A stretch of DNA of 64,000 nucleotides from positions 79,997,959 to 80,061,958 of the forward strand of contig NC_080579.1 of NCBI RefSeq assembly GCF_029962835.1. The letters run 5' to 3'. The position numbers and the translations under genes are program-made. Shown piece after piece: positions 1 to 64,000 of the stretch. Each line of letters begins with the position of its first letter. The stretch's first letter is position 1. The stretch is from Magnolia sinica. Its lineage: Eukaryota > Streptophyta > Magnoliopsida > Magnoliales > Magnoliaceae. Under the pieces are notes generated by a model, which saw nothing but the letters and a program-made list of their open reading frames with translations, searched no databases and was not told the DNA's origin.

Positions 1-334
1 TGTGAAACTAATTCTGAAGTATTTGAGAGAGTAATTGTGAATTAAGTAATTAAAACTAAGAATTTAAAGGTGGGAACTAGGGTGCCAAGGATCCACTTAT
101 AGTGATCAGGGAGCCCTCTTGCTTGATTCAAGTAACAGAATTAGAATTGGAGTCATATCCTATCCAATTGGAAAATATATCAATAAAACCAAATCTAAGC
201 TTCCATTGACCTAATTCTCAATGAAGGAGAACTATGATAATTGGCAGGGATTCCATCACCAAACCATGCCCAGGAGACATTAGCAAACAATAAGATTGAC
301 AAATCCCATAATCTCAAAGCATGAGAATTGTGAA
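1..334 (-). mobile_element. Athila-like LTR, left copy, outer fragment
   Basis: This stretch matches 23158-23488 almost collinearly, with roughly 6% differences by eye, so it is the interior of the LTR whose full copy is 23036-24373. The first ~120 bp of this LTR lie outside the window. The fragment stops at GTGAA (330-334), where a solo LTR has inserted, and resumes at 6255. On the element's own minus strand this is the 3' LTR. It has no coding capacity. Confidence 0.85.
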
Positions 335-2039
335 TGTCACGCCCCAAACTCAGAAATCGGATTCACAGGAATCCTGATCGCCAAATCCGGTGCCGACAGC
401 CTCCGTAGTACCCCATTCTCGGTTCCTAGCGTCCATATGCTAGATTCCGATTTTGGGATCCTACAAGGAGGATTTTCTTTTTGTACATTTAACTCGTAAT
501 AAGCATAACCACAAGATTACCCAATTCACAAAGGCAACATCATCATCACATATCCACTAATATAATCACTTGAGTACAATGCTGAAAGGGAAATACATAA
601 ATCAAAAATCAAGATCCCGAAAACCGCTGCACGCTCCAAGCTCAACACTACTGCAACCTAACATCACCTGCACGCATCTATCGTGCATAAGCTTATAGAA
701 AGCTTAGAGGGCGATGTAAGTGTGTGCACAAGATAAGTGCCAAGTATTCAACGCAATGACATAATCATACAATGTTGAAATAAGTACAAGGTCATGAATC
801 ATACATTATCAGAATAAGTAAAAATACTGACAAGTCTATGAGTCAAATAATATCAGAATACGTAATACAGATCAACTATACAAATGAAGAGTCAAAGAGA
901 GCCAAATATCAGACGCCGAGAGTATAATGCAATATGTAAATCCTGCTAAGTCCGTCTAGGCCATATAAGTGCAGAAACATAGTAACCCAAAATGCTAAGT
1001 ACTGCGGATGCAATGTGATATGTGGTGCGAATGAAATGACCATGCTGGAGTGTGAAGTCGGGATGATAGTACGTAGTATCGCAGGCTACGGGGTCCACCG
1101 TAAGGGACTTCTAACCAAACCAGTCCCATACCTAAATTTGGATAGTCAGACTCAATGTGGTAAACTCCTAATCTCAGGTTAGTCGCGCGCCCAACCGAAA
1201 TCCTGGCCATGCGAAGGTACACAACAATTAGTTGCGCACCACCATCCCGAGTGGATAGTGAATGAAACAAATGCATGAGTATGCAACTCCTACTCAATAA
1301 GTCCACATGTCAGTATGGTTCTTCTCTGGGAAATCATCGGGGTCTATTACACTCCAAACCAGATTGCCACCCCATCGCGCGCAACAAGGTGAGTGGAAGA
1401 GACCTCATTATCCGCCTGCCAATATCGGGCTCGACTCGTCGATAGCGGACCCATTCCAAGAGCTGGTTAGACTCAGCCTAGCATTGCCTCCTCCTCTAGG
1501 GCAGGTAAGGCCGTAACCCCTTCCAACTAACCACGAGACAGTGGGAGACGCGGCCTAACGGTATATGGCCCTCACGCGCTCATGCATCCACTTGGTCTAG
1601 ACATTGGAGCAACCTCTGGAACCAAGAGGGTTTAGGGACTTTCACTAAGGGATATCTATAGCACCCCATGTAGAACAGATTTTCAGTGTTCCATCTGGCC
1701 ATCCACGAAATACCTGTGGAGGCTACGACCCTGATGTCGCTAGGGCGTACAGTAATCACAAAACACAATGCAAGATGCATGAGTCATACAATCCAATCAT
1801 GCATCAATCCTGGGCATACCGTGTACTCATGTGAGATAATCTCTACCTATTAGGGAGTCTCATAACAACATGCTCAATGTCATATGCAATGGTCAACCAC
1901 ATCTCATAACAAACATGCAGATGATGCGTATGGGCATGTATCGTGATGTTATGCTGTCACATACTCATAATCGGTATCAATAACTGGCACTGACAATCGG
2001 CATTGATGATGTAGACATTTAACCAACATTACCCCCAAG

Positions 2040-3535
2040 AGCGGCCCACATAGAGCCTAACATATAGTGGACCCATTGCCTCACAAAGGGCCTGATATAC
2101 AACACCATGGGCCTCACTCAAGAGCTTAATACACATCACGATGGGCCTTTCACATGGGCCTAACATACATCACAATGGGCTCCATCGCCTGGCCCTTAAA
2201 TGCATCACAATGGGCCTCATCACATAGGCCTCGACAATCGGCCTCGGCAATCAAAAATGGCCTCGACAAACGAAATCGGCCTCAACAATCGGGATCAACA
2301 CTCGAAATCAGCCTCGACACTCGGTCTCGACAATCAAAATTGGCCCATACAATCGGTCTCGACAAATCAGAATCAGCCTCGATACTCGGTCTCGACAATC
2401 GGAATCGGCCCATACAATCGGTCTCGACAAATCAGAATCGGCCTCGATACTCGGTCTCAACGATCGGAATCGGCCCCGATACTCGGCCTTAACAATCGGA
2501 ATCAATTGATCATCAAAATCAGCAAATCAGTCACGTCGATCGGAATCGACAATCGGTCATGACAATCGAAATCAATCGATAATCAGAATCGGTAAATCGC
2601 TCACGTCAATCGGAATCGACAAGTGGTCATGACAATCAAAATTGATCGATAATCAGAATCGGTAAATAGGTCACGTCAATCAAAATCGGTCAATAATCAG
2701 AATCGACAAATCGATCACGTCAATCGGTCACGACAATCGGAATCATCGATAATCAGAATCGGCAAATCGGTCATGTCAATTGGAATCGGTCAATAATCAG
2801 AATCGACAAATCAGTCACGTCAATCAAAATCGGCAAATCGATGACGTCAATCGAAATCGGCAATCGGTCATGACAATCTAAATCGGCAAATCGGTGACGT
2901 CAATCGGAATCGACAATCGGTCATGACAATCGAAATCGGCAAATCGGTGACGTCAATCGAAATCGGCAATCGGTCATGACAATCGAAATCGGCAAATCGG
3001 TGACGTCAATCGGAATCGGCAATCGGTCATAACAATTGGAATCAATCGATAATCAGAATCGGCAAATCAACCATGTCAATCGGGATCTATTGATAATCAG
3101 AATCGGCAAATCGGTCACGTTAATCGGAATCGACATTCGAAATCGGTAAGAATGGGCTTAACAATGCTTAAGGGAAGGTCACAATGAGGACATCTAACCA
3201 TCATTGCCCATCAATGTGGACATCTAACCAACATTGCTCCCAAGGAGTGGCCCACATAAGGGATTCATATGCAACATAACGACCACACATACATCACATC
3301 AGGCCTCACCCATGGGCCTCAAATACATCACAATGGGCCACAACCCATGAGCCTCGAATACACAATAGGTGGGTCTTTCACCTGGGCCTATTACAATCAA
3401 GTGGGCCTCATACCTGGGCCTCCAATATACCTCAATGGGTCTCAACCCATGAGCCCCAAATACATCTCAATGGGCCTCGACTGATGGACCCCAAATATAT
3501 CACAATGGGCCATACCAAATGGGCTAAAACGACTA
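2040..3535. repeat. GGGCCTCA / AATCGGCA tandem arrays inside solo LTR copy 1
   Basis: From about 2213 to 3160 the sequence is an imperfect array of CAATCGGAATCGGCA / AAATCGGT(C/G)ACGT modules. The clearest period is 53 bp (GGTCATGACAATC at 2866, 2919 and 2972). It is bordered on both sides (about 2040-2215 and 3240-3530) by degenerate units built on CACATCACAATGGGCCTCA. The counterpart in the other giant LTR is 57600-59010, but with different unit lengths. Apparent ORFs here simply translate the repeat and are not genes. Confidence 0.85.
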
Positions 3536-5400
3536 CACCATTCATCCATCTATAGAGATTATTTTAGAGCATTATCCAACAATGAATCATATCAAAAGAT
3601 CATCTGGACCATACCACAAATAACCGTGGTGATAATAATTTTCATAGTTAAATTTCTAGTGAGCCCACCATAGTATTTATTTTTCCATCCATACTGTTCA
3701 TAAGATCATAAGGACCCGAACAGGGAAGGAAAACAACTATCATAATGAATTAAAACTTTTGTAACCCAAAGGGGTTTCAAGGGTGGGCGTTCAACACTAC
3801 TATTTTATGTAGGATGGTCGACTTGATATTAGATCTGCCTTCTTGTATTTTATTATTTTATTTTTTTTTAGTCTCAAGCCCAAGGACGAGCTCACCAAAT
3901 GTATTGATGGTTTGGATAAAACACATGCGGCATGGTGGGCCCACGTCCAATCTGATGGACGGCTTAGATATAGAATACATACATCAAAAAGGGGCCACCG
4001 TCCCACCATGTGGACGGTGTGGATAAGACTCACACATCACGTGTGGCCCGTCAAATTGGATGGACGGTGTGGATACAGCACACGCATCATGGTGGGTCCT
4101 CACGCACGTCAAATGGATAAACGGCAAGGATACATCACGGTGGGTTCCACCCGTAAGATGGATGGACGGCTTGGACGTAATGGCTGCTGCACCGTCTGGC
4201 AAATGGACAGTGCAGATGCAACATACATCATGGTGCGGTCCACGTAGTGGCCCACCTTAACATATATAATATAATATAATATATTATCATATAATATAAT
4301 ATAATATAATATATTACATTACATTATATTATAATATAACATGACACGAAGAAAGCCACCGTCCAGAGAGTGACGATCTGGACGGTGCATATCAGATGCA
4401 TATGAGGTGGTGGGTCCACATGTGTGGCCCACCAATATGATATTATTAATATATTATATATTATATACATTATTATATATACACAGATTTATATATAAAC
4501 ATGGGTGTGTGAAAAGGTGCAAGGGCCAGCGTTGAATGCAAAACATGCACCATAGTGAGATCGTCCAGATGAAATGAATGGACGGCTTGGATGAAATACA
4601 TCCATCAGTGGTGGCCCAATCTGCCACTGTCCAGATGGACAGATGAAGTGGATTATACATATATCACGGTAACCCCTAGCTCCTGCTGTTTGTGCAGCAG
4701 CTACAGGCCCACCGTCCATCAGATGGACGGTGGGGATCAAAAGTACATATATAGTGGGGTCCCATTTAAATGGATGGCATGAATGAAGCACACGCATCAC
4801 GTGGGACCATGCAAATGCACGGTGTGGATAATACCCACAAGACTGGCGCCAGTACACAGCCACGGATTGGTCGCCCCAGTAGATGGTCGGGCTGGATCAT
4901 CAGACCCAATCACTTGCTGACGTCATCAGTTGGGGCCCACCGCCCCTGATGGTGAAGGCATACATCATGGTGGGTCCCACGTGGGGCCCACATGATATAA
5001 TATTATATTATTAAATAATATATATACATAAATATACGACCGTACAGCATCCAGAAACGCTGGACGGACAGCCTGAAGTCTGCACATGTGCGATGTGTGG
5101 GACCCACGAGACTTCGACAACAGCAGCAGGTGCTGGCCGTCCAGCAGATGGACGGCCCAGCTACAACATGGGCACGAGGTGGGTCCACACGTGTGGGACC
5201 CACCAGCAGTGTTTGATCGAGCAGACATTTGTGTTTTTCCTTCGTCTAGGAGCACTGGAGGCTGGACGTACCAGCCCCAGCAACTGGGCCCCAATAAGAT
5301 CGGGCCCACTGATGGACAGTCTGGCTTGGTACAACACAAACATCGAGGTGGGGTCCGCACGTCCCCTGATGGATGGTTGTCCACTTGAGATTTGAATTTG
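3536..5400. repeat. TGGACGGTGTGGAT / ATGGTGGGTCC motif field inside solo LTR copy 1
   Basis: The first ~270 bp are a degraded copy of the fold-back MITE core (ATCATCTGGACC, ATCCATACTGTTCATAAG). After it, the motif GATGGACGG(T/C)(G/T)TGGAT followed by ATCATGGTGGGTCC recurs irregularly about every 50-100 bp to 5400. AT-rich TATAA repeats interrupt it at 4261-4340 and 4437-4490. There is no coding evidence. The same motifs occur in the MITEs and in the array at 26210-27260. Confidence 0.7.
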
Positions 5401-6254
5401 CTTCAATGGATGGACGGTGTGGAGACACAAATCATGGTGGGTCCTCATGGCTGTGAAGCATGGATCAAGTAGGCCACACACCAACACACATAGAGAGAGA
5501 GAAGGAGAGGAAAATCGGATGGTAGAGGGACCCCGCCACCATGGGCCCCTCTTTACAATGCATATATCAAGATAGATACCACCATATGTGGGCCCTCTAA
5601 ACATTCAAAATCATAAAAAAAAAAAAAAATCACCCACCTTAGATCTCTTCTTCCTTCTTCCGCCAATGCATGCTAGAGCTCCAAATGAACAATTTCTACG
5701 ATTGGGATCAAACTTGGATGGTGGAGATGGGAGATAGAAGTGGGCCACACAAAGCTTCTCCCATGGAGAGTCATGGATGTGAGTTGCTTGGGAGGAAAAA
5801 TGAGTGAGAGAGGTGTAAGAGAAAGAGAGAGAGATGAGTGTGATGGGTGAAAAGGTGAGTGATGGGTGTACTTTGTGTAAGAGGATGTTGACTTTAGGGG
5901 TTGCTTAAGGATGGGGTGATGTGTACTTGACATGAGGTGTGATTGATGGGATTGATGGGACATGATTTAAAATCTTTCTTAGGTTTGCAAATGCACGGTG
6001 TTTTCTCAAACTGAACACAAGCCCACATCTTGTGGCCTGGGTATCACCTCGACGCGCGAGATGCGGCATCGGAACCACGACGACTGCGCGGTCGCTAGGG
6101 TATGAGTCTTGGGTTAAGCCGACTCCGGTTTGCAGGACTCGGCTTAGGATCGCGCGCAAACGTCGGATAAGGGTCGAAGGTTACCGAAATTCGATTAGGA
6201 AGATCGCAGGAACTTACGGAACGGTACGGAGTAGGACACGGGCCTTACAGTGAA

Positions 6255-7134
6255 GATTATGAAGGATTCCATCACCCTACCATGCCGAAGGGACGATTTT
6301 GAACAACATGACACTAATTTCGCAATCTCAAATCAGGAAAAGAAGATACTCAAAGCTATTATAGATTTACTGTAATTTAAGTTACAATAAACTATTAAAA
6401 ATTGAAAGTATTCCTTAAATATCAAATTAGAATCCATGGAGTTCAACATAAATATGAATCAAAGTAATAGAAACATCTCATCATACTACAAGCTTCACCT
6501 CTTAGCCCTAACTAAGAGGTTTAGCCAACCATAGACATGATTGGATCTAAAACCCTAGAAGAAAGCATGAAAACAACAAAGGAAGAAGAAGAAAAACTCT
6601 TGGCGATGGCTTCTCCACTCTTTTTCTCCACTCCTTAAACCCTATAAGATGCCTAGGAACATCCTAGAGAGTCCTATTTATAGTTGTGAAACTCCAACTT
6701 TTGTACCTAGTTGGAAAACTCTATAAATCGCCTCAAATTTACACGGTTTGCTAAAATAGACTTCACTCTACGTTAGTTTTCTAAAATAGACTTCACTTTG
6801 CACAATTTCACAAAATGACCCAGAGTTTCAGAATATTCTTTTTCAGGACGATTTCAGAATTCCTTTTCTTCACTTCAAATTTTTGATTCTCTTCATTCTT
6901 CACTTGGTTTTCTTAGATCTTTGGCATGTGAATTCTTCAATCTTAGTCTCCTTAAATCCATCCCTTGCCTTGGTGATTCTTGATCATCAAATCCATACTT
7001 TTAGCACATTTTCAATCTAAGCTCTTAAATTCACCTTGCAACACAAACATGAGTAAAATAGAACATTAAGCATTATCATGTTTATAAAACCAAGATATAA
7101 ATGGGGGATAATATGCAATATTTTACCCTCAACA
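6255..7134 (-). mobile_element. Athila-like LTR, left copy, inner fragment
   Basis: This continues the LTR interrupted at 334 and is collinear with 23488-24373. It ends CCCTCAACA, so the element strand starts TGTTGAGGGT. That start is close to TGTTGAGACTC of the Athila-like LTRs at 11164 and 19886, which places the two elements in the same group. Confidence 0.87.
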
Positions 7135-7146
7135 CAATCCCCAACC
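7135..7146 (-). other. Polypurine tract of the outer Athila-like element
   Basis: The minus strand reads GGTTGGGGATTG directly before the LTR start TGTTGAG. It lines up with GGTTGGGGGTG before the right LTR of the nested plus-strand element (19875-19885). In LTR elements this tract primes plus-strand DNA synthesis. Confidence 0.8.
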
Positions 7147-8600
7147 AGCATTTTGCTCGTCCCGAGCAAAGTATGCGAAAAATATTTCGAGAACCATAGG
7201 ATAATTTCTATAAGCTCAAGTGGTTTTAGAAAAACAATCCAGATAATAGAATTTTATAATACATCAATGTTGTGCATTACCTTCTCCTAAACTCTAGCAC
7301 TTGGTAAGTTTCATAATCAAGTTCAAAGCATTAATCTTCCAATTAGAACAATTACAAACATTGAGTTCCATGGGTGTTTAGTGAAGTCTAGACTTATCAC
7401 AATCTAATGTTCAGTTCTTCGCTTTCATGATAACATTGATAGTTAAAAGAGCATTCAGGACAACCAAAACCTAAACCGAAACCTATCTTACATTTCATCT
7501 TTTAATTCCCTCTTTTATTCCTCAAGCTTTTAATTTTTTCATCGATGGCTTTCAAGCTATGTCAACCTTTTTAAAGATCTTTAATAGGTAGCCATTTTTT
7601 ACGACAACTATTTTTTTAGCTATGTATTTTTTTTTTTCTTTTCAATTCTTCTTATTGAACATGATGGATAAATTCCTCAGGTTGGTTCCTTCCATGCATA
7701 ATAATCATCAAGTTAACAATTCAGTATCAAACTGACACTTTACTATGTAAGCTAAATGTGACATGTGAGACCATGACTCAATCAATGTTTATAACTTCTA
7801 ATCGAGAATTAATCACTTAACTTAATTTTGAGATCTCTCAAGTGACTAAACTCCAATAGACATAAGGCATCAATATTAAGTATCTTGTAATTCTAATTTT
7901 TCAAAAAAATTTCAATTTTTCACAATTTTTGCTCAAAGACTGAGAAAACACCGATTAGCTTGTCTAATCCACACCCTCAACCTAAAATCTACATTGTCCT
8001 CAATGTAAAAGAAATAAGCATGTAATGCAAAAGAGGCAATGGAAAGAAAATGGAAGTGATGGAAAGATAATACCTGAAGAAGGAATTTTTGAGGCTTTTC
8101 TAATGATCTCTATGTGAAGATGGGTTAGCAAAAAAGACTCAACAGACAATAAGCAAACTATCTTAAACAGTGGAAAGAAAACTATCATAAAACAGTGGAA
8201 AGCAAACTATCCTAATCCTAAATTCTTTGAAAGCAATAAGCCTAACTAGGAAAATAAAGGAAAGCTACTCAGTCATATCACAAGGTTCCTCTTTCGACCA
8301 ATATCTTGATAAATTTCTCAGTTGGTTTCTTAACAAAATCATCCAAAAGCCCTTTTTGCAATAGGCTTGGATGTCCTGGAGCATGAATTTTCAATGAAAT
8401 TTGTGAACCTCAACATAAAGTTTCCTTTTAATCTCCTGAGGTGTCCAAAGTACATATGATTCACCTGAGATAAAGAAAGTTTCAGAGTTAGTGCAACATG
8501 GTGAATTAGAGACTACAAGTAGATAAAATTAAGAGAAATTCTCAGTAGGTGATGTATTCTCAACATATTCCGAAGTTTCAAACTTCGGTTTAACTTTCAG
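7147..8600 (-). other. Non-coding 3' region of the outer Athila-like element
   Basis: No ORF is supported here. The minus strand at about 7969-8010 reads ATTGAGGACAATGTAGATTT followed by a G-rich tract. The same motif lies downstream of pol in the nested element (about 18675-18710), so this is the conserved Athila-type 3' untranslated segment rather than a gene. Confidence 0.65.
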
Positions 8601-10295
8601 TTACTCCTCCCTTAATGGTAAACATTCAAGATCTGTGGAAGGAGGGGCTTCAGAATAAGGGTTCTCTCGATCAGTAACAACCACCGAGGTGTTATTTTGT
8701 AAAGCATCCATTATTTCTCTTATCATGGGATCATTTGAATTTGTAAAATATGTCAAGCGATCTTTCAGAGAGTTGAGATAGTCAGTTGAGAGAGGCTCAT
8801 TTTTCACATTGAGGTCTATGGTGATATGCCCAATGATTCCTTCATCTTCTCTTAGAATAGAGAGAAACATGATCTCTTGCTCTTCACCTTAGTGAGAGTC
8901 AATTGTCACCGGATACATCTCGCCCTATCCTGCATAGATAGATTGTGGATCAGTAGGCACATTGATGTGAAGATTCTGTTCATTGCTACTACTTAATAGA
9001 GGCACTATATCGTCAAGGGTTGATAGCTCAGATGATGGCCTTAAGTAGGTGGTTTTAAATTTCGGAGTCATATCGAGCAACTCATCCATCTCCCTAATCA
9101 TATTATAATTTAAATTAGGGGAGTGGTTTACACACGCTTCAAAAGAGCTGGAAGGGTCAGTTGAAAAAGGTTCATCCTCCACATTTAAATCAGGTGTGTC
9201 AGATGGGTGGAATAGATCATTATGGTCAACAACTTCCTATACCTCGTGATCACTTTCCCGAACCATAATTAAAATCGATTCCAGTGAATCTTGGGCTGTA
9301 AACTCATGATTCTCATCCCAATACTTATCATCTTCCAATTCAGTACAATTCACAAGTGGGATGAGATCACTTTCCTCACACTGTTTTTCTAGGTTGAGTT
9401 GAGGCTCGAATAAACTATTCTCTTCCTCCTCATTAAATTCAAGTGTGTCATATGACTGGAGTGTATCAATATCATTATATTTGAAAGATACCCATGACTC
9501 TTGATCTTTACTTTGGAGAGTCATCGAGATCGACTCTCCAGGAAATTGAACCATATGATCACTTATAGAAGCTAACTCCTTATTCTCAATTTCAGTATTC
9601 TCCATAATCACATCACGTGAACCTAACTGTTGTATATTGTTTATAAGTTCTTGAAATCTTTGGAGTGTGTTTTGCTGGATGAGCTCTAGAGTTTGTGTAG
9701 AATTCTGAAACGAATTCTCTTAGATCGTTTCTTATTGGATCTCAAAGGCATAGAACCCATGAGAATTATCACTATGATGCATTGTTGATTCAACTTCCCA
9801 ATCTCGATGTTTCCACTGATTATAAGTAGGGAGTTGAGAATGAAGAATTGGATTCAGTTGAGGCTGGGGTGAACTAGCCTCCTTTAACTTATCAAGATGC
9901 AATGCAAGCACTTCTGTCATTCTTCTTAGGCCAGCAAAATCATCTGTGTAACTTTAAAGTGACTCCTCTTGGATCATTTCTGGTTGGGTTTCAAAGCTAG
10001 AGGACCCAAGAGAAATGTCACTATGATATATTATCAGTTCATCTTCCCAACATTGATGTTTCCACAGATTTTAGTCATACAGGTCATAGGTGGGAGAATC
10101 TGGTGGTTGTTGGTACATATTATCACCCATAATATAATCTCTCATTGTTTTCTTCTTATCTGATGGGTGATAATAGTTCTCACTCGCATGATAACCCCAA
10201 CAATCACGTGCTGTTTTCTTAATCCGTAGGGTGTAATTGTTCTCCTGCATATGATTGCGTAAGGACTTCTTAACCAGTGGAGCATTGTATTCCAT
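8601..10295 (-). pseudogene. Unrecognised acidic ORF remnants of a non-autonomous Athila-like element
   Basis: Five minus-strand open stretches (10071-10295, 9732-9920, 9237-9611, 8925-9182, 8601-8870) follow each other at the position where gag-pol would stand between the leader and the 3' region. They are rich in Asp, Glu, Ser and Asn and read as one decayed polypeptide of about 500-560 aa broken by stops and frameshifts. I see no zinc knuckle, DSG protease site, RT or integrase motif. A module recurs: EPLSTD...SNDPMIREIMDAL in the last stretch and EPFSTD...NYNMIREMDELL in the one before. I do not recognise the family. It could be a captured host fragment or a gag-derived protein of a non-autonomous lineage. 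Confidence 0.5.
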
Positions 10296-10790
10296 TTGGT
10301 TATTGATGATGTTTTTAGAAAAAATTTTGAGACAGGTTATTTTCTAACATAATCATCAGACAGCCCTTCACAATTTCTCGTACTCTCTAAAACTAACTCA
10401 GCATATTAACGTTCTCACTCTTGCATATACATGGTGAAACCCTAATCCTAAAATAGAATAAAAGAAAAATCCTACAGCAATATGGAAAGTAAGTAGATGA
10501 GAAGTTAGAAGGAGTTTACCAATTTGGAGAGTTCTATGTTAGGATCCTACAAAACAGAAAACAATGTTAGTTTCTAAAAATAAATCAGAAAAAACCCCAA
10601 CCTAAAAACAAAACAAAAAGTTAGTCCTAAAAACAAATTAGTTTCTTTAAAAAAATAGTTTTTAAAAACAAATTAGGAAAGTTTCTAAATCTAGAAATAG
10701 AAAGAAAAGTTAGTTTCTAAAAATAAATTAGGAAAGTTTTTAGATCTGGAAATAGAAAAAAAGAGAATTAGAAAGTAAAAAAGGGTGAGC
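10296..10790 (-). other. Leader-like A-rich repeat segment
   Basis: This holds degenerate repeats of AGTTTCTAAAAACAAATTAG. The stretch from 10511 (GTTTACCAATTTGGAGAG) resembles 22545 onward (GTTACCAAATTAGAAG), next to the PBS of the outer element. It is probably part of that element's 5' leader, displaced by later insertions. No gene is present. Confidence 0.5.
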
Positions 10791-11158
10791 TTAACAGTCC
10801 TTGGGGAGGGGGGGGGGGGTGAAGTCCTAATAAAAACTTAAAGTACTGAAATAATAAACAAATCAGAATAAATCAAAAATCTCAATAGCTCTAATATTGA
10901 AAATTTAATTCAAACTTAGTTTGTATGATAACCTTCACAAAAAACAACGTTTTAGGTAGGACAACCTTATTTCACGAACGTTTGTAAGGATCAAGACTTC
11001 AAACCAAAGCAAGATCCAATAGAGCTATCTATTACAAGCATTCACCACATTTGCATAAATAAAATTACAATCATTTTCCACAAATGCAAAAAGTAAACAT
11101 TCACTACAAACACCCAGAATTATAGTGGTTCAGTGTGTACACCAACTATTCTCAAACG
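10790..11158 (-). mobile_element. LTR-like segment, left part
   Basis: The sequence contains a G13 run (10808-10820) and, just before the Athila insertion, the phrase GGTTCAGTGTGTACACCAAC. It resumes after the Athila TSD at 21188. The overall look is of a copia-type LTR read in reverse, but the outer ends and TSD could not be fixed, so the family is uncertain. Confidence 0.35.
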
Positions 11159-11163
11159 GCCAC

Positions 11164-12440
11164 TGTTGAGACTCAAATATTGCATAATTTTTCTCATTTA
11201 CATCTTAGTTTTATAAACATGAATTAGCTTAATGTTCTAATTTACTCATGTATGTGTTGCAAGGTGAATTTAAGAGCTTGGATTGAAAAAGGGTACTAAA
11301 AAGCATGGATTTGATGCTCAAGAATCACCAAGGCAAGGGATGGATCTTAGGAGACCAAGATTGAAGAATTCACATGCCAAAGATCCAAGAAAACCAAGTG
11401 AGGAATGAAAATCCTGAAATCGTCCTGAAAAGTGTATTCTAAAGCTTTGAAGTCTATTTTAGAAAACTGCACAGCAAGAAGTCTGTTTTAAACGAACTAT
11501 GCAGCGGGAAGTGTATTTTAGAAAAATACGTATATTTGAGGCATTTTCTAGGATTTTTCAACTTTATACGAAAATTGGAGTTTCCTACTTATAAATAGGG
11601 CTTCCTAGGGCATTCTTAAACATCATTAGAAGCATTCAAGACCAATATTTAGGGTTTTTAAAGAGTTTTTAGTTTTATTAAAGCTTTATAAGTTGTTTTT
11701 TTTATTTTAGATCTTTTCTATTTATATTTTTTTCTTCTTTCTTTCTTGTTGCTTTTTATTTCTTCAATTTAATTATGTTTTTCTACGTTTCTTCTAGCTC
11801 AAGTTAGAAGGGAAGCACATTGGTTTAATATTTTTTTAAGATTATGATGATTGATTATTTTAATGATGAGAAGAACGGTATATGCATGTTATTTATTATT
11901 TAGGATTTGTTTTTTATCCTCTTATAAGATCCATATGTTTCCATCATATGAGATCCACATTGATGGATAGGCTTACCCTAAATCAATCAAATTTCCTAGA
12001 TAGGAGAGGTTCTCAACCTGTTATATTTCTTTGATATTCATTATCCTATAGATATTGAATACTTAAAATCACTGGCGCTTGAGAATATATGTCAATGGTG
12101 CAAATTCATTATTTTCTAATCTTTTATATCATTTATTAAAATATTTAAACTGTTTTATTTTTCGATTAGGCTGACCATAGTGCTCAGATCCTAGTTGTGT
12201 TATCCAACTCATCATGATTTTGGATCATTAACTTATGTGTGGAACTTTGAAGCTTGGGTATTTTATTCAGTTGAATTACATCCATTCAAAAATTCCAAAA
12301 TCAAATCATCAGATTAATTTTTATTACTTAGTTTGTTTTGTATTTGATTTTTTTCTTCTCACAATTCATCTCCCTGTGGGATCGACCCTGTATTCACAGG
12401 ATACTACTTACGAACCTCTGCACTTGGAGGCAAGCAATCA
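11164..12440 (+). repeat. 5' LTR of the Athila-like element
   Basis: The LTR is 1,277 bp, starting TGTTGAGACTC and ending GCAAGCAATCA. TATAAATA at 11590-11597 is a plausible promoter box. It is about 20 bp shorter than the 3' LTR, mainly from a ~24-bp segment present near 20120 and absent near 11408. Confidence 0.95.
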
Positions 12441-12446
12441 AGTTTT

Positions 12447-12464
12447 TGGCACCGTTGCCAGGGA
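12447..12464 (+). other. Primer-binding site, tRNA-Asp type
   Basis: TGGCACCGTTGCCAGGGA lies 6 bp after the LTR. It matches the Athila/Calypso-type site (TGGCGCCGTTG...) except for G-to-A changes that look like deaminated CpG. Confidence 0.85.
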
Positions 12465-12784
12465 GAGACTAGATAGATTATATCTGTGCAAGATAGCTAA
12501 GGTAAGTTTTCTTCTAAGGTAAGTTCCCTTCTAAACCTTCCAAATTTTCTGTGAATTTTTTTTTTTCTCTTCTCTTTTTCTTTGAAAATAAATTCAGTTG
12601 GGTCTTTCAAGCACTAACTATGACATAAGGTTGCTCTGCTTGGGATTTTATCACCCAAGTGCTATGGTTGTCCTACAGTTGCTGTTTGATCATAAAGATC
12701 ATTCGTTGAATCTATTTTCCAGATTAGCATAGTTTAATTTATGCATTAGTTTTACTTTTATTTATTTATTTATTTTTATTTTTT

Positions 12785-12952
12785 TGTGGATTGAACCCTC
12801 ATGGTCGGCCCTGCCACCTGGGTTGTTGATTTATTTTTGCTTTGTGGACTGAACCCTCATGGTCGGCCCTGCCACCTGGGTTGTTGATTTAGTTTGCTTT
12901 GTGGATTGAACCCTCATGGTCGGCCTTGTCGCCTGGGTTGTTGGTTAAGTTT
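12785..12952 (+). repeat. Three ~58-bp tandem repeats in the Athila leader
   Basis: Units start at 12785, 12843 and 12900, each containing TGGA(T/C)TGAACCCTCATGG and CACCTGGGTTGTTG. They lie between the primer-binding site and gag and show no coding potential. Confidence 0.85.
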
Positions 12953-13129
12953 TTATTTTTATTTTAAGTATCATACTTGCTATTTGAATTAGTGGTATTT
13001 GTTGTGTGGTGTGGATAGTTTATATCCCGTTGGAGTAGGGATCAAAACAATCGACTCTTCTCCGAAGGCGGACTAGTTCCAGGCTTTGATCATTCACTTA
13101 GAAGAGGCACTTAACATCACTTAGATTCC

Positions 13130-14482
13130 ATGGCAGACCTAGTTGATAATCCAAATCCAAATCTGCCATATCCAACTATAAATCAAAAAAGAGAAAATCA
13201 ACCTAATCCTCCTCTTGAGGATGAAAATGAAGTTCATAGGAATGTGTTAAACTAACCACGGACTTTACGTGAACATCTATACCCTGAAAGATCAACTTTA
13301 CCAGCTTGCATAGTATTGCTCATACAGGGAACATTGATTTTAAACCAGGTGTGATTCAATTGATTCCTAAATTTCATGGCTTAGATTCTGAAAGTCCCTA
13401 CTTGCACCTCAAGGACTTTGAGGAAGTAATTACAACGTTACAAGTAAACAATGGCAATAGGGATGTACTTAAGCTTAGGTTATTCTCATTTTCTCTAAAG
13501 GATCGGGCCAAAGCATGGCTCAACTCTCTAAGAACTAATACTATCACTTCGTGGCAAGCCTTAAGTAGAGAGTTTTTGAAAAAGTTCTTTCCCGAGCACA
13601 AAACAAATGCACTAAAACAAGAAATCATGTCATTCTCCCAAAAGGGGAATGAACTATTTTTTCAAGTTTGGGAGCGCTTCAAAGACATTCTAATCACTTG
13701 TCCACATCATGGTTATGAACCATGGCACGTGATTGATACTTTCCGAAAGGGGCTTACCATGGATACCCGTCAGTTCATAGAGATGATGTGTGGTGGAACC
13801 TTTCTTAACAAAGATCATAATGAGGCTTGGGATTTTCTAGATATGTTAGCAGAGAATACGTAGACATGCGATGTTTCTGCTAAATCAGACCAAACTAGAC
13901 TCATTCCTAGAGAGAAAGCGGGAATGGATGTCCTAAGAGAGGAAGACAACCTTAATGTAAAATTTGCTGCATTGGTTAGAAAGGTCGAAGCCTTGGAAAT
14001 TAGGAAGGTTGATATGGTTAAAGCAAATACTTCCTTAGGTAATTTTGTACCATTTGTGGTGGTACAAACCATGACACAAAGGATTTCCAATAATCTCAGT
14101 TGTACAAAATATCACGTATGAGCATGATCAAGCAAATGCTATAAATAATTACCAAAGGTCAGTTATGCAACCAATGGGAAACACGTATAATCCAAATTGG
14201 CATAACCATCCTAATCTTAGTTGAAGGAATGGACCACAAATTAATGTGTCTAATGCACCTCAAATGCCTCCACAAAATAACTTCTTTGGGGCACCTAACA
14301 ATGCACCATATGTGCCCCTGCCAAAGCGATCATCTGTGGAGGATGCATTGACCACACTTATGAACTCTCAAGCTCAAATGAAGAAGTCTCTAATCTAATC
14401 AAATTAGGAATTAAAGACAATTGTAGCCAGGATTGAGACTCAACTAAATGCTAGGGAAAAAGGCACCCTTCCTTCTCAACCT
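13130..14482 (+). pseudogene. Athila gag remnant
   Basis: A likely ATG lies at 13130. A TAA at about 13252 and a frame change precede the main open stretch 13306-13863, which reads as a gypsy/Athila capsid: FHGLDSESPYLHLKDFEE, then LFSFSLKDRAKAWLNSL and FPEHKT...KQEIMSF. A TAG at 13861 breaks it. A second open stretch (13924-14121) continues with a coiled-coil-like segment. A Cys/His region follows in another frame (TGTGGTGGTACAAACCATGA, about 14055), equivalent to an Athila-type CxxCGG-NH nucleocapsid motif. Gag would form the particle shell in the cytoplasm; this copy cannot make it intact. Confidence 0.85.
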
Positions 14483-15606
14483 ATGTCAAATTCTCGAAAC
14501 ACACATTTCATTGGAGACTCAAATCCAAGTGAGTTACATTATGAACAAGTTAAGGTCATCATTACCTTGAGAAGTGGAAAAGAGGTTGATAACAAGATAA
14601 TGCAACCGGTAGAAATACCGGAGGATGAGCCATTGTCTCAAGAAAAGGATGAACCGGCTATGGTTCAAGAGCCGCAACAGCAAAAAGATAAAGAGACTAA
14701 GTCATATGAGCCTCCAATTCCGTTCTCATCTAGACTTCAGAATCTAACTGTCCCCATGAAATATCAAGAGGTGTTGGATGTGCTTCAAAAGGTTAATGTC
14801 AATATTCCTCTGCTTGATGTCATTAGACAAATTTCATCATATGCTAAATATCTCAAGGACTTGTGCACTATAAAAAGAAAATTAAATGTGCACAAAAAGG
14901 CCCTCCTTACTGAGAAAGTGAGTGTTATCATTCAACAAAGGGTTGCACCCAAATACAAAGACCCGGGAAGTCCCACTATTCCTTGTATTATTGGAAATTT
15001 TCAAATTGAGCATGTTTTGCTAGATTTGGGTGCAAGTGTCAACTTAGTACCTTATTCGGTTTACAAAAAAAGGGGTTAGGTGAGTTTAAACTAACCACGA
15101 TTACATTCCAACTTGCTGACTGCTCTATTAAGGTACCAAGGAAAATTTTAGAGGACGTGCTAGTCCAAGTGGAGAAATTCTACTTCCCCATGGATTTTAT
15201 TGTACTAGACAATAAACCATGTGTAAATGCTAGCACTCAAGTTCCCATCATTTTATGCCGCCCATTCCTAGCAACTTCAAATGCAATCATAAATTGCAGG
15301 AATGGAATGATGAACTTGTCTTTTGGTAACATGACTCTAGAGCTAAATATTTTCAATATATGTAAGCAGCCCATTGATAATAATGAGATCCATGAGCTGA
15401 ATTTCATGGACCGCTTGATGGAAGAAGAGGAATTGGAACCTAGTCTGACTGAGGAATTGATTCAAGTCATTAGAGACTTGAAAAATTCTGATTTAGAAAA
15501 ATTGCTTGCTGAAATTTCTGATGATAATGAGAGCACTACCACCCAGGACATTGGTATGTACCAATGGAGACCGTGCACTCAAATTCTATCTATCGAGGAC
15601 TTGTGA
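14483..15606 (+). pseudogene. Athila gag C-terminus and aspartic protease remnant
   Basis: The first stretch (14483-15079, 198 aa) runs through an acidic, Gln-rich linker. It ends in the retropepsin region IEHVLLDLGASVNLVPYSV, where the catalytic triad reads DLG rather than the usual D(S/T)G seen in active proteases. A stop at 15077 and a frame change separate it from 15157-15606. That second stretch holds the C-terminal half of the protease, with IILCRPFLATSNAIIN (cf. the ILGRPFL motif of the family), followed by an acidic spacer. The protease would cleave the gag-pol polyprotein. Confidence 0.85.
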
Positions 15607-15743
15607 CCTCTGCCATCACCAATCAATATTCCAAATCTTGATTTAAAACCACTACCAAATGAACTTAAGTATGTATACTTAGGTGAAAATAAAACTTATC
15701 CTGTGGTGACTCTTCATTTTTAGAGAAGGATCAAGAGATTAAA

Positions 15744-16916
15744 TTGTTGAAAGTTCTAAGGGACCACAAAGGAGCCTTGGGCTGGACCATTTCTGACATC
15801 AAAGGTATAAGCCCTTCCATATGCACCCATCGGATCCACCTCGATGATGACGCCAAATCAATTAGACAACCTCAAAGGCGTCTCAATCCAAACATGATGA
15901 AAGTTGTAAAAAATGAAGTGATCAAATTATTGGATGTAGGAATCATCTACCCAATATCCGATAGTGTTTGGGTAAGTCCAACTCAAATAGTCCCAAAGAA
16001 ATCTGGAATAATTATTGTGTAGAATTCTAATAATGAACTCATACCAACACGTGTCACCACTGGTTGACGTGTTTGCATTGACTATAGAAAATTAAACCAA
16101 GTCACAAAGAAGGACCATTTTCCTCTACTATTTATTAATCAAGTTTTAGAGAGGGTAGCAGGTCACTCCTTCTATAGTTTTCTTGATGGATATTCCGGAT
16201 ATAACCAAATAGAGATAACCCTAGAAGACCAAGAGAAAACCACGTTCACTTGTCCATTTGGCACGTTTGCTTTCAAATGGATGTCATTTGGATTGTGTAA
16301 CATCCCAGCAACTTTCCAACGATGTATGTTAAGTATTTTTTCAAATATGGTTGGAAAGTTTCTTGAGGTTTTCATGAACGACTTCTCTGTATTTGGGAGT
16401 AGTTTTAAGGAATGCATCAACAATTTATCTCTTGTCTTGTCCAAGTGTGAAGAGAAACACCTCATCTTAAATTGGGAGAAATGTCATTTCATGGTTCAAA
16501 AGGGAATTGTTTTAGGCCATGTTATCTCCAAAAATGGAATCGAGGTAGATCGCTCAAAAGTTGACATTATAACTAATCTACCTATCCCCCGAACTGTTAG
16601 AGATATTGGATCACTTATAGGGCATGCTGGTTTTTATAGAAGATTCATCAAGGACTTTAGTGTCATTACTAGACCCTTGACTAATCTTCTTGAAAAGGAT
16701 GTTCCATTTAAATGGACAGATGAGTGTGCAAGTGCCTTTAATAAAATTAAATCATCCCTTACCACTACACCTATCATGCGTTCACCAGATTGGACACTTC
16801 CTTTTAAACTAATGTGCGATGCAAGTGATTATGTCATAGGGGTTGTTTTGGGCCAAAAGAAAGATAAACGGCCCTACGTTATTCACTATGCGAGTAGAAC
16901 TCTAAACTCGGCCTAA
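15744..16916 (+). pseudogene. Athila reverse transcriptase and RNase H start, remnant
   Basis: The N-terminal part (15744-16022) ends at TAG 16020. The palm resumes about 16064 with VCIDYRKLNQ, then SFLDGYSGYNQI and FGTFAFKWMSFGLCNIPATF, and is open 16281-16914. The metal-binding motif reads FMNDFSVFG. The first Asp of the usual F/YxDD pair is Asn, which would abolish polymerisation independently of the stops. The connection domain (VLGHVISKNGIEV, HAGFYRRFIKDFS) and the first RNase H motif (KLMCDASDYVIGVVLG) follow. The ORF ends at TAA 16914, in frame with the next one. Confidence 0.92.
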
Positions 16917-18534
16917 GTGAACTACTCGACAACTAAAAAAGAGTTACTTGTAGTAGTTTTTGCTTTGAATAAGTTTAGGTCCTACTTGCTGGGATCCAAA
17001 GTAGTCATTTTCACAGACCACTCGACTTTAAAATATTTGTTATCTAAGAAGGATGCAAAGCCGAGACTTTTGAGATGGATCCTCGTACTCCAAGAATTTG
17101 ACTTAGAGATAAAAGATAAGAAAGGAATAGAAAATGTAGTAGCCGATCACCTTTCTAGATTGGTGTTAGATGATTCCACTGAGGAGATGCATATTCAGGA
17201 CACTTTCCCTGATGAACAATTATTTATGATCTCCAAATTGCCATGGTATGCAAATATAGTGAACTATCTTGTAACGGGAAAAATGTCATATCATTGGAAG
17301 TCACAAGATAAGAAGCGTTTTGAAACCGAGGTTAGGAGCTTCTTCTGGGATGACCCGTATTTATATAAATATGGGACTGATCAGATTTTTAGACGTTGTG
17401 TCCCAGAGGATGAAGTTCAGAGTGTTATTTCCTTTTGTCACATGGAAGCATGTAGTGGCCATTTTTCTGCTAAGAAAACCACTGCAAAAATCCTGCAGTG
17501 CGGTTTTTACTGGCCCACCATATTTAAAGACACTCATGCTTTCTGTGTTGCTTGTGATAGATGTCAAAGGTTGGGAAGAGTGTCCCGGCGCAACATGATG
17601 CCTTTATCCCCAATTTTACCATTGGAGATTTTTTATTATTGGGGTATTGATTTTATGGGCCCATTTCCATCTTCTTTTGGATTTCTTTATATATTGGTTG
17701 GTGTGGACTATGTTTCAAAGTAGATTGAGGCAGTTCCAAGTAGGACCAATGACAACAAAGTGGCCATACGATTCCTCAAGGAAAATATTTTTTCTAGATT
17801 TGGAACTCCAAAAGCCATCATTAGTGATAGTGGGTCTCACTTTTGCAATAGGACATTTGAGGCTTTGATAAAGAAATATGGCATCAAGCATAAAGTGAGC
17901 ACCACATACCACCCACAAACGAGTGGACACGGTGAGATTTCTAATCAGGAAATCAAATACATTTTAGAGAAAACTATAAGGCCAGATAGGAAGGATTGGT
18001 CCCTCAGACTATCCGACGCTTTATAGGCTTATAGGACTTTATAAGACCCCAATTGGAATGTCTCTATACAGATTAGTGTATGGGGAGGCTTGTCACTTAC
18101 CTGTGGAATTGGAACATAAAGCCTACTGGGCAATAAAGAAATTAAACTTTGATATGGATCAAGCAAGTGGGCAAAGGAAATTAGAGTTGAATGAATTAGA
18201 GGAGCTGAGAAGAGATTCTTATAAAAATTCTAAAATCTACAAAGAGATAACCAAAGCTTTTCATGACAAAAATATCCTAAGGAAGAATTTTGAACCTCAA
18301 CAAAAGGTCCTATTGTACAATTCCTGTCTCCAGTTCTTTCCGGGAAAGTTAAGATCAAGATGGATAGGCCCCTTCATTGTGAAGAATGTTTATACTCATG
18401 TGGTTGTTGAAACTGAAAATTCACGTAATGGCAATGTGTACAAGATTAATGGTCAGAGATTGAAGCCTTATGTGGAAAACTTTCATTTGGAAGAGGAGTC
18501 TTTCCCTCTTCATGAGCCAAAATATTCAGATTGA
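16917..18534 (+). pseudogene. Athila RNase H and integrase remnant
   Basis: In the same frame as the RT, 16917-17723 gives RNase H ([35 protein letters not shown]). It then gives the integrase HHCC finger (HMEACSGHF ... [11 protein letters not shown]) and the start of the catalytic core ([12 protein letters not shown]). A TAG at 17721 replaces a codon of the YVSK-IEAV block. The core continues in the same frame at 17760-18026 (KAIISDSGSHFCN, TTYHPQTSGHGEISNQEI). A stop at 18024 and a frame change lead to the C-terminal domain 18058-18534 ([33 protein letters not shown]). Integrase would join element DNA to the chromosome; this copy is broken at least three times. Confidence 0.92.
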
Positions 18535-19874
18535 TGCTCCTGGTCTGAGGGAGCATTTGTGTAGGATTTGTATCATATTCAATTTTTTTAGTGTCACATA
18601 GCAGGTGAGTTTTTTATGGTAGGTTATCCACCCTTTCTTTTATTTTTATGTTCTCTGCATTACATTATCATTACATTGAGGACAATATAGATTTTAGGTT
18701 GGGGGGTGTGGATAGTCATCCATGTGAAGGGGTTTTTTTTTGGGGGGTTTCAGTTTATTTTATTATTATTTTTATTATTTTTATGTTTCAGTTAGGTTTA
18801 AGTTTATTTTTTTTAGGTTTATGGAAAAAAAAAATTTAACATTTTCAAAATAATTTTTTATATACAAGAATGTGAACATGATATTTTACGAATTCCAAAG
18901 GCAAAGTTAATACTTAGTCTAGGTTGATAGTAGTCAGAAATTTGATAACTGAAAATTATAGACTTGAGTTCAATTATCTAATCACTAATTTAAAGTGAGT
19001 TATAATTTGATGTACTAAATTCACAATACACCCTAGCTAACTAAGTAAGGAATATGATATGTAAACTAGAATAACAACTTTTGATACAAATAAGGTTGAA
19101 TGAACTAGTACCATTGATATATGTTTAAAAGAGAGAATATTAAAGGAAAAAAGAGTGATGGAAAAAAGAAATTTTTATTATAGAGCATGAATGCAATGAC
19201 CATAACAATCGTGTCAGTAATCCGGAGTAAGGATACCTAAGTATCTATTACTGTTACCATTACAAGTACGATACCTTAGGTTAAGAAGCAAACCCGGTGG
19301 GAATCTTCATCTAAGGGTGATGTATAATAATGAAGATATGATGATAAAAGAAGAAATGTCATGAAAAAAATGAGATAACTAGAGATTTCATATTCCTAGG
19401 ATGATTGAAAGGAGTTAGGATAGGGAACATGCATATTTCTCAAAGTTAGACTAGTGCCATGGAGCACCTAAGTATATTGGATCATAACTATTCTAAATTT
19501 TGATTAGCTTTCTGAACTCAAGGATGTAATGGATTAGGAAATTAAAATTCTATCTAACTTTAGACTTAGGGTAAGTATTGTTTTGCTTTCGAATTCATTT
19601 GATAAATGGAGGTATAATTGTATAAATTTCTGAGTGTTGAACTGCTTTTCATATTTTCAATGTTTGTGGGTAACATTTCTGTAAACTTTCACGAGACTAT
19701 AACTCGTCCACTAGGGAAAACCTAGGGGTTTAAAGGCTTGTTGCATATGCTAAATACAATCGAGATTACTTGCGAAAGTGATGTAGTTAGAATTTTAAAT
19801 TTTATTTTTAGAATTAATTTTTATTCTTATTTTTATTTTTCTTCGCTTATTTTGCTCGAGACTAGCAAAATATT
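18535..19874 (+). other. Non-coding 3' region of the Athila-like element
   Basis: The region is AT-rich with no supported ORF. It contains the conserved ATTGAGGACAATATAGATTT followed by a G-rich tract (about 18675-18710), shared with the outer element. No envelope-like reading frame (signal peptide or membrane segments) was seen. Confidence 0.7.
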
Positions 19875-19885
19875 GGTTGGGGGTG
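19875..19885 (+). other. Polypurine tract of the Athila-like element
   Basis: GGTTGGGGGTG lies immediately 5' of the right LTR, the expected primer for plus-strand synthesis. Confidence 0.85.
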
Positions 19886-21182
19886 TGTTGAGACTCAAAT
19901 ATTGTATAATTTTTTCCATTTACATCTTGGTTTTATGAACATGAATCAGCTTAATGTTCTATCATGTATGTATTACAAGGTGAATTTAAGAGCTTAGATT
20001 AAAAAAGGGTGCTAAGAAGTATAGATTTAATGCTCAAGAATCACCAAAGCAAAAGATGGATCTTAGGAGACGAAGATTGAAAAATTCACATGCCAAAAAT
20101 TCAAGAAAGCCAAGTGAGGAATGAAAAGAATCGAAGATTTGAAGTAAAGAATCTTGAAATCGTCCTGAAAAGTGTATTCTAAAGCTCTGAAGTCTATTTT
20201 GAAAAACTACGCAGCAAGAAGTCTATTTTAAACGAATTATGCAGCGAGAAGTCTATTTTAAGAAAATATGTATATTTGAGGCATTTTCTAGGGTTTTTTA
20301 ATTTTGTATGAAAATTGGAGTTTCCTACTTATAAATAGGGCTTCTTAGGGCATTCTTAAACATCATTAGAAGCATTCAAGACCAATATTTAGGGTTTTTA
20401 AAGAGTTTTTAGTTTTATTAAAGCTTTATAAGTTGTTTTTTTATTTTAGATCTTTTCTATTTACATTTTTTTCTTCTTTCTTTCTTGTTGCTTTTTATTT
20501 CTTCAATTTAATTATGTTTTTCTAAGTTCCTTCTAGCCCAAGCTAGAAGGGAAGCACATGGGTTTAATAATTTTTTAAGATTATAATTATTGATTGTTTT
20601 AATGATGAGAAGAATGGTGTATGCATGTTATCTATTATTTAGGTTTTATTTTTTATCCTCTTGTAAGATCCATATGTTTCCATCATATGAGATCCACATT
20701 GATGGATAGGCTTACCCTAGATCAATCAGATTTCCTAGATATGAGAGGTTCTCAACCTGTTATATTTCTTTGATATTCATTATCCTATAGATATTGAATA
20801 CTTAAAATCACTGGCGCTTAAGAATATATGTCAATGGTGCAAATCCATTATTTTCTAATCTTTTATATCATTTATTAAAATACTTAAACTGTTTTATTTT
20901 CCGATTAGGCTGACCATAGTGCTCAGATCCTAGTTGTGTTATCCAAGTCATCATGATTTTGGAATATTAACTTATGTATGGAACTTTGAAGCTTAGGTGT
21001 TATTTTATTCAGTTGAATTACATCCATTCAAAAATCCCAAAATCAAATCAGCAGATTAATTTTTATTACTTAGTTTGTTTTGCATTTGATTTTTTGCTTC
21101 TCACAATTCATCTCCCTGTGGGATCGACCCTGTATTCACGGGATATTAGTTACGAACCTCTACACTTGGAGGCAAGCAATCA
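19886..21182 (+). repeat. 3' LTR of the Athila-like element
   Basis: The LTR is 1,297 bp, TGTTGAGACTC...CAATCA, homologous to 11164-12440. TATAAATA lies at 20330-20337. Divergence from the 5' LTR looks higher in the first ~200 bp (near 10%) than further in (near 5%), by eye. Confidence 0.95.
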
Positions 21183-21187
21183 GCCAC

Positions 21188-22540
21188 ACCTACTCCACTC
21201 TATAAAATCACAAACCACGTGATATTAGCTTTCACTATAAACAAGTTTTTCATAGGGTCACCTTAAAACCAATACAGTTGTGATTTTAAAGGGCTTATCA
21301 CAAACAAAAACCTCACACCGAGATTTTTTGGCTATCTCAGTCAAAACCAACACATGAGATTTTCTGGCTATCTCAAAGAAACCAAAATACAAAAAATAAA
21401 AATGTACTTATCTTCTCCTTGAAGACGTTCTTGATGTAGTTTATAGAACCGCTTTGCTTGAAGTAGAATGTTCAATATCCAGTAACACAAACAAAGGTTC
21501 TAGGTTCTAGATTCACTTTAAATTAATTCAAACCAAAAGCTACTTATTTGAATTCCTCAGATCTCAAAGAAGAGTGATTACTCTCTTTAAAAATAAAATT
21601 CATGAAAAGAGATTAAAGAATTAAAATAAAAAACTATATAGACAAAATATTAAGATACCGTGCAATAGCTTGAAGATAGTGGAGACTTCTCTCTCTCTCT
21701 TTGTGAAGGCTTTTACTAGCTTGGATGAATAATTTTGGATTGAGAGAAGGCTTCTATTTATAGGCTAAAAAGTTGTTGCTTTGACTCATCTAAGGTCTCC
21801 TTCGACTCATCTAAGATCTAACCGAATTTTAAATTTTGAGCGCGATCGGATAAAACTATTCTTCAACTGGTCGAATGCCCTACTTGACTAGTCGAGGGCC
21901 CTATTCGACTGGTCGAGCAAAGGCTTCGACTGGTCGAGGGTGCCAAATTTTAGTTGTTGGACTTCGAGTCAAGCAATCCTCAACTGGTCAAAGGACCCTC
22001 TTCGACTGGTTGAGCATGCTGCTTAATTGATCAAAAAAACAACAGAAATATCCGTTTTTTAGAATTTAAACTTGGACTGGTCGAAGATTTTCTTAGACCA
22101 ATCGAGCTACAGCTTATACTAGTCAAACTTAAGCCTAACCAAAGTATAAAAATCCATAAAAGTTTGTCTTTTGAAAGCACGTAAGTCTAAGCTTTTTTAG
22201 GGTCTGTTATACCTGAGAAGACTGGACATTGAAGTTTAAAGCTTATTCTTCATCTTAAATCTTCAATAGAGTATAGTAGATCTTCTACTTGAAGTGTATT
22301 GAAGGTGGAGCTTGATCTTCTACTTGAAGTGTAGTAGAACTTGAACTCATTTTAGCTTGAACTTTTCAACTTTATGACTTGTACTTAAGCTTGAACTTTC
22401 ATGACTTGTACTTAAGCTTGAGTTTTCCAACTTTATAACTTGAACTTTCCATCTTAATCCACATTAGACAGACTACAACACAAGCTATTTTGTTTAAACG
22501 AAATTTGACAAACAATGATGTAATTTAAACAATATAGCAC
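21188..22540 (-). mobile_element. LTR-like segment, right part
   Basis: This continues the segment interrupted at 11158. It contains repeated CGACTGGTCGAG phrases (about 21880-22090) and a TATTTATAGGC promoter-like box near 21752 followed by a CT-rich tract on the reverse strand. Near 22300-22440 are repeats of ACTTGAACTTTC and GATCTTCTACTTGAAGTGTA. The pattern resembles the U3-R part of a copia-type LTR in reverse orientation. No ORF is supported, and its outer end near 22540 is approximate. Confidence 0.4.
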
Positions 22541-23011
22541 TTACAGAAAGAAGTTACCAAATTAGAAGTTTCTATTTTGGGATCCTGCAGAAGAAAAAAG
22601 AAAGTGAATTAGTTTCTAAAAAGAACTAAGAAAGCAACCTAGTTTCTAAATAAATAAATAAATAAAAAGGAAAGTTTCTAAAAATAGAAAGTAAGTTAGT
22701 TTCTAAAAACACAAAAAACAAAAAAAAAAAAAAAAAGGAAAGGAAATCAATTTCTAAAAACAGATTAGGAAAGTTTCTAAAAAATAAAAAATTAGTTTCT
22801 AAAAACAAATTAGGAAAGTTTCTATCCTAGAATTAGAAAGTAAATTAGTTTCTAAATACAAAAAAGGAAAGTTTCTAAACCTAAAAATAAAAAGATAAGT
22901 TAGTTTATAAAATAATTCTGAAAAAAATCCTAACCTGAAAATAGAAAGTAGAAAAATCATAATCTTAACCTAATTCCAAAACTAATCAAATCTAGAAAAC
23001 GCAACCGTCAA
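22541..23011 (-). other. Leader of the outer Athila-like element
   Basis: The stretch is A-rich, with tandem AGTTTCTAAAAACAAATTAG-type units, next to the primer-binding site. No gene is present. It shares sequence with 10511-10790. Confidence 0.6.
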
Positions 23012-23029
23012 TCCCCGACAATGACGCCA
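23012..23029 (-). other. Primer-binding site of the outer Athila-like element
   Basis: The minus strand reads TGGCGTCATTGTCGGGGA, a tRNA-Asp-type Athila site, 6 bp inside the LTR end. It fixes the element as minus-strand. Confidence 0.88.
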
Positions 23030-23035
23030 AAAACT

Positions 23036-24373
23036 TGTTCTCAACCCCAAGTGTATGGTCTCGATGTAGTAATAATCCTGGTGAGACCAAGGTCGAATCC
23101 ATTGGGATTTAAACTTGTACGTTTCTGAAATTAACTAGAAGTAGAACTAGAAGAAGATGTGAAACTAATTCTGAAGTATTTGAGAGAGTAATTGTGAATT
23201 AAGTAATTAAAACTAAGAATTTAAAGGTGGGAACTAGGGTGTCAAGGATCCACTTGTAGTGATCAGGGAGCCCTCTTGCTTGATTCAAGTAACACAATTA
23301 GAATTGGAGTCCTATCTTATTCAATTGGAAAATATATCAATAAAACCAAATCTGAACTTCCATTGACCTGATTCTCAATAAAGGAGAACTATGATAATTG
23401 GCAGGGATTCCATCACCAAACCATGCGCGGGAGACAATGGCAAACAACAGGATTTACCAATCCCATAATCTCAAAGCAGGAGAATTGTGAAGGTTAGGAA
23501 GGATTCCATCACCCTATCATGCCCAAGGGACGATGGTGAACAACATGACTTACTAATTTCACAATCTCAAATCAGGTAAAAAAAAAATACTCAAAGCTAT
23601 TACAAATCTACTGTAATTTGAGTCACAATAAACCATTAAAAACTGAAAGTATTTCTTAAATATCAAATTAGAATTCATGGAGTTCAACATAAACATGAAT
23701 CAAAGCAATAAAAACATCTTATCATGCTACAAGCTTCACCTTTTAGCCCTAGCTAAGAGGTTTAGCCAACCATAGATATGATTCGATCTAAAACTCTAGA
23801 AGAAAGAATGAAAACAACTAATGAAAAATAAGAAAAACTCTTGGCGACGGCTTCTCCAACATTTTGCTTCACTCCTTAAACCCTAGAAAATGCCTTAAAC
23901 ATCCTAGGGTGTCCTATTTATAGTTTTGGAACTCCAATTTTCGCACCTACTTGGAAAACTCTAGAAGTCGCCTTAAAGTTCTGTAGTTTGCTAAAATAAA
24001 CTTTACTCTGTGCAGTTTCCAAAATAGACTTCACTCTGCGCAATTTTACAAAATGACCCAGAGTTTCAAAATATGTTTTTTCATGACGATTTTAGGATTC
24101 CTTTTCTTCACTTCAAATATTTGATTCTCTTCATTCTTCACTTGGTTTTCTCGGATCTTTGACATGTGAATTCTGTAATCTTGATCTCCTAAGATCCATC
24201 TCTTGCCTCGGTGATTTTTGAGCATCAAATCCATGCTTTTAGCACCCTTTTCAATTCAGGCTCTTAAATTCACCTTGCAATACAAACATGAGTAAAATAG
24301 AACATTAAGTATTATCATGTTCATAAAACCAAGATATAAATGAGAGATAATATGCAATATTTGACCCTCAACA
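23036..24373 (-). repeat. Athila-like LTR, full copy (5' LTR on the minus strand)
   Basis: The LTR is 1,338 bp, starting TGTTCTCAACC and ending CCCTCAACA on the plus strand (TG...CA). It matches 1-334 plus 6255-7134, which shows the first copy was split by an insertion. The right flank is ATATT; its partner TSD lies outside the window. Confidence 0.9.
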
Positions 24374-26209
24374 ATATTAAGAATGGTTATAAGTGGATCT
24401 TTGTGCTCTAATGTTTTGCTTTATTGATTTTTCTTTAAATTATCTTAACTCCAATGATTACTTCTTAAAAATTAATTTCATAGTTAGTTTTAATTCTAGT
24501 TTTAAAGTATTATAGAAAACGCGCAAATAAAAGTCCATGTGAGTTCGATTGTGGTCTCACTGAGTAAAATTGCCCAGACAGTTTACAAGTATTTTTCGAA
24601 AAAAATTATTGATTGATCAAGACTGTCCAAAACTATCCAGAGACCGATCTGAATATTTCAAAGTTCACTTGATTGATCGACCAGGTAGTTGATTGATCAA
24701 ATCCCTGTTTCATGTACAAATTTAAGACATCTCATAATATTGACATTGTTTAAAATTGATTTTTATTTTTAAGTAGTTATTTGTTTGATACTAAAGATAT
24801 TCATATTTCTTAGACAATGATCATCTCATGCTATAGAAGATATGCTATAGATCAGAATAATGATTATTTCATAGGTTTTTTTTCGTTCTTTTACATTCTA
24901 AATAATAGAAATAAATCGAATTTAAAAAAAAAATGAATTCCCCCAAATTCAAATGGACATTAAATCTTTAATAAGTTGTCCATAAATAGAATCAAGCAAA
25001 AAATAAATGAAGCAAATGTTGAGAAACTTTTAATGCATGGGCCATACACTGTCTCCCATCCGGCACACCTTTCCAAATGAATCAATGGCCCCACTTACAA
25101 GCTAAAAACCTGAACTTACTGTACAATCTCAATTGGGGGATTAAAAAAAATGTTGGCCACAATTTGAAGGTTATGATTGTCCTGAGCACAGTGGGTCCAA
25201 ATGCAACAGTAATGATGTGCTACTTTGTATTTCTAGGGTGCATGGTTAAGAGATCCTTACCATTGACTTAACCCAGATGGAATGGATGGGTCGTAGAAAT
25301 TCTTGTGCAGTCAGATGTATGTAATGATGGGATCGATGGTGTAGACATTATGTAAAAGGCATAGTAACTTTCCCAAATAATCTTAATGGGTCGGACCTAC
25401 TGATGGTTGAACCATCCAATCTAGAATTATTTTAGAAAAACTCCATCCACGCCCGTAATATCAATAGTTTGGATCACCGAGCATGCCCGCACTTGTATGC
25501 ACCAGATAGGATGCATTAAGACCCAGCATTCCAATCGTTTGGATCATGGGACCTGGACCCATGACACAAAAGGATCTTCGATAAGAAAAACTTTCATACT
25601 CTGTCCGAGTTAGATGATACTCACGCACTCTAACATAGAATTGCACACTTGGTATACAAATACAGACTAAACTGTCCTAACTATATGAGTTCCTATTTAG
25701 ATAGATCATGAACTAAAAGTTGGGATTAGTTAATTATCTGATTGTGGGATTGATGGGCATTTAGAGCCTATATGATTGTTGGGAATTCATTCTCTATAGC
25801 TTTTATTTCTCCCGGGCAATGTTAGAGTTGGTTTGGAATTTTTGGAAGAATGATTAAATCTTATTTGATTGTTACACATTTTTCATGAAAACTAGAAAAT
25901 AAAATAAAATAAAATAATGTAAGGGGTCATCTGGTGTCCAATTAATAAGAGCTTATTCGCTTGTTCTAAAATAAAAAAAAAAACTCTTATTTAAAAAATA
26001 GACGTTTAGTAAAGTTTTAATTTTTCTACTTAATTTTAAAATATAAAAATAAAAAGAAAAAAAATAAAACTAGCCAAAAAATAAAACTCTTAAGGACTTA
26101 TTTGACTTAAACTAGATATTTTTGACTAATTTTGTGACAAATTTGCCATAAAACTTTTCTAGTAATTCTCACCTTTCCTTCTTTTTTTCCCTATAGTCTC
26201 TAATGTGAG
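24374..26209. other. Intergenic, no gene seen
   Basis: The sequence is AT-rich. GATTGATCAA / GATTGATCGACC repeats at 24600-24710 look like a relic of another LTR. The rest shows no coding signal. Confidence 0.6.
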
Positions 26210-27260
26210 GCCCATATGATGAATGAATGATAATGAAGGTGGGGTCCGGCATGATGAATGGTCCACATCAAAGAGGGCCCACATAATGCACAATTTACAA
26301 TAAAGGTAGGCGCCACATGATGGATGGCCTGCATTAAGGTGTGGCCTTAAATGATGAACGATTCATATCAAGCAGCCCCGCATAATGGACAATTCAAATC
26401 AAAGGTGGCACCCACATGATGGATGGTGGACATTGAAGGTGGGACCACATGATGGAAGGTTGACATCAAAGGTGGGCTCATATAATGAACTACCCATATT
26501 GAAGGTTAGGCCCCACCTGATGAATGGTCTACATCAAGGTGGCCCCACATAATGCATGGTTCATGTCAAAGGTGGTTCCCACATGATGGGTGACCCACAT
26601 CAAAATGTGGCCCCGCATGATGGACTATCTAAATCAAGTGGACCTCACATGATGGACGGTCCACAAGAAAGGTGGGACCCACATGATGGATGGCGGACAT
26701 CAAAGGTAAGCCTGCATGATGAATGACCTATATTGAAGGTGGGGCCCCACATCATGAATGATCCACATCAAGGTGGGCCCACATAATGCATGGTTCACAT
26801 CAAAGGTGGCCCTCACATGATGGATGGCCAATCATGATGGACAGTTCATATCAAGTGGTCCCCATATAATGGACAGTCCAAATCTAAGGTCTCGCATTAT
26901 GGACGACTCATATCCAACATTACCCAACGTGATAGATGACCCACATGAAAGGTGTGCCCCACATGATGGATGGTGGACATCAAAAGTGGGCCCCGCATGT
27001 TGGACAATCCACTTTGAAGGTGGGGCCCACATGATGGACACATCGAATGTAGACTCCACCTGATGGGTAGAAGACATTGAAGGGTGGGCCCCACATAATG
27101 CACAGTCCACATCAAATGCCATCCCTTAATGATGAATAGTCCACATCCGAGACAGGCCTCGCATGATGGATGGCCTACATAATGGAAAATCCACATCAAA
27201 GGTGGGTTCCATGTGATGGATGATCCGCATCCATTGTTCGACATGATGAATGGCCCAAAT
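26210..27260. repeat. Degenerate ~35-bp tandem array (CACATGATGGATGG...)
   Basis: About thirty imperfect units of the form CATGATGGATGGTCCACATC followed by AAAGGTGGGCCCCA fill just over 1 kb. Unit length varies around 35 bp. The apparent ORFs on both strands follow the repeat and are not genes. The unit is related to the ends of the fold-back MITEs in this window (GGGCCCACCATGATG). Confidence 0.85.
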
Positions 27261-30106
27261 GTCTTAAAACACGAAATTTGTAGCCATCCATTATTTTACC
27301 AAAATAATAATCTAGATATCTCTTATAATGTTGTTATAATTTTCAAAATGACATTAACTCTCTTTAAAAAAAGGTCTTATTTGCACCTTTTACTAAGAAT
27401 ACTTGTTTCAAATAAGAAGTTTTTCGGTTTTAAGAAAGTGATTTTACTAAATGAGATTATTGTGAAACAAGATAGAGTAGAAATACCAAACGAAACCTAA
27501 AGTCATTTTCCATTTTCCCATTGGAGCAAAGTTTTTTCAAACTTCCACAGTGAAGGGCTTTTTAATGGTTGAAATTACAAAAATGCCTTCAGCTAATTTT
27601 TTCTTTAAATAATGAAACTTAATACCTATGAGGCCCATGTGGTATTTATATAGCATCCAACCCATTGAACATATGCACCACACCATGGTGATAGCATGAA
27701 TAAAACATTAAGTCAATCAGATAAATAAATGGGCTACACTTGAATTGGGATATTTTAAATGCATATTATTTTTATGCACTGGCTCATCTTATGATTGGAT
27801 CAACCATATTTTTGGTTCTTCTAATAATAATAATGTTAGTGGGCATCTCGTGAATGGGTTGGATGAGAGAAACAAACCATGTGGGGCTTAGTAACTTTTG
27901 ATTTTCCACTTTAGTGTAAAGAAATTGTTGGCTGGAATTAAATCAAATACAAGGCCACACATGTGATTGAGGCCTTTTATTTAGATATCGTGTGCGATTA
28001 TGATGCACGGGTGTGCTAAAGTCGTATTCAATTCAATTTTTGATTGAACGCCGGTGCCCCTGCATTGAGTCGGACTGATTAGAGACTGAACATAGGTCCA
28101 ACTATCCTCTTAACCACTGGTTTGTGATCAGCGATCATGATTTGTGAAATAGTAGGGGTTAGCCTTTCCTGACTGATTCTTTTTACCTTATGTCTAAGGA
28201 TATGTTCTTTTACTAGTAAAACCAATAAATTTTTCAAAAGAATAAAGATAAACAAATAAATAAAAGAAAGGCATATATAGCCCATTACAATCAACAAAGT
28301 ATAAAATATAATGTAGAGAAATAAATAAACGAGAAATAAATACATGATCCATTTGGAGGAATAAATAATTGAGGTGAATAGTTAGAAGGATGTGACCAAT
28401 TAAGTGTGATCATCTAAATAAGAACTCAATTGATCAGAATCCAGCAACTTAGGTTCATAAACATTTAATCTAATCCTATGATACTACACCAATGGATACT
28501 AAATATTAATGATCTAAGCTATAGCTTGGCTATAAGCTATATTAAGATAAAAGTCAAAATAGATGAAACATAAATTATAAAAGTAAATAAATGTGTTTGA
28601 CGTAGGGCTTCAAGCTTTTATTCACGTGCTCCTTTTATAAGTTATCAAGGCGGCTAGACACTCCCTGGATTTCCTTGCCAATCATGGATTTTTCACGTTT
28701 TTATCGACATGCATTCCGAATAAGAAGATCTCTAAATAGATCAAAAACTTCTGGCTTATTGGATCTTTTTCTCGTAGTTGATCTATTTTAGAAGACAATT
28801 GCATTTAGGTTTGAGATAAGTTAGGGGAACCTCTACAATTGATCTCGAACCTCAAATCGATATGGATCACGCATTTTGATGGCCCAATCAAACCACTTCC
28901 TACATTTACCTTGAACTCTCGCTCCCAGGTGATCAGAGTCCTAGAGGGATTGATGAACTAAATCCATCTGATCATGATCTATTATCGAATGGGTTGGATT
29001 AGATTTGTCATTAAGCTCTCTCATTCTCTTAATTTTGATATATTATTGTATGGATCGAGACTTGGTTTTGCCTAATGTTCGCTCTCTCCTTATTTTGGAT
29101 TCGAATCATAACTAGATTTGTTTGGATATTGGTTCAATCTTTGGATATTCGAAATCTTCATAACCTTCGCTAATTCTCCGAACATCTCTGGGAAAATCTC
29201 TCATTTTAGAAGGACCATGAGAGACGACCTTATCAAAAATATCATAATTAGGTCTGTGATAGGATTCGTCCTCTCTTAGTGGGTTTTTATAGACGTGTCA
29301 GGCATGCTGACTCATTAATTGTCTCACTAATTGTAGCCAAATGGCATGCAACAGTTTACTTCTTTAAAGGCATGCGTAAGGGTCTATGCCATTACATTAA
29401 TAACATGATATATATTACCAAATGAAGATCCATTGAACATATTTTCAAACATGAGTAGAATTTCTGTAACTATCAAATCCTTAATGTCTACACGTGGTGA
29501 CTTTTCATTGGTCCACGTCAGGGCACCAGAAATAAGTGTAAACGGAAGTAAAAAGAAGGGTAGTAATGCAATTGCTCCTCTTAAAATGCGTTATCCATGA
29601 ATATGATCACTAGAGGTACTATTTGGTAAAATCCAGGAAATTTATGCTGAAATTTTTAAGTACTTTTTTTTTTTTTAAAGCAAAAGCTAGAAAATGGAAT
29701 TAATAGAAAACAAGGTTGTCAGCGGGCTGGGCTTGGGGTTGGTATGGGCCCAGATTTTGAACTATACTGATTGGTCCTGACATGCTGGGCCTAGTCCAAA
29801 TTGCCTGCACGAGTTCAGCCCATTCACAGCCATCATAGAAAATATAAAACTAAAAAATAATAGAGTGTGTGAAACAAACAAGATAATATAAAAATCAGGA
29901 AATTCCAGCAACCAAATGCTTTTTGAGGTGCCGTTAAAAGCGAAAAAATATCTAATGATTCGCGTAGACGCGTGGGATTGTTTAACAAATCTGTGACTTG
30001 CCCCCATTTCCTGTTCACATTCCAGTCATCTTATTTGAGTTCAAGTATGCCACGCGAACCCTTTCCAACTGTCTGAGCATCGCGGCTTTGCTGGATACCC
30101 CTGACT
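27261..30106. other. Intergenic, no gene seen
   Basis: The sequence is mostly AT-rich and unique-looking. The short open stretch at 28079-28345 is Leu/Phe/Ile-rich by composition and unsupported. A GGGCTGGGCTTGGGGTTGG stretch near 29720 resembles the GGGTTGGG sequence of the hAT-like MITEs at 42636 and 61431. Confidence 0.5.
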
Positions 30107-30485
30107 GTGGGGCCCACCCTGATGTATGCGTATCATATCCATGACGTCCATCCGTTTTCCCTTATCAATTCAAGCTACGAGCCCAAAAATGCAGCAGATC
30201 CAAATATCAAGTGAACCACACCAAATAAACGGTGGAAATTGAATGGCCACCATTAAAAACTTCATGGGGGCCACAAATATCGGAACGAAAGAACCACGCA
30301 AAAATCAGCTTGATCCAAAACTTGTGCCCCCGAGACGTTTTTAATGGTCAATCACCACTGTTTCCTGTAGTGTGGTCCGCTGAGATTTGGATCTGCTGCA
30401 ATTTTGGCCTTATAGCCAAAAATGATCTGTCAAAACGGATGGATGGCGCGGATATAAGACCCATACATCAAGGAGGGCCCCACAA
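30107..30485. mobile_element. Fold-back MITE copy just upstream of the F-box gene
   Basis: It starts GTGGGGCCCACCCTGATGTA and ends with the complementary arrangement CATACATCAAGGAGGGCCCC. ATGACGTCCATCCGTTTT near the left end is answered by AAAACGGATGGATGGCGCGG near the right end, so the ends are inverted repeats around a conserved middle. It has no coding capacity. It ends about 115 bp before the ATG of the F-box gene, so it probably lies in or beside the promoter or 5' UTR. Confidence 0.75.
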
Positions 30486-30599
30486 TCAGAGATCCAACGA
30501 AGCCGCGTCCCTGCGTATCAAGCATCGTGCCCAGCTGGAGTATCAAATAAATCCCCAGTCCCCGTATCTTCCATTTCCTCCGTTTTCTCTCTCAGAAAC

Positions 30600-30974
30600 A
30601 TGGCAACGAACAGTCCTCCAAACCAATCCGGGACGGTCCCGGTCTCTCTCTTATCTCCAATGGCTATTCCTGAAGAACGGCCATCATCTCCCCATCAGGC
30701 CTTTTTCTTCGTCCTGGCCCACTTCCGCTTGCGCGAGCTTTTCACCATACGACAGGTCTGCAAGTCGCTGCGGCACGCCATCGATTCCGATCCCCTCCTG
30801 TGGCTCGATGTCTCCGTGGAGCCACCCCTCAGCTTCAAGATCACCGACTCCACCCTCTTGGACATCACGGCCAGGGCCCACGGACGGCTCAGATCGTTGG
30901 TTTTGATTGAATGCAAGAAGGTCACTGATGATGCCCTCCGAAGAATCGCCGAGAGCAATCCTGGCATTAGTAAG
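30600..30974 (+). CDS. F-box protein, SKIP28/SKIP14-like, exon 1
   Basis: This exon encodes residues 1-125. The F-box spans about residues 31-73 (HQAFFFVLAHFRLRELFTIR, then VCKSLRHAID and WLDVSVE), the motif that docks the adaptor SKP1/ASK in an SCF ubiquitin ligase. LRR-like segments follow (GRLRSLVLIECKKVTDDALR). The ATG sits in ACATGGC, a good plant context, and homologous proteins begin near here; Met21 is a less likely alternative. The exon ends AAG|GTATGC, a standard donor in phase 0. Its partner exon is 16.7 kb downstream at 47652, where LYVPGC continues the LRR line. The substrate is unknown. The SKIP28 assignment is from recognition of the F-box/LRR/Cys-rich layout; SKIP14 shares the C-terminal region. 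Confidence 0.85.
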
Positions 30975-31369
30975 GTATGCATGCCTGCATGGATGGATGG
31001 ATGGAGGAGATCCAATCCATCATGTTTATACATCGTATGTATATGTTATGATCGAATCCGTCCACTCGATTTCAAGGCTTGATAGATGAACCATAAACAA
31101 AAATCATGATGATTAGACAATCCTAACCATTAAAGAAAATGAATTCGTTTTGCCTCTGTTTTGCGGTTCTCTGATGATCATACTTCAGTGATGATCCTAA
31201 CCTTTGATTTTTTGAGTTGCAATGTGAGCCATTGAAAACTTCTGTTTTATTGTTCTAAATTCATTTGTAGATAGTGATGGTCAGAATCATCCGGTCAACA
31301 TAATTTTCTTTCGGTGGACTGTATGGCATAGAGTTCTCAACATGAATGGTTAATGCAAACAAATGGCCA

Positions 31370-31976
31370 CACATGCGATTGATCGAGATTAGAAGAAAAG
31401 ATTGATCAAGATTAGAAGAAAAGGCCCGAATCTCACGCGAGCAAGCTCAGCACGTGTGTACAAGAAGAAGACCGCCTTCCTTTTTTAGCCCATCACCACT
31501 TCCCATTTCTTTCAAATCTCTAGATTATGAAATCTGCTCTTTCTTTCATATCTTCATTTTAGGCTGGGAATAATTTTAAATATTTTATTATCTAAGTATC
31601 TTCTTATTTTAGGCATTTTCTTGATTAGAATGCTTTGTTATTAAGGTGCTTTTCTATTTTTGTAGATTTTTAGATTCAATATCCTTTATTACAGATTGTA
31701 AGGTTGATTATAAATAGGACCTATTGCCAATGGAATAAGGCGAGCTGATCAGTATTCTCTTTATGAAATTTTCTTATTTTCTCTACGGTGGCTGTTGAAG
31801 GGATGGAGAGTGGTCTCTAATTTTAGACTAGAGGACTGTTGAGCTTGCTCACAGTCTTGCATTTGTGATCTCTAACATTTGACTAGAGGATTGTTGGGTC
31901 TTTCCCACAATCTCTTTCTTTTCCTATTGATTTATTTGCTTTTCCTTTCAGGTTTGCATCAAATTGGCATCAGAGC
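31370..31976 (+). mobile_element. Partial LTR plus primer-binding site of another retrotransposon
   Basis: TATAAATA (31709-31716), a T-rich R/U5-like stretch and an end at TTTGCATCA (31961) are followed after AA by TGGCATCAGAGC (31965-31976). That is a one-base variant of the tRNA-iMet site TGGTATCAGAGC. This is a 5' LTR with its PBS, cut off shortly downstream by LINE sequence. The left end (about 31370) is a guess; no TG/TSD was fixed. Confidence 0.5.
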
Positions 31977-31989
31977 AAGTTCTGCTCTT

Positions 31990-32329
31990 GGGAAACTGAA
32001 AAAAGAAGATGTCATGGATAGAAAGATGTTCATATGTGTCATACAAGTTCTGCAAGATTCTCTGTTTTTATCAATAGGTCTCTTAAAGATTTTTTTTTTT
32101 TTTTTTTTTACACACACACACACACCCCACACACGCATGCCGTGGGATTTCACCACTGGTGGGTACTCGAACCCTTGACCCGGTGTTGAAACTCCTGTGA
32201 GTCTACCACCTGGGTAAGAGTAAGGACCCTCTCTTAAAGAATTTTTTTCTTCAAAAGTTTGAGAGGGTTGAGGCAAGGGGAGCCTTTATCCCTGTTTCTC
32301 TTTTTGGTGGTGGCAGAAGTGTTGGGCAG
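31990..32329 (+). mobile_element. LINE (L1-type) reverse transcriptase fragment, 5' part
   Basis: Plus-strand translations in more than one frame give a run resembling RFSVFIN before the SINE, and after it the L1 block LRGLRQGEPLSLFLFLVVAE (cf. the RGLRQGDPLSP signature). It ends exactly at the gypsy TSD AATGT (32330-32334). The RT resumes at 38218, so one LINE was split. Frameshifts and a stop make it a pseudogene. The 5' limit is approximate. Confidence 0.75.
32090..32229 (-). mobile_element. tRNA-derived SINE
   Basis: The insertion is 140 bp between perfect 11-bp duplications TCTCTTAAAGA (32079-32089 and 32230-32240). On the minus strand, TTACCCAGGTGGTAGACTC resembles a pol III box A and GGGTTCGAGTACCC a box B. 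Then come a GT-rich stretch (32111-32129) and a 3' A tail, seen as T on the plus strand (about 32090-32109). It sits inside the LINE RT, so it is younger than the LINE. Confidence 0.88.
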
Positions 32330-32334
32330 AATGT

Positions 32335-33018
32335 TGACGCAGGGATGAACGTGATGAGGATAACTACTCCGAATCCACGGAGCTTCTCTGGACTCCTCAC
32401 AGAGACTTCTCGAATCCACGAGGAAAGAAAGCAGAAAATAGAAATAAATTCTAATAAATTCGAAATTGATTAATTGATGAATAAAAACGAGTTTACAACC
32501 CTTTAAATAGGGGTACCAAGCAATGGGAAAGAAATTAGAATCAAACTACAACTCAAACTCTTAGAATCCGTGGCTTACTATTTATAGACGGTCGTGATGT
32601 CTACTAGTGCGCAAGGTTTTCGGCCAAAAATAGTAAGTGTCCTATTTGGCTTCACCAACCCGTTCTCCTAATTATTCTAAGCTCTTTTCACGTTGGGCGC
32701 AACTCCTAAAGCCCGACGGATGAAGAGTTATAATCAAACTAAAACTTACTATTTATAGTAAAAACGAAATTAAAACAGGGAAACGACCATCGATCCAGGG
32801 GTTTTTCGCAATTCCGGGCTGCGCAACCCGGCGTAGCGGGTTGGTTGGCTTCAGTAGCTCGTTCTACCCCAAAATCATATATTTGACGTCAGATAACTCA
32901 TTCCGGATTGCAAGATACGCCCGATTTAAGGTTCGATGGTCTGGATCACTTCTGTCGTCGACCGGGCCTTTTCTGATCCATCTTGGCCATGTAACTGTCC
33001 GCGACCCGCTCTACATCA
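32335..33018 (-). repeat. 3' LTR of the gypsy element
   Basis: The LTR is 684 bp, plus-strand ends TGACGCAGGG and CTCTACATCA. It carries G at all six sites that differ from the other LTR (A at five, T at one). The last part of pol reads into it from the right. Confidence 0.97.
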
Positions 33019-34051
33019 GTCTCCTCCACTTCAAAAGAACTCGTCCTCGAGTTCTCGTCATGCTCTGATTCATGATACTCGGTCAGGTCCGCGACATTGA
33101 AAGTCTGTGAGATTGCCATGTCATCTGGAAGATCAACAATATAAGCATTATCATTAATCTTTCGGATGATTGGGACGGGTCCAATCTTCTTATTTTTCAA
33201 TTTGTTGTACGTCCAGTCGGAAATTTCTCTTTGCGCAGATGGACCATAACACGGTCGCCCACCTCAAACACTTTTTGTCGCCGATGCTTGTCCGCTTGTT
33301 CCTTGTACTTCTCGTTCGAGGCATGTAGCTTGGTCTGCACTTCTGCATGGATGCCCATGATCTTGTCTGCCATATGTTCTGCTGCAATGCTCGTGCCCGG
33401 GTGCTTGGGTAGAGGGACCAAGTCAAGTGTGTGGCGAGGCACTCGTCCGTAGATAATCTGGAACGGTGATCTCCCTGTCGAGCGGTTCACCATATTGTTG
33501 AATGCAAACTCTGCTTGGGACAAGGACAAATCCCACTGCTTCGGTTTTTCTCCTGAAATACAGCGAAGGAGGTTTCCCAATGTGCGATTCACAACTTCGG
33601 TCTGCCCATCAGTCTGTGGGTGGTAAGCACTGCTGAATTGAAGTCGTGTATCGAATCGATTCCATAAAGTCCGCCAAAAGTGGCTAATGAACTTCGTGTC
33701 ACGATCGGAAGTAATGGTCTTGGGGACCCCGTGTAGCCGAACGACCTCCCTGAAAAATAAATTCGCCACGTGTGTTGCATCGAGGGTCTTCTTGCATGGG
33801 ATAAAGTGCTCCATCTTTGAGAAACGATCTACCACCACGAACACTGAATCCATGCCGCGTTGTGTTCGTGGGAGACCAAGCACGAAGTCCATTGATGAAT
33901 CCTCCCAAGGACCGTTAGGCACAGGTAACGGGGTGTAGAGGCCCGTATTCTGAGATTGCCCCTTGGAGGTCTGACAAACATGATAACGTTGTACGGCTTT
34001 TCCCACAATGCGTACTAACTGCGGCCAGTAATACCGCTCTTCCACAAGAGC
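32946..34051 (-). pseudogene. Gypsy integrase, broken
   Basis: After the TGA at 34052 the frame continues to 33197. It holds the zinc finger, in which the first Cys is Tyr ([11 protein letters not shown]), then the DDE core: D in [11 protein letters not shown] in TSDRDTKF, E in [16 protein letters not shown], with the normal 35-residue D-E spacing. The GPF-like C-terminal block is split by a frameshift near 33200-33210. The following frame (32946-33200) continues NKKIGPVPIIRKINDNAYIV and crosses the LTR edge at 33018, ending 24 codons inside it at DQKRPGRRQK. Integrase would insert element DNA; the CRM lineage carries a targeting tail here, but I cannot identify one with confidence. Confidence 0.93.
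33019..33031 (-). other. Polypurine tract of the gypsy element
   Basis: The minus strand reads AAGTGGAGGAGAC directly before the LTR start TGATGTAGAG. It also codes for part of the pol C-terminus. Confidence 0.8.
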
Positions 34052-36358
34052 TCACGTCTTGTCTCGTCCCAGGTGTCCAGCAAGGCCACCTCCATGTAGC
34101 TCTTGAATAATCTGCTCCCTCAGAGAACTTTGGGGGATGCACAATCGATTCCCTTTGAAGAGAAAATCGTCCTGTATATGAAGGTCACTGGGGTGACCTT
34201 CTTGACACTTCATCCAAGAATCTTTGAAGTCCTCATCCTCGGCATACAGCTCCTTAAGACAGTCGAAGCCGACTACCTCGTTGCTCATTGTAACTAGTAG
34301 TGATGCACGACGGCTAAGTGCATCAACCACCTTGTTCTGCTGCCCTGACTTGTGCTTCAGAACGAACGTGAATTCCTGTAAAAACGCAACCCATCTAGCA
34401 TGCACACGATTCACGTTAGTCTGACTATTAATAAATTTTAATGCTTGATGGTCAATGTACAAAACAAACTCTCTTTGAATCAGATAATGCCGCCAATGTC
34501 GCAGCGCCTGAACAACTGCGTACAACTCAAGCTCATAAGTCGACCACTTCTTTCGGGCTTCGCTGAGCTTCTCGCTATAGAAGGCTACCGGCCTGCCTTC
34601 TTGTGATAATACTCCTCCAATTCCGACGTATGAAGCATCACACTCCACTTCAAACAATTTGTCGAAATTAGGAAGCACCAAGACCGGTGTTGTAGACAAA
34701 CGATGCTTGATCTCATGAAAGCTCTTATCAGCTTTATCGGTCCACTGGAACGGTCCTTTCTTCATGCAATCTGTTATAGGCACGACTATGGTGCTAAAAT
34801 CTCGCACAAATCGACGATAGAAAGTCGCCAACCCGTGAAAACTCCTCACCTCATGAATGTTTGTCGGGATCGGCCATACCCTAATAGCTCGCACCTTTTC
34901 ATCGTCCACATGAATGCCTGTGAACGTTGCAACAAATCCTAGAAACAATAGGCTGTCAATTAAAAAACTACACTTCTTCAAGTTGGGGTACAACTTGTTA
35001 AGTTGTAGGACCTGTAGCACCTGCCTGAGATGTTTCCTGTGCTTCGCCTCATTTTGGCTATATATCAATATGTCATCAAAATATACTACCACAAATCGGC
35101 CAGTGAACGGTTTTAGAACTTGATTCATTAAACGCATAAAAGTACTTGGTGCGTTCGATAGGCTGAAGGGCATGACCAGCCACTCATACAACCCTTCCTT
35201 GGTCTTGAATGCCGTTTTCCACTCATCACCGGGTCGAATACGAATCTGAAGGTACCCGCTCCTTAGATCTAGTTTAGAGAACACCTTGGCTCCTTCTAAC
35301 ATATTGAGCATGTCGTCCAACCGTGGTATTGGAAACCGATATTTGATGGTAATTTTGTTGATTGCTCGGCTGTCGACACACATGCGCCAGCTTCCATCTT
35401 TTTTTGGCGTTAATAATGCTGGTACGGCACATGGGCTCATGTTCTCTCTCAAGAGACCCTTACGGATCAATTCCTCCACTTGCCCCTGAAGTATCTCGCA
35501 CTCCTTCGGACTCATCCGATAATGAGGGCGATTGGGCAGGCTAGCCCCAGGGACGAGGTCTATGTGATGTTGGATGTCCCTCATGGGGGGCAATCCATCA
35601 GGTAAATCCTCAGGCCAGACTTCTTTGAATTCGTTTAGCAACAGTTTTAAACTTGGAGGGATGTTTGAGGGTTCCTCTTCCTCGCCCTTCACTACTACGG
35701 CGTATACCTCGCCAGTTTCCTTAGATTCCTCCATGAAATTTCGAATGGTCAAGAGAGAACTCCCCTCCACTTTAGAGGCTTCAGGGTGGTTCTCTGGTGC
35801 CATAGGGGCAAGGATTATTTTTCGACTATCCTTGACAAATACATAGACATTATCTCGTCCCCGATGGGTCGCATCACGGTCTGACTGCCAGGGTCGACTG
35901 AGTAACATATGACAAGTTTCCATATCGAGCACGTCACAAAGTATTTGATCCTTATAATTTTTGCCAATTGAAAACGAGATAGTACATTGTTCAGTTACCT
36001 TGGTCTCATTCACCTTTTTTATCCAGCCAATAGAGTATGGGGAAGGATGTTTCATCGTTGGTAGCCGCAACTTGTCCACCATTACTCTTGAGATGATGTT
36101 TTCGCTACTACCACTGTCTATGATCACATCACAGACCTTTCCGTCGACGGTGCACCGAGTACGAAATATGTTGTGTCGCTGTGGATGTAATTCCTTTCGT
36201 GGGGCATACAGTAATCGCCTCACAACTAGAAATTCGCCACGATCCTCGCCCGTCACTTCATCGCCACCTGCTATTTCTTCAGTGGTTTGTTCATGTTCAT
36301 CAAAGTGATGGTCTTCTTCTGCGGCCTCATCTTTAGTGCCCCCTTCGTTTATAGTCAA
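34052..36358 (-). pseudogene. Gypsy protease, reverse transcriptase and RNase H
   Basis: This is a 768-codon open stretch in the same frame as gag and integrase. The protease is [10 protein letters not shown] (residues 81-90). The RT runs about 278-450, with [12 protein letters not shown] and the catalytic YFDD at 426-429 intact. RNase H runs about 568-685: CDAS at 573-576, the [12 protein letters not shown] block and YIDHQAL, closing with VVDALSRR. The integrase finger begins ([11 protein letters not shown]) just before TGA 34052, which truncates the polyprotein. [12 protein letters not shown] shows Ser where Gly is usual. The first Met here is internal: coding is continuous in frame with the zinc knuckle upstream, and a gag-pol fusion is the norm for this group. 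All enzyme signatures except the final break look functional. Confidence 0.95.
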
Positions 36359-37495
36359 GTGCGCTGCGGGACGTTGAGGACAAGTGTTTGATAAGTGGCC
36401 TGGTTGGCCACAACAGTAACAATTGTTCGACCTTGGCCGAGTATAAGGATTTGGAATCCTACTAGGACCTGCTGTTGTGGGTGCTGCACGTTGAGGTCTG
36501 GATAAGCCACTCCCCGTATCACGGTTTGCGGTTGTAGGAAGTTAAGGTACTGGATTTTTTCCTCGTGGCAGCACTGGATCCTGCGTGGGACCCGTCATGG
36601 GGGGTCGATTTGAAGGATATGGACGAGCAGGAGCTCTTGCAAGTTGTGTTTCTGCCCTACCCGCCAATTGAACTGCTTCATCCACGGTCCCGACTGGGTA
36701 CATCTGAACTCGATCCTGAATTATCGGTCGCAACCCACTTATAAATCGTGCCACCTTCTGTGACTCAGATTCTGACAGATTGTTTCGTGTAACCAACCGT
36801 TGAAATTCTTCAGTGTAATCTGTGACAGTTCGATTTCGTTGTTTGCAATTTTGATATTGCTGGAATAATATCTGCTTATAATCACTGGGGAGAAATCGTG
36901 ATCGAAGAAGACGTCTCATCCGTGGCCATGATGAGATGGGTGCCTTGTTCTGGCGGGCTCGTGAGAGTTGTAATTGTTCCCACCATGCAGAAGCACCGGA
37001 TTTTAATTTAAACGCCACCAATTTTACCCTTTTATGATCTGACACGTCCATGTAATCAAAATATCTCTCTACTTCGGCTAGCCAATCGAGAAAATCTTCT
37101 ATACGTAATAAATCGTTAAAACTAGGAAGTTCAGCCTTACCTCGATAGTCTCTTTCAGCACGATGTAGATGATCACCTCCATGGATTGGTCGTCGAGCAA
37201 AACCCTCATTAAGGTCCTCGTCGCTAGAACTTGAATCATCTGGTGTAGCTCTACGGTTTGCCACTGGTAGTGCTCTACGAAAATCGGGGTTGTGTCGTAC
37301 AGCAACCATGAGTGGTGGAGCACCGCCTAGGGCTCGGGGCGGAAGTAGCGCATCCGCAAGACGGTTGAGAGTTGCCTGCAGCCCTTGCATGGTCAACTGA
37401 CTCTCCCGGTGGAAAGCTTCCATTCTTTCCGAAAGATAACGAATCCCTGGATCACCGTCCACAGGATTTTGATTCATACCTTCGTTGTTTGCCAT
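36359..37495 (-). pseudogene. Gypsy gag with zinc knuckle
   Basis: The likely start is ATG at 37495, 16 nt after the primer-binding site (MANNEGMNQNP). The open frame also extends upstream into the LTR, which is not expected to be used. The capsid region has LRIEDFLDWLAEVERYFDYM, VAFKLKSGASAWWEQL and FQRLVTRNNLSESESQ-type blocks. A TAA at 36542-36544 interrupts it. The same frame then reads on through a Pro/Thr-rich linker to a CX2CX4HX4C zinc knuckle ([14 protein letters not shown], about 36380-36421), which would bind element RNA, and into pol. Apart from the TAA the gag is intact. Confidence 0.92.
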
Positions 37496-37510
37496 CGGCC
37501 TGAGGGAAAT

Positions 37511-37526
37511 CCTCGCTTTGATACCA
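37511..37526 (-). other. Primer-binding site, tRNA-iMet type
   Basis: The minus strand reads TGGTATCAAAGCGAGG, 2 nt from the LTR end. It matches the initiator-Met site TGGTATCAGAGC with one change. Confidence 0.92.
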
Positions 37527-37528
37527 AT

Positions 37529-38212
37529 TGACGCAGGGATGAACGTGATAAGGATAACTACTCCGAATCCACGGAGCTTCTCTGGACTCCTCACAGAGAC
37601 TTCTCGAATCCACGAGGAAAGAAAGCAGAAAATAGAAATAAATTCTAATAAATTCGAAATTGATTAATTGATGAATAAAAACGAGTTTACAACCCTTTAA
37701 ATAGGGGTACCAAGCAATGGGAAAGAAATTAGAATCAAACTACAACTCAAACTCTTAGAATCCGTGACTTACTATTTATAGACGATCGTGATGTCTACTA
37801 GTGCGCAAGGTTTTCGGCCAAAAATAGTAAGTGTCCTATTTGGCTTCACCAACCCGTTCTCCTAATTATTCTAAGCTCTTTTCACGTTGGGCGCAACTCC
37901 TAAAGCCCGACGGATGAAGAGTTATAATCAAACTAAAACTTACTATTTATAGTAAAAACGAAATTAAAACAGGGAAACGACCATCGATCCAGGGGTTTTT
38001 CGCAATTCCGGGCTGCGCAACCCGGCGTAGCGGGTTGGTTGGCTTCAGTAGCTCGTTCTACCCCAAAATCATATATTTTACGTCAGATAACTCATTCCGG
38101 ATTGCAAGATACACCCGATTTAAGGTTCAATGGTCTGGATCACTTCTGTCGTCGACCGGGCCTTTTCTGATCCATCTTGGCCATGTAACTGTCCGCGACC
38201 CGCTCTACATCA
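37529..38212 (-). repeat. 5' LTR of the gypsy element
   Basis: This is the 684-bp partner of 32335-33018, differing at six sites: five G/A and one G/T, with the derived-looking A or T always in this copy. It is followed by TSD AATGT. Confidence 0.97.
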
Positions 38213-38217
38213 AATGT

Positions 38218-39829
38218 TTATCTAAAGGGCAGCAGTTAGACCTTCTAAACAGGATCAAGGTTGATAGGAATGGGCCTACAATCTCTCATCTCTAGTTTAC
38301 AGATGACATTATTATTTTTTTGTGATGCGAGCGCCAAAATTGTTGGAAGACTTTACATTATTATTACTTGCTTCGAAGCAGTATCGGGGTTAAAGGTTAA
38401 TGTTGTTAAGAGAGAGATGTTGGGAATCAGAATGGAGGAAGGGGAAATGAATATCCTTGCTAGTATCTTTGGTTGTGAGGCGGGAAAGTTCCCATCTTCT
38501 TACCTAGGTTTGTCTGTGTATAGGGAAGCCTTCGAAGCATTTTTGGTATAAGGTGGTGGAAAGGGTCGAGAGAAAGCTATCTCGATGGAAAGATAGATAT
38601 TTGTCCTTTGGGGGCGGGGTGTTGAATCATTTGGAGAAGCTTAGTAAGGACTTCTTGTGGCAAAGGTCAGACAACAAGAATAAATTTCACCTGTTGTCGT
38701 GGGAGGAAGTTTGTAAACCATACAATGAGGGAGGGGCTAACATTAGAGTGTTGGAAGATAGGAACACGACACTTATTGAGAAGTGTGGTGGAGATTTGTG
38801 CTGGAGGAAGACTCCGTTTGGAGAAAATCAATTGCTTCTAAATATCAGTGTGAGGAAGGCAGCTGGTGGACTGGGGACACTTCATTATATAGTGTCTGGT
38901 TTGTGGCAAGGTATTGCAAGTGTCGAAGCTAAATTTAAGGAGGGGATTAGATTTGCAATCTGGGATAGCGAAAAAGTTAAATGCTGGAAAGATGGTTAGG
39001 CAATGGATTCCTCTTTCACGACCAAGTTTCCACAATCGTCCAGCCTAGTGGTGAATATTGATATCTCAGTGGCGGATTATTGGTTTGTTGGCAGGTCTTC
39101 GGGAGTGCGGTCACCCCATTGTCACTAGAATCTCTCAGATGAAGAGTTCGAAGACTCTTTGCTCATTCTTCATCAAATCCACATGGCTTATCTAATTCAG
39201 GGAGAGCAAGATAGGATGGTTTGGCGGGTTGAAAGTTCGGAGTGCTTTTTGGTTTCATCTTTCTACACTTTGGTGCATTGTCCCTCACTTGAGGGCCGTG
39301 CTTCGATGTCGCCTGGGAAAGTGGCAGCCTTTGGGTGTCTTGTTGGTAGAAAGTGGGTCCTTACTATTAATAATCTTAGAAAGCATAGAATGGTGATCCT
39401 GAATATGTGCTCTCTGAGCAAACTAACAAGGAGACGATCGACCATCTTTTCATCCATTGCTCTTTTGCTTGGAGGGTTTGGGAGTCTATCGTATCCTATA
39501 TCAATATGTGTATGCCCGCCTCAGCAGATAGTTTTTGGAAGTGGGTCATGGGGCTTGTCTCTCGAAGCATGCTTGGGCAGAGTGGCCCATGGCTATTTTG
39601 ACGGCCTTTTGGTCTGTTTGAGCAGAGAGGAATGGGAGATGTTTCAACAACTCTACTAAGAATTCCAATGTTGTCATTCAGAGAGCGAAGTCCTTTGTTG
39701 CCGACTGGGTTTCTTGTAATTCGCTTTTGAAAGATAGTAGCTTGCTTTTTGCTAGATAGGGTTGTATCTTTCTTGGTGCCACCTGCACCTTAATAAAATC
39801 CCTTTTATCTTTCCAAAAAAAATAGGAGA
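38218..39829 (+). pseudogene. LINE (L1-type) RT and zf-RVT remnant, 3' part
   Basis: This continues the RT interrupted at 32329. RT palm FTDDIIIF lies near 38298 (FADD is usual) after a TAG. Then come FEAVSGLKVNVVKREMLGI, GKFPSSYLGLSV, VERKLSRWKDRYLSFGGG and LHLLSWEEVCKP-like blocks. The zf-RVT region at 39159-39659 reads AAFGCLVGRKWVLTINNLRK, with ETIDHLFIHCSFAWRVWESI in another frame. Many stops and frameshifts. The 3' end has CCTTAATAAAATCCC and TTATCTTTCCAAAAAAAA, the usual plant L1 tail. It would mobilise by target-primed reverse transcription; this copy is dead. Confidence 0.88.
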
Positions 39830-40139
39830 AGAAAGGATTATGGGTAAACCGTAAACCCAAGAGTCCAATAGCTGTAGCTAGTATTTGTGACTTGGGACTA
39901 TTATTTTTTTTTAAAGGAAACTACAACCCATAAATAACATGACACTTGGGACTCTATTTTTTTTAAAGGAAACTACAAAGCTTCTGAGACTCCCATTCAT
40001 AAAAGATTCCCCTAAATACACTTGTATAACATGCTTACACACATTCAAAAGAGATATCTCACATGCAGGCGTTCTAGTCATCATATAATAATCAGTTGTC
40101 TTTTATCCACTTCCCTTCAAATTGATGGTTAGGTGTGGC
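39830..40139. other. Intronic, no feature seen
   Basis: A T-rich/A-rich stretch with a short imperfect duplication (AAAGGAAACTACAA at 39914 and 39965). No gene. Confidence 0.5.
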
Positions 40140-40860
40140 CTGAGGTCTTTTAGATCTTATATTGTACATGTAAGGCCTGAGGTCTGGTTGCATTCTTCCC
40201 CTGCTTGGAAGAACTCGGCTCTGTTGAGTTTCTTTGCAATGTACTCTTCATAGAGTTCCAGGTTGAGGCATTGATAATAGTCAACAGTGAGCCAAGTGCA
40301 ATCAAATTGCGGTCATCCTTTCCACTTGACTAGGAACTTTTGGTGTCCCCTGATCAATTTATCAAAATCTGCTCATCAAAGACATCTTCAATAATCTCAT
40401 GTACCTGTCATAATGCCTTCGACATTAGCAAGGCTTGCTTAGCGTTGTCAGCATTCTAGTGCCAAAAATGCAGTTTAGATTTCCACGTTGAGAATAGAGC
40501 TGATATTTAGTTTAAGTAAAGCTCAATAGGATGCACATTATCGCCAAGTTGTTTCAGGACATGGCATGCATTTCTTAAAATCATTTAGGCTTGAGATGGA
40601 TCATAACCTCCCCTTTATATGCATGAAACAATGTTGAACATCAGCGTAGCCCTTGTAGTTTTTGTTACTAAGGGCCATCTTTTATCCGACTTTTCTGTAT
40701 CTTCTTAATGTGTCATACAAAGCCCTAAACAACATCTTGGCTTGTTCTGGTACCACATCTTGCTTTGGTAACCCCAAGACAGAAGTTCTTGCTAGCGTCC
40801 TGCCATGATCCGCCAGCTCAGGCAATGGAGTGTACAGGCTGGTGTGAAGAAAGAATGTTC
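40140..40860 (-). pseudogene. Decayed chromovirus integrase/chromodomain relic
   Basis: On the minus strand, 40200-40380 translates to KLIRGHQKFLVKWKG, a stop, then FDCTWLTVDYYQCL and LELYEEYIAKKLNRAEFF. FLVKWKG and the following Trp are chromodomain hallmarks. Upstream, near 40700-40860, SLYTPLPELADHG and SVLGLPKQDVVPE echo the integrase phrases LYTPLP and VLGLP. No frame is intact. It is not the same family as the element at 32335. Confidence 0.55.
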
Positions 40861-40999
40861 TTTTGGTTTAATTCTTCCTCATATATAGGGTAAGGGAAAT
40901 TCAGGCTTCTGGAAATGAAAGGGCCATAACATCCCCCATCAAGAGATCCTCATTATTGCAAGGACCTGAAATTAACCTTTGTATTGATCGAGCGGTGGC

Positions 41000-41225
41000 A
41001 CTTGCTTAGGTCAACAGAGGTGCTAATGAGGTTGCTGATGATCTAGTGAAATCTGGCACATCAAGGATCGATCTCTCAATTTGTGGCAGGAGATCAGCCC
41101 TCTCCCCATTTATTTGTTTATTTATTTTTCTGGTGTCTGTTGTGGTAATGCTTTGTTGTTTGAGTGGTATTTGTGTTAGTTGGAAGAGTTCTTCCTTGAG
41201 GGGCCTTATGCTTTAAAAACAGAGA
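41000..41225 (+). pseudogene. LINE RNase H-like tail fragment
   Basis: The plus-strand frame reads NRGANEVADDLVKSGTS, matching the REAN-x-ADxLAK-SG end of the RNase H domain that closes many plant L1 ORF2 proteins. It then runs into a hydrophobic tail. It is short and isolated from the LINE at 38218-39829. Confidence 0.55.
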
Positions 41226-41366
41226 GCCTGAAATTGACAAAAAATGACCATGAAGCAAGCATTTTTTTTCCCTTTGACATTTCAAAAGAAAAAAATGTAG
41301 AAAGGGAAAATGTTTGAAACTCTTTATGATTCGGAGTTAGTAGAGAGGCAATATATATGTGACACC

Positions 41367-41977
41367 TAGTGTTTTAAATAGCGGCAGCATGATGCGTAGT
41401 GCTCTGCCCTCTATAGCGTGTTGCGTAAATACGAAGCGTATAGCATAAGCTACACGATACTTCTATTTTTTAATTTAAAAATAGGACAAATATAATAAAT
41501 AGTGAAAAAAATGAAAAAAAATATAAAAATGCCTAAAAGATGATTCATTTTATCAATTATAAGCATGTTCAAAAAAGTTATTAGTTATCATTTATCAAAA
41601 GTCAATCCACATATATAAGCCAAATCAAATAATTATCACATCAACAACTTTCTAAGCACACCACCTTAATTAATAATGTCTAATTGAAACCACAAGTCAC
41701 AACTATGAAAAGAAATAAAAATCTCATAGGTTAAAAGTATCAAGTATAATATAAGTGTCGCATTCCTCAACATTAGAAACAAAGAAAACATGAAAAAAAT
41801 AATAATAAACTAAAATAGTAAAAAAATACATTGTAGCTTGCGCTACGGACGCTATGCACTACGTAGCTATAGCGTACGCTACGACCCTTGTAGCGTACGC
41901 TACAAGGGATTTACGCTATTTGGGACACTACGTAGCACTACGGCCACACTACGCTACGGGCGCTAATTGAAACACTG
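41367..41977. mobile_element. hAT-like MITE
   Basis: The element is 611 bp with a perfect 8-bp duplication GTGACACC (41359-41366, 41978-41985). The terminal inverted repeats are TAGTGTTTTAAATAGCG and CAGTGTTTCAATTAGCG. Near the right end GTAGCGTACGCTAC repeats form nested palindromes. It has no coding capacity, so it would need a transposase in trans. Confidence 0.88.
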
Positions 41978-42635
41978 GTGACACCAAATGTTTAAAACCC
42001 AATTTTTAATAATCGATAGAAAAAGAAAACAAAAGGGCACAAGGAAAAACCCAATTTATAATATGTTTTTACATTTTATTTTATTTTTGAAATTCTTTGT
42101 TAAAATTGAAAATTGTGGAAATTCTTAAATATGAGAATTCAAATTTTGGACAATTGTCTATGGAAAGGTTTCTTGACAGTTTTCTCCTTGACAAGACAAT
42201 TTAAAGTGCATTTCTACAAGCATGCTGTCTCTCCAGCTAAAGGCTTTTTGGTAGAAGCTAGTAATATGAATTCCCCTCCCTGCTTTTTTTTGGAAGATGA
42301 ATTTTCATCATTTTGTTAAGAATAATTTGGGGATTTAAAAGAATTTAGTAGTTTTGGTAAGAAGAAAAAAATAATGCAAAAATTCCATGCTCATATATGA
42401 CTTTTCAAGTACTCAGCCAAATGAAACCTAAATATCTGTAAACCCATTATATTATTTTGAGTTTTTATACGTTACCATAAGTAACAAAAAAAATAATAAT
42501 AATAATTCACAATGCAGCAACTTATTATTAAATATTCTCTGTGTTTGTGCTTCTGTCTGAGCCAAATAGTCAAGCATTTACATTACAAAAGGCTTTTCTT
42601 TTTTCAGATATTGCATTTCAATGTTGTATGATAAA

Positions 42636-43033
42636 TAGGGGTGCAGCTTGGGCAGGTCGGGTCAGGTTGAGGGTCAACCTGAGCATGACCTGACGTGAAG
42701 AGGACCCAACCCCCAACCCAACCCGACCCGAATTCCAACCCAAGATGCCCAGCCCAGACCCAACCTGAACTCCAACGCAAGATGCCCAGCCCAAACCCAA
42801 CCCGACCAGAATTCCAACCCGTATTCCTCTATGCTTGACTCAACCCGACCTGACCTAACCTAAACACCTGCTTATTCTCAACCCGACCTGAATTTGCTCA
42901 ACCTTAACCCAACCAGTTTCTGAATCGGGTTGGTTTTTTCCAACTCGATCGAGGGCCTTGAAAACCCAACTTGACCATAACTTGGGTTGTGTCTATCAGG
43001 TTTGAGTTGACCCTAACCCAAGTTGCAGCCCTA
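42636..43033. mobile_element. hAT-like MITE rich in AACCCAACCCGACC
   Basis: The ends are TAGGGGTGCAGCTTGGG and its near-complement CCCAAGTTGCAGCCCTA. The flanking octamers ATGATAAA / ATGAGAAG match at 6 of 8, consistent with an old 8-bp TSD. The interior is repeats of GGGTTGGG/CCCAACCCGACC. Part of it is copied again at 44854. Confidence 0.75.
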
Positions 43034-43495
43034 ATGAGAAGTGTGAAATAGGAAGCTGCAAAATATATATTAAAAAAAAAAAATGATAGTGCAACACAAT
43101 ATAAAAAGCCCCAAATGGGCTAGACCTGAATCCAGTTGGGTGTGGGCACCCATCAAATGGCCACAATTGAAATCATTAGCCCACTAATGGATTGCCCACT
43201 GTGAATGGACAGTCCAGATTGTTGGAGCACTGGGAATGGATTAGCAAACTGTGAATGGATAGTCCAACTCATTGGACCATGACGACTTGATTAGCCCAAT
43301 GCATTTTAAACAGATTTGAGACCAGACTGAACCTTAATTATTAGATGGGTCTAAAAATGGACCCAGCTCCATTTAAATCTAGTCAGAAACCTTGAATAAC
43401 CATGTATCTGCGCACTGTTTTAAACAGTTTGGAAACAACAGACCCAAACGCAACTCAAGTATTAGATGGGCTACAAATGGACCCAGTTGCATTTA
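42794..43495 (+). repeat. 702-bp direct duplication, copy 1
   Basis: It covers the right half of the MITE and 460 bp of adjacent intron, and is repeated at 44854-45554. Confidence 0.95.
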
Positions 43496-44100
43496 TTACA
43501 TCTACACCGTTCGTCTATTTTCGGAGATCATTTTAGAGAACCGCCCAAAAAATGACTTATATCCAGATATCATCTGGACCACACCATAAATAGCTACAAA
43601 GATAATTATTTTCACTTTAAATAATTCGTACGCGCACGGTAGCGTTTATTTTCCATCCAATGTGATCAGACCCAAGTGGGGCCCACTATGATGTATATTT
43701 TCTATCCATATCGTCCATCCATTTTGCCACGTCATTTTATGTTAGGATTCAAAAAATTAGTAATATCCAAATCTTAGGTGGACCACACCATAGGAAAAAA
43801 TGGTTATAGAATGCTCACTATTAAAATTTTCTTAAAGTCCACTGTAGCGTTTATTTTCAATCTAACCTATTAATTGGGTCACATTGACGTGGATGAAAGG
43901 AAAACACCCATGTCAGCTTGATCTAAAACTTTTATAGCCCTCAATAAATTTTTAATGGTGAACGTTTAATTATTATTGTTTCTTATGGTGCAATACACTC
44001 GAGCTTTGGATGTGCCTCATTTTTGGGCTCATGCCCTAAAATTATTTGGCAAAATGAATGGACGTTATGGATATAACACATTCATCACGGGTGGGGCCCA
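43496..44100. mobile_element. Fold-back MITE core copies (one partial, one complete)
   Basis: 43496-43670 is a partial copy (ACACCGTTCGTCTATTTT ... ATCATCTGGACCACACCATA). 43676-44099 is a full copy, GTGGGGCCCACTATGATGTA to ACATTCATCACGGGTGGGGC, with GTCCATCCATTTTGCCA mirrored by TGGCAAAATGAATGGAC. No coding capacity. Confidence 0.75.
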
Positions 44101-44853
44101 AAAAACTTTGACACGTGTTGCACTTTACATCTGAGTCCCTCCTAATTCAAGCCTTAAATAATTGTACACGAGACATATATTAACTTAAAATTTGACAATT
44201 AAATTATGGACTGCAATTGCTAACTCACAATGCCAAAATCAAATTACTTAAATAGTTTTAATTATTAATTTGTGAGTTTTTATTTTTTAAAATAGGACCT
44301 TTTGATTTTATTTTATTTTTTTATGATTCACTATCCAATAAATGTCCACCAATTTATAAGTGGGATAATGACAATAAATAACATGAATTTGAGGCTGATT
44401 TGGAGAATAGATTGGTCCTCCAAGTCAGCCCCAAATTGGTAACGCCATCTACCTAAATTTAATTTCATTTTTTTTTAAAGAACTATAGGGAGAAATAATA
44501 TCAAGTTGTTAAGTATATAAATTACATATTTAAAAAAAAAATTTAAATATATGAATTTTGTAGTCAAATTCAAGTTACCTGGTTAAAAAATTAATCAGAC
44601 AGTCCGATACAACTTCTCACCAAATAGTGGACCGTTACACCACCATAAACATGTTCCAATTTATAAATGAATGCATATTTGGAATGCTTAGAATATTTCG
44701 GATTTAATCAATATTTTTTCATATTTTTTTGGCAAAAAAAAAATTTTGCGCCGTTACGGGCCGTTACGCCTCCGTATCGCCGTTACGCCCCCGTATCCGT
44801 ATCGGTTTCGGAGGGTACCGTTACGCCAACCGATACCGATACGGGACACCTTG
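44101..44853. other. Intronic AT-rich stretch ending in a GC-rich MITE fragment
   Basis: No gene. 44745-44845 holds CGCCGTTACGGGCCGTTACG and CCGATACCGATACGGGACAC, which looks like one end of another small palindromic element. Its other end was not found; the junction with the duplicated block follows at once. Confidence 0.45.
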
Positions 44854-45554
44854 AACCCAACCCGACCAGAATTCCAACCCGTATTCCTCTATGCTTGACT
44901 CAACCCGACCTGACCTAACCTAAACACTGCTTATTCTCAACCCGACCTGAATTTGCTCAACCTTAACCCAACCAGTTTCTGAATCGGGTTGGTTTTTTCC
45001 AACTCGATCGAGGGCCTTGAAAACCCAACTTGACCATAACTTGGGTTGTGTCTATCAGGTTTGAGTTGACCCTAACCCAAGTTGCAGCCCTAATGAGAAG
45101 TGTGAAATAGGAAGCTGCAAAATATATATTAAAAAAAAAAAATGATAGTGCAACACAATATAAAAAGCCCCAAATGGGCTAGACCTGAATCCAGTTGGGT
45201 GTGGGCACCCATCAAATGGCCACAATTGAAATCATTAGCCCACTAATGGATTGCCCACTGTGAATGGACAGTCCAGATTGTTGGAGCACTGGGAATGGAT
45301 TAGCAAACTGTGAATGGATAGTCCAACTCATTGGACCATGACGACTTGATTAGCCCAATGCATTTTAAACAGATTTGAGACCAGACTGAACCTTAATTAT
45401 TAGATGGGTCTAAAAATGGACCCAGCTCCATTTAAATCTAGTCAGAAACCTTGAATAACCATGTATCTGCGCACTGTTTTAAACAGTTTGGAAACAACAG
45501 ACCCAAACGCAACTCAAGTATTAGATGGGCTACAAATGGACCCAGTTGCATTTA
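44854..45554 (+). repeat. 702-bp direct duplication, copy 2
   Basis: It is identical by eye to 42794-43495 except for one missing C (AAACACTG versus AAACACCTG). Homology stops abruptly at both ends. Confidence 0.95.
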
Positions 45555-46215
45555 AATCAAGTCGGGAACCTTGACTATCCATGGATCTAGGTACCCATTG
45601 ACAGCCCCAATAATTGGCAACCTCACTAACTTCTAGGTACTGGGGTCCGCCATAGCAGTCCACTTTATGGCAGTGCACAAGTCACCTTCAGTAACTCAGC
45701 TCTTGGAAATGATTGAGAGTTCATGTCCACTACCATCATGAAGCTCAAAATTCTCCACATCATTAGGCCCTATAAGACGGCAAGGCTTGGGGAAATTCAT
45801 CACAATTTTCTCTTCATCATTTCTTAGCACTCACATTCCCGGATTGCTGGAAAGACACTAGTTTATCCTCAAAATCCTCCCCTCCTCTCTTTCCATTGTT
45901 ATAATCTTCAGTTGGATGCCTTTCTGCCTTGCCACCAGCATTGTCCCCTTCTTCAATGTATCCTTAAGATTGGCTCCTTTAAATCTGTGTTCCCATCGAA
46001 ACTGACTCGACCCATCATCTGAACCAGATCTCCTCTTAGGACAGTATTGATCATCAAGCAATGGGTCTTAACCAACCAATCTTCAGTTGTACTGAAAAAT
46101 GCAATCTGGTTGATAGGCTCAAGTATCCAACCATTCAATGTGATTGAATATCTCTCTCCTACAGATGCAAAATGTAGTGCAAATCTATTAGTTTCAGCGT
46201 AGGAAGAGTTCTGTC
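45555..46215. other. Intronic, one unassigned open stretch
   Basis: The minus strand has overlapping short open stretches (45858-46138: NGWILEPINQIAFFSTTEDW; DDGSSQFRWEHRFKG). They have a coding-like composition but no family I recognise. They may be relics of a retroposed or element-borne gene. Confidence 0.3.
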
Positions 46216-46316
46216 AAGTCTGTAGCTCAATGGTTGACAGGGCGTGTTTCAATTTTGAGGTCTTGGGTTCAGGACTTCAAGTCCAGCTTTTAACTATTTA
46301 AAAAAAAAAAAAAAAA
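46216..46316 (+). mobile_element. Short tRNA-derived SINE-like element
   Basis: TAGCTCAATGGTTGACAG resembles a pol III box A and GGGTTCAGGACTTC a box B, about 35 bp apart, followed by a 16-A tail at 46301-46316. No clear flanking duplication was found. Confidence 0.6.
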
Positions 46317-46894
46317 GTGTGTGGAAGCTGCTAGCGCATTGAGGTCAACTTTTATTTGAAATCCAACTCCGGGGTATTACTCAGGTCTTATCATTGAATT
46401 GCCTTTTGAATTGTCACTGTATATAATGAAGTATTTCATAATTGATGCTTATGTTTCACCTCGTTTGATTGTTTCATTTGATCATTACTAGTATTTGCGA
46501 TTTGCCCTCAGAAGGAGAAAAAGAATTATAAATAAATAAAACAACTGGTCTTTGTTGATATTTGAGAAAATTAAAGGTAGAAACAGCTTAAAATTGTGCC
46601 CTTTATATTTGTAATGATGTAAATGAAGTCAGTTCTACAAATATTCATGGATGGAGAAAGTCATAAATTCAGGAACAGAAATACTTTGAGCACTTTATAC
46701 CATACCCATGGAAATGTACAGTGATCAGGACTGTCGTTCTAATGGGCCGCCTCAGAGATGGGCTACAGCCCAAAAATCACTGTGATTTGTTGATCCTAAT
46801 CATCCAGTTATTGTGAGTTCTCTTTGTTTAATTTGGAAAGGTGCTCATTGGCTACTAAACTTTTTGCTGATCTTCCATTTCCAGACCACTGATT

Positions 46895-47560
46895 AGATGG
46901 TTTCTATAACTCAACCTTGAATTATTTTTTTTTAATCATGGCCTGTCCAGCCCACGTGGTGGCTGACTTAATCAATGTTCCTGATCCATGTAAATTGGTC
47001 ACATGTTGTGTTTTTTTTTTGTTAGACAATTCATTGACCTCCATGAATCTACATGTCAGTGTTCATCACTTGGAGTTAGATTATATTCCCTATTCTGTTG
47101 GTAATGCCACTGTGGAACTTATGATTAGATTGTTTGATAACCTTGATTTTTTATCATGGCTTGTCACATGATTGCCGACCTAATCAATGTTCCTGATTCA
47201 GGTACATGTGCCAAATATAGTGTGAATGTTTAGATCCACATTTCATGGACCTCCATGAAATGACATGTCAGTGTTCGGAATTAGATTCTATTTCTGGTTT
47301 CCCTTGGTACTACCACTGTGGCCCATGTGATTTGATGGTTTCCTTTGATCATCTTGAATTTAGTTATTTATTTATCATGGCCTGTCCACATGATTGCAGA
47401 CCTAATCAAGGTTCCTGATCCATGTGCATGTGCCAAATACAGCACATGTTTTGCTCAGCATTTCATGGACCTCCATAAAACCATATGCCAATATATTTCC
47501 TGTTCCATTGGTAATACTTCTGTGGCCCATTTGATAAAGCGGATGGACATACAAGGAACA
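46895..47560 (+). repeat. Three ~220-bp tandem units beside exon 2
   Basis: Units are anchored by ATCATGG-CTGTCC...GAC-TAATCAA-GTTCCTGATCCATG at about 46941, 47159 and 47381 (spacings 218 and 222 bp). Each carries a CATTTCATGGACCTCCATGA-type core and a TTGGTA-TGCCACTGTGG core. The last unit ends about 90 bp before the exon-2 acceptor. Divergence among units is substantial. Confidence 0.85.
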
Positions 47561-47651
47561 GCCATCATAAGTTGTATGATTTTATAATTTGAAAATGACA
47601 TTGCCTCCAAGACAACCTGATTTATTTATTTTTGTGTGTGTTCCATTGCAG

Positions 47652-48245
47652 CTTTATGTCCCAGGATGTGTCAACATAACTCCAGCGGGCATTGTGAGAG
47701 TTGTGGGGATGTTGGGCAACCTTAAGTGTCTAAGAATCTACGGCCTCCTCAATATAACAAAAGAACATCTCAACAGCATCAGCGCTCTTCTCCATGTGAA
47801 CTCGATCCGCCCGCCCATGTTTTATAACACCCTCCTCTCTTCACAACACATTGTTGATGACCATCCGATTGACGTGGACATCTGCCCCAAATGCAAGGAT
47901 GTGAGACTCATTTTTGACTGCCCGAGAGAGCACTGCCGAGAAATGAAGGGCAGGTTCCTCCCATGCAGAGGTTGCTTCTTTTGCATTGCAAGGTGTGAGG
48001 AGTGTGGCGGATGCATTGACTTTGAGGATCTGGGAGAAGGGACGGTCTGCATGCATCTCTTGTGTTCAGAGTGCTGGCTCCGTCTTCCAAAATGCATGCT
48101 GTGTAATAAGCCGAGTTGTAACCGGCATTGCTATCCTCACATGGTTCACAGCGGGCCAGACGGGTTTACATGTGATCGGTGCATTTCCAAACTGCAAATT
48201 TCTCAGAATTTTGAGGAGGGTATGTTTGGTAACAGTATAGGATGA
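47652..48245 (+). CDS. F-box protein, SKIP28/SKIP14-like, exon 2 with Cys-rich domain
   Basis: This exon encodes residues 126-322 after the acceptor TTGCAG. The LRR-like part (LYVPGCVNITPAGIVRVVGM, then LKCLRIYGLLNITKEHL) runs to about residue 170. A Cys-rich region follows from 203 to 302 with about 19 Cys in CxxC-type pairs: CPKC, CRGCFFC, CEECGGC, CSEC, CMLC, CDRC, plus His near 284. It probably binds several zinc ions. This layout is that of the SKIP14/SKIP28 F-box proteins, predicted substrate receptors of SCF ubiquitin ligases. The stop is TGA 48243-48245. An alternative donor (GAGG|GTATGT, 48220) joined to an acceptor at 48334 would replace the last eight residues. Frame and length are normal. 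Confidence 0.87.
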   Translation, partial: LYVPGCVNITPAGIVRVVGMLGNLKCLRIYGLLNITKEHLNSISALLHVNSIRPPMFYNTLLSSQHIVDDHPIDVDICPKCKDVRLIFDCPREHCREMKGRFLPCRGCFFCIARCEECGGCIDFEDLGEGTVCMHLLCSECWLRLPKCMLCNKPSCNRHCYPHMVHSGPDGFTCDRCISKLQISQNFEEGMFGNSIG

Positions 48246-48545
48246 GGTAAGGAATTTGGGTTAGTGATGGTAGTGACGAGATTCTCTCTAGCAGTATTTT
48301 TTTTTAATGATATTTTGTTGAACTTCATTTGTAGATTCCGATATTTTCTTGGGTTTGGCGGTATGAAATATGGTGTGAAGTCATCACAGGATTCTGTATC
48401 ATTAGGGCCCTATGGTTTGGTGATCAAGACCGTCGATCCGAAGAGCCCACTTTACCGGTCGATGCGCAGAAAACCTCCCAGATTGCAAGATCTTAATCCT
48501 TTGATCAGTAGCCTGCAAATGGATGATTAAAGAAAAAAATAAAAT
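48246..48545 (+). other. Probable 3' UTR with small intron or alternative last exon
   Basis: A strong donor GAG|GTAAGG follows the stop (48247), and TTTGTAG at 48334 is a good acceptor, suggesting an 88-bp 3'-UTR intron. AATAAA occurs at 48538. An open stretch at 48264-48530 ends KPPRLQDLNPLISSLQMDD. It does not join exon 2 in frame by any donor I can see, so I do not call it coding. Confidence 0.45.
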
Positions 48546-49744
48546 AAAATCTGCATCAACAACAACAACAAAAAAAGGCACAAAGATCAAGAGTCAGTAT
48601 TTTCCACTTTGGGATGTTTCCTGCCCATCCTCATCTTAGTGGGGCCCATGTGATCAACAGTCTTAAGCCATGTCTCCAACCCATTTCTGTTGGGACCATT
48701 GATCTGCAAAAGGTTCTACAGTGCTGTTTTCATTTTGTAAGAATGGGAACATGGTTTAATGGTCAAAACAGTTGATTTTACTGCCCTTACGTGGATAGGC
48801 TGTCAAAAATCTCTGGTAGAAATAGGCCTAGCCCTTCAGTAAGTGGTCAATGACCAGACAATCAAGACCCTTCAGTAGGTGGTCAATGGATAGAGATATA
48901 TCCAGAATGTTGGGTGTTGTATAAGTGTTTCAAGTTGTGCTCGACTATAACTATTTCATAATCTGTCCATATAAAAAGCTGAAATGGTGGGGCAATTTGG
49001 TGATCCACATCTTGTTATCTAATGATCTGTAACTTATTTTTAATAGAACTTGAGACCTCAATGTTGAAACACACTCCCTCTACTATTGAGTAGAGGGCTT
49101 AATGATTCGCAATTCAACCTACAGATTAAGAAAAGAAATTCTCCATCTCAAATGTGCAACTTATAGCATAGATGGAAGCTAGATCAATAATGGTCTTGAT
49201 TAATGGATGAGAACATTAAAAATGGTCTTGATTAATGGATGAGAACATTAAAAATAGAAAACTTTCTTCTTCTTTTTTTTTAATTCCTTTTTGTCTTTCT
49301 CAAACCTGCTTTACTTTTTCTCTACTGTCTAATGCATTTCCAAATCATAATTGTTGCTTCGTAGTAGGGAAGACGATTTTTTCGAAAAATTAAAATAAAA
49401 ATGAATAGCTCCCTTCAAAATCAATTAATGTGGGGCCAACTCACTAGGATTGTTAGAGAAGGAAGTTGATTTGGTTTTGGAAAGGATTTTTGGTGCAGGT
49501 CGGGTTGGTGGTTGAAAGATACTCATAGGCAGGTCAGTTGCACTGATACCATGAAGGATTTGAAGCATACAAAGAACTCCTTTTGTAATTTTCCACCACC
49601 TAAGCTATTCGTCTTTCTATAAGTAACTGTAAGGTTAGACAGAGAGTATACAGTTGAAGTATATATGATAAGATTTACAGAAAACAATTAAATTAAAAAA
49701 TATCTGAAAAGATGGGAATAATTCTTCTGCGTAATATAATTCTT
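48546..49744. other. Intergenic, no gene seen
   Basis: It contains a 32-bp perfect direct repeat (TGGTCTTGATTAATGGATGA... starting at 49191 and 49223). No coding or RNA-gene signal. Confidence 0.6.
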
Positions 49745-49866
49745 CTTCGAATTCATCTGTAGATAAACTAACAGAGCAATCATATCAACAGTTGTGATCA
49801 CTTCACTTCGAATTCATCTGTAGATAAACTAACAGAGCAATCATATCAACAGTTGTGATCACTTCA
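49745..49866 (+). repeat. Perfect 61-bp tandem duplication
   Basis: Two identical units begin CTTCGAATTCATCTGTAG at 49745 and 49806. Confidence 0.97.
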
Positions 49867-49900
49867 CTAGAGACCCAACTTGAAGAAACACCGCATCAAC

Positions 49901-51725
49901 TGTCAGGCCCCAAAATTCGGATACTCGAATAGGGTGTCCAGGACCCGAATTCTAGACTCGTGACCTATATAAAAATAAATAAATAAAAATACAACTAAAG
50001 TATGACAATTTCATATGCATTCCATTTTTTTTTCTTTTTTTTTTTTCACACCATAGCCCAACACTTTAAAATCCAAACACAAATTAAAATATTTAATTAC
50101 ATAATATGTTATTACATCGATGCATAATTATTTAACTTAACTTAAAGTAAGAAAATCAAGTCCAAACATTACTACACTCAGAGTTCTAAAATAAAATAAA
50201 ATTTATTCTATGTAGAATGACATGTCACGTGCATCTAACCACATTCCATGCTCCACTACTAATAGTAGTACTCTGCATCTCCAAAATATTCATAACCTGA
50301 AACGGTTAAAACATAATGAGTTGACAACTCAATAGGATCACATCAATCCCGAGTTGAAAATCTCACAAATATTACTAAATTTAATCCCGACATATTAATC
50401 AAAATAAGACGAACATTGGATGTAAAATCATAGTAAATAATTTAACATTCATGAATATATAATGAAGAAATTGTTTAACATAGCTTTTCTAAAGATGCTA
50501 AGATTTGGAGTAGGTAAAACACTCATGTGTGCTGATCCTTTTAAGGAATGACCCACGGCAGAGCACCGGTGTTGATCCTTTCAGGGTATGACCCTCGGTA
50601 GAGCACCGGTATAACCTTTTAAGGACAAAAGCCCAGGGCAGTGCACCCGTATGTACTGATCCTTCTAGGGAATCACCCAGGGCAGAGCACCCGTGCCGAT
50701 CCTTTTGGGAATGACCCTGGGCAGAGCACCCGTGTCGTGCTGATCATTTCGGGAATGACCCTGGGCAGAGCACCCGTAAGAATCATTGCATAAAATAAAT
50801 AATTGTTCACATAAGATGCATCTAACTTACAAAGAAACATTGTAACAAATAATATCAGAGCACCCGTAAGAATTATTGCATTAAAAAAAAATTGATCACA
50901 TAAATATTCATCATCCCACTAGATAATATCAAATGCAAAAAAAAAAATAATAATAAAAATAAAAATAATAATAATAATAATAATAATTGCATTGGTTCAG
51001 TAGTCACATAAAGAATATTCTTCAATAGGGAATTCCTTATGAATATTTCAATGTCTAGATTATATAAGGCAATTTCTTATGAATTTTTCAAATAGGGAAT
51101 GATCACCTACCTGCTATGGAAAAATTGCGTGATGGGAGGAAAATAATCTGAAGCGATGCTGATTTCTACGTGTACTAGCTTGGATTGATCAACTCTGAAC
51201 TTGATGTTGAACTCTCACGGATACTCTCCCTTTTCCTGATCTCTCTTTTTCTTCTCACAATCTTTCTTTTATAATTTTCTCTCTCGTTTCCTCTAGATAG
51301 CATGAGAAAATGAGATATAAAAATAATGTCAGGTGAGTTAGTGGGTTGGGAGTTTAATGAACGGTTTAGATTGTTTAATGAACAATTTAGATTGAGGACT
51401 GGGTCCCACCATGATGATAGCAATCATGGTGAATGGGTTCCCATCCGCAACCATACCACAAAGTAGTGGGAAGAGAGAGAGTCGTGGAGGAAAGGGAGTT
51501 GCTTTGTGGGTGACATGCGTCAGCACGGCACTTGCTTTGCTTTTGTTGTTTTTTTTTTTTTAAAGAGTGGGCCCCATAGCTATGATGTGATAAATCCACA
51601 CCGTTCATCAGTTTTGCCCGACAGGGTTAGGGCATGAGCCAAAAAATGAGGGCCATCCAAAGCTTATATGGGCCACATCATATGTAACGGTGGAACCCAC
51701 CATTTAAAAGAAACAGAGTATTACA
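49901..51725 (-). mobile_element. Solo LTR, 1.8 kb
   Basis: The plus strand begins TGTCAGGCCCC and ends GTATTACA, with a perfect TCAAC duplication at 49896-49900 and 51726-51730. On the minus strand it starts TGTAATACTCTG and ends GGGGCCTGACA, the same terminal style as the two giant solo LTRs. There is no gag-pol and no second LTR. 51565-51715 contains a piece of the dispersed fold-back MITE core near the LTR's 5' end. Confidence 0.87.
50533..50780. repeat. Six ~40-bp tandem units in the 1.8-kb solo LTR
   Basis: Degenerate units of TGATCCTTTTAGGGAATGAC followed by CC(T/A)GGGCAGAGCACCCGT. The final piece recurs once more at about 50857. Confidence 0.9.
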
Positions 51726-51730
51726 TCAAC

Positions 51731-53923
51731 GGTCAGGATCACTTAACCATGGGCCCAACTTGGTGTAGTAGCATGTATATTTGAAGGGTTTTAAACAGAT
51801 AAAATAAGCTGCACTTAGCTCCCAGCAGGGCTAGTGCATTAGTGTTGTGCAAGGTTAAAGGCGCTTGCAGACGTGGATGGCCTTACACATGCCAACGTGG
51901 CCTAGATCTGGGGCGGTTCATCGAGTGGGCCCCACGGTGGACGTATCCTAGCTCAAAAAATGGGCCGGTTACTTCAGGTTGACCACATGATGTATCTGGA
52001 AAAATGGTCTGAATCAACGGTCCAAATTTAAAATGCAGATGCATGTTCCCCTAATGAGTGAACTACCTTAATTTTTGGGTTTGGATAGACGGATCTTATC
52101 CAATGAGAAGGGACCTCACACGTGTGTGACACATTGGACGTGTGGGATGCTTGTGCTTTGCACTTGCGGATGCGTGTTTGCTAGCAACATTCCTCTAGGA
52201 GCTGACCTATGCAGTTACTAGTGAGGTCCCCATCTACGGCTGCCAGTGGGCCTAACGTGGGCCACCTTAAGGCCCATCAGAATCAAAATCAACCCAGTCC
52301 AGACTGTCCATGGTCCAGTGACAGCCTTAGACATGGCCTTGGGGCCCGAGCTACGCAGTTAGATCAGTGATATCAGGTTCTGCTTCTCATTAAGACAATA
52401 ATCCTAGCCATCAAATGTATAATTGATACGAATTATGGAAAAGTCAATGGTCCAAATTGAGCAATACCCAATGGCCCAAATTGATAAATATCCATTGCTC
52501 ATAGGTTCGACCATCCATTCAATTGATTCTTGGTAGATGCCATGTTTATATTGGTTTCCACTATTTAGAGGTGATAGCAAGCATTTCAAAATGTAAATTC
52601 TCCAAAGTCCATTTTGAATGGTGCTACAATTCCCGCCCACCATGGGCCCACCAAACCTCTGCACCCACTGGTCCTACAAACCATTCTCTAAAAAAGGGAT
52701 GACTTTTATAATTAAAAACTGGGAAGTTATTTAATACTCTAGCTATATATGACGTTTGATACGCAGGCACTCAGAAATATATACGTGCCGTGCATTATCA
52801 ATTTAAATTAAACCAACTAAATTGCGAAGCTCAATGTCACTAAATTATGGTCACAAAATCAAATTGGTTGAATAATCTTTGATTCATGGACACTTATTTA
52901 TCTAAATACGACCGCATGAGATGATTTTCATTTTTAAGCGTCCAATAAATGCTCGCCCATTTGATCATCACATGATCAAATAATAATTTTTGGTTCAAGA
53001 TGCATCTAAATTAGGACTCATAATGTGGACAGTTTAATTTGAGATTTAAATTATTTTATGCCACACAAGTAATTTATAAGATAGTTCTAACTGCTTGTAT
53101 ATCATCCATCAAATTGCCAGTCTCAGAACTTTTCTCTATTTGTTTGGACAAATGTTGGGCCCACATGATGGAGTCCCATCCACATGGGCCACACCTTAAA
53201 TCCGTAATCATATGTGGGTCCACAAGATAGTAAGTCTAGGCTAATAAAGTCAATAGCCCTATTGGCTGATATAGAAGCTGAATTATCTGATTAAAATGAT
53301 TCTAAAGATGAATGGTGGAATTGAACATATATCAAAGACAAATTATGTAATTAGTTCAAAATTTAAGATCAAGCGCCAGACTGGATCAACATTAAAGGTG
53401 AATCATTCAATAGTGAAGTTGGAGATGAATGGTTAGATTGAGCTAATAAAATGAAAATCAATGGTCTAATTGGACTGATGTCAAAGACAAATGATCTTAT
53501 TTAAGTGATAGTAAAAATGAAATGTCCAATTGTACCGGTATTATAGATAAAAGTCTAATTATTTTAATAATGAATATCAACAAACTAATTTGACTAATAT
53601 TGACTATGAATGATTTGATTATTTTGAATTTAGAGCACACCATTTATAATTTTGTTGATTATGAAACAAGATTGTTATACAAACAACCAAGCAGCATCAT
53701 ACAAAACTGCCATACAACACAAAATGAATATCAAGAAAATAAGGCCCCCCCACAGAAAGATAGGCACACAACGGACCCTGACTTATTTTTTGTCCACTAC
53801 TCTAGAATGATATGGAAAAATAGATGGACGGTGTGGATAAAATTCATACACAGGGTAGCCCCTCAGTGGCCCTAGGAGCTACCACCTGTTAGGCGGGGTA
53901 GTACCTATTCCGCAAGACGAAAC
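51731..53923. other. Intergenic, MITE fragments only
   Basis: Scattered pieces of the GGGCCCAC / CACACGTGTG type occur (about 51900-52340, 53150-53225, 53810-53850), otherwise AT-rich. No gene is supported; the short open stretch 53600-53875 crosses a MITE fragment. Confidence 0.55.
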
Positions 53924-54542
53924 GGAAGCGGATTGGCCGGTGTAGCTAACATCAGCTATATAGCTACTATATTGACCTCAGCAAGTTCTGTTGGTCTGAT
54001 AACGAGGTATGTGATATATCCAAACTGTCCATTCATTTGCTGAGCTCGTCTTAAGGCTTGATATGAAAAATAAGACAGATATAACTATCAAGTGGACCAT
54101 ACTGCAAAAGGCAGTAGGGGATTGAACATCTACCATTGAAACCCTTTTTGGGGTCACAAAAGTTTTGGATCAATATGAAATTTGTTTTTCCTCTTCATTT
54201 AGGTCTTTGTGACCTTATGAACAGATTGGATGGAAAATAAACGTCGTGGTGGGCCCTGCGAATTGTTTAACGGTGAAAATCATTATCTCTGCTACTATTT
54301 GTGGTGTGGTCCAAATGATCTTTGGATATGATTCAGTTTTTGAATAATGCTCTAAAATGATCTCTAAAAATAGATGAACGGTGTAGATATGATAAATACA
54401 TCACTGTGGGGCCGTGTAACATGATCTCCTTTGAACCATTCATACAAGTCGGAGCTCGAGGAGCGTCAGTGCTCTTCTTCGCACGACACGTAGCTACAGA
54501 AGCTATATAGCTAGTGTCTGGTACACCAGCTAATCTGCTTCC
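53924..54542. mobile_element. Fold-back element with GGAAGCGGATTGG ends
   Basis: The terminal inverted repeats GGAAGCGGATTGGCCGGTGTA (53924-53944) and the complement of 54522-54542 match at 18 of 21. Next inside are palindromic AGCTATATAGCT boxes on both sides. The middle (about 54000-54416) is a copy of the MITE core. No coding capacity. Confidence 0.75.
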
Positions 54543-54662
54543 CAACGAAACAAGCATTAGAAACCAACGGACATTAGGACTGGGGTTCAGGGTCGCAGCC
54601 CCTCTCTCATTCGTCTCTCTTCCTCTCTCTCTCACGAATTCTCTCTTGTGCGCGCCACAGAC

Positions 54663-54663
<1 letters not shown>

Positions 54664-54739
<76 letters not shown>
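54664..54739 (+). repeat. (CT)n microsatellite
   Basis: About 75 bp of uninterrupted CT/TC dinucleotides within a wider CT-rich stretch (54600-54760). Open frames here are repeat artefacts. Confidence 0.98.
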
Positions 54740-54744
<5 letters not shown>

Positions 54745-55699
54745 TCATCTCTCTCTTGGTCCGGCAATGGTAATGGGGAGACATCGTAAGTGACAGTGGG
54801 AGCGAGGAAGAGAGACAAAGGGGTCTCTCGCGGGCGTGAGAGAGGAAGAGAGAGACCGCGAGAGAGGGGAAGAGTGACAAATGTGAGGAGCCGAGAGCCC
54901 CAAACTCCAACCCTAACGTCAGTTAGCAAAACTAACGATTGATGCACTCTCGCACGTGTCTTTCACTTGCACGGCACCCGACAAATTTTTGCACGATACA
55001 TCGAGGTCGCACCCTGTGAGACTCGTATCCTAGCCTATATTGTTCCGTAGGTTTCCGCGATCCTTCTCGACGAATTTCGGCAACATGCAACCTATGATCG
55101 ATATTTGCGTGCGATCCTAAGTCATATTCTGTAGATTTGAGTCGGCTTAATCCGAGACTTATACCATTGGGACCGCACCGTCGCCGCGGTTCCAACACCG
55201 TGTCTTGCATACCGATCCGATACCCTGGTTAGGAGATGTGGGCCCGCGTTTATTTCAAAGAAAACGCTGCACGTTTGCAATCCCAAGAGAATCTTTACAA
55301 CATGTCTCATCAATCAATCACTTAATCAATCAATCAATCACCTCATGTCAAGTACAAGAGCAACCCATGCTTTCTTTCTCCACAAGTCAAGCAATCTACC
55401 CCAAAAGTCAACAAATCACTCACCTCACATCCATTACCCATCACTCTCTCTCCTTACAACCCTCTCTCTCTCTCTCATTTCTCGAACACAAAAAAATCTC
55501 AAGCAAAAGTGGTGGACGTCCAACCATCCCAAGAGAGAAAAGTGCATATGTGTGACCCACTTCTCACCCCAAAATTCTTCATCCTAGCCATTCATCTCTC
55601 ATCATCTTCCATCAAAGTGAAGCACGAGGAGATCGGCGTTCCATCGGACCAAGAAGATCGAACGGTGGGTGTTTCATAGGGATAAATTTCATGTTTTTA

Positions 55700-57600
55700 T
55701 GATGGGCCAAGTGGGGCCTACCGATTGATGGTATGGATCTCACTTTGTACCCTAGATGTGGCCGATGACCCACCTTGATTATCATGATCATTCCATGATG
55801 GGGCCATCATGATGTTTACTTTTCTAGATTTAAAAAGGTCATCTAGACTTTCCATTTTGGTGGAGAAGTAATCTCCACCGTTGATTTTTGATTTGGTGGG
55901 CTCACATGTAATGGGACCCACTTGATTTATGTTGTGATGTATGAAAGGGAGGGCCCATAGTGCCGGGGTCCTCCATCTCACATGTCCCTTTCTCTTTCTC
56001 TCTCTCTCTCTTTATCTTTTTATGTGATGATGTAGAGGTGTGGCCCACTCGGATGGACCCCACCTTGATGTGTGTCTTATCTACACCATCCAGCCATTTG
56101 GTGGCCCATCTGTAGCACGTCTGTAGGTACGGCCCACTTTAGAAATGTGTTGTATTCAAACCGTCCAGTGTCCAGGGATGCTGGACGTGGTCTGTGAAGT
56201 GTGAACAGACGCTAGATGTGTTGAATAAAATAAATAAATATCAGTTTGATTTAAGCCTTGGGGTGGGCCACTTATGTAGGCTCCACCTTGATGTATGAAC
56301 CCAATCCACGCCGTCCATTCCATTCCCTAGCTCATTTTAGACGTAGAGCTGAAAAATGGACCCAACCGATTTTCTGGCGGGCCATAGCATAGAAAATATT
56401 GATTTTTACCGTTAAAATCGACTAGGACCCACCTTGCGCCAAAACATACTGCATATTGGGCTTGTTTGGTCTGTCTTGAGCCATGGAATGCAACGGTTGT
56501 AGTGGATTCTTTCAATGCGGGCCTCACCTGTGAAAAACCATGAAATTTAAGATTTTTCAAAAAAAAATACAAGCCACAGCAGCAGGCGTTGCTGCTCGTG
56601 CGCTGTGAGCGGACGGGCAGGGACCACGGTCCCATCCGTGGGCCCCACCATGATGTGTGTTGATCATCAACACTGTGCATTTGTTGGGTCCCCTCTAACC
56701 AGTGGACCACCCCAAAAATCAACCATATACGATGCTCAGGTGGCCCACGTCACAGGAAACAATGTGATATTGAACGTCTGCCTTTGAAACCCATTTAGGT
56801 TTTTCTCAGAGGTTTTAGATTATTATGAAATTTGTTTTTCCCCTTAATTCAGGTCTTTGTGACCCTATGAACGGATTGGATGGAGAATAAACATTATGGT
56901 GGGCCCCACGTGGGACCCACCTCTATGAAGTGGATTGGTTGGATTACTGTACAACAGCTATATAGCTGCTGTATTTACGCCAACAAGTTCAGTGGGTCAT
57001 CAAACCGTCTAGATCATGGGTCCCACGTGGGACTCCATGATGTATGCATTCCATCTATGTTGTCCGTCCATGTACACGGACGTGGGGCCCACCTTGATGG
57101 ATGTCTTGCATCCACATGTGTGGGGCCCCACCTTGATTTATGTGTTTAGTCGTCCATCCAGACGATTCGTGTGGTGAACCCACCTTTGATGTGTTTTGAC
57201 CCAAGTCGTCCACCCGTTGGCGGGCTCTTCTTTAAGCTTAAGACAAAATGAAGCAGAATCAATTCTCCGGTGGGCCACATGCGTGGACCTCACCCTAATG
57301 TAAGTGTTTTATCCACTTCATTCGTGGACTGCACCATGATGTAAGTGTTGTATCCTCACCGTCCAGTGCAAGGACGATGGGACTCCACTATGATGTATGC
57401 GTTTCTCCACCCCGACCATTCATTGGACGTGGCCCCACCATGGCAGCATGTGGGGCCTACCTTGATTTAATGTATTGCATCCACACCATCCAATCCATGG
57501 ACGGTGGATGGGGATTGACTAGAGTACCTCACACCTGCTGGATAGCTGAGGTTTTGACGCCAGCCAGTTCTGTGGGGCCCACTTGATTTATGTGGTGTAC
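55700..57600. repeat. ATCCACACCGTCCA / GGTGGGCCCCAC motif field in solo LTR copy 2
   Basis: An irregular series of GGCCCCACCTTGATGTATG and ATCCACACCGTCCA-type motifs, with partial MITE-core copies at about 56285-56560 and 56640-56910. It mirrors 3536-5400 in the other giant LTR. Confidence 0.7.
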
Positions 57601-59015
57601 TCCATGCCGCTCACCTGTTTTTCATCCATGACCGTCCATTTATGCAGCCCGCTATGATGAATGTATTGTATATCTATGCCGTCCATTGATGCGACCCATT
57701 TGATATATACATGAGGCCCATGTGATTAGGCCCACCTTAATATATTTATATATAAGGCTCACTATTGAGGCCCATCTGGATGTATTTGTGGCCCATCCGT
57801 TGAGGTCCATCTTGATATACATGAGGCCCACATTATGCGGCCCATTTGATGTATCTTTGGCCCATGAGCGGGGCCCACCTGGTGCGTGTTTATGGCCCAT
57901 TGATACGGCCCATTTGATGTATTTGAGGCCTAAATATGTAGCCCATTTGATGCATATGGGACCCATGTGCAAGGCCCGCCTGTTGTGTATGACGCCCATT
58001 ATCATGTACGATAGGCCCATTTGGCGAGGCCCATTTGGTAAAGCCCAATGTAGTGTGATGGGGCCCATTTGATGAGGCCCGAGGTAATGTATTTGGGGCC
58101 CATGGGTTGAGGCCCATTGTGATGCATTTGGAGCTCATGGGTAGAGGCCTATTGTGATATATTTGAGGCCCATGGGACGTGGCCCATTATGATATATTTT
58201 CGACCCATTTGGTAAGGCCCATTGTGATATATTTCCGACCCATTTGGCAAGGACCATTGTGATGTATTCAAGGCTCATGGTTGAGGCCCAGTGCAATGTA
58301 TATATGACCTGTTAAGTTGTGTATGAATTCCTTACATAGGCCACTCCTTGGGAGCAATGTTGGTTAAATGGCCACATTATTGGGCAATAATGGTTTAATG
58401 TCCACATTGTGACCTTCCCTTAGGCCTTGTTTGGCCAATTCTGATTTGTCAAGGCCAATTGTATAGGCCGATTCTGATTTGTTGAGGCTGATTGTATAGG
58501 CCGATTCTGATTTGTCGAGGCCGATTCCGATTGTCGAGGCCGATTATATAGGTTGATTCCGATTGTCGAGGCCGAGTATCGAGACCGATTCTGATTGTCG
58601 AGGCCGATTGTATAGGCCGATTCCAATTATCAAGGCCGAGTATCAGGGCCGATTCTGATTTATCGAGGCGATTGTATAGGCCGATTCTGATTTGTCGAGG
58701 CCGAGTATCGAAGCCGATTCTGATTTGTCGAGGCCGATTGTATAGGCCGATTCCGATTATCGAGGCCGATTGTATACGCCGATCCGATTGTCGAGGCCGA
58801 GTATCGAGGCCGATTCCGATTTGTCGAGGCTAATTGTATAGGCCGATTCAGATTGTCGAGGCCGAGTATCGAGGCCGATTCCGATTTGTCGAGGCTAATT
58901 GTATAGGCCGATTCAGATTGTCGAGGCCGAGTATCGAGGCCGATTCTGAGTGTCGATTCAGATTGTTGAGGCCGATTTCGATTGTCGAGGCCGATTGTCG
59001 AGACCTATATGATGT
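57600..59015. repeat. GGCCCATTTGATGTAT and GAGGCCGATTGTATA arrays in solo LTR copy 2
   Basis: 57700-58310 has ~35-45-bp units of AGGCCCATTTGATGTATTTG. 58434-59010 has units of GAGGCCGATTGTATAGGCCG followed by ATTCTGATTTGTC. A 65-bp unit is perfectly repeated from 58796 to 58861. Confidence 0.88.
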
Positions 59016-59224
59016 ATATGCGACCTGTGTTTGATGCCCATGTAATTTATATGCGGCCCATACTTGAGGCCCATCGTGATGTGTATTAGGCCCTTGTGTG
59101 AGGTCATGGGTCCACTATATGTTAGACTCTATGTGGGCCACTCCTTGGGGGCAAAGTTGGTTAAATGTCCACATTGTCGAGGCTGATTGTCGATGCCGGT
59201 TATTGATACCGATTATGAGTATGT

Positions 59225-59548
59225 GACAGCAAAGCATCATGATATATGCCCATACGCATCATCTGCATATTTATTATGAGATGTGGTTGACTATTACATA
59301 TGTCATTGGGCATGTTGTTATGAGACTCCCTGATAGGCGGAGATTGTCTCACATGAGTACACGGTATGCGCAGGATTGATGCAAATGACAGCATAACATC
59401 ATGATACATGCCCATACGCATCATATGCATGTTTGTTATGAGATGTGGTTGACCATTGCATATGTCATTGGGCATGTTGTTATGAGACTCCCTGATAGGT
59501 GGAGATTGTCTCACATGAGTACACGGTATACGCAGGATTGATGCATGA
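59225..59548 (+). repeat. 162-bp tandem duplication in solo LTR copy 2
   Basis: Units starting GACAGCA(A/T) at 59225 and 59387 share CATGCCCATACGCATCAT and GAGATTGTCTCACATGAGTA. The other giant LTR has a single copy of this block (about 1810-1975). Confidence 0.88.
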
Positions 59549-60988
59549 GTGGATTGTATGACTCACGCATCTTGCATTGTGTGTTGTGATTACTATATGC
59601 CCTAGCGACATCAGGGTCGTAGCCTCTACAAGTATTTCGTGGATGGCCAGATAGGACACCGAAAATCTGTTCTACATGGGGTGCTATAGATATCCGTAGG
59701 TGAAAGTTCCTAAACCCTCTTAGTTCCAGAGGTTGCTCCAACGTTTAAACCGAGTGGATGCATGAGCACACGAGGGCCGTATACCGTTAGGCCGCGTCTC
59801 CTACTGTGTCGTGTCGGTTGGAAGGGCGTACGGCCTTACCTGCCCGAGAGGAGGGGGTAATGCTAGGCTAAGTCTGACCAACTTGAGGAATGGGTCCACT
59901 ATAGACGAGTCGGGCCCAATATTGACAGAAGGATAGTGAGGTCTCTTCCACTCACCTTATTGCGCGCGATGGGGTGGCAATCTGGTTTAGAGTGTAATAG
60001 ACCCCTGTGATTTTTCAAAGAGGAACCGTACTAATATGTGAACTTATTAAGTAGGAGTTGCATACTCATGCATTCATTTCATTCACTATCCACTCGGGTT
60101 GGTGGTGCGCAATTAATTGTTGTGTACCTTCGCATGGCCAGGATTTCGTTTGGGCGCACGACTAACCTGAGATCAGGAGTTTACTACATTGAGTCTGACT
60201 ATCCAAATTTAGGTATGAGACTGGTTTGGATAGAAGTCCCTTGTGGTGGACCTTGTAGCCTGCGATACTATGTACTATCATCCCGATTTCACACTCCTGC
60301 TTGGTCATTTTATTTGCATCGCATATTGCATTGCATCCTCAGCACGTAGTATTTAACTTACTATCTCCATATTACATAGCTAATCTACATTGCTTCCTTA
60401 GTATATGCTATTGATTTATTATAATTGCATCGCATAGCCTAGATAAGGTTGATGGTATTTATGGGCCTATCAGCATGTTTTTCGTATTATTCTGATATTG
60501 TATAATTATGGGCTTGTCAATATTTTCGCTTACTTTGATTACTTTGATATTGCTTACTTGGCACTTACCTTGTGCACACACTTATACCACCCTCTAAGCT
60601 TTTTATAAGCTTATGCATGATAGATGCGTGCAGGTGATGTTAGGATGCAGCCAATCTGAGGCCGGAGCGTGTGGTGGAACTTTTGGAGTTTTCTTTGATA
60701 TCTTCATATTGTATTTCCATTTCAGCATTATACTCAAATGATTATATTAGTGGATATGTGGTGATGATGTTGTTTTGTGATTTGGTTATGCTTGTAATTA
60801 TGATCCATTACAAAAAAAAAAAATCATACTGAAAATCCTCCTTGCAGGATCCCAAGATCGAAATCTAATGCATGCGTGCTGGGAACCGAGAATGGGGTAC
60901 TACGGAGCCTGTCGGCACCGGATTCAGCGATCGGGAATTTTGTGAGCCCGGTTTCCGAATTTGGGGCGTGACACACCCACTTCGCAGT

Positions 60989-62114
60989 GGAAGCGGATTG
61001 CGTACCGAGTAAACTCTGTGGGGCCCACCGTGATTTATGTATTTTATCTGCTCCATCAATCGATTTTACTAGATAATTTTATGGTTTTAGTTAAAAAATG
61101 AAGCATATCCAGAACTCAAGTGGTCGACACCATAGGAAACAGTGTGAATTGAATGTCTACTGTTGAAAAATTCATGAGAGTCGCAGAAGTTTTGAATAGA
61201 TATGATATTTGTTTTTCCCTTCATCCATGTTTTTTTATATTACGAACAGGTTGGATGACAAATAAACATCACTCTTTCCTTTGGTATGGTTCACTTGAGC
61301 TTTGGATATCCTTTAATTTTGGGGTTAAACCTTGAAATGAGCTGAAAAAATGAATGGACGGCATATATAAATCACATACATTCACGATGGACCCAACAAA
61401 GTTTACTTAGTAAGATAAGAGCTTACTTAGTAGGGCTGAAAGTTGAGCGGGTTCAACCCGACCGACCAGTAACTAACCCGACAATGGGTTGGGCTCCGGC
61501 AGGATATGTTGGGTTCTCGAGCTTGGACTATACAAACACCAACCCAATAAAACTTGGGTTGGGCTCGGGTTGCCCGACCTAACCCGAACCCGATTGATAA
61601 ATAAGTAACCTATAAATTATAATTGAATACATATCTTCTGTGTTGAAGGCATAAGAAATTCCAGTGCCATCGGCTTTCATTGGTCCACGTCATTTCCAAT
61701 TACTCAAGCTAACAAAATGTGATAGATTTCTCTCTCAAATAGATTGTGTGCTACACAATACGACTTTTAAAGGCGTAGTTTTATATTTTAACTGATTTGT
61801 TTAAAAAAGTGAAGTTCTTTACGATAAATAACTACATATATAATTAACAAAATCATAGGTTAAATAATATATATATATATATATATATATAACGTGTATT
61901 GAAAATATAATAGACTAATATAATAACAAAAATATTAGTATGCATCAACCCCACCGAGCCCGCTTGGGCTGGGCTTGGGTTGAAAAGTCCTAACCCGAGG
62001 TTGGGTTGGGTTGGGTTGGGTTGGGTTAGGTTAGGGTTGAAGCCCAGCCCAACCCACCCGACTTTCAGCCCTAGTACTGAGTAACTCATTACGTAAGTAT
62101 GCAATCCGATTTCC
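60989..62114. mobile_element. Fold-back element with GGAAGCGGATTG ends, carrying nested MITEs
   Basis: The left end GGAAGCGGATTGCGTAC (60989-61005) matches the complement of 62097-62114 (GGAAATCGGATTGCATAC). A MITE-core copy lies at 61019-61395 (GTGGGGCCCACCGTGATTTA to CACATACATTCACGATGG), and a hAT-like MITE is inserted at 61431. The ends resemble those of 53924-54542. Confidence 0.65.
61431..62073. mobile_element. hAT-like MITE, nested
   Basis: The inverted ends are TAGGGCTGAAAGTTG and the complement of CGACTTTCAGCCCTA. The flanking octamers TTACTTAG / GTACTGAG agree at 6 of 8. The interior has GGGTTGGGTTGGG-type repeats at both ends and a TA run near 61870. It is related in style to 42636-43033. 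Confidence 0.8.
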
Positions 62115-62200
62115 TTCGTGGGCTCTGGGGTCTGGATGTGGATTAGTTGTTGAACTCGACAGTAGCGAGTCTCACTACTGAAGTGACGTCATCGTATTAT

Positions 62201-62865
62201 ATGGGCCCCACCATTATTTATGTGTTGTGTCTACACCGTCCATCCATTTGGGGAGATCATTTTAGGGCAATGTCCAAAGAATGAGGCAGATACAGATACA
62301 AAGCTCAAGTGGACCTACATAGAAAATGGTGGGGATTAAACACATGAAAAACTTCTCTGGACAACATAAAAGTTTCAACGGTGGGCATCACTATCCCCAC
62401 CGTTTTCCCTGGTGGGTCCACTTGAACTTTGGATCTGCCTAATTCTTTGGCTCATTGCCTAAAATGATATCTCCAAATGGATGGATGTGTGGATACAATA
62501 CATACATCATGGTGGGGCCCAAAGAACGTGGTGACTTCAATTCAGGAGTGAGACTAGCCTAAGTTGCGCTGGTGACACTGCCACCAGCCAGGTGGCTAGT
62601 GGTTGGTGCTATGTGGACCCCGCCATGATGGATGAAGGGAGAAAACAAATATCAGCTTGATCCAAAACTTTTGTGGCCCCTAAGAAGTTTTTAACGGTGG
62701 GCGTTCAATCAACACCGTGTGGTCCATTTAAGACTTGGGTCAACCTCATTTTTGGGTTCATGCCATAAAATGATCCGAACAACATAGATGAAAAACATAC
62801 TTCATGGTGGGGCACACAGAGCTGCGACCACTAGCCATTGGCTAGTGTAAGGGTCACTAGCTAAT
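62201..62865. mobile_element. Two fold-back MITE copies
   Basis: 62201-62521 runs GGGCCCCACCATTATTTATG to CATACATCATGGTGGGGCCC, with TACACCGTCCATCCATTTGG mirrored by CCAAATGGATGGATGTGTGG. About 62551-62865 is a second, partial core whose outer ends carry GGTGGCTAGTGG and CCACTAGCCATTGGC palindromes. Confidence 0.75.
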
Positions 62866-62907
62866 TCGTTTCGATATACATCATAGTAGAGCATTTAATT
62901 AACAGTG

Positions 62908-63735
62908 TGCCGTCCCAACTGGGTGCATTTAAACTCGGTCCTGAATCGTCGATCAAAATCCAACTATGAATCGTGCTATCTTCTGTGATTCAGTTTTTGG
63001 CAAGTCATTTCGTGTTGCCAACCGTTGAAATTCTTTGGTGTAATCCATGACAGTTCGATTCCCCTTGTCGATAATTTTGGTATTGTTAGAATAATACCTA
63101 CTCGTAATCACTAGGGAGGAATCGTGATCGAAGAAGGCGCCTCATCCATGGCTATGATGAGATGGGCGTCTTGTTCTGTCGGGTACGTGAGAGTTGTAAT
63201 TGCTTCCACCATGCAAAAGCACCGAATTTTAATTTGAATGCTACTAATTTCACCTTTTTATGCTCTAGCACATCCATGTAATTAAAATAACGTTATACTT
63301 TGGCTAGCTAATCGAAGAAATCTTATATACGTAATAATCCATTAAAAATAGGAAGTTCGGCCTTACCTCAATAGTATCTTTCAGCACAATCTAGACTATC
63401 GACTAATGGATTGGTCGTCGAGCAAAGACTTCATCAAGGTCCTTATTACTAGAGCTCGTATTATCTGGTGTAGCCCTATGATTCACCACTCGTAGTGCAC
63501 TATGGAAACCAGGGTTATGTCGTATAGCAATTACGGGCGGTTGCGCATGACTCTGGGCTGGGGGCAGAATCAGCGCATCCGCAAGATGGTCAAAGATTGT
63601 CTGCAGAACTTACATGGTCAACTAACTCTCCCGGTGGAAAGCTTCTATTCTTTCCGAAAAATAACGAATCCTTTGATCACCGTCCAAAGAATTTTAGTTC
63701 ATACATTCGTTATTTGCCATCAGCCCGATAGGAGT
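62908..63735 (-). pseudogene. Gag remnant of a second copy of the intronic gypsy family
   Basis: It is collinear with about 36687-37510 (for example AACCGTTGAAATTCTT, GAAGAAGGCGCCTCATCC, CTCTCCCGGTGGAAAGCTTC). Many substitutions and indels leave no open gag frame. Homology stops at 62908, so everything after the capsid region is missing: a truncated element, older than the one at 32335. Confidence 0.85.
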
Positions 63736-63751
63736 CCTCGCTCTGATATCA
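63736..63751 (-). other. Primer-binding site of the truncated gypsy copy
   Basis: The minus strand reads TGATATCAGAGCGAGG, an iMet-type site with one change, 3 nt from the LTR. Confidence 0.85.
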
Positions 63752-63754
63752 ATT

Positions 63755-64000
63755 TGACGCAGGGATGAACGTAATGAAGTCGATCACTGTCTTCCTCAAG
63801 GATGACTACTCCGAATCCACGGAGCTTCTCTGGACTCCTCACAGATATTTCTTGAATCCACAAGGAAAAAAGCAAGTAAAATAGAAATAAATTCTATAAA
63901 ATTCATAATTTAATTATTGAAATAAATGAGTCTACAACCCTTTAAATAAGGATACCAAGCCTTGGAAGATGTTTTAAAATTAAACTACAACTAAAACTCT
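63755..64000 (-). repeat. 5' LTR of the truncated gypsy copy (cut by window end)
   Basis: It starts TGACGCAGGGATGAACGTAA and follows 37529 onward. A ~22-bp segment (TCGATCACTGTCTTCCTC region) is absent from the other copies. Confidence 0.88.

Follow-up and report, generated by a model that had tools for sequence, protein, structure and literature searches.

Two solo LTRs of about 6 kb in the window

The window, a stretch of 64,000 nucleotides of the Magnolia sinica genome, carries two long TG...CA units near its ends. Unit A (5915 bp) lies at 335..6249 on the minus strand with its 5' end at 6249, and unit B (5959 bp) lies at 55015..60973 on the plus strand. Both were delimited by their end motifs and by the duplications (TSDs) beside them. 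In its own orientation, A starts with TGTAAGGCCCG at 6249 and ends with GGGGCGTGACA at 335; B runs from TGTGAGACTCG to GGGGCGTGACA. A is flanked by GTGAA at 330..334 and 6250..6254, and B by CACCC at 55010..55014 and 60974..60978 (all unstranded features). Both pairs are perfect 5-bp duplications. An earlier note on this DNA had placed two units of about 5.9 kb here, and its coordinates and duplications were recovered.

The insertion of A was further verified by an empty site. A paralogue of the flanks of A (1-334 and 6250-7134) without the insertion is present at 23158..24373 on the plus strand, with 90.0% identity over 1211 aligned bases. The alignment runs through the junction, where one copy of GTGAA is found. 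The joined flanks with a single TSD copy therefore demonstrate the insertion of A independently, and inside the window itself.

The interior of the units was then searched. No direct repeat between the first and the last 1500 bases of A or of B was found at E<=0.01, and no PBS-like site or PPT+LTR-start-like site was found inside either unit. Seven ORFs of at least 120 aa are contained in A and B together. In Pfam, none of the seven carried a retrotransposon domain and one had a match under the cut-off; the ORFs were dropped as candidate genes. These results agree with the earlier description of two units without gag-pol and without a second LTR, and it is as good as certain that A and B are solo LTRs. 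Alignment of the two copies, which the note had proposed, gave 90% identity over 970 bp, 77-81% across other parts of the 3' half, but only about 72% over 276 bp near the 5' end. A and B are thereby supported as members of one LTR family of about 6 kb in opposite orientation.

A conserved non-coding block within the LTR

The 970-bp block lies at 990..1959 in A (minus strand) and at 59386..60354 in B (plus strand). It was compared over the last 2 kb of 12 copies, with the C4 copy cut at an approximate boundary. In bins of 200 columns, the block of about 1 kb is mostly 85-97% identical even between subfamilies, whereas against B the neighbouring bins drop to 52-80%. Among close relatives of A, identity stays high throughout the last 2 kb, block and neighbours alike. 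Since the block of B is about equally like A and the other copies compared, the 90% identity is no sign of exchange between A and B, and gene conversion between the two was rejected as its cause. A coding role was also ruled out: all six frames of the B block contain stops, and no clear codon periodicity was seen, the varied sites per codon phase being 81, 93, and 106 of 323, a slight imbalance. AATCGG-type short tandem repeat arrays occupy the middle of LTR A at 2078..3131 (minus strand), and the matching tandem-repeat region of LTR B is at 58059..59002 (plus strand). Variability in the 5' part of the LTR, seen in this family, has been reported for many Del LTRs as well (PMC4029996).

Single copies are found elsewhere in the genome

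The assembly of Magnolia sinica from which the window was taken (1.84 Gb, 127 contigs) was searched with A. The best 40 of 53,452 first-look candidates were scored, and longer stretches of 20-30 kb were read at nine places. Among these best 40, the closest relative of A is a copy at C10:67.49 Mb (C10b), 90-94% identical by piece, with the TSD GGTAT.

Nine single LTRs with both ends located were identified in the stretches read, and eight of them are bounded by a perfect 5-bp TSD (CATGT, TGGAG, ACTTC, AAATT, GGTAT, AATAG, CTAAC, and ATGGG). Six are full-length and uninterrupted, at 5.86-6.26 kb. The GGTAT copy on C10 reaches 7.4 kb; it contains additional sequence, and its TG has changed to GG. 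Another copy interrupts the AATT-ended one. The ninth LTR, on C14, is shortened to 4.0 kb with an altered 3' end, and its TAGCT repeat is displaced by one base. The complete uninterrupted family LTRs measured, A and B included, range from about 5.4 to 6.3 kb.

Similarly, 20 further copies were examined at the 3' end. The LTR end was present within 3 mismatches in all 20, and a PBS followed in one. The presumed 5' end was examined in 13 of the 20, the PBS-bearing copy being one of them. In the 12 PBS-less copies with both ends sought, the TSD was perfect in five and matched at 4 of 5 bases in three; one had a 5' end without a TSD, and three had no 5' end within the piece read. Neither outcome that the note had named as refuting, shorter terminal repeats always present inside the unit or TSDs missing from other copies, was observed.

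Paired LTRs enclose a core of about 0.4 kb

A full element with this LTR on both sides, for which the earlier note had suggested a search, was found at C5:69.6 Mb (C5a). Two units in the same orientation, of 6211 and 6100 bp, stand 413 bp apart, and the whole element measures 12.7 kb. The TSD GTGAA is present on both sides of C5a, the one paired element examined for TSD, and the final CA has become GA. The first LTR ends with GGGGCGTGACA, followed by GAAGT and then by the PBS TGGTATCAGAGC, whose tRNA we take to be initiator Met. The 3' end of the core consists of a stretch reading NFEDEIFIRWGE and the polypurine tract GGTGGGGAGAGC, after which TGTAAGTCCCG follows. The 413-bp internal region is composed of PBS, pol tail, and PPT.

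The two LTRs of C5a are 97.74% identical, with 138 differences in 6100 aligned positions (K80 0.0231). CpG transitions account for 42 of the 138 differences, in keeping with methylated DNA. The C5a core has a homologue of 425 bp, 82.2% identical, in a second copy with a PBS at C5:72.25 Mb. A place on C4 appears to have a shortened LTR end that leads into this pol tail, the PPT, and the start of an LTR. The paired cores whose sequence was read are those of the two C5 copies, among 997 LTR-PBS junctions in the genome.

The 413-bp core was also used as a query. The best 40 of 4248 first-look candidates were scored, and in all 40, the query's own locus included, at least 405 bases were covered at 86-100% identity. 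These 40 matches are spread over 17 contigs. The query is itself a short core, so long cores are not countable by this search. Since the LTRs of C5a differ by 2.3% and the two cores differ by 18%, the coreless state was most likely inherited across several transpositions, judged from these sequence distances. Gene conversion may make paired LTRs more alike (PMC7251063), so 97.7% identity need not mean a recent insertion; the same process could weaken the argument for inheritance of the coreless state.

Solo and truncated copies exceed paired elements

Exact 14-base LTR 3' ends were counted genome-wide, giving 13,116 occurrences against 2 for the reversed control. Truncated copies are part of this total, and Del relatives that have shorter LTRs may share the 14-base end, so the total is not a count of 6-kb LTRs. 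Exact LTR-PBS junctions, with the PBS within 10 bases of the LTR end, numbered 997 against 0 in the control. Taking each PBS to mark one paired element, the ratio of other ends to paired elements is about 11:1 at face value; the exact pattern misses mutated PBS sites and inflates this ratio, which becomes about 4.6:1 if half of the PBS sites are mutated. In a relaxed sample of high-scoring relatives of A, a PBS was found at 2 of 33 LTR 3' ends. The comparison of solo and complete copies proposed in the note thus gives an excess of single and truncated copies over paired ones of roughly 5-11 to one. The solo LTR is the common form in the family of A and B, and the note's view that its survival in the window is unusual is not supported. 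A regression over fifteen plant genomes gave an intercept of 2.69 solo LTRs per full-length element (PMC7251063), a figure not strictly comparable with ours, in which truncated and possibly shorter-LTR Del copies are counted.

Candidate tandem arrays of LTRs and cores were also noted. Among 95 PBS junctions listed on C1, four have a same-strand neighbour at most 7 kb apart. The expectation under uniform placement is 0.26, and none of 2000 random sets reached four. Two of the spacings, 6342 and 6370 bp, fit the sum of an LTR and a short core; the remaining two are 5934 and 3259 bp. The arrays on C1 are predicted from junction spacing. On C3, two cores (61492577 and 61498837) occupy the same strand at a distance of 6260 bp, in the manner of a tandem array. 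Unequal recombination between LTRs is expected to yield arrays and solo LTRs as its two products, and the candidate arrays may be the reciprocal product of the exchange that would leave solos.

A pol-bearing relative and the probable origin of the short core

A relative with coding sequence was identified in the C5 stretch that contains C5a. On the minus strand of this stretch, integrase-like sequence leads into the same tail and PPT and then into the family LTR start at 26234. Where alignable, this LTR is 73-80% like A and B. What was read is an integrase-bearing fragment, not an intact element with complete 6-kb LTRs. The Pfam domain SH3_Tf2-1 was matched at E 1.1e-20. Chromo was matched at E 0.02, with 15.3 bits against a cut-off of 25.1, in a read-through piece with X at stops. 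In one set of other pieces of the relative, three of four had no Pfam match. A sequence search of the integrase tail against solved structures returned two armadillo-repeat chains, taken for chance, and a weak match to 2m2l.

In an alignment of the C5a core with the tail of this relative, identity is 73% over 90 bp and reaches 92% in the final 39 bp. The most likely origin of the short core, from this alignment, is that all sequence separating the leader from the pol tail was lost. In the second core, at C5:72.25 Mb, one piece has another match farther upstream in the tail (79% over 62 bp), and a single clean deletion does not account for it. This match, for which we have no explanation, and the gene-conversion caveat together lowered our confidence in the family reading given below very slightly.

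The end motif, PBS, TSD, and pol tail, rather than an RT tree, point to a likely Del/Tekay-like family. A and B are probably solo LTRs of such a Ty3 family that has a form consisting of about 97% LTR, in which a core of about 0.41 kb lies between two repeats of about 6.1 kb. This reading draws on the solo LTRs with TSDs, the empty site, the paired element, the recurrent core, and the pol tail and PPT joined to the family LTR, all of which were observed. The parent form of A and B themselves was either a short-core or a pol-bearing element.

The main rival takes A and B for solo LTRs of an ordinary Del/Tekay family with gag and pol, and the short-core elements for a side branch sharing its LTR. 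The integrase-bearing fragment joined by a PPT to the family LTR does exist, the closest copy of A (C10b, TSD GGTAT) is also a solo LTR, and the parent form of A is unseen. However, the cores read in two PBS-bearing copies are both short, and the 40 best core matches are all complete short cores, even if the query was a short core itself. We regard this rival as unlikely while granting it a real share of the probability.

The inverted pair

The earlier note had treated the opposite orientation of A and B as special, an arrangement that could promote inversion or fold-back. This was not borne out. A and B have different TSDs and different target sequences, so the insertions were independent. 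From the genome-wide count, 0.46 exact ends are expected per 64 kb, or 0.91 assuming as many again mutated, and the probability of two or more is 0.08-0.23. Two copies in 64 kb are unremarkable. A functional link between A and B, which might, for example, bound a single rearranged locus or a large inverted structure, could be suggested by their opposite orientation about 49 kb apart and by the 970-bp block at 90%, but each has its own perfect TSD, B is about equally alike in this block to the other copies compared, and such pairs are predicted by the family density, so that the link is very improbable. No sign of inversion, fold-back, or recombination of the pair was noticed in passing. The weakest reading, that the 5.9-kb unit is not an LTR but a whole non-autonomous element containing short terminal repeats, is permitted by length alone and is refuted by the paired element at C5:69.6 Mb, in which the unit stands twice around a PBS-PPT core, as well as by the lack of end-to-end direct repeats, PBS, or PPT inside A and B.

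Comparison with known elements

The family shares several features with Del/Tekay chromoviruses (Ty3), namely the 5-bp TSD, the tRNA-type PBS TGGTATCAGAGC beside the 5' LTR, and the long LTR with a variable 5' part. In the relative, integrase is followed by a tail with a weak chromodomain-like match below the Pfam cut-off. The type A U5 att rule for Del, with GGG at -8 to -10 (PMC4029996), is followed by the family LTR end GGGGCGTGACA. The family differs in LTR length, about 5.9-6.2 kb against 1143-4831 bp for Del, the latter being the range reported, with no strict definition, for 2432 elements in ten angiosperms (PMC4029996). The earlier view that an LTR near 6 kb is extreme for plants is consistent with this range. 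Del/Tekay LTRs in Setaria measure 3005 +/- 902 bp (PMC6527191). A further difference is that the paired copies read here are without gag and catalytic pol.

Two classes of non-autonomous elements are also similar in part. LARDs, such as Sukkula and Dasheng, are large non-autonomous LTR elements with a non-coding core of several kb; the LTRs of Sukkula are close to 5 kb, and its solos are numerous. The present family is likewise large and non-autonomous, with long LTRs and many solos as in Sukkula; its core of 413-425 bp, however, is far from several kb. TRIMs are very small elements with LTRs of a few hundred bp. The present elements resemble them in holding PBS and PPT only, without coding capacity, in a core of less than 0.5 kb, and differ in LTRs of 6.1-6.2 kb and a total of 12.7 kb. 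We regard the coreless form with giant LTRs as a novel variation on known non-autonomous elements. Among the titles and abstract openings listed from the open-licence literature, no description of a family with 6-kb LTRs and a 0.4-kb core, or of Magnolia solo LTRs, was found. The main text of the Magnolia sinica genome paper (PMC10999834) has no occurrence of 'solo' or 'Tekay'.

The tandem arrays have a counterpart in plant tandem LTR-retrotransposons, in which LTRs and internal regions likewise alternate and among which Tekay is enriched in rice (PMC11899658). For the internal region, the pipeline in that work set a minimum of 500 bp, a limit under which arrays with a core of 0.41 kb would fall (PMC11899658). 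One reference survey considered LTRs of 100-6000 bp spaced 1000-20,000 bp apart (PMC6317226). Given the limits in both sources, short-core giant-LTR elements can escape routine annotation.

Proposed mechanism and significance

In the preferred reading of a nearly all-LTR Del/Tekay-like form, the short core keeps the tRNA PBS, the last pol codons, and the PPT, and gag and the catalytic domains would have been lost. Movement of the short-core elements presumably depended on proteins that a pol-bearing relative, similar in its LTR, provided in trans. Solo-LTR frequency falls with spacer length. It is also reported to rise with LTR length (Du et al. 2012, cited in PMC7251063). With such long homology and almost no spacer, LTR-LTR recombination would be frequent, and most insertions would collapse to solo LTRs. 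That single copies are the common form is probably explained by this shape, in which a core of about 0.4 kb separates two repeats of about 6.1 kb.

A more far-reaching reading, to which we give even chances, is a LARD in reverse: a long-lived, trans-mobilised family that is almost all LTR, in which the LTR would contain the cis signals for packaging or transcription, perhaps within the roughly 1-kb conserved non-coding block, and almost all insertions would end as giant solo LTRs. This conserved block is a place to look for cis-acting signals.

The interesting part of this locus is the size of the LTR and the missing core, not the inverted pair or the survival of the solos. The shape of the giant-LTR coreless element offers an explanation for frequent solo LTRs. 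It represents a natural extreme, with about 6 kb of homology, a 0.4-kb spacer, and at least 40 copies, beside ordinary Ty3 elements in one genome.

Short core and nested solo LTRs of the family

The second paired copy of the LTR family, at 72.25 Mb on contig C5 of the same assembly, carries a 425-bp core. A 62-bp piece of this core is 79% similar to an upstream part of the integrase tail of the pol-bearing relative on C5, and a single deletion fails to account for this match. On contig C1, two family LTRs form a solo-in-solo nest (C1:140065576-140077238, L015-L016). The outer solo LTR is flanked by the TSD AAATT, and the solo LTR inserted into it, in the opposite orientation, by ACTTC.

Features in and beside the two solo LTRs

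Within solo LTR B (55015-60973), a tandem duplication of 162 bp with 93% matches lies at the edge of the conserved non-coding block, at 59224-59545. Just outside B, the fragment 54069-54386 is 77.5% similar to a stretch of solo LTR A (335-6249) and is partly similar to B and to 43491-43668. It represents a dispersed repeat that also occurs within the LTR. The surroundings of A are partly akin to the 1.3-kb LTR of the Ty3 element at 11164-21182.

Other elements in the window

The Ty3 element at 11164-21182 has direct repeats (1.3 kb, about 91.5% identity) and carries gag (at 13306) and an RT/RNaseH/integrase zinc domain at 16281-17723. An Rfam match to snoR71 at 13609-13715, antisense to the gag frame, scored 43.2 bits versus a gathering value of 40 and is perhaps a chance match.

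An open frame with an F-box domain (30600-31082, E = 2.5e-5) sits just downstream of an imperfect palindrome (30081-30507). A minus-strand Ty3 element at 32334-38212 has 685-bp direct repeats with 99.1% identity, and its gag and pol frames occupy 36542-37594, 34052-36358, and 33197-34045. This element is probably a recent insertion. Further along, a direct repeat of about 702 bp spans 42794-45554, with copies 99.86% identical and starting 2.06 kb apart. This may be one more non-autonomous LTR element of small size, whose core would measure about 1.36 kb.
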